A program made the translations under genes and the position numbers. A stretch of 47,009 nt of DNA, from NCBI GenBank assembly GCA_018054895.1, contig JAGPIQ010000005.1, forward strand, positions 1 to 47,009, in the 5' to 3' direction. The first letter of the stretch is position 1, and each line of letters opens with the position of its first letter. The stretch is from Lutibacter sp. Its GTDB lineage: Bacteria; Bacteroidota; Bacteroidia; Flavobacteriales; Flavobacteriaceae. The notes beneath the pieces are model-generated. The model worked only from the letters and a program-made list of their open reading frames with translations, ran no database searches and was not told the DNA's origin. Below are positions 1 to 47,009 of the stretch, in pieces.

Positions 1-17
1 ATATTGACCAACTATAA

Positions 18-31
18 GGGTTAAAAATTTC
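18..31 (-). promoter_or_regulatory. possible operator half-site at the window edge
   Basis: The 152 bases left of the PL12 gene contain no gene. Plus-strand bases 18-31 read GGGTT, six bases, TTC, which fits the half-site found upstream of six other transcription units here. Its partner would lie 22 bp to the left, mostly outside the window; the visible part of that position (ending ACC) fits weakly. If real, it would serve a further minus-strand gene left of the window. Confidence 0.2.
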
Positions 32-152
32 AGTCTATTTTTTTTGAAAAATTGAACCGAATAAGTTTATTATTTCTCAAAAAAAACTTAAAACTTTTTA
101 ATTCATCCTTACTTCAATAATCAAAGCATCAAATTTTTATTGAGTAGTTACA

Positions 153-2384
153 TTACTTAATCCTACAAATGCTCTTTTCACCTTTATTTTCCTCTATAAA
201 AACAACTTCTCCTTGAACAAACTGATTGTTTACTTTAAAAAAATGAGTTGCAGGTTCTGGCATATCATGCACAACTAAAAGAGTGTACATTGTATCATCA
301 ACATATAAATTTACTGCTTCCACATCCTTCTCTGAAAGCAGCACGTTATTACGATTATACACAGGTGCTTTTTCAAACTTTAAACTCGTCTGATTTGGAA
401 AATAAAGCAACGAAATAAAGGAACTAAATCCTGTTTCATTTTTAAATATTTCCGCTCTTTTATTTTTTAGCTTTAAATTATATTCTGGTGACATCCAAGA
501 ATCTGTTACCGTAATTTCTGCTTCATTAATTGGCTGAATTCTTAAATTATTTTTTGAAAATATTGTTGTTAATCCATTGTTCTGAATTTCAACATTATTG
601 TCTGGAAAATTAAAATACTGCGAATATTTGTGGTTTCCGTTTGCAGAAAAACTATCGAAAATCAACCAAATATTAGGTTTTAAAAACAAAAATCTTCGTT
701 TCATTGAAACTGGATCTTCTAATCTTTTGCATGCTATATTTTCAGCTTCCGCATAATCAAAATTAGTAGTTGATTTTGTATAAACACCTTGAGAACTCGC
801 TTCGTAAGAATTTACCCAAGAATCTTGATAAACAGTATTGGTTAAATCATCAACACCCAAAGTATTATGGCTTTTATTATTTTTAAAATATTCGCGCCAA
901 GTATTGTTTACATAAGTATAACGACCACCATCAATTAAATAATCCCGACCGTTTGCAAATAGTGTAAAATGCAATAAATTGTCATGACCGTGTCCGCAAC
1001 CTAATTTTTTTAAATGCATACTTGTATAAGTTGCGTCTTCTTCCCAAGATGTGCGCATATAAAAATCTCCTGAACTTTCTTGAAAACTTGATAAAAAACT
1101 AGGAGACTCCGACTTCATATTTCCATAAGTTTCACTATAATTAACACCTGTTAAAAACAACGTTTCATAATCTAACTTTTTAAAGGCTCTTGATTTTAAA
1201 ACTGGATCTTTAAATAATATTGATGCAAAAGTTAAAAGCCCTCTTAAATCTGTATCATCGCTATCACCTAAAAGTGGCTGATGAAAATTAGGTTTCTGCC
1301 ATTTAACATTAGCATACGCCATATCTATGGTTTTTTGGATCAATAATTCTGGTAATTCTATCTTTTTTTGTTGTGCTAAAAAATTCACATTCATGTAGCA
1401 ATGAAAAACCTCGTTATGATACATTGGTGATTGTTCCCACTGGCTGCCATCTTCTAATATTTGTAATTCAATACAAGTAGTTAATTTATCAATAGCCTCT
1501 TGTTTCCATTGTGGTGCTATTTTAAAATCATTTAAAAAAAGCGCTACATTTAACAACCCTTGAAACTCCAATACACCCCAATTACTGGTTTGTGAAAAAT
1601 TAGTGAATGCACTGTTAATATAATCGCCATGCTGATATAATGAATTCAAAAATTTGGCTAAAAACTCTGGAGTTACATGTTTTGAGTTTTTTATATATTC
1701 AAAAGATTTTATCCAATTTTCACATCTTATTCCTGCTTCAATTCTTCTCCATGACAAACTTTTTAATTCGTCTTTTACTGGATTCTGATCTATCCAATGT
1801 GTTACTTGGTTTACAAAACCTTTCGCGTATTTCTCATCGCCTGTAAACAAATAAGCCTTTCCTAAATCTATCCAGTATTTATGTCTATTTAACATAAAAC
1901 ACCATTCTTCATCACCATTGGGAATTGCTGTCCAATCTATTTCTTTTTTAAATTGATGAGGAATATTCGTTTTTTCCATATCCCATTCATATCGAAACAA
2001 AAAATATTTATTTAAAACTTCATCCGCTGTTTTTATACTTTTATCAACATCCTTTTTGCAATTTGATTTGATATAATTTATATCTGTTTTTGAAACTTTT
2101 AAATATAAATTTTCTTTTGAACGGTATAGATTCAATAATTCTTGTAACGCTCCTTTTTCATTCCCACTTTGATACGCTTTTTTAATTAATTCCAATTCAG
2201 AAAGCTCCATATTTAATCTATTGAAAATAGATTTTTCACTTGGTTGAGCTATTGTTTTTATTGTAAAAAAAAGAAAAAACAGCACTAATAAATTATTTAC
2301 TTTTAAACTTCTAATCACACAATTATATATCGTAGTAACTGCTACATTATTAAAAAATTTGTTAGACTTAAATATATTTATCAT
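153..2384 (-). CDS. heparinase II/III-like polysaccharide lyase (PL12 type)
   Basis: Predicted exported lyase that cleaves uronic-acid-containing polysaccharide by beta-elimination, 743 residues. Residues about 150-330 form the alpha/alpha-toroid. They include a stretch typical of heparinase III (RHKYWIDLGKAYLFTGDEKY, about 167-186), the TSNWG motif (Asn268) and MYHNEVF (Tyr322, His323), which correspond to the Asn/Tyr catalytic positions of PL12. The C-terminal beta-sandwich begins near HGHDNLLHF (465-473), the usual heparinase II/III signature with its conserved His. A hydrophobic segment at 31-46 ending IAQ looks like a signal peptide, but about 27 residues precede it, which is long; no nearer ATG exists. 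It stands alone behind its own operator-like repeat, downstream of the susC1-susD1 terminator. Family PL12 is known for heparan sulfate; in a locus dominated by PL8 the true substrate is uncertain. Confidence 0.85.
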   Translation of the reverse strand: MINIFKSNKFFNNVAVTTIYNCVIRSLKVNNLLVLFFLFFTIKTIAQPSEKSIFNRLNMELSELELIKKAYQSGNEKGALQELLNLYRSKENLYLKVSKTDINYIKSNCKKDVDKSIKTADEVLNKYFLFRYEWDMEKTNIPHQFKKEIDWTAIPNGDEEWCFMLNRHKYWIDLGKAYLFTGDEKYAKGFVNQVTHWIDQNPVKDELKSLSWRRIEAGIRCENWIKSFEYIKNSKHVTPEFLAKFLNSLYQHGDYINSAFTNFSQTSNWGVLEFQGLLNVALFLNDFKIAPQWKQEAIDKLTTCIELQILEDGSQWEQSPMYHNEVFHCYMNVNFLAQQKKIELPELLIQKTIDMAYANVKWQKPNFHQPLLGDSDDTDLRGLLTFASILFKDPVLKSRAFKKLDYETLFLTGVNYSETYGNMKSESPSFLSSFQESSGDFYMRTSWEEDATYTSMHLKKLGCGHGHDNLLHFTLFANGRDYLIDGGRYTYVNNTWREYFKNNKSHNTLGVDDLTNTVYQDSWVNSYEASSQGVYTKSTTNFDYAEAENIACKRLEDPVSMKRRFLFLKPNIWLIFDSFSANGNHKYSQYFNFPDNNVEIQNNGLTTIFSKNNLRIQPINEAEITVTDSWMSPEYNLKLKNKRAEIFKNETGFSSFISLLYFPNQTSLKFEKAPVYNRNNVLLSEKDVEAVNLYVDDTMYTLLVVHDMPEPATHFFKVNNQFVQGEVVFIEENKGEKSICRIK

Positions 2385-2440
2385 TATAAAATTCTTTTAT
2401 ATTTCATTAATTATCGTACTTATATACTTTACCCACAGCG

Positions 2441-2507
2441 TAAAAATAGGCATAATAGGTTTAAAAATAGGTGGACTAAAAGAGTATAAAGAAGGTGTTA
2501 ACTGGTC
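2441..2507 (-). promoter_or_regulatory. predicted promoter and operator of the PL12 gene
   Basis: On the coding strand a strong half-site GACCAGTTAACACC occupies 2507-2494. A weak partner lies 22 bp closer to the gene (2485-2472). Exactly 23 bases after that partner is TATTTTTA (2448-2441), one base off the Bacteroidota -7 consensus TAnnTTTG. The ATG is 56 bases further on. Spacing matches that at susC1, susC2, the second GH88 and the two-module T9SS gene. Function is inferred from recurrence. Confidence 0.5.
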
Positions 2508-2548
2508 TTTAATCAAGTTTATTATAATTTATGTTTTTATTAAAAGAA

Positions 2549-2583
2549 AAAGCACTTTGGGTTTAAAAAATCCAAAGTGCTTT
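2549..2583 (-). terminator. intrinsic terminator of susC1-susD1
   Basis: A perfect 12-bp inverted repeat (AAAGCACTTTGG / CCAAAGTGCTTT) with an 11-base loop is followed on the minus strand by a T-rich tail (TTTTTCTTTT when the stem's last T residues are included). It lies 65 bases after the susD1 stop and separates that operon from the PL12 gene. Confidence 0.8.
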
Positions 2584-2647
2584 AATTAATTATATACATA
2601 ATTAGGTTTTACTATTTTAGCAAAACCTCATGTATTTTTAAAACGTC

Positions 2648-4171
2648 TTATTTTCCTAACTGTGGCGCTTTATCAATTTCTGATTGAGGAATTGGTGAAA
2701 AATAATTTGCAGAAGATGTATCTCCTGTTACTGGCCCTACTAATTCAGCAGTAGATCTATTTGCTAAAGCTGCAGTTACTCTTTCCATTCTTACTAAATC
2801 TCCCCATCTAATGTATTCTCCAGCAAGTTCCCATTTTCTTTCTGTATAGGCTAATTCTGCTAAATTTCCAGTTGTTAAATCAATATTTACTGGGCCATAA
2901 GCTCTTCTTCTAACTTTGTTTAAAGCTTCCCAAGCATCGGCTGAATTACCCCCAGATCTTCCTTCAGCTTCAGCATATATTAGCAACAAATCTGCATATC
3001 TCATAAAATAAGTAGTCATAGCTGTTAGTGAATTTCCTACTGGAACTTCTGATAAATGCCCCGTTACCTTTTTAAAACTTGGGTGTGCCTCATCATCAAA
3101 TAGTGTCCAATTTACAACATCTCCTTTTTTATGAATACCGTCAGAATCATTGGATGTTAATTTCCCTTCAGTTATATAGGTTGCATTTTTTCTAGGACCT
3201 GCAGGAAAATCTTCCATAAATTTAATTTCAGCAAAAATCTCATTCCAACCACCTACAGAAGATGCATAGCCTGATTTTCCTGAATGTCTATTTGCATACG
3301 AAGTTCCTAATTCAGGATTATGTGATAAACCAAAAACGATTTCAGAATTTAACCTGTTTTGATTGGTAATAGACCACAAAGTATTCATATCTGGCACAAG
3401 AGCAAAACCGTGGGTTGCAGCATTTGTAATTACTTTTTTAGCACTTGATGCAGCCATTGCATATTTAGCATTGTCTTTTAAAGGCCAACCAGCCCAATGA
3501 AGGTATAATTTAGCCAACATTGCTCTTGCCGAACCATTATTTGGTCTAATTGCAGCAGCTACTCCTGGATATTTAGCAGGAAGTAAACTTTCAGCTGCAA
3601 GAAAATCAGATTCAATTTGCTTATAAATATCATCAATTTCAGAAAAACCTAAATTTGGATCAATTTCAACAGTTAAATTTAACGGCACTTTACCATAAGT
3701 AGTAGTTAAATGAAAATAGGAAAATGCTCTTAAAAAATAAGCTTCACCTATCATAGCATTAATTGCAGCTTTATCAGCGCCTACAAAATTAGCCTCATTA
3801 GCAATAATATTATTTGCTTCTTTTATAACTTTATAAGACTCTTCATAAGCCGTATTTATTCTATCAGAAACTGCTGTTAATGTTCTTGTGTCAGCTTCTC
3901 TAAAAGCAATTTTATTTTTTCCACTATGCGTAGTAAGATCATCACCACCAAAAGAGTTTATCCAAAACTGAGACCAAACCACGGCTGTTCCAAGTGCATT
4001 ATAGGCACCTGCAATAGATGCTTCTAATGCTTCCTTCGAGTTTAAACTCGAAGGATCTAACCTTGATGCAGCAACATCTTCATCTAAATTTACACAGGCT
4101 ATAAAAAGTGTCATTACAAGCAAAGACAGTATTACTACCTTGCCTTTTAATAATTTTATATTTTTTTTCAT
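2648..4171 (-). CDS. SusD/RagB-like glycan-binding lipoprotein (first pair)
   Basis: Outer-membrane surface lipoprotein that caps its SusC transporter and captures oligosaccharide, 507 residues. A type II signal peptide ends in LFIAC (lipid Cys26). The central part has the TPR-like helices of the family (for example GEAYFLRAFSYFHL near 142-155). The C-terminal part has the usual MRYADLLLIYAEA and WELAGEYIRWGDLVRM motifs and ends near YFSPIPQSEID, all standard for RagB/SusD. It starts 24 bases after the susC1 stop and is followed by a terminator, so the two form a two-gene operon. Ligand cannot be read from the sequence; the operator shared with susC2 suggests the same substrate or fragments of it. 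Confidence 0.93.
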   Translation of the reverse strand: MKKNIKLLKGKVVILSLLVMTLFIACVNLDEDVAASRLDPSSLNSKEALEASIAGAYNALGTAVVWSQFWINSFGGDDLTTHSGKNKIAFREADTRTLTAVSDRINTAYEESYKVIKEANNIIANEANFVGADKAAINAMIGEAYFLRAFSYFHLTTTYGKVPLNLTVEIDPNLGFSEIDDIYKQIESDFLAAESLLPAKYPGVAAAIRPNNGSARAMLAKLYLHWAGWPLKDNAKYAMAASSAKKVITNAATHGFALVPDMNTLWSITNQNRLNSEIVFGLSHNPELGTSYANRHSGKSGYASSVGGWNEIFAEIKFMEDFPAGPRKNATYITEGKLTSNDSDGIHKKGDVVNWTLFDDEAHPSFKKVTGHLSEVPVGNSLTAMTTYFMRYADLLLIYAEAEGRSGGNSADAWEALNKVRRRAYGPVNIDLTTGNLAELAYTERKWELAGEYIRWGDLVRMERVTAALANRSTAELVGPVTGDTSSANYFSPIPQSEIDKAPQLGK

Positions 4172-4195
4172 GATATTCTTATATTTAAATTTTTA

Positions 4196-7150
4196 TTATA
4201 GTCCAATATTAATTCCAACTGTAAATGTTCTTGGGTTTGGAAAAGCACCCCAATCAATAGAGGAACCTGAATCACTTGAAGCGCTTGTTGAACTTGCTTC
4301 TGGATCATATCCTTTATAAGCGCTAATAGTAAACAAGTTTTGAGCACTTGCATATACTCTGAGTGAAGAAATACCTTTTACATTAGCAACATTGTATCCT
4401 AAAGAAACATTGCTTAATCTTACAAAACTACCGTCTTCTACAAATCTTGTTGAGTTTACAAAATTATTACCTGAAGCTGGGATATCCGTTTGGTTTGCAG
4501 CAGTCCATCTATTTCTGTATTCACCCAAGGTTGCTTGATTAATGATGCCTCCAGGAAGCGATACAAATGCTCTGGTAAGGTTTAAAACATCAAAACCTTG
4601 TGAACCTGTTATTAACATATTCAAATCAAAATCTTTATAGGTAACTGTATTGTTAAATCCCCAAGTAAAATCTGGAGTTCCATTTCCCGTAACTCCTAAA
4701 ACCAAGTCACCATTCTGATCTTTTAAATAACGTGACTCTCCAGGTATACCATCGGTATCTCCTGTTTTATAAGTACCTAAAAAAGTTGGTCCATAAAATT
4801 GGCCTAAAGGATCACCAACTTTTATTATTCCTGTACCACCTGCAGCATTTGAAATTGATCCTGCTGGGTCAATTATCATTTGATTTTGACCATTTGTAAG
4901 TTTCTCTACTTTGTTTTTATTAGTAGTGAAGTTTAACGAAGTTTTCCAATTTAATTCTTCGCTGTTAACAACTGTTCCTCCTATATTAAATTCGAAACCA
5001 GTATTAGAAACTTCTCCAATGTTTTTTAAGATACTTCCACCACCTTCATATCCTGGAACAGGAACAGCTAAAAGAAGATCTGTGGTATTCTTTTTATAAG
5101 CATCTGCACCAAAATTTAAGCGTCCGTTTAATATTGAAAAATCAACACCTATGTTACTTTGCTTGGTTGTTTCCCAAGTTAAATCTGGATTTCCTGTTTC
5201 TCCTAATATAATACCAACACTTTCTGACATACCATCTAAAGGAAAGTTTGCTGATGTTGTAGAAATTGTATTATATGTAGAATATGGGGCAATGGACTGA
5301 TTCCCAGTTTCTCCATACCCAGCTCTTACTTTTAAGTTTTCAATAAAAGAATCTTCAGAAAGTAAATTACCTAACTTATAAGCGGCAGATACTGAAGGAA
5401 ATATCCCTAATCTGTTATCCTTTCTGAACTTTGAAGATTCATCTGCACGTATAGTTGCGGTTAAAAACAATTCATTATTGTAAATATATTCACCTCTACC
5501 AATCCAAGATTGCATAGCACTTTCTGAAAGATTAGCATTAACACCAGGTGTAGTTCCTAACCTTAATGAAAAAAAATTCCCTGGAATTTCTAATGAGCCT
5601 CCACTTGCTGAAAAACCTCTATTTACAGATTTTTGAATTTCATAAATCCCTGTAACTTTCACATTATTATTTCCAAACTCTTTAGCCCACATAAGTATGT
5701 TACTATTTTGCAAAGAAATACTACTTGCAAATGAACCACCAGCTAAAGCAGGCACAATACTACTTCCTGGAGGAATACCGCTGTAACTTTCGTTAATATT
5801 GTTTCTATGTAAAAGTCCACCAACTGTTGTAAAAGTAAGATTATCGGTAATTTTATAAGTAACATTTAAATTAGCATCAAAACTATTTCTAGTTAAATTT
5901 ACATCAGATTCACGTCTTACAGCAATTGGATTTACTAATCCTACACCGTTTGGAGACATTAAATTATAATTTCCATTCGCATCTTTAACAGGTAATGTTG
6001 GATCCCAACCTAATACCGCAGAAAGACCACCTCTTCTGTCGGTTGAAGTTCGCACACCATTTTCAACTAAATTTAACGACTTTTCTATACTACCATATAA
6101 ATTTAAACCTAATGATAGCTTATCATTAAATTCCGTATTTAAATTAGATCTTAATGAATACCTTTTATAATCTGAATTTATTGTAATACCACTTTGGTCA
6201 ACTACATTTCCTGAAATAAAGTAACCTGTTTTACCTTCATTTCCACTAAGTGATACTTGTACATTATTAGTAATTCCTGTCTGAAAATATTCATCCTGAT
6301 AATTGGTTCCACCATCTGTTACAGTAAGATTGTTAATTGTAGCAAATTCCTGAGGACTTAACATATCAATAAAATCAGGCACTTTAGAAACACTTGTAAA
6401 ATAGCTTACGTCAATTTTCGCTTTTCCTGTTCCTTTTTTTGTGCTTACAAGAATAACCCCATTTGCACCTCTTGAACCATAAATTGCAGTAGCAGAGGCA
6501 TCTTTAAGGATTTCCATTGACTGAATATCATTTGTATTAATAGAGTTCAATTCACCACCAATAATACCATCAATTACCACTAAAGGTTGGTTGTTACTGC
6601 TAATAGAGTTGGCCCCACGAATACGCACTTTTATATCTGCACCTGGCGCCCCAGAATTTTTACTAATTTGAACTCCTGAAGCTTTACCAAGTAGTGCATC
6701 TTCAATTCTAAAAACTGGTTGCTTTTCAAAATCTTTAGCACTTACAGATGAAATAGCTCCTGTTAAATCGCTTTTCTTTTGTGTACCATAACCAACTATT
6801 ACAACTTCATCTAGCACATTCCCAGAATTTAAAGTTATATTTAATACTGTTTGGTTATTTATAAGCACCTCTCTTGTTTCAAAACCTATAAAGCTTACAA
6901 CCAGCTTCGTTCCATTTGAAACAGCAATAGTAAAGTTTCCATCAAAATCTGAAATAACTCCATTATTGGTTCCTTTTTCTAGAATACTGGCACCAGGAAG
7001 CTCCATACCATCGGAATCTTTAATTGTTCCTTTAATTGTTTTTGTTTGAGCAAAAATTGAATTACTACTCATAATAATTACTAAAGAAAAGATAAAAAAC
7101 CTGATGTGTTTTTTAAGCCTTCTTAACAAAATGTTGAAATAATTTTTCAT
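4196..7150 (-). CDS. SusC/RagA-like TonB-dependent transporter (first pair)
   Basis: Outer-membrane oligosaccharide importer driven by TonB, 984 residues. After a signal peptide (about 1-35, ending IFAQ) comes a carboxypeptidase-D-regulatory-like domain (about 38-108, with KGTIKDSDGMELPGASI). The plug follows, with VIVGYGTQKKSDLTGAISSV near 115-135 and the RIRGANS and GSRGANGVILVSTKKG motifs. The remainder is beta-barrel ending in TFTVGINIGL. It is first in the operon with susD1. The 5' region holds an operator-like 22-bp repeat and a -7-like box 32 bases before the ATG. It is slightly shorter than susC2 (1060 residues). Confidence 0.95.
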   Translation of the reverse strand: MKNYFNILLRRLKKHIRFFIFSLVIIMSSNSIFAQTKTIKGTIKDSDGMELPGASILEKGTNNGVISDFDGNFTIAVSNGTKLVVSFIGFETREVLINNQTVLNITLNSGNVLDEVVIVGYGTQKKSDLTGAISSVSAKDFEKQPVFRIEDALLGKASGVQISKNSGAPGADIKVRIRGANSISSNNQPLVVIDGIIGGELNSINTNDIQSMEILKDASATAIYGSRGANGVILVSTKKGTGKAKIDVSYFTSVSKVPDFIDMLSPQEFATINNLTVTDGGTNYQDEYFQTGITNNVQVSLSGNEGKTGYFISGNVVDQSGITINSDYKRYSLRSNLNTEFNDKLSLGLNLYGSIEKSLNLVENGVRTSTDRRGGLSAVLGWDPTLPVKDANGNYNLMSPNGVGLVNPIAVRRESDVNLTRNSFDANLNVTYKITDNLTFTTVGGLLHRNNINESYSGIPPGSSIVPALAGGSFASSISLQNSNILMWAKEFGNNNVKVTGIYEIQKSVNRGFSASGGSLEIPGNFFSLRLGTTPGVNANLSESAMQSWIGRGEYIYNNELFLTATIRADESSKFRKDNRLGIFPSVSAAYKLGNLLSEDSFIENLKVRAGYGETGNQSIAPYSTYNTISTTSANFPLDGMSESVGIILGETGNPDLTWETTKQSNIGVDFSILNGRLNFGADAYKKNTTDLLLAVPVPGYEGGGSILKNIGEVSNTGFEFNIGGTVVNSEELNWKTSLNFTTNKNKVEKLTNGQNQMIIDPAGSISNAAGGTGIIKVGDPLGQFYGPTFLGTYKTGDTDGIPGESRYLKDQNGDLVLGVTGNGTPDFTWGFNNTVTYKDFDLNMLITGSQGFDVLNLTRAFVSLPGGIINQATLGEYRNRWTAANQTDIPASGNNFVNSTRFVEDGSFVRLSNVSLGYNVANVKGISSLRVYASAQNLFTISAYKGYDPEASSTSASSDSGSSIDWGAFPNPRTFTVGINIGL

Positions 7151-7182
7151 TTATATTAAATTTTTGGTTAATAATTTAGCCA

Positions 7183-7249
7183 CAAATAACCTTATAAATA
7201 ATCAAAAACGAAGGGAGGAATTTGGTCTATAATAGGGTAATTATTAGCC
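7183..7249 (-). promoter_or_regulatory. predicted promoter and operator of susC1-susD1
   Basis: Two direct repeats are spaced exactly 22 bp: coding-strand GGCTAATAATTACC (7249-7236) and GACCAAATTCCTCC (7227-7214). Twenty-three bases after the second repeat is GTTATTTG (7190-7183), whose TTTG is at the same distance as in the susC2 and second GH88 promoters. The ATG follows 32 bases later. These half-sites are weaker than those at susC2. Confidence 0.5.
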
Positions 7250-7431
7250 TTTACTATCCTAATTTCATTTTAAAGATACAACTCAACAAATTTAATTTCT
7301 TTAGTAAATTCCTAAAAAAACGGATAGTAAATAGTTTGATTCTTCTGAAATAAACAGTTTATAAAGCTTCAAAAAATTCTATCATAATTAAATCAAAATC
7401 CCAAGTAAAACATTGTTTATAATTTTGGAAA

Positions 7432-7515
7432 TTAATTAACCTCAATTTTAAAACCAGTTATAGGTATTTTATTTGCAGTATATCCACCTATCTTAAAAAT
7501 GTTTAGAAGAGTTTC
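7432..7515 (-). pseudogene. remnant of a gene 3' end, similar to the GH29 C-terminus
   Basis: The 528-base gap between susC1 and the sulfatase contains a short open stretch that ends in TAA at 7434-7432. Its last residues read YTANKIPITGFKIEVN. The GH29 gene at 19778-21202 ends YAENELPITGFRIAFN, so 9 of 16 residues match in the same terminal position. Upstream the frame reaches a stop at 7518-7516 and no start is present. It looks like the residual 3' end of a deleted fucosidase-like gene next to a palindromic element. A chance match is possible because the segment is only about 28 codons long. Confidence 0.4.
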
Positions 7516-7559
7516 CTAAACAGCTGAATTAAAAAAAGTTTTAATAATTTTCTAAATAA

Positions 7560-7651
7560 AAAAAAGGCTATCTAAAAAGTTTGAAATCTGTCATGCTGAA
7601 CTTGTTTAATGTTCAGAATAACGAAAATTTCACTTTTAGACAGCCTTTTTT
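7560..7651. repeat. 92-bp nested palindrome, also a likely terminator
   Basis: Outer arms of about 20 bp (AAAAAAGGCTATCTAAAAAG on the left, complementary to the right arm at 7632-7651 with one mismatch and one bulge) enclose GTCATGCTGAACTTG and an inner CTGAAC/GTTCAG stem (7596-7601, 7611-7616). On the minus strand the outer stem ends in a long T run just after the sulfatase stop, so it can terminate the GH88-sulfatase transcript. From general knowledge, GTCATGCTGAACTTG palindromes recur between genes in Flavobacteriia; copy number could not be checked. Confidence 0.6.
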
Positions 7652-7678
7652 ATAAATTCACTAAAAGTATAGCGCTAT

Positions 7679-9271
7679 TTAATTCACTGGATACGGAATT
7701 ACATCACTATATTTTTTATTTGTAAACCAAGGATCATTTGCCATTTTTAACTTTTCCGCTAATTCAGTCAACAATTTTTTTGCTACTTCAGGTTTTGCAG
7801 ACAAAGGAATTTTTTTCAACTGGTATGGATCATTTACATTATCGTATATAAATGTTTCGGCAAGTTTTGTTCCTTTCTTTTCATCCCATTGTTTTTTATT
7901 TTCTGTTAAAACCAAGGTATATTGGTTAGTAAGTACACCTCTTGAATTCCCTAACATTAACAACACCGCTTCTGTTTTTTTTGTATTTGTTGAAGTTGGT
8001 TCTGTAATTAATTTGGATAAATCCGTCCCTTGAACTTCTTTCGGTATTTTTGCTCCCAAACCTGCTAATCCCATTGTTGTTGGAAAAATATCTGGGGCGC
8101 TTAAAAGGGCATCTGTAATACCTCCAGCTTTTATTCCTTTTGGCCAATGCACAATAAATGGTATTGCCAATGCTTCCATTTCTAGTACGTTTTTCCCTTC
8201 TAAACCATGACTTCCTAACATTTCTCCATGATCTGAAAAGAAAATTACAATAGTATTATCTAACGTTCCAGCTGTTTCCAGCTCATCTATCACATTACCA
8301 ATATATGTATCAACACTTGTAACTGCTGCATAATAATTACGTGCATAATCTGCAACTTTTAAATCTGCATTTTCTCTTACCACTAATTTTCTGTCAATTT
8401 TAGGAAATTTATCGGTACCATAATGTGCTTTCACCATTTCCATATCGGTATGCTCATCTCCCCACGGACTATGTGGTGGATTTAAGGACCAAATCATAAA
8501 AAATGGTTTTTTAACATCTCTAACATTATTTTTGTTTTGCAAATAAGAAATTATTTTTTCAGATTCAATTTTAGATGAATACACTTTTGGTAAATGCAAT
8601 TCTCCATCTTTTTTTCCTTCAATAGTATTTGGATCACTTGAATAAATATGAGGATTATAATGTTCGTCTTTCAATGCTTGGTAAAAATATTCAATATTAT
8701 GTCTTGGTTTTCCTGCTGGAATATACGTGTCATACTCATTTATATAACTTCCCCCAGGCGCTTCCGATAAACCAATATAATTTCCATTTTCATCAAACAA
8801 CGGCTCATTTACACGCCAGTGTACTTTTCCAAAATAGGATGTATTATAGCCTGCTTCAAAAAACGAGTCGGTAATTGTATTAATATCATCCCCTAAACTA
8901 TCTTCTCTACCAATTCTACAATTGTTCCAAATTCCATTTTGCTGAGGATACATTCCAGACATGAACATTCCTCTAAATGGGCTGCATAACGGATAGTTAC
9001 TAATAGCATTTGCGAATACAACTCCATTTTGGGCCAATTTATCAATAGTTGGTGTTATAACTGGGTCTGGTTTCCCAATTACATATTCTTTATACGCACC
9101 TCCTGACCAAAAACCAGCACTATACCGCCTTAATTGATCTGGAAAAATGATTAATATATTTGGCTTTTCTGAAACTATTTCTTCAGCTTTCTCAACTTGC
9201 TTTGTGTTTTTATTAGTGCAACTTATTGTTAAAATTGTAAGTAATAAAAAAATACTTTTCAGTAATTTCAT
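7679..9271 (-). CDS. sulfatase, S1 family lipoprotein
   Basis: Sulfate-ester hydrolase of the formylglycine type, 530 residues. A lipoprotein signal ends in TISC (Cys18), so it is membrane anchored, probably facing the periplasm. The active-site motif is CSPFR (Cys96-Arg100), a valid CxPxR with Phe instead of the common Ser. N-terminal metal ligands lie in IFPDQ (Asp45) and the C-terminal set in FFSDHGEMLGSHG. GKVHW replaces the usual GKWH order near residue 148. It is the second gene of a two-gene unit, 28 bases after the GH88 stop, so it probably desulfates oligosaccharides before or after uronic acid removal. The exact S1 subfamily and sulfate position cannot be assigned by eye. Confidence 0.9.
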   Translation of the reverse strand: MKLLKSIFLLLTILTISCTNKNTKQVEKAEEIVSEKPNILIIFPDQLRRYSAGFWSGGAYKEYVIGKPDPVITPTIDKLAQNGVVFANAISNYPLCSPFRGMFMSGMYPQQNGIWNNCRIGREDSLGDDINTITDSFFEAGYNTSYFGKVHWRVNEPLFDENGNYIGLSEAPGGSYINEYDTYIPAGKPRHNIEYFYQALKDEHYNPHIYSSDPNTIEGKKDGELHLPKVYSSKIESEKIISYLQNKNNVRDVKKPFFMIWSLNPPHSPWGDEHTDMEMVKAHYGTDKFPKIDRKLVVRENADLKVADYARNYYAAVTSVDTYIGNVIDELETAGTLDNTIVIFFSDHGEMLGSHGLEGKNVLEMEALAIPFIVHWPKGIKAGGITDALLSAPDIFPTTMGLAGLGAKIPKEVQGTDLSKLITEPTSTNTKKTEAVLLMLGNSRGVLTNQYTLVLTENKKQWDEKKGTKLAETFIYDNVNDPYQLKKIPLSAKPEVAKKLLTELAEKLKMANDPWFTNKKYSDVIPYPVN

Positions 9272-9299
9272 GATAATAGATTTAAATTATATAGTTATT

Positions 9300-10505
9300 T
9301 TATTTTTTAGAGTTGTAGTTTTTATATCTAATTAATGCTTCAATATAGTAATAATCGGCATAGTTTAAAGGCACGTCAATTTCATTATTATGAGGAATAC
9401 TTCCAACGCTGTGTTTCAATATAAAATTTTTATTTTCACCTAATTTTGCAGTGTATGCTTCTGAAGCTAATGAGTTTAAAATTTTAACAACATCCGCTTC
9501 ATATTTACCATTTGTATATCCATTTAATTCAACTAAAGCTGATACGGTTACAGCAGCAGCAGAAGCATCGCGTGGGCTATTAGGAATTTTTGGATCATTA
9601 TAATCCCAATATGGAATTTCATCATCAGGAGTTCCTTCATAATTTAGAATATAATCTGCTATTTTTTGTGCTTGCTCTAAATATTTTTCATCTTTTGTAA
9701 AACGGTAACACATTGTATAACCGTAAATTCCCCAAGCTTGTCCACGAGCCCAAGAACTTTCATGTGAAAATCCTTGTGCGGTTTGTTTGCTTCTTACTTC
9801 TCCTGTTTCTGGATCGTAATCAACCACATGGTAAGAACTATTATCTTCTCTAAAATGATTTTTTAATGTAGTATCTGCATGCGCAATAGCCACTTTTTTG
9901 TATTTATCATCACCTGTTAACTCTGACAATTCAAAAAGCATTTCCAAATTCATCATGTTATCAATAATTACAGGGAATTTCCAACCTCTTTCAGATTGCC
10001 ATCCACTATCTACATCCCAACTTATAATGCTACCAACAATTGGATTAAACCTTGTTATTAAAGAATCACCCGCAGTTATTAAAACTTTTTTAAAGTCTTC
10101 ATTTTTAGTTAATTTATACCCATTTCCATAGGAGCAATTAAATACAAAACCTAAATCATGGTAGGTTGTTCTGTATTTATGATCTTCATATTGTGCTTGA
10201 AATTTTTCAGCTGCATTTTTCCATTTTTTATCTTTTGTAACTTCATATAAATACCAGCAAGTTCCTGGGAAAAAGCCTTCAGTCCAATCAAATTGAAGAT
10301 CTGTAAAATGCATTTCGCCATTTTCGTCTATAGTTCTTGGAATTCTGTTTGCTGCAATTGCATCATTTAACAATAATGATGTTTGCGCATTCGCAAAATT
10401 CAATTGTTCTTCAATAAATTCTTCTTTACTTTTTGGGCTAGTAGTTGAACAAGAATATAGAAAGTTAAACACTACTAATAGTATGGTTATTTTAAATATT
10501 TTCAT
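9300..10505 (-). CDS. GH88 unsaturated glucuronyl hydrolase (first copy)
   Basis: Removes the 4,5-unsaturated uronic acid that polysaccharide lyases leave on the non-reducing end of glycosaminoglycan oligosaccharides, 401 residues. A lipoprotein signal ends in LYSC (Cys19). The (alpha/alpha)6 barrel shows both catalytic aspartates of the family: YHDLGF (Asp117) and IIDNMMN (Asp182). Other family segments are HVVDYDPETGEV and WARGQAWGIYGY. It leads a two-gene unit with the sulfatase and has an operator-like repeat upstream. A second, divergent GH88 is at 30792-32057; two copies may act on differently sulfated or differently linked disaccharides. Confidence 0.93.
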   Translation of the reverse strand: MKIFKITILLVVFNFLYSCSTTSPKSKEEFIEEQLNFANAQTSLLLNDAIAANRIPRTIDENGEMHFTDLQFDWTEGFFPGTCWYLYEVTKDKKWKNAAEKFQAQYEDHKYRTTYHDLGFVFNCSYGNGYKLTKNEDFKKVLITAGDSLITRFNPIVGSIISWDVDSGWQSERGWKFPVIIDNMMNLEMLFELSELTGDDKYKKVAIAHADTTLKNHFREDNSSYHVVDYDPETGEVRSKQTAQGFSHESSWARGQAWGIYGYTMCYRFTKDEKYLEQAQKIADYILNYEGTPDDEIPYWDYNDPKIPNSPRDASAAAVTVSALVELNGYTNGKYEADVVKILNSLASEAYTAKLGENKNFILKHSVGSIPHNNEIDVPLNYADYYYIEALIRYKNYNSKK

Positions 10506-10594
10506 TTTATTTTTCGGTATTAATATTATTTGATGTTGCTTTTAAAAATTGAATTGACGCTTCTTATGTATTCGTATAATTTTTAGTGCAATTT

Positions 10595-10654
10595 CAAAAA
10601 TATTTATAAATTTTATAGGTGCTTAAAGGCTCTTAAAAAGGGTGTAAACTGTTC
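10595..10654 (-). promoter_or_regulatory. predicted promoter and operator of the first GH88 gene
   Basis: A strong half-site GAACAGTTTACACC (coding strand, 10654-10641) is followed 22 bp later by GAGCCTTTAAGCAC (10632-10619). A perfect TAnnTTTG box, TATTTTTG, lies at 10602-10595, but only 16 bases after the second half-site rather than 23, so this promoter departs from the spacing of the others. The ATG is 89 bases beyond the box. Confidence 0.45.
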
Positions 10655-10720
10655 TTTTGATGATAAATTCATCATAAAGGCTTTGATTTCTATATTTTGC
10701 AGTATTAATTTAAAAAATAT

Positions 10721-11401
10721 TTAAAGCTTTGTGATTTTTAAATTCTGAATTTTCATGTGGTTATTTACTGTTCTAATTCCAAAATACCCATTTAAATATG
10801 GATTGCTATCATTTAATTCAAAAATAACTTCGTTATCTCTACTGTATGTAACTTTATTATTTTCAACTTTTAGAGTTATTTGAATTGTAGTATTTGAAAT
10901 AATCATAAATTTTTGATCACTTAAATCGTGTTCTGGTAAAAGTGGTCTGTCAAAATTACCGTCATATCTTCTAAATCTAGTTTTGGTATTATCATGTCCT
11001 CCATAGCCAACATAATATTGCGTTAGTTCATGGTAATTGGTAAACTTACCCTGTCTTTCTTTTGAATTTTTAAAAAAATTATCAGGGTTTTTAGGATCAT
11101 TAGCCATCCAAAAACAATTTAAATCAGACACTCTATCAAAAGGACCTCCATTATCTATAACAATTACTTCATATTCAATTTTTAAAGGAGCTTTTAGTTT
11201 GTGTTTAAGCCATACGGTGCAACCTAAAGAATCTGTAATTTCCATCTCATGATTTCTAAACTCAACTTTTCCACCTTGTTGTTGTTCCACCACCCAATGT
11301 TGTTGGTTAATAGTTGAACTATTATACATTATTTTAGTTGAATTACAAGAAATAAAACATCCTAAAACTAAAAACAGAAAAACACAATTTATACGTTGCA
11401 T
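10721..11401 (-). CDS. DUF6250-like secreted lipoprotein
   Basis: A 226-residue lipoprotein (signal ending FISC, Cys19) with one all-beta domain resembling DUF6250, a concanavalin-like fold related to the YesU group in rhamnogalacturonan loci. The recognisable core is RVSDLNCFWMANDP (about 85-98) followed by YYVGYGGHDNTKTRFRRYDG (about 130-149). The function is not known to me: it may be a carbohydrate-binding protein or a lyase or hydrolase of an uncharacterised family. It starts 2 bases after the stop of the upstream sulfatase, so it is the last gene of the long sulfatase transcript. Family assignment is from pattern memory. Confidence 0.65.
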   Translation of the reverse strand: MQRINCVFLFLVLGCFISCNSTKIMYNSSTINQQHWVVEQQQGGKVEFRNHEMEITDSLGCTVWLKHKLKAPLKIEYEVIVIDNGGPFDRVSDLNCFWMANDPKNPDNFFKNSKERQGKFTNYHELTQYYVGYGGHDNTKTRFRRYDGNFDRPLLPEHDLSDQKFMIISNTTIQITLKVENNKVTYSRDNEVIFELNDSNPYLNGYFGIRTVNNHMKIQNLKITKL

Positions 11402-11403
11402 AC

Positions 11404-12828
11404 TTAATATGGTTTCTCAAACAATTCTGTTGATGATATTTTGCTGGTACTTGGTAATATAATTTTTCTTAAAAAAGCATCATTTGTTGTTTTACACCAG
11501 GTGTAAAGCTTTAAACGGAAACCATCTACTATTTTTAAATTAGATGTATCCAAAGCCAAATTAACTAATTCGTAAGGATCGTTTTGTAAATCAAACAATT
11601 GCTCTCTATTTCCCCCCCAATTATATAACACATATTTATATCTTTTAGCTATAATTGCTCTTCCTGCAGTTCCATACGCCTGCTCACCATCAAATTTAGT
11701 TTCAACAACAATAAAGTCTCTTTCTAAATCATTTGTTTTGCTTTCAAAAATTGGTTTTAAATTTTCCCCAGTTAAATAGGTTGATTTTGCAATATTCGCA
11801 TACGCACAAATTGTAGGATACAAATCTAACCCATTACTAACCAAGGTGTTATTTTGTTGGTTTTTTTTAATTTCTCCTTCAAAACTAGCAATGAATGGTA
11901 CTTTAATTGATTCCTGAATTAATGCTGTTTTTTGATTCCATCCGTGTGAAGCATTTCCATCTCCATGGTCACTTGTAAAAATAATTAGGGTGTTTTTTCG
12001 AAGGTCTAAATCATCAATTGCATTTAAAATTTTTCCAATTTCAGCATCTACTTTTTCAACCAATCTATAATAAGTGTACCTATATTGACGCCAATCTTCA
12101 TCTGTATAATTAGCTGTTGGATATACTTTTTTATTGATGCTTTGCTCAAATTGAAGCACTTCAGGAAAATCATCCGATTGTTTATGATTTATAGGTAATT
12201 CTGGTGTAAATTTAGTAGCTACAGGCTCAATGTTTCCGTAAGGTAATGGTTCATTTCGTGCCCATTCACAAATGTTATGGGGATTGTCAAAACTTACCGT
12301 TAGAAAGAACGGATTTTTCGAATCTTTCTTCGATTTTAGGTATGTTATACTTTTTTCAGCCAAGCCAACATCTCCCATTGGAGCAATCATTTCAAATCCA
12401 TTTCCTTCAACCATACTAGCTTCATGAGCGTGCCATTTACCGCCATAGGCACAACTGTACCCTGCTTGCTGTAACTTTTTAGCTAAAATATATTCTTTTT
12501 CAACTGAGTTCATAACATTATCACCCTTTTCATTTGAATTTACACCAATAGTATGTGGCATTTTACCCGTAAAAATACTTGACCGTGACGGTGTACATAA
12601 TGGAAAAGTGACATACGAATTATTAAAAAGCATTCCGCTTTCTGCCAACTGATCTAAATTTGGTGTTTTTAAATTTTTGTTTCCTACAATACTTAACGCC
12701 TCTGCTTGATGCTGATCTGTCATTATTAAAATAATGTTGGGTTTAGCAACCGTTTGAGCATTCAATGTAAAAAAAGCACTTATTACAATACTTAAAAACA
12801 GTCCTATTATTTTAACTTTATTTTTCAT
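11404..12828 (-). CDS. sulfatase, S1 family (intact member of the tandem pair)
   Basis: Formylglycine sulfatase of 474 residues with a cleavable signal peptide (about 1-24, ending LNAQ), so soluble periplasmic or exported. The active-site motif CTPSR is at Cys78-Arg82; metal and sulfate ligands appear in MTDQHQAEA (Asp38), GKWHAHE and FTSDHGDGNASHGW. It is a close paralogue of the broken gene at 16119-17524, sharing DEDWRQYRYTYYRLVEKVD and the C-terminal YKYVLYNWG block. Here the region after YNWG contains a run of seven G and remains in frame. It is followed after 2 bases by the DUF6250-like gene. Subfamily not assigned. Confidence 0.92.
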   Translation of the reverse strand: MKNKVKIIGLFLSIVISAFFTLNAQTVAKPNIILIMTDQHQAEALSIVGNKNLKTPNLDQLAESGMLFNNSYVTFPLCTPSRSSIFTGKMPHTIGVNSNEKGDNVMNSVEKEYILAKKLQQAGYSCAYGGKWHAHEASMVEGNGFEMIAPMGDVGLAEKSITYLKSKKDSKNPFFLTVSFDNPHNICEWARNEPLPYGNIEPVATKFTPELPINHKQSDDFPEVLQFEQSINKKVYPTANYTDEDWRQYRYTYYRLVEKVDAEIGKILNAIDDLDLRKNTLIIFTSDHGDGNASHGWNQKTALIQESIKVPFIASFEGEIKKNQQNNTLVSNGLDLYPTICAYANIAKSTYLTGENLKPIFESKTNDLERDFIVVETKFDGEQAYGTAGRAIIAKRYKYVLYNWGGNREQLFDLQNDPYELVNLALDTSNLKIVDGFRLKLYTWCKTTNDAFLRKIILPSTSKISSTELFEKPY

Positions 12829-12944
12829 TTTTTGAAGTTTATTTATTTTTTTGATTCAAAGAAAATTGAAGGTGTTTTTTCAACCATAATTACAACATCA
12901 TTTTATAAAAAATAACTAGGGTATTTAATGGATTCATTTTTAAA

Positions 12945-14390
12945 TCACTTCACTTTCTTTTCTCTTACATATTGACTATTTAAAATAGCTTTATTTGCGT
13001 TTACAGATTTTTGAAGCTTATGAAGCCTACGTTTAAGATCAACTACTTTTTTTGGATATTTTGCTGCAAGATTATTTTGTTCAGAAATATCTTCGGATAA
13101 ATTGTATAATTCCACAGTTTCAGTTTCGTAAAACTCAATTAATTTCCAATTTTGGTATCTAATTGCAGCGCCAGGAGTCCAACCACTTCCATGATAATGA
13201 GGATAATGCCAAAACAATTCCTTTCTACCAATTTTCCCATTTTTAACCAGTATTTCTGATAAATCGACACCATTAATAGTCGATTTATCAGCAGGTTTAA
13301 TATTTGCTAGAGAAAGTATTGTTGGTAAAAAATCATATCCTATAACGGGCTCATTGCTAATGCTACTTTGTTCTTTAAAATTAGCTGGTTTTATTAATAA
13401 TGGCACTCTAATTCCGCCTTCATATAACCATCCTTTTCCAGCTCTTAGAGGCAATATAGATGTTGGTGCTATAAAATCATATTCAGGTTCCAGCGTTGAA
13501 AGTCCGCCATTATCTGAAGTGAAAATAATGGTTGTATTATCATACAAGCCTTCTTTTTTTAATTTTGCAATTAACTTTCCAATATTTTTATCTAAAGCGT
13601 ATAGCATAGACGCATATTCTGGATTTCTTTGCGCCATTTTAGTCATAGCAGTTCCTTCTTTTCTTTCGAAAACTTTTAAACTATCTAAATACTTTAATTT
13701 CTGTTTAAATTTATCAACATAGAGTGTATTTGCCTGAATTGGCGTGTGTACCGTATAATATGATAGCAATAAGAAAAAAGGTTTATTATGAATGGTATCT
13801 AAAAAATTGATTGATTCTTGCGTTAATCTATCTGTTAAGTATTCTCCTTTTTTCCCGTCTTTTAAATATGGATTTTTATACGGTGAATAATATCCTCCAG
13901 GAGGTTGCCCTTTTTCATAGCCGCCAATATTTGTTTGAAAACCTTGGTCTGTTGGCAAAAAACCTGTATCACCTAAATGCCACTTACCAACAAAAAAAGT
14001 ACTGTAACCATTTTCATTTAAAATTTCTGGCAAAGTAACTTCAGAAAGTGGTAATTCATTTAAATCTTTTGCGCCTATTAATTTTCTGTTTTTTGGATCA
14101 TCTCCGGGTAACCAATCTGTAATATTTACACTAGCTGGGTGTTTTCCAGTTAAAATTGATGCTCTTGACGGCGAACAAATGGATGCTGAAGCATAGGCAT
14201 TTGTAAATTGTATACTGTTTTTACTAAAATTATCAATATTTGGCGTTTCGTAAAATGTACTTCCGGAATAACCAAGGTCTGTCCAACCCAAATCGTCCAC
14301 CAAAATAAAGACAAAGTTTTGTTTTTTTGGTGCTTCTTTACAAGAAATAAAGAGTACACTTAAAACGATAAAAATAAATTTTTTAAACAT
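12945..14390 (-). CDS. sulfatase, S1 family, arylsulfatase A-like lipoprotein
   Basis: Formylglycine sulfatase, 481 residues. A lipoprotein signal ends in LFISC (Cys17). Metal ligands are in LVDDLGWTDLG (Asp32, Asp33), the modified residue is in CSPSR (Cys72-Arg76), and GKWHLGD and FTSDNGG follow in the usual order. The DDLGW start and the C-terminal WKLIEFYE and LYNLSEDISEQNNLA blocks resemble arylsulfatase A and GalNAc-6-sulfatase-like enzymes; that resemblance does not fix the target sulfate. It lies between two other sulfatases with gaps of about 75 and 115 bases and is probably co-transcribed with them. Confidence 0.92.
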   Translation of the reverse strand: MFKKFIFIVLSVLFISCKEAPKKQNFVFILVDDLGWTDLGYSGSTFYETPNIDNFSKNSIQFTNAYASASICSPSRASILTGKHPASVNITDWLPGDDPKNRKLIGAKDLNELPLSEVTLPEILNENGYSTFFVGKWHLGDTGFLPTDQGFQTNIGGYEKGQPPGGYYSPYKNPYLKDGKKGEYLTDRLTQESINFLDTIHNKPFFLLLSYYTVHTPIQANTLYVDKFKQKLKYLDSLKVFERKEGTAMTKMAQRNPEYASMLYALDKNIGKLIAKLKKEGLYDNTTIIFTSDNGGLSTLEPEYDFIAPTSILPLRAGKGWLYEGGIRVPLLIKPANFKEQSSISNEPVIGYDFLPTILSLANIKPADKSTINGVDLSEILVKNGKIGRKELFWHYPHYHGSGWTPGAAIRYQNWKLIEFYETETVELYNLSEDISEQNNLAAKYPKKVVDLKRRLHKLQKSVNANKAILNSQYVREKKVK

Positions 14391-14467
14391 GATTACGTTT
14401 TATTTAAGTAATTTTAGACTTCGCTAGAACTCACATTTTAGCTATTAAATAATTATCCTGAATTTAT

Positions 14468-16075
14468 TTAATTCAAATTCACTTCATGCTGATTTTTAAA
14501 ACCATCTTTCTTTAAATTTGTCAATTTTTCTTTTAAATCTTTCACTCTTTCAGGAAATTTAGCTGCCAAATTATTTTGTTCATTTGGATCATTTTTTATG
14601 TGATATAATTGTGGTTCTAATTGAAAACCAGTTTCAATAATTGGTCCCCAAGGAACTAACTTTGGACCATCTAAAGGCTCAATATATTTCCATTCGCCTT
14701 CCAAATAAGATACTGGTCCCATAAAACTTTCTTGTACTATTGAAGTTCTTCCTACGGTATTATCACCTAAAAAAACATCTAACGCATTTTGACTATCAAT
14801 AACATCTTCTTTTACTTTTTCTATTCCTACTAAAGCAGCTAAAGAACTTAAAAAATCTACCTGACTTACCAATGCATTAGAAACTGTTCCTCTCCCTTTT
14901 CCATTTGGCCAACGAATAATTAATGGTATTTTACTACCGCCATTATACGCACTATATTTTCCACCACGCAAGCCTCCTGTAGGTTTATGGTTTCCTAATA
15001 ATTCTCTTGCCTGATCTTGGTAACCATCATCTACAACTGGACCATTATCACTTGAAAAAATAACGATGGTATTCTCAAATAAATGCTGTTCTTTAAGCGT
15101 ATTTACAATTTCATTTACTGTCCAATCTAACTGTAAAATAACATCGCCCCTTGGTCCCAAACCACTTTTACCTTGAAACATTTTATTTGCAATTCTCGGT
15201 ACGTGAATATCATGTGTAGAAAGCAATAAAAAGAAGGGTTTATCTTTATTCGCATTGATGAATTTTTTAGATTTATCAACCAATTCCATCGGTATAGTTT
15301 CATCATCCCATAAAGCAGCTTTTCCACCCGTCATATACCCAATTCTACTAACTCCATTTACAATTGTCATATTATGTCCTTGTGAAGGCTTCATGGTTAA
15401 CAATTCTGGGTTTTCCTTTCCTGTAGGCCAATCACCAACTTTTTCTTTATAATTTACTGTAACAGGATCATTCGGATCTAAATTTACAATATGATGGTTT
15501 TCAACAAAAACACAGGGAACTCTATCTCCTGTTGCAGGTATTAAATATGAATAATCAAAACCGATTTCTAAAGGACCGGGACTAATTTTTCCGTTCCAAT
15601 CTGGGCCATTTTCATCACCTAATCCTAAATGCCATTTTCCAACAATTCCTGTTTTATAACCTGCAGTTTGTAGAATTTTTGGTAAGGTTGTTCTTTTAGT
15701 GTCTATTAAAAGTGCTTCATCACCTGTTGCAACACCTGTCCCTTCTTTTCTCCAAGCATAATCACCTGTCAATAAAGAATATCTAGATGGTGTACACGTA
15801 GCAGCTGTAGAATATGCATTGTTAAACAGAATACCTTCTTCTGCCAAGGCATCAATTGCAGGAGTTTGTACGCCCGTACCGCCGTAACTACTGATGTCGC
15901 CATAGCCCAAATCATCAGTATAAATGATGATGATATTTGGTTTTTGTGTTTCTTCGGAAGTCATTGCAGTTTCTTCATTTTCAGTACTTTTGTTTTTACA
16001 GCCTACAGCCATAAAAACAAATAGAACGAATCCTAATAGCATGTAATTTTTAAAATTTGTCATTTGTATCATCAT
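14468..16075 (-). CDS. sulfatase, S1 family, arylsulfatase-type lipoprotein
   Basis: Formylglycine sulfatase of 535 residues, lipoprotein (signal ending AVGC, Cys26). Metal ligands are in YTDDLGYGD (Asp54, Asp55), the active-site motif is CTPSR (Cys94-Arg98), and GKWHLG and FSSDNGP are present. A central insertion with ATGDRVPCVFVENHHIVNLD (about 186-205) marks a distinct arylsulfatase subgroup that, from memory, includes GalNAc-6-O-sulfatases of chondroitin loci (possibly S1_15); I hold that loosely. Candidate starts Met1, Met2 and Met5 all precede the lipoprotein signal. It is one of four consecutive sulfatase genes. Confidence 0.92.
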   Translation of the reverse strand: MMIQMTNFKNYMLLGFVLFVFMAVGCKNKSTENEETAMTSEETQKPNIIIIYTDDLGYGDISSYGGTGVQTPAIDALAEEGILFNNAYSTAATCTPSRYSLLTGDYAWRKEGTGVATGDEALLIDTKRTTLPKILQTAGYKTGIVGKWHLGLGDENGPDWNGKISPGPLEIGFDYSYLIPATGDRVPCVFVENHHIVNLDPNDPVTVNYKEKVGDWPTGKENPELLTMKPSQGHNMTIVNGVSRIGYMTGGKAALWDDETIPMELVDKSKKFINANKDKPFFLLLSTHDIHVPRIANKMFQGKSGLGPRGDVILQLDWTVNEIVNTLKEQHLFENTIVIFSSDNGPVVDDGYQDQARELLGNHKPTGGLRGGKYSAYNGGSKIPLIIRWPNGKGRGTVSNALVSQVDFLSSLAALVGIEKVKEDVIDSQNALDVFLGDNTVGRTSIVQESFMGPVSYLEGEWKYIEPLDGPKLVPWGPIIETGFQLEPQLYHIKNDPNEQNNLAAKFPERVKDLKEKLTNLKKDGFKNQHEVNLN

Positions 16076-16118
16076 TTTATGGTTTTTTGTATTTTTTTAT
16101 AGCATCCGTCTACCGTCT

Positions 16119-17524
16119 TTAATAAAATTTATCAGATAATGCATCAGAAGTTAACTTGCCATGGGTTGGCAATACTAACTTTTTCTTAAATCTGATATCG
16201 TTTGCTTGTTTGCTCCAATCTAATAATTTCTGACGGTAATCATCAATATTTTGTAATTGACCTTTGGAATTTATCAAATTATACATTTCATACGGATCGG
16301 TTTCTGAATCAAAAAACTGTTCTCGGTTTTCCCCCAATTGTATAGAACATATTTATATTTATTTGTAACCAAAGCGCGACCCATGGTGCCATAGGCATTC
16401 TTACCTTCAAATTTTGTTTCAACTACTACAAAATTGTGTGGTTTATTTTCTTTTTCAATGATTTTTTTAATGCTTTTCCCTAATAATTCCTTTGGAATAT
16501 CAATTTTCACAAAATCACAAATGGTTGGAAATAAATCCAACCCACTGGAAATTAAACTGTTATTTATTTTTTCTTCGAAAGTATTGATTCCTTTATAATT
16601 TATAATGAATGGTACTTTGATGCTTTCCTGAAACAAGGCTGTTTTTTGGTTCCAACCGTGCGATGCATTCCCATCGCCATGATCGCTCGTAAATATGATG
16701 ACCGTATTATCCCGTAGGCCTAAATTATCGATGGCATCTAATATTTTACCGATTTCTTTATCTACTTTTTCTACCAATCTATAATAAGTATAGCGGTATT
16801 GACGCCAATCTTCATCGGTATAATTTTGGGTAGGATATACTTTTAAATCTATATTTTGTTCAATTTGTAAAGCTTCAAGAAACGTGGGTGATATTTTAAA
16901 ATTTACAGGCAATTCTGGCGTTTCATTTAAAGAAACTGGCGTGATATTTCCATAAGGCAGAGGTTCATTTCTTGCCCATTCGCAAATATTGTGTGGATTA
17001 TCAAAAGAAGCTACCAAAAAGAACGGTAGCGGATTATCTTTTCTCGATTTTAAATAATCAATGCAATTTTCAGCTAAAACCATATCGCCAAAACCCGAGA
17101 TGGTTTTAAAACCATTTCCATCCACCATACCTGCTTCATGAGCTCGCCACTTACCACCATAAGCAGCATCATAACCTGCGGCATTTAAAACATGACCCAA
17201 ACCTTTTTCTTTATCGGCTGGTTTTAACTTATTATCTCCTTCTCCATTGAAATTTACACCCAGTGCATTAGGCATTTTACCTGTAAACATACTGGAATGC
17301 GACGGACTGCATAGCGGAAAGGTAACATACGCATTGTCAAAACGGATGCCTGTTTTGGCTAATTTATCTAAATTTGGAGTGCTTAAATTTAAATTTCCAG
17401 CGATGCTTAAGGCTTCTGCTTGATGCTGGTCGGTCATCATTAAAACGATGTTGGGTCTCTTTTCTTGTGCATTTAGGCTTACTAAAGGCAATAAAAACAT
17501 TAAAATCAAAAACTGGTTTTTCAT
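16119..17524 (-). pseudogene. degenerate S1 sulfatase: frameshift plus lost active-site residues
   Basis: Paralogue of the sulfatase at 11404-12828, interrupted by a frameshift. The main frame runs from ATG 17524 to about 16330, then shifts. The natural continuation, GENREQFFDSETDPYEMYNL, is in another frame down to 16119. The break is a run of five G on the coding strand (C's at 16331-16335) where six would keep frame; adding one base gives 1407 nt, about 468 residues, like the 474-residue paralogue. Independently, the modification motif reads CSPSH (72-76) instead of CxPxR, and the sulfate-binding GKWH reads GKWR. Metal-site motif FTSDHGDGNASHGW is intact. Loss of three separate features suggests a non-functional or pseudo-sulfatase; a sequencing slip could explain only the frameshift. 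Confidence 0.85.
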
Positions 17525-17547
17525 GTGTTTAAAAAATAATTTTATTA

Positions 17548-19716
17548 TTATTTATTTAGTTTTTCATGAATTGATTTTCCTTTATAAAGACCATCCGGCA
17601 TTATGAAATGATTTGTTTTACCATTACATATAACCACCATCGCATCTAACTTTTGGGTGGGATCTGCCAAAGTAATTTCCCATTGGTTATTTATTTTTTC
17701 AAATTGATATAATCCAGATTGTTTAAAATCTATAGTGCCCAAAAACTTCATTTTCATTTTTAAAGGTTTATAAATGGCAATTAAAAATACCTTTTTATCC
17801 TTACTTTTTATGATTTGTGCTTCATTATCATTGGAAACAATTTCAAAGTTTAAAGGTGTCTTTTTATTATTTTTCGGTGTGAAATTTGGTAAAATGGCAT
17901 AAGCGTAGGAAGCTTTTGTTGGTTTTATTTCTGGTGAAACTTTCATGTTAAAAATGTTTCCTGAAATAGTGTCGTTTGGATATTTGGCAATGATGTCGTG
18001 CCAACTGCCCGTATGTGTTCTATTTGAAATAGTTACGGTTGTGTTCTGTAATGGTACATACGTTATGTTATCATGATGCACCCAACTTACTTTTTGATTG
18101 GTAATTTCGGTTTCCGTATTTAAAACTTTTAATTCTTTATCAAAATAATTTACAGTTCCATTTAACCACGTTTGGTTTAAAGTCGTTGTTACAGGATCTG
18201 TATTTAAAGTTGAAATTCCCGCTCCCAAACAAACCAGTTGATTATTGATGAAAAAATACGCTTTTTTGGCTGTTAACGAATCTCGATTCAAATTGAACAC
18301 CGCCACACCATTTAAACCGTTGGAAATGCTGCCCACAAAATCGGAATTATTTCTATACCCTGTCCATGGTAATATTTTTAATGGTTCATCACTTTCAAAC
18401 GCCGTTACACCAGGAAGGTTTCTCCAATTCCATAAGGGAAAAATATCATAATATTCTTTTCCACTTACATTAACATAACAAGCGCCATCACCTAAATAGT
18501 AGCCTTTTAAGTTCTCGTTATTCCCTGCTTCTGCACCAATGACTCTTTTTGAGGACATTTTGATACTGCTATACCAATCTTTTGACCGATATACCATCAT
18601 ATCCGAAGTAAAATAATTTGTAATACCAGTTAATTCAGGTTCGTTGTTTTCAGAAAAATTTCGATCAATAAAGTTTTGGTAAATTGCTATGTGGTCGAGA
18701 TCTACCTGCATCAAATTAAATCCTGCAAAGCCAATGGCCAACGCCTTTTGCTGTTGTGCATGTTTAAAAAACTGCCGTCCCAAAGAATTCGTATCAAAAT
18801 GACCGTTCCATGTAAGCTGGTTGAATCCCTTATCAAAAAGATGTCTTAAAATCGCTATTTTTTCAGTATCAAGTTGAAAACTGGTGTTTGCAAAAACGGT
18901 GGCATATTGTGCCATGGTAGTCATAAATGCCAAACCATAATTTCCAAATTGCTGTTGTGGTCCATGTTGATGAAAACTGAAATCTGTTTTTATGCCTTCT
19001 TCATTCGTGATTTTAATTTCTGAAACAATGGTATCTCTTGCTTGTTTTGCCAATTTTTCGTCATCGGTTAATAATGCTTTGTAGAATACATTGCAAGCTT
19101 GCCAAACTTTGTTTTGTCCCGTTCTGCCAAAATTGGCTTGATTCATGACTTTTAAACCACTATCTAATTCCTGTTTGCTGAGTTCATTACTCAAGATAAT
19201 GAGTATAGGTCCTAACGATTTTGGAATGCCAATTTCATTATACCACCAATTATCATTTTGAGGCATGTTTTTAAACCAATAGCCCAAGGCTTGGTGAATG
19301 GTTTGTTTTACACGCTGGTTTTTATAATAATCAGAATTTTTACCTAGATATTCTTTGGTGAGCATCAAAACCCTATCCACGTGGTTTTTCAATTGCCACC
19401 CGGATGCTTTTGTATCGCTGTAATCAATATCAACCCAAGTACTATCCACGCTAAAATCGTTCAATATTTTTTCAACAGCTATGGAACTGGGTTGTTTTTT
19501 CTGAAATAATTCGACATAAATCTCATCACCATTATTTTTATCCCATGTTAAATCCTCAAATTTTTGTTTGAGTTGTTTCGGATTTTCAGCAAGAAAATAA
19601 GTAATTACATTTTTACTGAGTTGCTCTGTTTCCCGCTGTTGCGAAAAAGCGACACCAAAAAATAAACCCGTGCACATGGTTAAGTAACGTGCGTTTTTAT
19701 TTAGTTTAACAAGCAT
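17548..19716 (-). CDS. PL8 polysaccharide lyase, chondroitinase AC-like
   Basis: Endo- or exolytic beta-eliminase for glycosaminoglycan (chondroitin or hyaluronan type), 722 residues. Signal peptide about 1-26 (ending VAFSQQ). The alpha-helical toroid occupies roughly 30-350 and beta-sandwich domains the rest. Catalytic residues are readable: Asn202 (TGQNKVWQ), His251 and Tyr260 (FHQHGPQQQFGNY) and Arg314 (LGRQFF). The His-Tyr (9) and Tyr-Arg (54) spacings equal those of Pedobacter heparinus chondroitinase AC (His225, Tyr234, Arg288). Its length is also that of the AC group, shorter than the two ABC-type PL8 enzymes here. It has neither lipobox nor T9SS domain, so it is probably periplasmic. 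It sits between GH29 and the sulfatases in one run of genes. Confidence 0.92.
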   Translation of the reverse strand: MLVKLNKNARYLTMCTGLFFGVAFSQQRETEQLSKNVITYFLAENPKQLKQKFEDLTWDKNNGDEIYVELFQKKQPSSIAVEKILNDFSVDSTWVDIDYSDTKASGWQLKNHVDRVLMLTKEYLGKNSDYYKNQRVKQTIHQALGYWFKNMPQNDNWWYNEIGIPKSLGPILIILSNELSKQELDSGLKVMNQANFGRTGQNKVWQACNVFYKALLTDDEKLAKQARDTIVSEIKITNEEGIKTDFSFHQHGPQQQFGNYGLAFMTTMAQYATVFANTSFQLDTEKIAILRHLFDKGFNQLTWNGHFDTNSLGRQFFKHAQQQKALAIGFAGFNLMQVDLDHIAIYQNFIDRNFSENNEPELTGITNYFTSDMMVYRSKDWYSSIKMSSKRVIGAEAGNNENLKGYYLGDGACYVNVSGKEYYDIFPLWNWRNLPGVTAFESDEPLKILPWTGYRNNSDFVGSISNGLNGVAVFNLNRDSLTAKKAYFFINNQLVCLGAGISTLNTDPVTTTLNQTWLNGTVNYFDKELKVLNTETEITNQKVSWVHHDNITYVPLQNTTVTISNRTHTGSWHDIIAKYPNDTISGNIFNMKVSPEIKPTKASYAYAILPNFTPKNNKKTPLNFEIVSNDNEAQIIKSKDKKVFLIAIYKPLKMKMKFLGTIDFKQSGLYQFEKINNQWEITLADPTQKLDAMVVICNGKTNHFIMPDGLYKGKSIHEKLNK

Positions 19717-19777
19717 ATTTTTTTATAATTAATATCTATGAATTAATGAATAAACCAAAATTGAAATTTGTAAAATG

Positions 19778-21202
19778 TTAGTTAAATGCGATTCTAAAAC
19801 CTGTAATTGGCAGCTCATTTTCAGCATACTCAGGCATGTCAATTTCCAAACCTACCGCTGTTTGTTTCCATTTTACCTTTTGCTTGCTGCCTAACCTCGT
19901 TATGCTTTTTACTTTTAATTGCTTATTGGCAGCAAGCGATGTAATGAGCACATTCCGTTCGGTTGTACTACAAACATAAGCATATAAATAGTCGTTTTTG
20001 GTCGTGAAAACTACTTCAGGAAAAATAAGTTTTGAGGTTGCATCATTTTCCGCATCTTTCATAGTATTTTTGGAATTCTCTTTTTCTACAACTGTTACTT
20101 TTGAAACTTCACCCAATAATTCATTTGCTGTTTTCCATGGTGACGCCCCATAAATACCTTCGGAATTTCTTTGTATCCAAATTCCTATTTGTGCCAATCT
20201 ATCGCTGGCTTGTGGCGTTATTTCGCCTTCTGGAGTTGGGCCATTATTTAAAAGAAAATTGCCTCCTTTGCTAACAATTTCCAAAAGTTGTCTCGTCATT
20301 AATTCGGATGATTTGTAAATAGTATCATACTCCACAAAACCCCAATTTTGACTCATGGTAATGCAGGCTTCCCATGGTTTGTTTAATGTTCCTTTTACAA
20401 TTTCTTGTTCGGTTACTAAATAATCACCCTCATTATTACCAATGCGACTGTTTATGATGCAATTGGGTTGCATATTTAATATGAATGATCGCAATTCTTT
20501 ACTTTCTGCTTCACTTATAAGTTCGGGCGTATCAAACCACATAATATCAATAGTTCCGTACTGCGTTAAAAGTTCTTTTATCTGTGGCTTTACTTTTCTT
20601 TCAAAATAATCATTAAAAACTTTAGCATCTTCATCTGGAAAATCCCAAGTGTTGCTTCTTCCTGCTTTTTCTGGCCAATTGGTAGGCACATCAGGATCTT
20701 GCCAATCGCGACCTAATGAATAATAAAAACCGAATTTCACATCATACTTTCGGCATGCAGCTGCAAGTGCTTTCATGGGGTCTTTGCCGTATGGCGTGCG
20801 TTCTACAATATTATAATCACTTGAAGGCGATTTGAACATAGCAAAACCATCGTGATGCTTGGTAGTTATTACAATGTATTTCATACCAGCATTTTTGGCT
20901 GTTAGTACCCACTTTTCAGCATCGAAATTTACAGGGTTAAAATCATCGGCAATTTCAGCATATTCTTTCCACGGAATACGCTCATACAACATGAAATGTT
21001 CTTTACCCTTGGCTTTGCGCCCATCCCAATATCCTGCTGTTTTAGAATACAAGCCCCAATGCATAAACATACCGAATTTTGCATCTTTCCACCAAGTCAT
21101 TTTATCTGGCGTAACTTGCGTTTGGGCATTTATACGACTATTTGCTATACAAAATGAAATGGTTAAAATAAAAAGGAATCGTTTTAGAAATGTACTTTTC
21201 AT
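19778..21202 (-). CDS. GH29 alpha-L-fucosidase (474 residues)
   Basis: Retaining exo-alpha-L-fucosidase, with a signal peptide of about 1-26. The TIM-barrel carries the family motifs: WWKDAKFGMFMHWGLYS (37-53), TTKHHDGFAMF (113-123) and the nucleophile region IDIMWFDTP with Asp224. A C-terminal beta domain ends in LPITGFRIAFN. It starts 6 bases after the NTF2-like gene and precedes the PL8 gene by 61 bases, so it is expressed with backbone-cleaving enzymes. This supports fucose branches on a glycosaminoglycan. GH29 members can also release alpha-L-galactose or tolerate sulfated fucose, so specificity is inferred. Confidence 0.93.
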   Translation of the reverse strand: MKSTFLKRFLFILTISFCIANSRINAQTQVTPDKMTWWKDAKFGMFMHWGLYSKTAGYWDGRKAKGKEHFMLYERIPWKEYAEIADDFNPVNFDAEKWVLTAKNAGMKYIVITTKHHDGFAMFKSPSSDYNIVERTPYGKDPMKALAAACRKYDVKFGFYYSLGRDWQDPDVPTNWPEKAGRSNTWDFPDEDAKVFNDYFERKVKPQIKELLTQYGTIDIMWFDTPELISEAESKELRSFILNMQPNCIINSRIGNNEGDYLVTEQEIVKGTLNKPWEACITMSQNWGFVEYDTIYKSSELMTRQLLEIVSKGGNFLLNNGPTPEGEITPQASDRLAQIGIWIQRNSEGIYGASPWKTANELLGEVSKVTVVEKENSKNTMKDAENDATSKLIFPEVVFTTKNDYLYAYVCSTTERNVLITSLAANKQLKVKSITRLGSKQKVKWKQTAVGLEIDMPEYAENELPITGFRIAFN

Positions 21203-21208
21203 GATTTT

Positions 21209-21703
21209 TTATTTTTTAAGAACTCGTGTAGAATGTAATTGTTCAAGCTTCCAAGTATTATTTTCTTTAATTGCAACGGCACTTTCTAACCAATGTGCTT
21301 CCCGAAGGGTATCATTTCCTTTTACCCAGTTCGCATAATTATTGTATGCTATCCAAATGCTATTTTTATTATGTTTTGTTTGAATATACTCAAATTTATT
21401 AATTCTTTTAACCTCATTTTTATCAACTTGTCTTTCTTTCATATAGTTGACAATGGAATTATTATTCCATACTGCTCCGTTTTCTAGTAGCATAAAATCT
21501 GATGTGTAATGATTTAAAATTTTTGTTTCATCTAAATCCGACCAAATATCTTGAAATGAATTTGAAATTAAATTCTTTACAGCATCAACATCAGCTTGTT
21601 TTTCAATCTCTGTAATTTCCATATGATCGCGAGTATTTGATTTGATTTTAGTATTACAAGAACACAAAACACTAATAATTAATAAAATGATAATTTTTTT
21701 CAT
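21209..21703 (-). CDS. NTF2-like (SnoaL/DUF4440-type) lipoprotein
   Basis: A 164-residue protein with a lipoprotein signal ending VLCSC (Cys16) and one NTF2-like cone-shaped domain. Features are an N-terminal helix-rich part (DVDAVKNLISNSFQDIWSDL), HYTSDFMLLENG (about 66-77) and a C-terminal sheet with HWLESAVAIKENNTWKLEQL. This pattern is typical of SnoaL/DUF4440 proteins, which range from small isomerases to non-catalytic binders; no catalytic assignment is possible. It ends 6 bases before the GH29 fucosidase, implying co-expression. A role in handling a sugar product is speculation. Confidence 0.7.
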   Translation of the reverse strand: MKKIIILLIISVLCSCNTKIKSNTRDHMEITEIEKQADVDAVKNLISNSFQDIWSDLDETKILNHYTSDFMLLENGAVWNNNSIVNYMKERQVDKNEVKRINKFEYIQTKHNKNSIWIAYNNYANWVKGNDTLREAHWLESAVAIKENNTWKLEQLHSTRVLKK

Positions 21704-21778
21704 TTGTCATTAAAAGATAAATTCTCAATAATTACTTATTAAAATAACTGCTGAGGATTAATAATTTTTAATAAAGTT

Positions 21779-22912
21779 TTAATTTTTAATAAACTTATTC
21801 GTTTTAAACCCATCCATAACCAAGAAATAAATGCCTTCTGGTAAAAAATTGACATCTATTTTGTTTGATGCACTTGTTAAAGCACCCGAGATTATAGTTC
21901 TTCCCAAATTATCGGATATTTTGAATTTGGTCGTGTTTTTTAAACTTTTTACAAAAAGATAATCTGATGTTGGGTTTGGATACATGGTTATGGGTTCCAA
22001 ATCGTTTTTTGAAACACTTAATACTTGGGTTGTTCCTTTGGTGTATAACATGCGATCGATTAATGTTTTTTCTGCTGTGGTATTTAGGTTAGAAGACATA
22101 ATAATTGCATCACTACTTTGTGCAACTGGGTAATACCCATAATCATTAGCATCTTCACCACCAGCAATTGCTTCTGCACTTAAAATACTATTAACACCAA
22201 TTAAATGCTCTTTGGTTAGTTGCGTTACATAATTAGGAGTTGCATAATATTGAATATCACCATCTGGTGCGATAGAAACGCCAAATGTCCACCATGTGTT
22301 TTTACCGCCATTAGGCGCATTTGTATCTTTCAAAATATCTCTTCTACCTGGACCTCTTAAAACAAAGAAAGTTCCGTGGCACCAAACACCAGGCCAAGAA
22401 CTGTAAGAAGCTCCTTTCGCATCAAACTTTATCGGCATTCTTAATGAAGTCACAATATTATTGTTATCTAAATAATCAGGCACAAATATATGCATCATAA
22501 CCGATGGTGTTTCTGCTGGAGTCCAGCCAGAACCGGTCATAAAAAAATCATCTTGATCTTCATCATCTACTCCAGTATAATATGAGATAGTTGACGGATT
22601 TGCCGCAAACCAAGCAGCATCCCTATCAAAAGAACGAAAAGCTAATACTTGATTTCCTGAACCTGTTACCGGTTGCGGGTTTGCTATTACTGAGACACTT
22701 TCCGGAGCACCACGTTGGGTTCCTGTAAGTCCAAAACCTGTTCCAGCCCAACCAGCACCGTAGTTAAACGTTTCGGTAAGTTGTGATGCTGCTTCAAAAT
22801 TTAATGATTTTACGGCAGTTCCTGTTCCAGGAATGTAATAGGTAGTTTGAGCCACCAATCCTGTAATGAATGCCAAACTAATTAATAATGAAAGTGTCAT
22901 TTTATTTTTCAT
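21779..22912 (-). CDS. T9SS-exported protein of unknown function (377 residues)
   Basis: Exported protein with a signal peptide (about 1-21, ending GLVAQ) and a type A T9SS sorting domain over the last 70 or so residues (ITMYPNPTSDYLFVKSL, ending in GIYFLVMDGFKTNKFIKN), so it is predicted at the cell surface or secreted. The middle 280 residues match no family I recognise. They are rich in Gly, Trp and aromatic residues (AGWAGTGFGL, WPGVWCHGTFFVLRGPGRRD, NTWWTFGVSIAPDG), which suggests a beta-sandwich that binds or acts on glycan. It heads the run leading to NTF2-like, GH29, PL8 and the sulfatases; 12 bases upstream is the end of a decayed reading frame. Candidate surface glycan-binding protein or new lyase. 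Confidence 0.75.
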   Translation of the reverse strand: MKNKMTLSLLISLAFITGLVAQTTYYIPGTGTAVKSLNFEAASQLTETFNYGAGWAGTGFGLTGTQRGAPESVSVIANPQPVTGSGNQVLAFRSFDRDAAWFAANPSTISYYTGVDDEDQDDFFMTGSGWTPAETPSVMMHIFVPDYLDNNNIVTSLRMPIKFDAKGASYSSWPGVWCHGTFFVLRGPGRRDILKDTNAPNGGKNTWWTFGVSIAPDGDIQYYATPNYVTQLTKEHLIGVNSILSAEAIAGGEDANDYGYYPVAQSSDAIIMSSNLNTTAEKTLIDRMLYTKGTTQVLSVSKNDLEPITMYPNPTSDYLFVKSLKNTTKFKISDNLGRTIISGALTSASNKIDVNFLPEGIYFLVMDGFKTNKFIKN

Positions 22913-22924
22913 ATGCCATTTTAT

Positions 22925-23198
22925 TTAGTGTGTTAATATTATTTTAAATTCTTTACCTCTTTCCAAATATGCAGGAACAAAGTTAGAGTCTATTTTTATG
23001 CATCTATTGTGTCTTTTCAGAGCTGCTTTTGACCGTCGTTTGCTAATTAATTTTTCAACTTTCTTATATATTTTTAGGAACTCAACATTTGTTCTATTTT
23101 CTGCTATAAAGGAAAAGTCATTAATCGTTTAATTGTAATTTTGACAAAAAAAAGAAAATGTCAAAGCTAATGTTGCAATTAAAAATATAAATTTTCAT
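22925..23198 (-). pseudogene. decayed small secreted protein with a TPR-like segment
   Basis: The gap upstream of the 377-residue gene contains the broken parts of a small gene. From ATG at 23198, removing one A from a run of four gives MKFIFLIATLALTFSFF, a typical signal peptide. That frame stops at 23121, but the next frame stays open from 23128 to TAA at 22927-22925. It contains ALKRHNRCIKIDSNFVPAYL, which resembles a tetratricopeptide repeat. Two single-base shifts are thus needed to join about 85 codons. The interpretation rests on coding-like composition, not on a database match. Confidence 0.4.
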
Positions 23199-23408
23199 AT
23201 TATTTTTGTATCTAATTTTTTTGACAACATGAGTATATCAACACTCAAATCTTATATAAATTTATTCGTTTTGCCTTCGGAAATTTCCTAAAGGAAAATC
23301 AGATGTAGAAAACACTAGAGTATCTTTGCTTAAATATATAATTATTATTTTTATGGCTTTATTGAGTGTTTTTTTATAAATTTATAACTGCATGTCTAAT
23401 TAATTCAG
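22928..23408. other. long gap before the T9SS gene
   Basis: Apart from the gene remnant at 22925-23198, the stretch 23199-23408 holds no supported gene. It has an imperfect small hairpin (TTTCC...GGAAA near 23284-23300) and AT-rich DNA that may contain the promoter of the 377-residue gene. No copy of the 22-bp-spaced operator was found here. Confidence 0.4.
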
Positions 23409-23828
23409 CTAATATTTTTTCAGATTTTTCTTTATCCTCTTTTTATAGTTTCCTAATTCAACTTTAGTTAATATATTTATGGGAGCTTTTTTTGACATTA
23501 GCTTTAATTCATTTTCTGTAAATCCCATTATTATTTCACTGGCAATACGTTCATATCCTTTTGGACTTGTTCGAATATTTCCAATAGTAATTATGTTATT
23601 TTCGTCAACTCTAAAACAAGAAGCTATTCTAATAGTAGTCCCATTCTCGGTATTTAATTGCTCTGATAATAAGTCAATCTTTATACCTAATTCAGATTCA
23701 TTTATTATGCGCTCAAAATTTACTTTTTTATTAAGTTCAAAAAAGGGATTCATGATTTCAGGAAGAATCTCTTGAGAAAATGATTGATATCCTACTAAAA
23801 TTAAGAAAGTCAGTATTATTTTTCTCAT
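23409..23828 (-). CDS. small exported protein of unknown function (139 residues)
   Basis: A 139-residue protein with a signal peptide (MRKIILTFLILVGYQSFSQ, cleavage near 19), then a soluble domain with predicted alternating helices and strands and a very basic C-terminus (YKKRIKKNLKKY). I do not recognise the family. The start codon overlaps the stop of the upstream GH29 gene (ATGA, 23828-23825), so translation is probably coupled to that fucosidase. It is the last gene of its unit. Confidence 0.6.
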   Translation of the reverse strand: MRKIILTFLILVGYQSFSQEILPEIMNPFFELNKKVNFERIINESELGIKIDLLSEQLNTENGTTIRIASCFRVDENNIITIGNIRTSPKGYERIASEIIMGFTENELKLMSKKAPINILTKVELGNYKKRIKKNLKKY

Positions 23829-25759
23829 AATTGTATCAACTCAATCTGTTCCAATCCCAAGCCCTCCGTCCATTTATCGGCACCAATTTTAAACCCTTTT
23901 AATTGCAGTGTGTAAGTGCCTTTTTTAGGGAATTCGATGTCGCCAACATGACTTGTAATTTCTTTGTAGAAAAACAAGGTCGGATTTATTTTTTCGGAAT
24001 CACGTTTTAAATGAACAGGTATAATTTTACCAGCTACTTGTACGCTTCCTTTTTGTTCGGAACCTGTCCAATCTGGTTTGGAATGATTTCCTTTTTCGTT
24101 GGAAACAATATTAATTTTAAATTTACCTGGTGTATGTATTTCAAACGACCATGAAGACATCGCTTCATCTTTTAAATAGGTACTTGTAATTCTATCTAAA
24201 CGAATATCGTTGTGAGAACCTTGTGAAATAGATGTGTTAATATTTAACTCCTCATCTTTATATTCAACCACTAATGGTGTCGCAAATTCTTTTTTATCTA
24301 CACCTGCTAAATCGATGGTTAAAAAACGACCCTCTTGTTTAAAATTAACCGTTTTTGTGGATCCTAATGCATGAATTTTATCCACTTTCGTGATGATGCC
24401 ATTCAAATCAATTTGATTGCTTACTGGCCAATTGAATATATTTAAAAATATTTTATTAGGTTTTTGTGTCACATAACCCCAATTGTAATTCCAAGGAAAC
24501 GGTGATGGCGTGGTGCTATAAACAGATTCACCGTTTGTTTTTAACCACTCCCCTGCTTTTTTTAAATTTTTAACAGGTTCTTCAGGCATTAATCCGTTAG
24601 CCATTGGCCCTACATTTAATAAATAGTTCCCGTTTCTACTCGCCGATGCTATCAAAGAGTTTAACATAAATAGGGGTTCACGCCACTCATGGTCGTCTTT
24701 TCTATAACCCCAAGAGGTATTGGTTGTTCCTGCCATTTCAAAAGGGATGGCGAGATGATCTCCTGTAAAATAATTATCAGAAGGTGTAAAAAAATCAAAA
24801 TAGAAATTTTTATTAATGTCAGTTGGTGCTATTTCGTCTCCAATTCTTGAACTTATAATAATATTAGGTTGCAATTCCTTCGTTATTTTAACAAATTCAC
24901 GAATTTCTTCATTATCCAATCCTTTACCCATATCGAACCAAATAATGTCGATAGTACCATAATTTGTTAAAATTTCTCTAAGTTGTGGAAACGATTTTTC
25001 TTTTAAATACTTCGCACGATCCATTTTTGAAGATTCAAAATCTACGGTGTTCATGCGTTCTTGTAATTTCCCTTCGCCTATATATGCATCAGGACTGTCC
25101 CAGTCAATGGCGTGTGAATAATATAAGCCGAATTTTATACCTTGTTTATCACAAGCTTCTTTCAATTCTTTAATAATATCACGTTTAAAAGGTGTGCTCA
25201 TCACATCATATTCAGAAACTTTGGAATTAAATAGTGCAAAACCATCATGATGTTTTGACGTAATAATCATGTATTTCATTCCAGCTTCCTTAGCCGTTTT
25301 TGCCCATTCATCCGCATTAAATTTTGTTGGATTGAATTGTTCTACCAATTTTTTATACTCGCTAGCAGGTATTTTTAAGGTATTCTGAATCCATTCTGCA
25401 ATTTTCGGTGTCACTTCACCATTATATTCACCTCCTAAAATGGAATACAAACCCCAATGAATAAACATACCGTATTTTGCATCTTTCCACCATTGCATAC
25501 GTGCTTGGTACTCTTCTTCTGTTTCATAAGGAATTTCAACTTTTGAAGGCACATTACTTTTAAAATATGCTTCTATATTACTTTGATAATTTGAAGTTTT
25601 AGTAGCATCATCGTACGGGTTTTCTTCATTGTTCGTTAGCGTATTTACTTCGGAAACTTCCTTAGTGATTACGGTTTTAGTTTGCTTATTCACGTTGCAA
25701 GACATGAAAGAAAATATCATGACTAATACTGTTATTTTGTAGAAATAGTTCGTATTCAT
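23825..25759 (-). CDS. GH29 alpha-L-fucosidase lipoprotein (644 residues)
   Basis: Second retaining alpha-L-fucosidase, a lipoprotein (signal ending SFMSC, Cys21). The barrel begins near residue 88 with WWKDAKYGMFIHWGLYS, has SKHHDGFALF at about 168-177 and the nucleophile in IDIIWFDMG (Asp276). After the barrel (to about 480) come extra beta domains. The last 160 residues (NDIRLDRITSTYLKD onward, ending GLGLEQIELIQL) look like a carbohydrate-binding or accessory beta-sandwich found in long GH29 enzymes. It overlaps by 4 bases the small downstream gene and follows the beta-helix protein by 51 bases. The two GH29 genes differ strongly and probably recognise differently linked or sulfated fucose. 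Confidence 0.93.
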   Translation of the reverse strand: MNTNYFYKITVLVMIFSFMSCNVNKQTKTVITKEVSEVNTLTNNEENPYDDATKTSNYQSNIEAYFKSNVPSKVEIPYETEEEYQARMQWWKDAKYGMFIHWGLYSILGGEYNGEVTPKIAEWIQNTLKIPASEYKKLVEQFNPTKFNADEWAKTAKEAGMKYMIITSKHHDGFALFNSKVSEYDVMSTPFKRDIIKELKEACDKQGIKFGLYYSHAIDWDSPDAYIGEGKLQERMNTVDFESSKMDRAKYLKEKSFPQLREILTNYGTIDIIWFDMGKGLDNEEIREFVKITKELQPNIIISSRIGDEIAPTDINKNFYFDFFTPSDNYFTGDHLAIPFEMAGTTNTSWGYRKDDHEWREPLFMLNSLIASASRNGNYLLNVGPMANGLMPEEPVKNLKKAGEWLKTNGESVYSTTPSPFPWNYNWGYVTQKPNKIFLNIFNWPVSNQIDLNGIITKVDKIHALGSTKTVNFKQEGRFLTIDLAGVDKKEFATPLVVEYKDEELNINTSISQGSHNDIRLDRITSTYLKDEAMSSWSFEIHTPGKFKINIVSNEKGNHSKPDWTGSEQKGSVQVAGKIIPVHLKRDSEKINPTLFFYKEITSHVGDIEFPKKGTYTLQLKGFKIGADKWTEGLGLEQIELIQL

Positions 25760-25810
25760 TCGTTGTGTTTTTTTATTGAATTGTAACCCTTATTATAAAT
25801 TTATCAATGG

Positions 25811-27418
25811 CTAATTTTGTACCCATTCTTTTTGAATCTTTTTCCACGCTTTCAAACTTTTACCAACCCATTTTGGTGTTTTGCCCAATCGGTGTCTTAA
25901 TTGTGCTTCGTATAAAGATTCCGGTAAAACGGCTTTTCCTAAACTTTCTAGATATCCCAAATTTTCTTCATTAAAAGTAGTTGGCGAACCATGAAAACCT
26001 ACAACAATTGGATTTACTACTGAAAAACCCCAATACAAATGACGTGAACCTGATAATTTCCAAAAATCGTAATTTTCAACAGGTTTACCTTTATAGTTAT
26101 AATTCCAAAGTGTCAGTCCCTCTAAATGATGTGGTTCGTTTTTATAATTACCTCCGTGCGATGTTATTTCGCCACTTTCATACATATCAACCAAGTTATT
26201 TTTTGGAATATCAGCATGCGAATCCCATCCTTGTTTTGGTGTTTTTATACGCCAAATTACAGAACCTGAAGTTTTATGAGACATAGACGCGCCATGAAAC
26301 TGACCGTTATTGGAAGCGTCACTAATTAAACCTGTTAATATTCTTGTAGATTCTGAAACGTTGGTTAATTTATGACCACTATTGCCTTCAACCAATAACA
26401 ATAAAATAGAAGAAGCGTGACTATTACTAACTGAAACTGCACCTGTGATATTGCTAAATTTACATCTAGTAACCCAAGAATTTGCAACACGTTGCATAGA
26501 AATTATAGACCACGCATTGTCGTGTAAAAAATCTTTATGATGCACATACGCATCGTTGAAATTTGCTTTGAAATAAATATCTTCTACTCCCACATTTTCC
26601 AATGGATAAAAAGGTATTGCTTCCCAATTGTAATCTGTATTAATTGAATTTATTAATGGATCTTTTAAGGTAATTATATTCCCTGAAATACTTTTTATTT
26701 CATGATTTTCTACAAAAGTAACCCCTTGTTCCAATACCTTTTCCCAATGTGGACGTACTTTTTTTCCTGCTAAAGCTTCAGTTACAGCATTAACATTATA
26801 AGGCATTTCTAATTGAATAAATTTTGAGTTTTTAAACAAATGTATATTTTCTACTTCAATGGTAAAATCGCCTTTAGTTGCATTTTTAGCAATGTTTGTT
26901 GGTTTTCCTTCTCCCTTTTTAGAAAAAAATGTAAACATATAACTCACTTTCCATTCGGCTTCATCAGGAGTTCTTTGCAACATGTGATCTTTCATGTTAA
27001 TCACTGTTCCGTTTTTACCCAAACCGCTTCCTTTTAAAATAATATTAGAAGCTGTTATTTCAATAGGATTCGTTTTTTTAGGTTTTACATTTACTAAAAA
27101 TTCGCCTTTTGGAAAAAACACAACACCTCCATTATTTTTTTCAGCAGCATTAATTGCAGCTTGAATAGCATCTTGATCGGAAATAGTATCATTTGGAATG
27201 GCTCCAAAATCCACTACATTAAAAACAGTTAAATGTTTGTGCTTTTTAGGTATTTCTTTTTCACCAAGTTTATATCCAGCATACGAATAATCGAACAATT
27301 TAGGAATATTAGGATTGTTAATTTCACCTGTAAATTTTTTCCAAATTGTAGCTTCTTGCGCATAACTTGTGCAAATGCTGAAAATAACAATGAAACAATT
27401 AATGAAAATGATACGCAT
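25811..27418 (-). CDS. right-handed beta-helix protein (pectate-lyase-superfamily type)
   Basis: Exported protein of 535 residues with a signal peptide of about 1-20. Residues 66-110 (VVDFGAIPNDTISDQDAIQA and the following GGVVFFPKGEFLV) are the classic first coil of the Pectate_lyase_3 beta-helix. Helical repeats run to about 400 and are followed by a DUF4955-like C-terminal part. Such proteins act as lyases, hydrolases or epimerases on polysaccharides, or have no known activity; no catalytic residues can be assigned here. Co-transcribed position between an ABC-type PL8 and a fucosidase suggests action on the same glycan. A short palindrome lies in the 148-base gap upstream. Confidence 0.75.
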   Translation of the reverse strand: MRIIFINCFIVIFSICTSYAQEATIWKKFTGEINNPNIPKLFDYSYAGYKLGEKEIPKKHKHLTVFNVVDFGAIPNDTISDQDAIQAAINAAEKNNGGVVFFPKGEFLVNVKPKKTNPIEITASNIILKGSGLGKNGTVINMKDHMLQRTPDEAEWKVSYMFTFFSKKGEGKPTNIAKNATKGDFTIEVENIHLFKNSKFIQLEMPYNVNAVTEALAGKKVRPHWEKVLEQGVTFVENHEIKSISGNIITLKDPLINSINTDYNWEAIPFYPLENVGVEDIYFKANFNDAYVHHKDFLHDNAWSIISMQRVANSWVTRCKFSNITGAVSVSNSHASSILLLLVEGNSGHKLTNVSESTRILTGLISDASNNGQFHGASMSHKTSGSVIWRIKTPKQGWDSHADIPKNNLVDMYESGEITSHGGNYKNEPHHLEGLTLWNYNYKGKPVENYDFWKLSGSRHLYWGFSVVNPIVVGFHGSPTTFNEENLGYLESLGKAVLPESLYEAQLRHRLGKTPKWVGKSLKAWKKIQKEWVQN

Positions 27419-27458
27419 TATTGTATGAATTTTTTACTTTTTGTTTTTTCTAAGATTG

Positions 27459-27541
27459 TTTGTCATTTCGACGTTAGGATATATTTCACACTTTTGAGGA
27501 TTCATATATTATCTTATTTCCACTAACGTCGACATGACAAA
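27459..27541. repeat. 83-bp inverted repeat in an intra-operon gap
   Basis: Arms of 19 bp (left 27459-27477, TTTGTCATTTCGACGTTAG; right 27523-27541) are complementary with one mismatch and are separated by 45 bases. GTCATTTCGACG-type palindromes are common intergenic elements in Flavobacteriia from general knowledge. It lies between the PL8 and beta-helix genes, where it could stabilise or partly terminate the transcript. No transposase is associated. Confidence 0.6.
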
Positions 27542-27566
27542 ACGCTCTCTTTTAAATTCTCTAATT

Positions 27567-30500
27567 TCAGATTTTATTCAAATTAAATTCTCTAGGCAAT
27601 CCATTAATACACTCTAAAGTGATTATGGTGTTTGCACCCGAATTATCAGTAGCTTTTATAAAATCGTTCGCATCCGCATTCCATTTTCCTTCCAACGTAA
27701 TTTTAAGTTCCACAGCTTGGCTATAATTTCTAAACCTTCCTTTTTGATATTCAGGGAAATTTAAATCTGGTTGTACAGCGCTAATTGTTAAAATTTTATC
27801 GCTTTTTTGATTCACCATTACAAAAGCTGGTTTCGAAACTTCTTTTAAAATACCACTTTCTAAATTTTTATTCGCTTCAAACACTACATAACCTGTTGTA
27901 CTGGTTTCTTTATTTAAAACAATATGTGCAATACTGTCTGCTCTTTTAATAGCAAACGATTCATCATTTTTAACTGTTTTTCCAAAATTCTTTTGAGCGT
28001 CTTCACTTAAAAACGGATAAATAACATATTGGTACGATGCATTTTTTGGAGCCATACCATGGTCTATCCAAGCAGTTGCATAATCGCCTTCGGTTTCCTT
28101 AACACCTTTTGCTGCATTATCAATTTGTCCCGTATTTACGGAATATTTATTGTGATATGAATTCTGATGTGAATTTTTTATCTGAACTGGTGTATTTGAT
28201 AGCATATAATATCCATTCCCATAAGGATCTATTAACCAACTACCTGATTTTTCATCTTGTTTTAAAGTTGTTTCATAAGGAAACTTTTTAATAGTTTCTG
28301 AAGATGTATATATAGGTGTTTTAGTGTCTTTTAAAAACGTTTGAAAAATATTGGTTTGTGTTGGGTTTTTCTCGTCAATACTAGAAATATCCGTACCAAT
28401 ACAAATTAATTTGTTTCCAAAAGAAAACACCGATTTTTTAGCATAAAGCCTTCCAGGGAAACCTACGTTTGTTTCTCTTTCGTCTCCATCGGCATTAGAT
28501 CCTTTACCTTCGTTCAAAATCATTCCAAAAATACCATTGTCCTCTAAAGTAGTCGTTCCAGCAAAACTTTCGTTTGAACGGAACATAAGCAATGGCACTT
28601 TAGGTTCTAATTCTTTTAATGGCAAATAAACGATAGTAGTCGCTGGATAGCGGTTCCAATCCCAACCTTCTTGTTTAAATCCACTTCCTTCTTCACCTTT
28701 AGCGTTTAATAATTGAACCGATCCGTTTGCGGGATACCTTCCATATCTATTTGCCGTAACATAAATTTCGGAAGCCCAAACATATTTGCTATAGCCTTTT
28801 ATGAGCGCTGCCCAATCATTGCGTCTGTGTACCGCAGTAGCACCATAAGGAAAGGTATAATAGCCCGATAGATTTTCTTTTTGTATGTCATTTACTTGGG
28901 TAAAAAGAGTCGTATTTACCATATCATCTTTACCCCAAAGTCTTAAATAAGCACCCGCAACCTCTGAATCTATGCTTGAAGTGCCTTCAGGATTTCCTGA
29001 ATATGCCATATCTAAAAATTGTCCCTTTAAATTATCTATACCATTACCTTCTAAAGGATGGCGCCCTGCATTACCAAAGCCCCAATTGAATGATTGGCTA
29101 TAAATTCGACTCGATAAAAAAGAATTTTTAAAATTTTTATGCCCTTCGGTACCAATACGGAAACGTGTTCCTGATAGTGTCTTAATTATTTTTGGGACAC
29201 TACCAAACGCTCCAAGACCATATGCTGGATAATGCCCATTATGATGCCATGCGGTTCCATCTACCTTAAAGCCCCATTCTTCATTTTGTTGTGCCAAAGT
29301 AATGGATATGTAGTTTGAATACGCCAATAACATAGCAGCTTGCGTTTCTTGCTTTTCAAATAAAAAGATAAGCATTAAATGGTAGTAAGCTTGCGTGTTT
29401 AAATAGTCAATATTTACATGAAAATTAGCTGGATCATCTAAAAGCATCCCTTCATTGAACAGCCAATGCAAACTCGCTCCAACCTCATTTAACATACCGT
29501 TGTCATACAGGAATTGGCGCATAATAAAAAACGCCTCAGTAATTTGCCTAACGTTATAGCCAATATGATGCCTAGTACCGCCATTGGATCCTGCTTGCCA
29601 TCCCTGATCCAGAAAATATTTTGTTCCAGTTAGGAACATCGCTTTCATTTCCAATTCTTCAGCAGCGTTTCCTCTTTTATGAAAGCTGGCTATTTTTTTC
29701 ATTACCTTTCCTAAATCCTGAATATCATTAAATTTTCTAGGGCCTAGTTGAGCCTCATCATAATAATCTTGATGTTCTTTAAACGTTAAAGGAGGTCCTA
29801 AAACGGTGTTACCGTTATTGGTTATATTTAATTTTTGAAAATCTTCGCGTACGGAATCTATATACAGTTTGTATTTTTTTTGAATTTCTAAATCTTGATC
29901 TATAATGGATTCAAATCGTTTTAAATCTGCTCTTATAGCCATAGAAACTGGCCCTGGTTGCAGATTCTTAATGCGGTCATAATTTGCCATAGTTGGTAAC
30001 CAGTGGTCTTCCCCTTTTGGTTGATTCGCTTTTATAAAGGGTACTATTTCATCTGGATATGAATGTCTATCGTCTTGGTATTGCGAATAAATAATATCAT
30101 CAAAAAATAATTTCCCACTTTTTGCGGTGGTGCTTATTTTAAAATAATCATAATTTATTGAAGCTAATTTTTTTGGAGCATTGCCTTCCATTTCATAAAA
30201 TGGCACCCAAATGGTTCTCCAACCTGTAAACGACAATGGCACATCAAAATAAACTTCTTTAACGCCGTTTTTTTCGTAAGAAATAGTTATTTTTTCATTT
30301 TGAGCTGTTTCATTATAGATTGCCATTTGCAAGGTTGGACTTGCAGGAAAAAAATCGCCATAATCTAGCGGACTTTCTTTAATTGGCAAAATTCTAAAAT
30401 TTGACGTTCCTATAGCGCTTTCTCCATTCCATTCCCATTGTAAAGACGATTTACCATATTTTCTGTGGGCCTCGCTTAATGCTATTTTACCGTTCGTAAC

Positions 30501-30668
30501 TTTATAAGCAGTTAAGCCTTTATTAGACTCGAAAGATTCTACCCCAGGTTTGTAATCTTGTTGTGCATAACTCACATTTATAATTAATGCAGTTAAAAAA
30601 AAGACGCTCTTTATTTTATTTGAAAATTTGATTAATTTATTCATAATCTTAATTATTTTATTTAACAA
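27567..30668 (-). CDS. PL8 polysaccharide lyase, chondroitinase ABC-like
   Basis: Glycosaminoglycan endolyase of 1033 residues with a signal peptide ending VSYAQQ (about 36). The N-terminal beta-sandwich (about 40-200) resembles the galactose-binding-like domain of chondroitinase ABC. The helical toroid runs about 215-560, and two C-terminal beta domains follow. Catalytic His476 and Tyr483 lie in GTAWHHNGHYPAY with the seven-residue spacing of Proteus vulgaris chondroitinase ABC I (His501, Tyr508); Arg536 (NAGRHPLE) matches Arg560. RHHIGY near 366-371 fits the region important for dermatan-type substrates. Neither lipobox nor T9SS domain, so it is probably periplasmic. It follows GH88 by 123 bases, a natural lyase-hydrolase pair. 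Confidence 0.93.
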   Translation of the reverse strand: MLNKIIKIMNKLIKFSNKIKSVFFLTALIINVSYAQQDYKPGVESFESNKGLTAYKVTNGKIALSEAHRKYGKSSLQWEWNGESAIGTSNFRILPIKESPLDYGDFFPASPTLQMAIYNETAQNEKITISYEKNGVKEVYFDVPLSFTGWRTIWVPFYEMEGNAPKKLASINYDYFKISTTAKSGKLFFDDIIYSQYQDDRHSYPDEIVPFIKANQPKGEDHWLPTMANYDRIKNLQPGPVSMAIRADLKRFESIIDQDLEIQKKYKLYIDSVREDFQKLNITNNGNTVLGPPLTFKEHQDYYDEAQLGPRKFNDIQDLGKVMKKIASFHKRGNAAEELEMKAMFLTGTKYFLDQGWQAGSNGGTRHHIGYNVRQITEAFFIMRQFLYDNGMLNEVGASLHWLFNEGMLLDDPANFHVNIDYLNTQAYYHLMLIFLFEKQETQAAMLLAYSNYISITLAQQNEEWGFKVDGTAWHHNGHYPAYGLGAFGSVPKIIKTLSGTRFRIGTEGHKNFKNSFLSSRIYSQSFNWGFGNAGRHPLEGNGIDNLKGQFLDMAYSGNPEGTSSIDSEVAGAYLRLWGKDDMVNTTLFTQVNDIQKENLSGYYTFPYGATAVHRRNDWAALIKGYSKYVWASEIYVTANRYGRYPANGSVQLLNAKGEEGSGFKQEGWDWNRYPATTIVYLPLKELEPKVPLLMFRSNESFAGTTTLEDNGIFGMILNEGKGSNADGDERETNVGFPGRLYAKKSVFSFGNKLICIGTDISSIDEKNPTQTNIFQTFLKDTKTPIYTSSETIKKFPYETTLKQDEKSGSWLIDPYGNGYYMLSNTPVQIKNSHQNSYHNKYSVNTGQIDNAAKGVKETEGDYATAWIDHGMAPKNASYQYVIYPFLSEDAQKNFGKTVKNDESFAIKRADSIAHIVLNKETSTTGYVVFEANKNLESGILKEVSKPAFVMVNQKSDKILTISAVQPDLNFPEYQKGRFRNYSQAVELKITLEGKWNADANDFIKATDNSGANTIITLECINGLPREFNLNKI

Positions 30669-30791
30669 ATGGTTGCAATATTATATGACAAATTGCTTGC
30701 GGTTATTTAAAAAATATACTTTACTAAAGTCATCAATTAGTTTATTAATACTTAAAGTATATGCTTTCTAAATTTCATTGTATTCTTTAAT

Positions 30792-32057
30792 TTATTTTTC
30801 TTGCATTTTTTTAAGTCTAGCTAAAGCTTCAATATAATAATAGTCTGCATAAATTAAAGCGACATCTATTTCATGTCCTAATGATTTTGCTCCAGTAGAA
30901 TGTAACAAAAATGAATCTGCTTTCCCAACTCCAGAATAATTACTTGAACCTAAAGATTTCAACATTTTTATGGCGGCATTGTAATAACGTTCTTGATCTG
31001 CTTTATTTTCAACTAAAGTACTTAAATCTAATAATGCTGAAGCTACCACTGCTGCTGCCGAAGCATCTTTTTCTTCTTTTGGATCATTGGCAACATCAAA
31101 ATCCCAACAAGGCACCATATCTTCTGGTAATAATGATAAATATTTATCTGTTATTTTCTGAGCAAAATGTAAAAACTTTTTATCTTTTGTTTCTTTATAA
31201 ACCAAGGTATAACCATACACGCCCCATGCTTGACCTCTAGACCAACGGCTATCATCTGCAAATCCTTGTTTGGTGTGTCTGTTTAAAATATTTCCATTAA
31301 TGGAATCATATTCTATAACATGCCATGATGTTAAATCTTCTCTGAAATGATTTTTCATAGTGGTTTCAGCATGCTTAACGGCAATGTCGTAATATTTTTG
31401 ATCACCACCATTTTTGGCTGCCCAAAACAACAATTCCAAATTAAGCATATTATCTATAATAGTAATATGTTGTTGCCAGCGAGGGTGCATTTTATTAGAC
31501 CATGATCTAATAGTACCAACTTTAGGATTAAACCTTGACGCCAGTGATTGTGCTGATGCCAACAAAACATCTTTATATTCCTTTTTTTGTCCTATTTCAT
31601 AACCAAGTCCGTAAGCTGGAAACATCATAAAACCAATATCATGGTGTTCTGTAATATTTTTAAAATCTTCAAAAACTTCGGTGCGTTTAATGGCTTCATC
31701 TTTCCATTTTTTATTACCCGTAACATCATAAGCATACCATAAAATACCTGGATAAAAACCAGAAGTCCATATTAATTTATTGTTGGCTACTTCCTTCCAT
31801 TCAGTTGCGTTTGTTTCAATTAAACGTGGGTGTTTTGTAAGATCTGTTAACTTAGGCACCGCAATTTCTAATTGATTTTCACAATCGTCTAGTTGCTTTT
31901 GTAAATCAATATTTACGCTATTTTCTGTTACAACCTCTGCTACTGGTTCTTTTTTTGAATTTTTACAACTAGCAGTAAAAATTAAAAGACCTGCAAAAAA
32001 AAGACTTTTAAAAATGAACCGTTGTTTTTTGAATGAATTTAAATTATTTCGCATCAT
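30792..32057 (-). CDS. GH88 unsaturated glucuronyl hydrolase (second copy)
   Basis: Unsaturated uronyl hydrolase of 421 residues, a lipoprotein (signal ending FTASC, Cys31; the start could also be Met2). Catalytic aspartates are visible in EHHDIGF (Asp140) and IIDNMLN (Asp202), and the family segments DDSRWSRGQAWGVYGYT and DKKFLHFAQKITDKY are present. It leads the unit GH88-PL8-beta-helix-GH29-small protein and carries an operator-like repeat at its promoter, like the other GH88. It has an N-terminal linker of about 35 residues with acidic and basic stretches that the first copy lacks. Confidence 0.93.
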   Translation of the reverse strand: MMRNNLNSFKKQRFIFKSLFFAGLLIFTASCKNSKKEPVAEVVTENSVNIDLQKQLDDCENQLEIAVPKLTDLTKHPRLIETNATEWKEVANNKLIWTSGFYPGILWYAYDVTGNKKWKDEAIKRTEVFEDFKNITEHHDIGFMMFPAYGLGYEIGQKKEYKDVLLASAQSLASRFNPKVGTIRSWSNKMHPRWQQHITIIDNMLNLELLFWAAKNGGDQKYYDIAVKHAETTMKNHFREDLTSWHVIEYDSINGNILNRHTKQGFADDSRWSRGQAWGVYGYTLVYKETKDKKFLHFAQKITDKYLSLLPEDMVPCWDFDVANDPKEEKDASAAAVVASALLDLSTLVENKADQERYYNAAIKMLKSLGSSNYSGVGKADSFLLHSTGAKSLGHEIDVALIYADYYYIEALARLKKMQEK

Positions 32058-32120
32058 AGTACTTATTAATGTTGGTGTAATTTTTTTAGACTCTATAAAT
32101 TATATCGTTGCTATTTACTA

Positions 32121-32187
32121 CAAAGTAATGACTAAATTATTTAGATTTAAGCGGTGTATCCGTTCTAAGGAAAGGGGGTAATTAGCC
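32121..32187 (-). promoter_or_regulatory. predicted promoter and operator of the second GH88 unit
   Basis: Direct repeats spaced 22 bp: coding-strand GGCTAATTACCCCC (32187-32174) and GAACGGATACACC (32165-32153). TTACTTTG lies at 32128-32121, with its TTTG at the same distance from the repeat as in the susC1 and susC2 promoters. The ATG is 63 bases further. This element and the terminator at 32399-32429 account for most recognisable signals in the 409-base gap. Confidence 0.5.
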
Positions 32188-32398
32188 TTTTGCTTATTTT
32201 CATAGTTTTGAAACTACTTAAATTAAAATTATTGATTAACCTATTAAGTACCATTAAGTGACGACTAAACAAACACCATTCAAAATTCCGACAGCACTTA
32301 ACTTAAAACATACTATTACAGTATCAACATTCAAGTCTTAATTCTTGAAAATAAAATTCAAAACTAGCAATATTCTTTTAACCCTTTTCTAAAACAAC

Positions 32399-32429
32399 AA
32401 AAGGTAGCAATTCAAAATCACTACCTTTT
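32399..32429 (-). terminator. intrinsic terminator after the two-module T9SS gene
   Basis: A 9-bp stem (AAAAGGTAG / CTACCTTTT) with a 13-base loop lies 38 bases after the stop codon. On the minus strand the stem runs into TTTTGTTGTTTT. It separates this single-gene unit from the GH88 unit. Confidence 0.7.
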
Positions 32430-32466
32430 ATTATTAAAAAAAATTGATAAATATTATGTGTTTTTA

Positions 32467-33756
32467 TTAGTTTACTATTACTTTTTTACTTGCCACACCA
32501 CCATCTTGAGATTCAATTCTTAAGATATAAACTCCTTTAGAAAATTTTTCTACATTAATTGGTTGTGCTGAGTTACTTGTGTAAACGGTTTTACCTGTAA
32601 TATCCATCAGTCTAACATTTTCAATTTTAATGTTAGAATCAATAGACTGAATATTTAAAATACTATTGGTAGGGTTTGGATATATTGAAATACCTTGGCT
32701 TAAAACATCGTCTGCAACTGATAATACTGCTGCACTTATGGTTATTGCAGCATCATTTATTTTAGCAACATCTATGGAAAAATCACGGTACGTAGCACCA
32801 CCATCTGTTCTTTTCCATCTTATTTCTAAAACATCACCAGCATCAGTAGCTTTTGCATCATAAGTAACACTTCCTGTTTTAAAAGTAGAATCAGTAAATG
32901 ATAGTTCAGCAGACTCCGCTAATAACATGCCATCTATTGCGTTCCATAATTGTAATATTATTTTAGAAAAAGAATTACTTGCTTTGTAACCGGTAGTTTC
33001 TGCTTTATATCTTTTACCTGCTACCATAGTTTCAGTAAGTGTATATTTTGCGCCTTGAGGGTCAACACCATCACTACCGTTAACGAATATAGCACCATCA
33101 GCATCAGGACTAAAAGTATTAGAACCAATGTTTACACCAGTTGTTTCAAATGATATTGCAGTACCAGCGTTTATGACTCCAAAAGTACCTACTGGAGATA
33201 CAGGTTGCAAAACCTCGGTTACAAAAGTTGTATTTAAACTAAGGTTATCTATTTTAAATTTACGTGTAATATTATTATCAACTCTTATATACCTTACTTC
33301 CAAAACATCACCTATATCAGTAGTAGTAGAAGTATAACTTAAAGATATCGTTTGTGTTTTTGTACCAACAGGTTCAGCTGTTGGTTTATCTATTGAAATT
33401 GTGCTAGAAACCGCCAATTGTACATCATCAGTTGCATTGTGCAAAGAAACTTTAAAGTTTACAAAAGAATTTACTGTATTGTATACAGCCGTACTAATAG
33501 CATAAGTGGTCGCGTCTTGCATAGTTCCATTAAATGTAAACTTAGCACCTAAGTCAGGAATGGCATCTAACCCAATAACTTCTATGGCGCCATCTGCAAC
33601 ACCATCACCATTATCACCATCATCTGTAACTGTAGCTAAGGTTGTATTCCCAACAGGATACCATAAACCATTAGCAGGTACTTGAGCAGATGCTATGGAC
33701 ACACCCATAACAGTCATTGTTAAAAATAATAATTTTTGTGTAATTTTTTTCATCAT
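32467..33756 (-). CDS. T9SS-exported protein with two copies of an uncharacterised beta module
   Basis: Exported 429-residue protein: signal peptide about 1-24, module 1 about 29-175, module 2 about 186-340, and a T9SS type A sorting domain about 356-429 (ISIYPNPTNSILNIQSI, ending SKKVIVN). Module 1 is clearly homologous to the N-terminal region of the neighbouring PL8 at 33917-37066: both have LxTVxDDxDNGDGxxDGA, SFVNFK or SYVNFK, a RYIR segment and FKIDNL or FTIDNL. Module 2 repeats the pattern in a more diverged form (NSFSKIILQLWNAID, DVLEIRWKRTDGG). No catalytic domain is present, so I infer a surface glycan-binding protein. It has its own promoter with the best-conserved operator pair and its own terminator. 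Confidence 0.8.
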   Translation of the reverse strand: MMKKITQKLLFLTMTVMGVSIASAQVPANGLWYPVGNTTLATVTDDGDNGDGVADGAIEVIGLDAIPDLGAKFTFNGTMQDATTYAISTAVYNTVNSFVNFKVSLHNATDDVQLAVSSTISIDKPTAEPVGTKTQTISLSYTSTTTDIGDVLEVRYIRVDNNITRKFKIDNLSLNTTFVTEVLQPVSPVGTFGVINAGTAISFETTGVNIGSNTFSPDADGAIFVNGSDGVDPQGAKYTLTETMVAGKRYKAETTGYKASNSFSKIILQLWNAIDGMLLAESAELSFTDSTFKTGSVTYDAKATDAGDVLEIRWKRTDGGATYRDFSIDVAKINDAAITISAAVLSVADDVLSQGISIYPNPTNSILNIQSIDSNIKIENVRLMDITGKTVYTSNSAQPINVEKFSKGVYILRIESQDGGVASKKVIVN

Positions 33757-33802
33757 AAATATAGTTTAAGTAGTTAATAAAAATTTATTTTTATTGATGT
33801 AG

Positions 33803-33869
33803 TAATATTAGTAATAAGAACTGTTATTAATGTGGGGTTAACTGTTCTAACAGCGGGGGTATTTTGTTC
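33803..33869 (-). promoter_or_regulatory. predicted promoter and operator of the two-module T9SS gene
   Basis: The clearest repeat pair in the window: coding-strand GAACAAAATACCCC (33869-33856) and GAACAGTTAACCCC (33847-33834), exactly 22 bp apart with identical outer bases. TAATATTA lies at 33810-33803, 23 bases after the second repeat, in the same place as the -7 boxes of the other promoters, with a weaker match to TAnnTTTG. The ATG is 46 bases further. Confidence 0.55.
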
Positions 33870-33877
33870 ATTTTTAA

Positions 33878-33904
33878 TAACAAGGGGCATAAAACCCCTT
33901 GTTA
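33878..33904 (-). terminator. hairpin after the T9SS PL8 gene, possible terminator
   Basis: A perfect 10-bp inverted repeat (TAACAAGGGG / CCCCTTGTTA) with a 7-base loop begins 12 bases after the PL8 stop. The minus-strand sequence beyond the stem is A-rich rather than T-rich, so it is not a canonical intrinsic terminator. It still separates the PL8 gene from the next promoter and may protect the 3' end. Confidence 0.5.
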
Positions 33905-33916
33905 CAGCATTTTATA

Positions 33917-36900
33917 TTAGTTGATGATAATTTTTTTGGTAATTAGTTCTCCTGTACTGGTTTCCAAACTTAAAAAATAAAGTCCTTTTGAAAAATGACC
34001 TATATTAATTGGTTTTGTACTATTTTGGGTATAGATCGTTTTTCCAAAAACATCAAAAAGGCGCACCATTTTAATTTGAATAGTTGCATTTGAAACATCC
34101 ATATTTAAGATAGTACTTGTAGGGTTTGGATAAATTGTAATTGGAAATTTGTCAAATGCTTCAACACTCAACGTACCTGAATTTAACAAAACCTCTTTAG
34201 CCAATCCATCTACCAAGGTAAATTCAATTACGGTTTCCGTAGTATTGGAAGATAAAATTTGTACACCTGCGTACGAAGCACTTAAAGCCCATTCGCCTTT
34301 CAGTGTAACCTCCCGTGTTACTTGTATAGCTGGCGTAAAGGGTTCTTTGCTATTAAAACCAATATCTGGATTGTCAATAGATACTAATAAGGTTTTATTG
34401 CTGTTGTTAAACTCTGTCATAACAAGGCAAGACGCATCTACGTCTTTTACTTTGTCATAACTTAAATTTGTTGCACTATTAAAAAAAGAATAGCCCCAAA
34501 TATTTTTTGCAATATGTTCCACAATATGTGCATTAGCATTTTTTTGGTGCACTGTATATGGTTTGTTTGCACTTTGTATAGCTGTGTTTAATGCCTGCAT
34601 TTCAGTTGCATTGCTCTTAGGTTTTAATATGTATTCGTAATTTTTGTTAGATGGGTTTTTACCATGGTTTATATATCCTGTATAATAGGTAGCTGTAGAA
34701 TTACCTGCTGGTACTGAACCAGACCATATTTGATCTTGATTTGGTGTTTTTTGTACTTCTTTTTTAACTACAAGCTCACCATTACCAGAAACCAAATAGA
34801 ACCCTGTGCCATAATTACTTAGCAACCAGTTGTTTGAAGCGCCGCTATAGGTAATTAAACCTGTTGCTGTTTGGTTTGTTCCATTTACATTTACACCAAT
34901 CCCCTTATTGTCTAATCGTTGAAACAAGGTGGTTACAGTTTCGTTTGAAGTATCATTGTTCGTAATTCCTGAACCCAAACAAACAATAATATCATCAAAA
35001 TAAAAATTAGATTTTTTAAAAGTGAAGGTGTTATTGTGGTTTTCAGAAGCGTGTGTTACACTAAATCCTTGGCCTGTTTTTTCTTGAAAATCCATGGCGA
35101 ACATACCATAATCACCATGATTATTAGTCAATAACTCGCTGTTTTTGTTCTTTAAATTTAAGGCACCTACAAATCTTTTTTGTTGTTCCTCATCTATTCG
35201 TCCACGTTCTGCATGTAAGTTTTCCCAAGGTAATTTAATAACGGTTGTACCTGGGTTAAAGTTCCAATCCCACGTTTTATCATCATAGCCATTGCCTGTT
35301 AATTTATCACCCGAATACATAACTTCTTGGGCTCCATAACTTTGGTAACGCCCATATCTGTTTTGTGATATATATGTTTCAGATCCCCACATATTATTAG
35401 AAAAACCTTTATTAAATACCACCCAATCGCCTTTTCTAAAAGCACCAGCCATAGCATGGTTAAATTGGAAAAAACCTTCTGTAAAAGGTGTTACCGTACT
35501 ATAGTTAAATGCTGCATCCACACCATAAATTCTGTTGTATATTCCTGCTAAAATAGGATCTGCTGTTGATAAACCAAGAATTTCTCCACCTGAAATTGCA
35601 ATTGTTTTAAGCGCAGATTGGCCTATTGGCCTCGTTCTATTTTGAGGATTTCTTCCCGCAGTTGAAAATGCTTGAACTCCATCATCATTTGCTTGTATAA
35701 ACTGAGTGTAAAACGCATTCCGAAACACCTGATAATTAGCTTTCTCCACTTGAAAACTTGTACCACTTAAATAGGTTAGTAAAGTAGCTGCTGCGCTATA
35801 AGCATACATATAATTGTTATACGCCACCCAATGATGAAAACCGGTTCCATCAACTTTTATACCATCGGTAGTTCCGGCTGTATAAGAAAAAAAGCGATCT
35901 ATGTAGCGTTTGTAGGCACGCATATATCTGTAACGTTCATCTGGTGTATTTTGCCATAAACTATAGGCTAACATAGCGTCTGAAATATTATGAATTAAAT
36001 CTGTATTGATAGCTCCATTAGCTATTTGATAAGATGCATTATAAGTAGGTGCCCAAAAATGTTCAAAACCAACAGAATGCTCATGTAATGTATAAGCAAA
36101 TAAATTTTTAACATTTGGATCTAAAAAATCTTTAAGTAGCGATGCTGGTCTTGCAAATTTTTGATAATCATACATTTGACTATTTAATGCTAAAGTACCA
36201 TTACAAAAATATTGCGATGTTAGCCAAACTATATTATTTGCTTTCTCTCTAACAGCCATATCACTAGGATTGAATTTTAAATATTGAGCATATCTTTTAA
36301 GAAATTCAACTTGGCTAAAATTTGTAATTGGAATTGTAGATGAAATTGTTCCAGAATTAACTGTAACTCCCAAAGCGGCGTAAGAAGCATCAGCAGCTGT
36401 TAAAGTACCGCTATAACTGGTTCCTAAATAAACATCTGAAAAACGGTTTACTGCGGCATTAATTTCTACTTCAATAGTAGCATTTGAAGGTGTTAATGAT
36501 AAATCAGGAATTACAGTAAACGGACAAGGGCCTCCTATTGTTACAATATCCAATAATTTTAAATTATCAATGGTAAAATCTCTTGCTGTATTATTTGCTG
36601 AAGCACTAGTACCTGTTCGAATATAGCGTGCTTGTAATTCATCACCAACATCATTAGAGACTGCTGTATAACTTAATATCGTATATATTGGTGTTACATC
36701 ATTTCCATCTATCTTAATTTCCGACGACGTTTTTAATACTTTATTATCAGTTTTATTAAATAATTCAATTTTAAAATTCACATACGAACTATTTCGGTTA
36801 TAGGTAAAGGTACTAATCGTTATGGCTTCACCTAACTGCATAGTGCCTCCAAAGGTGTATGCAGCGCCTAAACCTGAAACAGCCGATTGACCATCAACAA

Positions 36901-37066
36901 CTGTAGCGCCGTCTCCAATACCATCTCCATTATCGGCATCATCATAAACAGTTGTTAAATTTACATCTCCTATGGGTGTCCATGCTCCAGAAGAAGTGTT
37001 TACTTGCGAATAAGAAGTAGTTGCTACTAGTAAAAATAGCAGTACTTTAAGGTATAAATGTTTCAT
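33917..37066 (-). CDS. T9SS-exported PL8 lyase with novel N-terminal module
   Basis: Multidomain protein of 1049 residues: signal peptide about 1-21; uncharacterised module about 27-175 shared with the next gene; linker; PL8 helical toroid about 245-500; beta domains; T9SS sorting domain about 978-1049 (ITIYPNPTSTILNMDVS). Catalytic residues are His412 and Tyr419 (GTGFHHWVAYNNY), seven residues apart, and Arg472 (TAGRNP). Tyr-Arg spacing is 53, as in the ABC-like PL8 at 27567-30668. HSVGFEHFWAP (about 330-340) is in the region preceding the active site. T9SS export places it on the surface, where it would make the first cuts before SusCD import. No operator repeat precedes it; a terminator lies between it and the DUF5017 gene upstream. 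Confidence 0.9.
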   Translation of the reverse strand: MKHLYLKVLLFLLVATTSYSQVNTSSGAWTPIGDVNLTTVYDDADNGDGIGDGATVVDGQSAVSGLGAAYTFGGTMQLGEAITISTFTYNRNSSYVNFKIELFNKTDNKVLKTSSEIKIDGNDVTPIYTILSYTAVSNDVGDELQARYIRTGTSASANNTARDFTIDNLKLLDIVTIGGPCPFTVIPDLSLTPSNATIEVEINAAVNRFSDVYLGTSYSGTLTAADASYAALGVTVNSGTISSTIPITNFSQVEFLKRYAQYLKFNPSDMAVREKANNIVWLTSQYFCNGTLALNSQMYDYQKFARPASLLKDFLDPNVKNLFAYTLHEHSVGFEHFWAPTYNASYQIANGAINTDLIHNISDAMLAYSLWQNTPDERYRYMRAYKRYIDRFFSYTAGTTDGIKVDGTGFHHWVAYNNYMYAYSAAATLLTYLSGTSFQVEKANYQVFRNAFYTQFIQANDDGVQAFSTAGRNPQNRTRPIGQSALKTIAISGGEILGLSTADPILAGIYNRIYGVDAAFNYSTVTPFTEGFFQFNHAMAGAFRKGDWVVFNKGFSNNMWGSETYISQNRYGRYQSYGAQEVMYSGDKLTGNGYDDKTWDWNFNPGTTVIKLPWENLHAERGRIDEEQQKRFVGALNLKNKNSELLTNNHGDYGMFAMDFQEKTGQGFSVTHASENHNNTFTFKKSNFYFDDIIVCLGSGITNNDTSNETVTTLFQRLDNKGIGVNVNGTNQTATGLITYSGASNNWLLSNYGTGFYLVSGNGELVVKKEVQKTPNQDQIWSGSVPAGNSTATYYTGYINHGKNPSNKNYEYILKPKSNATEMQALNTAIQSANKPYTVHQKNANAHIVEHIAKNIWGYSFFNSATNLSYDKVKDVDASCLVMTEFNNSNKTLLVSIDNPDIGFNSKEPFTPAIQVTREVTLKGEWALSASYAGVQILSSNTTETVIEFTLVDGLAKEVLLNSGTLSVEAFDKFPITIYPNPTSTILNMDVSNATIQIKMVRLFDVFGKTIYTQNSTKPINIGHFSKGLYFLSLETSTGELITKKIIIN

Positions 37067-37116
37067 TTTTTTTTAGTTTAATACTGTTTAAAAAAGTAGT
37101 CTTTTTATTCAATTAT

Positions 37117-37162
37117 AAAAAAATCCCCAATACCAAAACTAACGTAATGGCATGGGGATTTT
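37117..37162 (-). terminator. intrinsic terminator after susC2-susD2-DUF5017
   Basis: A 9-bp stem (AAAATCCCC / GGGGATTTT) with a loop of about 25 bases is followed on the minus strand by seven T. It begins 22 bases after the DUF5017 stop. The next gene, the T9SS PL8, has no recognised operator of its own, so partial read-through or a separate promoter in the remaining 50 bases is needed. Confidence 0.7.
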
Positions 37163-37183
37163 AATTTATTATTAATACTACTA

Positions 37184-38122
37184 TTACTCTGTTACTGTAA
37201 TAGTATATTCTTTAACACTACCCTGTTTGCCATTAATTGTTTGGTTGTTTCCTACAAATGCTACGTTATAAGTACCAGGTGTTGTATATATATATTCGAA
37301 CGTTTTAAGCATATCCGAATATAATTTTAAAGGAACACCCATATCAGGAGCAACGGCACCAGATAAATTTACTGGATTCGTTATTAACCAATCTTCGTTT
37401 GTATAATTTGCTTGATCTCCTGCCATTTCATAAAGATTACCTTTATTCACCCAATTATCTTTGGTTACATTTGATGCATGTGTTCCTTCAACGTTCACAG
37501 GTTTAAAACCAGGACTTGTAAGACTTGTTACACCTAATGAATAAGTTTCATTGGCAACTGCTAGTGAAATATCAAAACTTTGTATTCTAAAAGTACCTTG
37601 TCTGTTACCTTCTGAATTTTTCCCTTGAGCATATACTTTTACTGCAAAATAAGTGGGTTTATCGCTCGCATATTCAGTAATATTTATGTTACCAGAATTT
37701 GTAAGGTTCCATGTTCTTGCTGTAGCAAAAGTAAATTTACTAGAAATATCTGTCCATGTAGCAGCTTTTACATCTGCAATAGTCCCAGACCCTGTATAAT
37801 CTGTAGAAACTAATAAACTCCAAGCATTGTCAGATTTACTTGCTCCATCCATATAATGTCTAGCAGTATCAAAGTTTAAGAAAAACTCGCCTTCCGCCTT
37901 AAATCTGTCACTATTTTTTATTTCATGACTATATTCACCTGAGAAAAAGCTTAAAAAGTTGGGAGCATTATTTATTGTAAACACTACAGGCTCACCTACT
38001 TTTACTGTTTTGTTAAAAGCAATATCAAAATTAGGCACCTTTACTTCTTCCTGATCTTCACAACTCTGAAACACGAAGGCTACGAGAAGCAACATAGTTA
38101 CTATATAAACTGTTTTTTTCAT
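37184..38122 (-). CDS. DUF5017-like surface lipoprotein
   Basis: A 312-residue lipoprotein (signal ending FVFQSC, Cys21) encoded directly after susD2, the usual place of a surface glycan-binding protein. The first half matches the DUF5017 pattern (VVFTINNAPNFLSFFSGEYS near 47-66, then FNFD-like and SWLLVSTDYTG-like segments, here NFDTARHYMDG and SLLVSTDYTG). The C-terminus is PKD-like (YIYTTPGTYNVAFVGNN, ending KEYTITVTE). Binding of the target polysaccharide is inferred from position and architecture. Confidence 0.75.
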   Translation of the reverse strand: MKKTVYIVTMLLLVAFVFQSCEDQEEVKVPNFDIAFNKTVKVGEPVVFTINNAPNFLSFFSGEYSHEIKNSDRFKAEGEFFLNFDTARHYMDGASKSDNAWSLLVSTDYTGSGTIADVKAATWTDISSKFTFATARTWNLTNSGNINITEYASDKPTYFAVKVYAQGKNSEGNRQGTFRIQSFDISLAVANETYSLGVTSLTSPGFKPVNVEGTHASNVTKDNWVNKGNLYEMAGDQANYTNEDWLITNPVNLSGAVAPDMGVPLKLYSDMLKTFEYIYTTPGTYNVAFVGNNQTINGKQGSVKEYTITVTE

Positions 38123-38153
38123 CTTGTGTGTTTTTTTAAATTAATATATTTTA

Positions 38154-39818
38154 TTACCAACCTGTGGTTTGCTTTAAATTTGTATTTACACCCAATTCTT
38201 GTGCTGGAATAGGAAGTATATAATTTTTATTTGGTTCAAAATCGTTATAACCATCATACCAATCATAACTACCAGCCATACTGTTTCTGTTTGCTACAGC
38301 ACCAGCAGCTGCTGGAGATATTACAGGAATATTGTTATCATCTAATGAAAAAGTTCCAAAAGTTGTAACATCAAGATTCTTAAAATTAACATCTGCTGCT
38401 AAAGTTTGCATTGCTGCTTTTGTTTCATTTACTTTTTGTTCTAAAATTCCCCATCTTACTAAGTCGTATTTACGGTGTCCTTCAAAACACAATTCTAACA
38501 AACGTTCTTCTTGAATATCGTTTTCAGTAACAGCAATTATAGGAGTTGCATTCGCTCTGTTTCTTACTGCGTTAACAGCGTTTAATACCTCTATAGATCC
38601 TGGTGTTAATTTGTTTTGTGCTTCAGCATATATTAAATACATTTCAGACAAACGTAACACAGGCCAGTGGTGTGAACCATAACTACCAATAAGTGGATTT
38701 TTTTCTAAATATCTACGGTATTTTGATGAAGGAATAGTAAACTGACTGTTTATTAATTTTAATTGACAGTTGTTATCTCTTGCTCCAAAAAACGGAAGCG
38801 TGTTCCAAAGTCCTCTTTCGTCACTAGGATCTGATCTGTATTTTAAAACCAACGTTACGGTTGCAAAACATTGCGCATAACTTTTACCTTTAAATTGGGC
38901 ACCTAATGCAGTACATTCTTCATCATCAAACTTCATTCCAAAACCAGAACCCAATTTAGAAGATTGGTTTTGATCTAGAGATGCATAAGAGAACCCTATT
39001 TGAAATAAAGATTCTTTGGTTTCATACGTTTCTTGAGCTAATTTGTTAAATATATCTGCATACACTGGGTTTAATATATGGTATGGATCATCCATTACCA
39101 TCTTACTCCAATCTCTTGCTTTTTCATAAGCACCAGGTTCATTAAAAGGGGCGCTTGCCATATATAAATAAGCTCTAGCCAATAAACCTCTAGCGGCACT
39201 TTTATTCCCTCTACCTCCTATTGCTACTGCAGCTGTAGGTAAATGTGCTTCGGCATATTCCAAATCTGCTACAATTTGTTTATACACATCAATACCTGCT
39301 GTTCTAGGTAATAAATCTTTAGAAATAGATTCCGCTTCTAAAGGCATAGGAATCCCTTGAACACCACCAAATGCTTTTTGTATGTCAAAAAATAGGAACG
39401 CTCTTAAAAAACGTCCTTCTGCGGTAAATAACTGTTTCGTTTCGTCGTCTAAAGGCGAATTTTCAACACCTACTAATAAATTATTTGCTGCTGAAACACC
39501 TGCATAATAATCAATCCAAGTATCTCCTAAAGTAGGGTCTGATGCTGTAAAGTTATTTTTAAGGTAATTTTGAAGCCCTGTTCTATTATACAAACCTTCA
39601 TCTGTCCAATCTGTTGGGTACTGAGCATTAATTATAGCTTCTCTATATACTTTTACTACACGACTGTAGGCACCTGCTAAACCTGCTATAGCACCAGCTT
39701 CTGTTTTATAAAGGATTTCGGAGGTGATACTGTCCTTTTGCTCTATATCTAATTGGTCATCACAGCCTTGTATTAAAAAGGCTGTAAGGATTGTTACTAT
39801 TATAAATTTAATTTTCAT
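38154..39818 (-). CDS. SusD/RagB-like glycan-binding lipoprotein (second pair)
   Basis: Surface lipoprotein partner of SusC2, 554 residues, signal ending LIQGC (Cys19). Family motifs are AEGRFLRAFLFFDIQKAFGG (about 132-151), ARGLLARAYLYMASAPFNEP (about 208-227), LRLSEMYLIYAEAQNKL and LLELCFEGHRKYDLVRWGI. The C-terminus YILPIPAQELGVN is standard. It follows susC2 by 11 bases and precedes the DUF5017 gene by 31 bases, forming a three-gene import operon. It is only distantly similar to the first SusD. Confidence 0.94.
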   Translation of the reverse strand: MKIKFIIVTILTAFLIQGCDDQLDIEQKDSITSEILYKTEAGAIAGLAGAYSRVVKVYREAIINAQYPTDWTDEGLYNRTGLQNYLKNNFTASDPTLGDTWIDYYAGVSAANNLLVGVENSPLDDETKQLFTAEGRFLRAFLFFDIQKAFGGVQGIPMPLEAESISKDLLPRTAGIDVYKQIVADLEYAEAHLPTAAVAIGGRGNKSAARGLLARAYLYMASAPFNEPGAYEKARDWSKMVMDDPYHILNPVYADIFNKLAQETYETKESLFQIGFSYASLDQNQSSKLGSGFGMKFDDEECTALGAQFKGKSYAQCFATVTLVLKYRSDPSDERGLWNTLPFFGARDNNCQLKLINSQFTIPSSKYRRYLEKNPLIGSYGSHHWPVLRLSEMYLIYAEAQNKLTPGSIEVLNAVNAVRNRANATPIIAVTENDIQEERLLELCFEGHRKYDLVRWGILEQKVNETKAAMQTLAADVNFKNLDVTTFGTFSLDDNNIPVISPAAAGAVANRNSMAGSYDWYDGYNDFEPNKNYILPIPAQELGVNTNLKQTTGW

Positions 39819-39829
39819 GATTGTATTTT

Positions 39830-42800
39830 TTAAAATGAAACATTTAGACCAACACTGAATGTTCTAGCTTTTGGATAAGCTGAAAAATCAATACCTGGTG
39901 TAATTAATGAGTTTGCTACTGATACCTCTGGGTCAAAACCTGAATAATCTGACCAAGTGATTAAATTTTGTCCTGATAAAATCAATTCAAAACTGTTCAA
40001 CCTTAATTTCTCTATCACCTCTTTAGAAAATCTATAAGAGAAATTAACTGTTTTTAATCTTACATACGAACCATCTTCTATAATTCTAGAAGAGACGTCT
40101 TCAAAACCTTGACCACCTGCTCTATGCATGGTTGTATTTTGGTTATCTATAGACCATCTATTAAGTGTTGTTGCCAATTGGTTTTGACCGCTATTTTCCA
40201 TATTCTCCAATACCAAACGGTTGGCATTTAAGATATCATTTCCATAAGACCATTGTAAAAACGTACTTAATTGGAAGTTTTTATATGTAAACGTGTTTCC
40301 AAAACCACCAAAGTGTTTTGGTAAAGCATTACCAATTATGGTTTTATCACCTCCTGCTATTTTTCCATCACCATCCAAGTCCTTAAACTTTTCATCACCT
40401 GGTTGGTGGCTAGCTCTGTAACTAGATATCCCTGCACGTAAGGTATGTGCCGAAGCGTTCGCATCGTAATTCACAAAATCAGCTGGTTGATATACACCAT
40501 CAGATACATACCCAAACATATTACCTAAAGGCTGCCCTTCTTCTACAATAAATTGGTTGGTTGCCAACCTTTGGTAGTATTGTCCTTTACCAAAAATAGG
40601 TACCCCTTTCGTTATTTTCTCAACAGTATTTTGATTGAAAGAAATATTAAAATCTGAAGTCCAACTAAAGTTTTTATTTTTAATATTAATAGTGTTTAAA
40701 CTGATTTCCATACCTTTATTACTTACTTCTCCTGTATTCTCCCAAATGGTTTCAAACCCTTGTGATGGAGCAGCCTGAGCGTCTAAAAGAAGATCTTTGG
40801 TGTTTTTTTGATATACCTCAACCAATAGAGACAAACGGTCTTTAAACAAGCCCATATCTAAACCAACATTGTACTGTTCTGTAGTTTCCCAAAATAAATT
40901 TGGGTTGGCTCCATAATCTGTAGGACGTTGCCCAGATATTGTTGTACCTCCAAAAAAGTAACTTGCATCATTATCTACTAAAATATCAAGTTTTGCATTA
41001 CCCGGAATTCTATCATTTCCTGTTTTACCATAACCAGCCTTGACCTTTAACTGAGAGAACAGATCTAATTTTTTAATAAAACCTTCTTTATCTGCGTTCC
41101 AAGATACGGCTGCCGATGGGAAATAACCAATATTATTTTTTGTTGGGAACGCTGAAGAACCATCACGTCTTAAAGAAGCTGTAAATAAATACTTTCCTTT
41201 ATAACCATAATTAAATCTACCTAGTAAAGAGAAAATACTTGAATCTTCAGTATCATACCTATCATTATCGTCTTTTAAAGTTCCACCGTCTAATGCATTA
41301 ATACCTAAAGGTTCCAAATATAAAGGGATGTCTTTAGCTGAAAAACTTGACACTTCACTTCCTCTAAGATTTAAAGTAACTCCTAACAATCCGTCAAAAG
41401 AATGGTCGTTTACTTTCTTTTTGTAAGTTAAAGTATTTACTGTAGAAAAATTATTTCTTTGTTGCTTGTATAACGTACCATTGATACCATCTACTTTGCT
41501 TATTAACCTTCCATAAACCGTTTTACTGTTCATAAAAGTTCCTCTTGTTACAAACTGACGATTAAAACTTGCTTTGGTCTCTATAGTAAAGTCTGAATTT
41601 ACTTTATATTTTAACCCTAAATTTGCAATAAATTGATCGTTTTCGGTTTTTCTATATTCATTTTCTAAAGACACTATAGGATGCCAAACAACAACATTTA
41701 ATCCATCTAAATCTTCACTTACCTGAGCTAAAGGATCATAACCTTCTGGATAGTCAACAAATTTATTGGCTACATTATTATACGTTAATAAACTTCTCAA
41801 AAATGAATATTGCCCAGTTCCTGTTGTACTAAGACCTTCTTGTGTGTAATTGGTATAAATTACATCAATAGTCGCGTCTAACTTATCATTAATTTTATGA
41901 TTTACGGTCATTCTTCCGTTTAATCTATTATATACTGAATTTGCTAAAGACCCCTCATCTTCCACTGCGTTTAACGAGGCGTTAATTCTTGTTTTATCGC
42001 CCCCACTTGATATATTTAGTTTATGGGTTTTTGAATAAGCTGTTCTGAAAGCTTCATCTTGCCAATCTCTACCTTTTACATCTTTATAATCTTCAACACC
42101 ACCTTGCAACACACCGTAACCAAGATTTTCATCAAAAACAGCATAATACCTTGATGCGGTGGAGTTATAATTAATTTCTTCTGATAATTTTAAGAAATCA
42201 TAAGGTTCTAACACATCTAATGTTTTTGTAACATTACTAATGTCCAAACGTGTTTCATAAGAAATTCTTGTTTTTCCAGATTTGGCACGTTTTGATGTAA
42301 TGATAATAACACCGTTTGCCCCACGAACACCGTAAATAGCTGTTGCCGAAGCATCTTTTAAAACAGTCATAGATTCGATATCTGATGGATCAATCATACT
42401 AGGTTCAAAATTTTCCATAATGAAACCATCCATAACATATAAAGGTGAGTTATCTCCATTAATAGTATTACCCCCTCTAATAACAATAGTTGCTGCAGCT
42501 CCAGGCTGACCACTACCACCACTTACTTGCACCCCTGCAACACGTCCTGCTAAGGCTTGGTCAAAATTGGCAACAGGCGCTTCTGTTAATTTTTCCATCT
42601 TCACCGTAGCTACAGATCCTGTTACATCTTTTCTTTGTACTGTACCATACCCAATAATAACCATTTCGTCTAACTGATTAACATCTGGTACTAATTTTAC
42701 ATTTATGGCAGCTTGCCCCTTTACTTCTTTAGAAATTGTTTTGTACCCAAGGTAACTAAATGATAGTGTACCACTTGCGCTAACTTGGATAGTATAATTA

Positions 42801-43012
42801 CCATCAAAATCTGAAGTTACTCCATTTTTTGTTCCTGTTTCTGAAATATTTACACCTGGTAATGGTGACCCTATTTCATCTGTTACTACACCTTTTACAG
42901 TTTTAGCTTGTGCGTAAATTGTACTATTACACAAACTTGTAAAAAACAGCATCGCAAAAACAATTCTGAGTAGTGTTTGTTTTGTTAAATTTGATTTGAT
43001 TTGATTTTTCAT
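39830..43012 (-). CDS. SusC/RagA-like TonB-dependent transporter (second pair)
   Basis: Outer-membrane importer of 1060 residues. After the signal peptide (ending TIYAQ, about 35) comes a carboxypeptidase-D-like domain (KGVVTDEIGSPLPGVNISE, about 40-58). The plug follows (VIIGYGTVQRKDVTGSVATV, then VIRGGNTINGDN and YGVRGANGVIIITSKRA), and then the barrel, ending TFSVGLNVSF. It is the first gene after the hybrid regulator and heads the susC2-susD2-DUF5017 operon. Its promoter has one of the best operator pairs and a perfect TAnnTTTG box 43 bases before the ATG. Confidence 0.95.
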   Translation of the reverse strand: MKNQIKSNLTKQTLLRIVFAMLFFTSLCNSTIYAQAKTVKGVVTDEIGSPLPGVNISETGTKNGVTSDFDGNYTIQVSASGTLSFSYLGYKTISKEVKGQAAINVKLVPDVNQLDEMVIIGYGTVQRKDVTGSVATVKMEKLTEAPVANFDQALAGRVAGVQVSGGSGQPGAAATIVIRGGNTINGDNSPLYVMDGFIMENFEPSMIDPSDIESMTVLKDASATAIYGVRGANGVIIITSKRAKSGKTRISYETRLDISNVTKTLDVLEPYDFLKLSEEINYNSTASRYYAVFDENLGYGVLQGGVEDYKDVKGRDWQDEAFRTAYSKTHKLNISSGGDKTRINASLNAVEDEGSLANSVYNRLNGRMTVNHKINDKLDATIDVIYTNYTQEGLSTTGTGQYSFLRSLLTYNNVANKFVDYPEGYDPLAQVSEDLDGLNVVVWHPIVSLENEYRKTENDQFIANLGLKYKVNSDFTIETKASFNRQFVTRGTFMNSKTVYGRLISKVDGINGTLYKQQRNNFSTVNTLTYKKKVNDHSFDGLLGVTLNLRGSEVSSFSAKDIPLYLEPLGINALDGGTLKDDNDRYDTEDSSIFSLLGRFNYGYKGKYLFTASLRRDGSSAFPTKNNIGYFPSAAVSWNADKEGFIKKLDLFSQLKVKAGYGKTGNDRIPGNAKLDILVDNDASYFFGGTTISGQRPTDYGANPNLFWETTEQYNVGLDMGLFKDRLSLLVEVYQKNTKDLLLDAQAAPSQGFETIWENTGEVSNKGMEISLNTINIKNKNFSWTSDFNISFNQNTVEKITKGVPIFGKGQYYQRLATNQFIVEEGQPLGNMFGYVSDGVYQPADFVNYDANASAHTLRAGISSYRASHQPGDEKFKDLDGDGKIAGGDKTIIGNALPKHFGGFGNTFTYKNFQLSTFLQWSYGNDILNANRLVLENMENSGQNQLATTLNRWSIDNQNTTMHRAGGQGFEDVSSRIIEDGSYVRLKTVNFSYRFSKEVIEKLRLNSFELILSGQNLITWSDYSGFDPEVSVANSLITPGIDFSAYPKARTFSVGLNVSF

Positions 43013-43055
43013 CTGTAATGTTTATAGGTTCATTAATTTATTAATTTATGATACT

Positions 43056-43122
43056 CAAAAATACATCCATTTTTCAAAAACCATAGGGGGGTGAAAACTC
43101 AATATAGAGGTGTGAATTGCTC
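43056..43122 (-). promoter_or_regulatory. predicted promoter and operator of the susC2 operon
   Basis: Direct repeats: coding-strand GAGCAATTCACACC (43122-43109) and GAGTTTTCACCCCC (43100-43087), exactly 22 bp apart. TATTTTTG, a perfect match to the Bacteroidota -7 consensus, lies at 43063-43056, 23 bases after the second repeat. The rest of the 310-base gap to the regulator (43123-43322) is AT-rich with no other recognised signal. Confidence 0.6.
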
Positions 43123-43322
43123 ATTATTAACTTTAAGTTAACAATTGATTTTTTGTAATAGCCTTAAAATGATTGATTTATAAATTCAGTTAATAATTCA
43201 CCCATAATTTTAACATTTAAATAGTTAAAATTACAATGCTATATTACTTACAACTACAACGTTTTCTTTTCTTACAATTCATTCACAAGAACTAGGTTTG
43301 TAAAAATTATAAATATTAATAA

Positions 43323-46300
43323 TTAGTTAACGTCGTTAGAGTTAGACGCGTTTTTATTTCTATAAGTAGAAGGTGTTTCATTAAATTGATTTTTAAAACA
43401 AGTTCTAAAATATTTTAAATCATTAAAACCAACTTCATAGGCTATTTGTGAAACATTCATTTTGGTTTGAGCCAAATATTGTGCTGCCCTTTTTAATTTA
43501 ATATTTCGAATAAACTCATTAATTGATTGATCTGTTAATGCTTTTAATTTTCTAAAAATAACAGAGCGACTCATATTCATGTGGTCTGTAAATAAGTTTA
43601 CATTAAACTCAGGATCTGAGATGTTTTCTTCAACAATTTTTATAGCTTTTTCTAAAAACAATTCATCTGCGGAAGTAAACACAAGCTCTTTCGGTTCTAA
43701 AATAATATCTTTTTTGAATTTACTTATTAAGTTTCTTCTCGTGTTTAATAAATTATTAACTCTAACTTCTAAAATATTAGCATCAAAAGGTTTTGTTATG
43801 TATGCGTCTGCGCCAATATTATACCCTTCTTTTTGGTGTATTGATGAGGTTTTGGCTGTTAATAAAATAACTGGAATATGGCTTGTTGTAATATTTGATT
43901 TAATTTCTTTACACATTTCAAACCCATCCATAAGAGGCATCATTACATCACTTATAATAAGATCTATTGGATGTTCTTTAGATACTTCAATTCCTTCTTG
44001 CCCATTATTAGCTTCAAAAACATTGTACTTTTCGCTAAAAATACTTTTTATAAAAGTCCTAACTTCAATATTATCTTCAACAACTAATAGTGATAGCAAC
44101 TCTTTATTAAATTCTAAAGGAGCGGTATTTGCTAAAATTTCATTATTTTTTAATTCTCTTTCAATAAAAACTGGTTTATCTGAAAAAATATTTTCATCAT
44201 TTTCATCAAAATCGGTAATACATTCATTTTCAGAAAGATGCTCTTTACCTAAAGGAATGTAAACGCTAAAACAAGTACCATCTTTAGCTGAACTATTAAC
44301 TTCTATTTTCCCTTTATGTAATTCAATTAAACTTTTTGTTAATGATAACCCTATTCCTGAACCTGAATGCATTTCCTTTTGATCTAATTGATAAAACCGT
44401 TCAAAAATAAACTTGATATGCTCTTCTGGAATGATCGTTACAAAATTAATAATATCAATTTTTACAAATTCTGGTTCTTTTGACGTTTCGTTTATTGAAG
44501 TTGTTGAAATATTGATAAACAAATCGTTACCATCATTTGTAAATTTAAAGGCATTTGAAATTAAGTTAAAAAGAATTTTTTTCATTTTAAATTTATCAAA
44601 CCAAACTTCAATGTTTTTATTGGTTGAAGTCAATTTATAATTTACCTTTTTTTGGATTGCTAGTTCTTCAAAAGACAGTTTAATGTTTTCTATAAATGGA
44701 ATGATGTTGCTTTTTGAAGCTTTTAAATTTAATTTACCACTTTCATTTTTCCTAAAATCGAGCAGTTCGTTAATTAGTTGTAATAAAACTTTTGTATTTC
44801 TTTGAATAGTGTCTAACTTTTCTTTAAAAAAACTGTTGTTATTTTCAATGTTTAATAATTGAGTAACTGGGCCTAATATTAGCGTTAATGGAGTTCTAAA
44901 CTCATGAGAAATATTTGTAAAAAGTTCTAACTTTAATTTGTTTACTTCCTCTAATTTTTCTTTTTCAAGTTTTTCGTTTTTTAATTCATTTCTATCTTTA
45001 ATTCGTATCAAAACAATTCTTCTAATAAAATATAGTATCAAAAGAAAAATACTGAAATACAATAAATATGCCCACCAAGTTCTCCAAGGCGCTGGTAAGA
45101 TAGTAACAATTATAGAGGCGCCTTGCTCATTCCATACACCATCGCTATTGGATGCTTTTACTTTAAAAAGATATTTTCCAGCATCTAAATTTGTATAGGT
45201 TGCCGATTTTTTGTTCTCAATATAATTCCATTCTTTATCAAAACCTTCTAACTTATAGGCATATTGGTTTTTCTCAGGTTGCGAATAACTTAGGGCTATA
45301 AAATTAAAGCTAAACACATTTTGGTTATGTTCAAGTGTTATTTCCTTTTTTGTTTTATTTTCGGCTAAAAAAGGTTTGTTATTTACAAGAATTTCGGTGA
45401 TAGATACTGGTGGAATGAAGCTGTTTTCTTTAATAATTTTTGGATTAAAAAAATCGATTCCACTTGTACCTCCAAACATTAAATTGCCATTTTGCAGTTT
45501 TATGTAGGCTCCAAAATTAAACTCATCACCTATAAGTCCATCAGATGCATTGAAATTTTTAAATTCATTTGTTTTTAGGTTTAACCTACTTAACCCTTTG
45601 TTGGTACTAAACCATAAAGTATTAGAATCAGCTGGTAAAATAGTATAAATAACCTCGTTAGGTAAACCTTCATTAATACCATATTTTATACTTTTTTTTG
45701 AAATTGAATTGTAATAATACAATCCATCTCCTTCAGTGGCTATCCATATATTTTTAGCAGGATCTTCATATACACAAAGTGTTGCATTAAAATTATTAAC
45801 GTTTTGGTTTTTTCTATAATCTATTGCAATAAACTTTTGCGTTTTTATATTAAATTTCACTAGCCCATTATCTCCAGCTATTAAAAGTGTATCTCTATTT
45901 GATGTTTTAGAAATATTATAAACCAGACTGCTTATTGTACCCGAAGGATCTGGTATTCTGGTAATGGATTTTGTAGCAACGTTCATTACGTTTAAACCAC
46001 CACCTGAAGTTCCTATCCAAATATTATTTTGGTAATCTTCATATAAAGAAATTACTCTGTTATTGCTTAAACCATTACTATCACCAGTTGTATTTTTATA
46101 TTTTTCAAATTTAAAAGGTTTAATTTTTGGATTTAAAAAATTAAGTCCGCCATTGTGTGTTCCAATCCAAAAATTACCGTTTCGGGTTCTTATCATAGAT
46201 TTTACATTGTTTGTACTAAGGCTGTTTGCGTTGTTTTTGTTATGTTGGTAATAATCAAATACTCCTGTTTTTCTATTATAAAAATTAATACCGCCACCTT

Positions 46301-47009
46301 CTGTTCCTATCCATAAATTTTGATCAGGATCTTCAATAATAACACTCACTACTTTGTAACTTAGTTTAGATGTATTGGTTCCGGTAGTAAAATGCTTGAA
46401 CAAATCAAAACTACGATCGTAATAATTAACACCTCCAGCATAAGTTCCAATCCAAATATCACCCTTGCTATCTTCAATTATTTGATAAACAGAATTCTGA
46501 CTTAAGCTATTAGGTTCGTTTTCATTATGTTTAAAGTAGGAAATTTTACTTTTTTCACTATTTAATATATACAACCCTTCATAAGTTCCAATCCATAAAT
46601 TTCCTTTAAAGTCTTCACAAACTACTCTTACAGGACTTGTTACGGCTTCTGAATTATTTATTGTAAAAGCCTCAAATTGTTGTTTTTGTGGGTTAAACTT
46701 TGCCAATCCCAACTCATAACCAAGCAAAATTTGATTTTTAGAATCTTCAAAAAGTACTGGGGCATTTTTTACATGTGATTCAATTGTTGTTTTTGGAGGG
46801 TATTTATAATGTGTAAATATATTTTTTTCTACATTGTAAAAACTAATATTATAAACCGTATTAATCCATAAATTGCCATCTTTTGTTTTTAAAAAACTTC
46901 TAATTTGATTGCTAATTATTGAATTATTGAATTATTATTTTTCTTGTTTATCTTAATAATATTATTTGAAACAATATCAATCTTATCAATTCCATTATTA
47001 GTTGCAACC
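43323..47009 (-). CDS. hybrid two-component regulator (HTCS), frame-interrupted and 5'-truncated by the window
   Basis: One-protein sensor-regulator of PULs. Visible parts in order: beta-propeller repeats (IWIGTSGGGLN, LWIGTEGGGINFYN and others); a Y_Y_Y domain (YAYKLEGFDKEWNYIENK); one membrane helix (about 45016-45085, WWAYLLYFSIFLLILYF); histidine kinase with ISHEFRTPL (His codon 44904-44906) and an ATPase domain (SGIGLSLTKSLIELHKG); receiver with SDVMMPLMDG (Asp codon 43947-43949); and an AraC-type HTH (SQIAYEVGFNDLKYFRTCFK). The continuous frame extends from 43323 to 46931 and meets a stop at 46934-46932. The only nearby start would be TTG at 46727, without signal peptide. Upstream, another frame from 47008 reads VATNNGIDKID, clearly propeller. 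An 8-bp tandem repeat at 46914-46936 causes the shift. Confidence 0.9.
46914..46936. repeat. 8-bp tandem repeat breaking the regulator frame
   Basis: Plus-strand unit AATTATTG occurs twice plus seven bases of a third copy. With the present copies the upstream propeller frame stops at 46918-46916. Removing one 8-bp unit joins it perfectly to the downstream frame, giving NNSIISNQIRSFLKTKDGN across the junction. Eight is not a multiple of three, so each unit gained or lost changes the frame. Confidence 0.85.

Follow-up and report, generated by a model that had tools for sequence, protein, structure and literature searches.

Six transcription units in the 47,009-nt window (the whole stretch of Lutibacter sp. 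contig JAGPIQ010000005.1, assembly GCA_018054895.1, that was analysed) carry a paired direct-repeat signal upstream. These paired sites are very probably the operators of the adjacent HTCS (43323–46727), which is predicted from its sequence to bind them, and the six units would form a single PUL regulon. The first-pass annotation had proposed a direct-repeat operator of an AraC-type HTCS that defines such a regulon, and the sequence tests support this proposal because of cross-species conservation, the tracking of the HTH domain, the lack of any match of at least 20 bits in congeneric genomes, and the register of a −7 box. All six pairs were recovered in place on the minus strand, with the distal half-site 99–149 bp 5′ of the start codon. 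The features are listed below; ranks are among the 24 upstream regions of the window, scored with a matrix from other species.

2471–2507, minus strand: putative paired operator of PL12, half-sites starting at 2507 and 2485; weak, rank 5
7213–7249, minus strand: putative paired operator of susC1, half-sites at 7249 and 7227; weak, rank 6
10618–10654, minus strand: putative paired operator of the GH88-1/sulfatase unit, half-sites at 10654 and 10632; rank 2
32151–32187, minus strand: putative paired operator of GH88-2 and the long run downstream, half-sites at 32187 and 32165; rank 4
33833–33869, minus strand: putative paired operator of the two-module T9SS-tailed protein, half-sites at 33869 and 33847; rank 1
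43086–43122, minus strand: putative paired operator of susC2, between the HTCS and susC2, half-sites at 43122 and 43100; rank 3
2441–2448, minus strand: −7-like octamer of PL12, TATTTTTA, 5 of 6 letters of TAnnTTTG, offset 59 from the distal start
7183–7190, minus strand: −7-like octamer of susC1, GTTATTTG, 4 of 6 letters
32121–32128, minus strand: −7-like octamer of GH88-2, TTACTTTG, 5 of 6 letters; identical octamer in the Flavivirga orthologue
33803–33810, minus strand: −7-like octamer of the two-module protein, TAATATTA, 4 of 6 letters
43056–43063, minus strand: −7-like octamer of susC2, TATTTTTG, 6 of 6 letters
10721–32057, minus strand: co-directional run from GH88-2 to DUF6250, with GH88, PL8, DUF4955, GH29, sulfatases, PL8 and DUF6250 (Pfam)
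43323–46727, minus strand: HTCS regulator with Reg_prop sensor, Y_Y_Y, HisKA, HATPase, receiver and AraC-type HTH_18 (Pfam)

The regulator gene is incomplete at its N-terminus on the contig. Its single chain nevertheless carries Reg_prop/Y_Y_Y, kinase, receiver and AraC-type HTH domains in the order of an HTCS (Pfam), with a SHIP motif (PMC11253607) at residues 949–952; an HTCS with receiver–HTH inhibition would pair such an S/CHIP motif in its receiver with D and K in the HTH. Orthologues that are 58–65% identical occur in four genomes. The cluster itself is predicted to digest a chondroitin-type sugar because of its PL8, GH88 and sulfatase content. The run at 10721–32057 is probably read from the GH88-2 operator, its operon extents being inferred. 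With the four-site matrix, the upstream regions of the other genes in this run stay at −2.8 or below, and Mariniflexile has a comparable run behind its GH88-2 site.

The half-site consensus originally given, GANCANTTNACMCC, proved too tight. It is exact in only 4 of the 12 half-sites (2507, 10654, 33847 and 43122), and the remaining eight match it at 5–9 of 11 specified positions. Similarly, outer GAN triplets had been placed 22 bp apart in all six pairs; the 22-bp register holds throughout, but GAN stands on both sides in only 3 of the 6. GA begins 9 of the 12 half-sites, the exceptions being the PL12 proximal (ACT), susC1 distal (GGC) and GH88-2 distal (GGC) half-sites. G-A-N-C-N6 followed by a C-run at positions 11–15 (approximately GANC-N6-CCCCC) is a better description. 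Among spacings of 14–33 bp, 22 is the best for the six units, with a mean pair score of 15.2; the mean falls to 7.3 for a spacing of 21 and to 5.8 for 23. The orthologue promoters have a spacing of 22 as well. At this spacing, the other 18 upstream regions have a mean pair score of −8.4.

A TAnnTTTG-like −7 box lies 22–23 nt downstream of the proximal half-site. Such an octamer had been claimed for five units and is found there, with 4–6 of the 6 consensus letters; in GH88-1 the octamer at this place is poor (3 of 6). The register peaks at an offset of 58–59, and none of 2000 rotations gets as high as the observed value, either for the six window sites or for ten orthologue sites. In five extra sites chosen by the half-site matrix only, the best octamer is at 58 or 59 in 5 of 5 (offsets 57–61 examined). 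The Bacteroidota sigma-A promoter has TAnnTTTG as its −7 element (PMC9723704 and PMC7366714). The present promoters share this octamer, at a near-constant distance past the proximal half-site, and differ from the promoter described in those texts in that the area beside the −33 TTTG is taken by the proximal half-site.

The paired sites are also conserved in other genomes. For each of the six gene classes, one or more of four other genomes has a pair in front of a relative, and 10 of 11 orthologous upstream regions fall in the top 2% against 162 other upstream regions, seven exceeding all 162. Together with the PL12 units of two genomes, this is the conservation expected of operators of the type described by Ravcheev et al. 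The susC2 site is shared with orthologues in three genomes and with the promoter behind the HTCS in two MAG contigs, and GH88-2 orthologue sites are present in three genomes. Sites also precede the orthologues of GH88-1 in G043 (C82, 28.3 bits), of the two-module protein in Flavivirga (20.7 bits) and of susC1 in Mariniflexile (10.6 bits). PL12 relatives that are 51–52% identical have an upstream pair in two other genomes; no site was found upstream of the Mariniflexile PL12 gene.

The presence of the motif also follows the HTH domain. Seventy HTCS loci were entered in the comparison, ten without an HTH match were left out, and 60 were scored. The source locus and all four loci with an HTH at least 57% identical score 17.9–29.7, while none of the 55 loci with an HTH at most 49% identical reaches 17.9, so that motif similarity tracks HTH similarity. 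Of these 55 loci, 18 contribute just 1–3 upstream regions, and 11 beat all eight of their own shuffles (about six expected). In 24 congeneric genomes, each with 16–37 matches to the HTCS query and without a close orthologue, a model built from 17 sites gives no match of at least 20 bits among the 150 candidates scored per genome; eight of the 24 have one weak match each, of 17.3–19.5 bits.

It is scarcely credible that the pattern was picked by eye from AT-rich intergenic DNA by chance, and for the set of six this explanation is refuted. The half-site consensus alone is indeed as frequent in shuffled sequence: with up to two mismatches it occurs 18 times in the window against 18.1 expected, so that only the pair is informative and the half-site search was dropped as evidence. 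The exact half-site occurs five times in the 3.0-Mb source genome, four of them inside the window and the fifth (C77:5159) within an ORF. What speaks against chance is the ranking of all six by other-species sites, the spacing peak and the −7 register. With a matrix from four sites in the promoters of four other species and none from the window, the six promoters take ranks 1–6 of the 24 upstream regions, a set that random ranks would give 1 time in 134,596. Over 93,944 window positions, the six sites rank 1, 2, 3, 4, 5 and 9, the site of the two-module protein being first. Taken individually, only the best two sites exceed the best match of each of 20 shuffled windows, and the other four score inside the range of those best matches. 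A profile from 11 non-window sites also gives the six sites ranks 1–6 within the window; this test is partly circular because it was the window matrix that had turned up six of the 11. The four-site matrix makes a cleaner test, yet its sites were chosen by eye with the claim known. In the source genome, the non-window profile leaves susC2 (14.1 bits) and susC1 (12.7 bits) amid background hits, and PL12 (10.0 bits in the window) is absent from its 21 hits. The paired motif is real, and the PL12 and susC1 sites, taken singly, are less certain.

Shared letters could also come from recent promoter duplication in the cluster or common intergenic ancestry, with no binding site at all, since gene types are duplicated there (two GH88, three PL8 and two SusCD; Pfam). 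This origin is highly unlikely, as the conservation over 17 sites sits in the half-sites (0.89 and 0.71 bits per column) and the −7 region (0.53) rather than in the spacer (0.31) or the gap (0.24), and the genes behind the sites are of unrelated types, while other genomes have such sites as well. A real operator that belongs to another HTCS or AraC-type protein of the same genome, the adjacent HTCS working elsewhere, is improbable, though less so. In its favour, the HTCS query matches the source genome 24 times, and similar-looking repeats accompany sister HTCSs: in the congeneric G018, a GAGCAAAT..CACC pair of the same geometry is roughly 1 kb away from an HTCS match. Against this, the site presence tracks the HTH of the adjacent HTCS across species, the stretch separating the HTCS from susC2 itself holds one of the sites, and the congeneric genomes, rich in HTCS matches with no close orthologue among them, give no 20-bit match among the 150 candidates scored in each.

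For control by the adjacent HTCS, we infer a binding protein, ligand, activation step and polymerase contact as follows. The periplasmic sensor would meet a glycan oligosaccharide, for which an unsaturated chondroitin/hyaluronan-type product is the likeliest candidate. The kinase dimer would then phosphorylate its own receiver, releasing two AraC-type DNA-binding domains that may bind head-to-tail to the two half-sites, 22 bp apart on one DNA face. The proximal half-site would end near −35 of the sigma-A promoter, with the −7 box beginning 22–23 nt beyond, an arrangement that suggests contact of the activator with RNA polymerase in place of the −33 element. The units switched on would be susC1D1, susC2D2 (perhaps with the following PL8), GH88-1 with its sulfatase, the GH88-2 lyase/sulfatase/fucosidase run, the secreted two-module protein and PL12. 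The near-constant distance to the −7 box offers a testable activator geometry.

Scoring of the rest of the genome, suggested by the first-pass annotation, was carried out with the 17-site model. The six window sites, which are training members, score 25.7–33.5 bits, and they are followed by an untrained site on C92 (23.3 bits), nothing else exceeding 15.0 bits among 150 candidates scored. In front of an N-acetylhexosamine-kinase operon, the C92 site probably adds a seventh to the set. None of the four other genomes has such a site upstream of its orthologous nucleotidyltransferase-kinase operon, and in all four a LacI-type regulator gene (49–92% identical to that of G043) is divergent from the operon. 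C62:3649 is a possible further site: the half-site matrix gives this good pair 23.0 bits, but the model (R1) misses it, also when its filters are switched off. In relatives, sites occur at uronate-catabolism units, namely kduI-kduD and a KDG-type kinase/aldolase unit, and one match (G042:C49, 18.3 bits) has no recognisable catabolic unit downstream. The motif thus predicts regulon members beyond the cluster, in amino-sugar salvage and in the relatives' kduI-kduD and KDG-type units, that neighbourhood alone would miss.

The first-pass annotation was aware of no published HTCS motif of this form, but Ravcheev et al. 2013 (PMC3878776) provide a precedent, which already set out the basic architecture for gut Bacteroides. 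They report direct repeats, on average 21 bp apart (“two helix turns”), for every one of the 16 Bacteroides HTCSs whose motif could be predicted, among them HTCS_Hya/BT3334 for chondroitin sulfate and hyaluronan. As in those operators, SusCD and enzyme units are preceded here by two similar half-sites in direct orientation, separated by about two turns of the helix, an AraC-type HTCS lies beside the cluster, and the hyaluronan regulon likewise has lyases and sulfatases. The differences are a start-to-start spacing of 22 rather than a mean of 21 (21, 21 and 20 in three spelled-out cases), the flavobacterial host and the explicit −7 register; the comparison covers the architecture. BT4124 and BT4663 of B. 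thetaiotaomicron (PMC11253607) share the receiver and HTH_18 with the S/CHIP motif, but have other ligands and promoters, and gel shifts show their binding at susCD promoters with predicted sites, where ours is predicted from sequence. A search of the open-access literature, with subscription papers and supplements outside its scope, found no flavobacterial HTCS motif. Our additions are the flavobacterial motif, the probable seventh site on C92, the relatives' uronate-catabolism sites and the −7 register. A glycosaminoglycan-type PUL of a marine flavobacterium is thereby given a specific operator that has been compared between species.

We tentatively consider, as a somewhat less than even prospect, that Bacteroidota HTCSs share one fixed grammar, with direct half-sites 21–22 bp apart, a sigma-A −7 octamer 22–23 nt past the proximal one and only the half-site letters following the HTH, which here reaches an N-acetylhexosamine salvage operon outside the PUL. 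If so, the operator and distant targets of each HTCS could be read from genome sequence alone, and uptake, depolymerisation and amino-sugar salvage would all be under a single glycan sensor. A lag analysis of 23 susC-like promoters from the 70 HTCS loci is only suggestive of a repeat architecture. At lag 22 the mean is 5.6, below the shuffled 6.2, with 13% above the shuffles' 95th percentile, and the top entries include high-GC, coding-like sequence; at lag 21 there is a bump (mean 8.4 against 6.0 shuffled). The lag-21 repeat in L035, L054, L016 and L017 is not the same motif but a sister motif of another type, GAAC..TATAATTTAT.

The paired direct half-sites upstream of PL12, susC1, GH88-1, GH88-2, the two-module protein and susC2 are predicted, from sequence, to be a real operator, very probably that of the adjacent AraC-type hybrid two-component system (HTCS; 43323-46727, minus strand). 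All six pairs lie where the first-pass annotation had placed them. Its half-site consensus was too tight, being exact in four of the 12 half-sites, and the GAN start it described holds as GA in nine of 12, but on both members in only three of the six pairs. The single half-site is not enriched in the window. Across 17 sites the half-site is most strongly conserved at position 1 (G), position 4 (C) and positions 11-15 (C).

Four orthologues of the HTCS, 58-65% identical and 1368-1392 residues long, occur in Mariniflexile maritimum, Flavivirga sp. 57AJ16 and the MAGs NORP150 and NORP270, and in each genome the DNA after the HTCS carries two GAAC-like half-sites 22 bp apart. A matrix built from these four promoters, whose sites were selected by eye with the claim already known, places the six window sites at ranks 1, 2, 3, 4, 5 and 9 of 93,944 window positions, and at ranks 1-6 of 24 gene upstreams. 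With the same matrix the proposed 22-bp register is the highest-scoring spacing of 14-33, with a mean pair score for the six units of 15.2 versus 7.3 at 21, 5.8 at 23 and lower values elsewhere; the upstreams of the other 18 genes give -8.4 at spacing 22. Against shuffled DNA, the top two sites exceed the best match of all 20 shuffled windows, but the other four singly do not.

The fixed position of a -7-like octamer (TAnnTTTG) was also upheld. Counted from the start of the distal half-site, the peak for the six window sites is at offset 59, and that for ten orthologue sites at 58-59, with 0 of 2000 rotations as high in either set. Five added sites (kduI, two PL12, C62 and Mariniflexile 20302), for whose choice only the half-site matrix was used, have their best octamer, within the offsets 57-61 examined, at 58 or 59 in all cases. 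Three further sites (on contig C92 and at loci L174 and L176) are not independent because the model that chose them already includes the -7 region; C92 and L174 agree with the register and L176 disagrees. If the octamer were placed as described for F. psychrophilum (-12 to -5; PMC9723704), the proximal half-site would span roughly -49 to -35 and the distal one -71 to -57.

In the other direction, with the matrix from the six window sites, 10 of 11 orthologous upstreams on four contigs of three other genomes rank within the top 2% when set against 162 other upstreams, and seven score above all 162. The ten are susC2 (three), GH88-2 (three), susC1, GH88-1, the two-module protein and the gene after the HTCS. 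With this matrix no pair was found upstream of the Mariniflexile PL12 gene, which sits within a long run after GH88-2, and PL12 relatives with a pair occur in NORP150 (52% identical, score 13.2) and NORP270 (51%, 12.7). The genes after the NORP270 relative encode a pfkB kinase, an MFS transporter and a protein of the KDPG aldolase family. In Flavivirga, kduI, a kduD-like short-chain dehydrogenase and DUF4861 stand downstream of a pair that scores 14.1. These pfkB/KDPG-aldolase and kduI/kduD-like units would serve the uronate half of a disaccharide.

The assignment to this regulator is based on 70 HTCS loci, of which 60 with an HTH match were scored by the window matrix. The own locus and four others, whose HTH identity is 57-74%, score 17.9-29.7. 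None of the 55 loci at or below 49%, 18 of which have short flanks with only one to three upstreams, reaches this range (best 15.0); 11 of the 55 beat all eight of their own shuffles, with about six expected. The window HTCS contains the SHIP motif, which in Bacteroides is described as going with a receiver-HTH contact that blocks DNA binding until phosphorylation (PMC11253607).

In the own genome, a sequence-only profile of 17 sites scored 150 of 4251 first-look candidates, among which the six window sites (trained) stand out at 25.7-33.5 bits and C92:3245 (untrained) at 23.3, the next being at most 15.0. A profile built from the 11 sites outside the window, partly circular because six of these came from the window matrix, gives C92 26.0 bits (E 2.9e-5) and three window sites 21.5, 20.5 and 17.2. 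Two more score 14.1 and 12.7 amid background matches (best 15.4), and the PL12 site is absent from the 21 own-genome matches. When filters are off and the search is confined to the window, this profile ranks the six 1-6 and gives PL12 10.0 bits. A 236.6-kb own-genome sample holds one pair of at least 14 bits (C62:3649); the 47-kb window has the six pairs used for training. Among 24 congeneric genomes there are no matches of at least 20 bits; eight have one match each (17.3-19.5 bits), two of them (G018, G011) near HTCS matches.

The C92 pair (C92:3245; L161:3243-3309), with a perfect -7 octamer TAGCTTTG, is probably a seventh regulon member. It lies upstream of an operon that encodes a nucleotidyltransferase and a GalE-like epimerase together with a kinase, and is plausibly a route for the amino sugar. 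The relatives of this kinase with solved structures are N-acetylhexosamine 1-kinases (best E 4e-71). No such pair was found at the orthologous operons of four other genomes, where a LacI-type regulator gene is divergent from the kinase operon:

L172:8142-9185 (NORP270), LacI-type gene, divergent from the kinase operon
L170:7059-8102, LacI-type gene, divergent from the kinase operon
L121:10483-11505, LacI-type gene, divergent from the kinase operon
L171:9914-10945, LacI-type gene, divergent from the kinase operon

Because of these four operons, the C92 site would be either a lineage-specific link or a chance match. Amino-sugar salvage appears to be controlled differently from one lineage to another. 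An inverted repeat resembling GTGTTCTCGAGCACA lies upstream at the L170 locus.

Similar repeats occur elsewhere. On contig C62 (L106:3649, minus strand), a near-perfect direct repeat, GCACGATTATTACCC / GAGCGATTATTACCC, 22 bp apart, precedes the gene of a T9SS LRR protein and may belong to another HTCS. The PUL there is a different one, with GH29, a sulfatase and two SusC-sized genes. In the congeneric genome G018 (C1:2309855, locus L174), the half-sites GAGCAAATAGCACC / GAGCAAATTTTACACC are spaced by 22 bp, have TAATTTTA at offset 59 and lie roughly 1 kb away from a match to an HTCS. The susC-like promoters near other HTCSs at L035, L054, L016 and L017 carry sister repeats GAACTATAATTTATCA / GAATAATAATTTATCA, 21 bp apart, as would fit a separate HTCS subgroup that has a half-site of its own.

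HTCS direct-repeat operators are already known as a kind. In the parts of Ravcheev et al. 2013 used here (PMC3878776), direct repeats are predicted for 16 Bacteroides HTCSs, including HTCS_Hya for chondroitin/hyaluronan, and are interpreted as dimers that sit on the same face of the DNA at a separation of two turns; those spelled out are 16+5, 12+9 and 14+6 bp. Their mean distance is 21 bp, whereas the window pairs are spaced by 22 bp. The terms "transcription start" and "promoter element" are absent from its main text, and no distance from repeat to -7 box was found in those parts. For BT0366 promoters, a supplementary figure draws predicted HTCS sites together with -7 boxes (PMC5061871). What is added here is the motif itself, its regulon in a flavobacterium and a -7 register that is spelled out.

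The own genome comprises 3.0 Mb in 250 contigs, and the window is one entire contig (C148). Its large minus-strand genes encode PL12, susD1, susC1, sulfatases, two GH88, three PL8, two GH29 fucosidases, DUF4955, DUF6250, T9SS-tailed proteins, DUF5017, susD2, susC2 and the AraC-type HTCS. Such a gene set suggests a glycan of the chondroitin/hyaluronan type, perhaps a fucosylated one, as the target. The top name for 17548-19716 is the NCBIfam chondroitinase-AC, yet the score is under the family cut-off. Immediately 5' of the listed HTCS start, at 46728-47009, the frame contains several stops close to the contig end, likely reflecting that end or an assembly problem. The uncharacterised DUF6250 (10721-11401) and DUF4955 (25811-27418) proteins lie within the regulon and are candidates for new glycan-active functions; related proteins occur in the clusters of Mariniflexile and NORP270.
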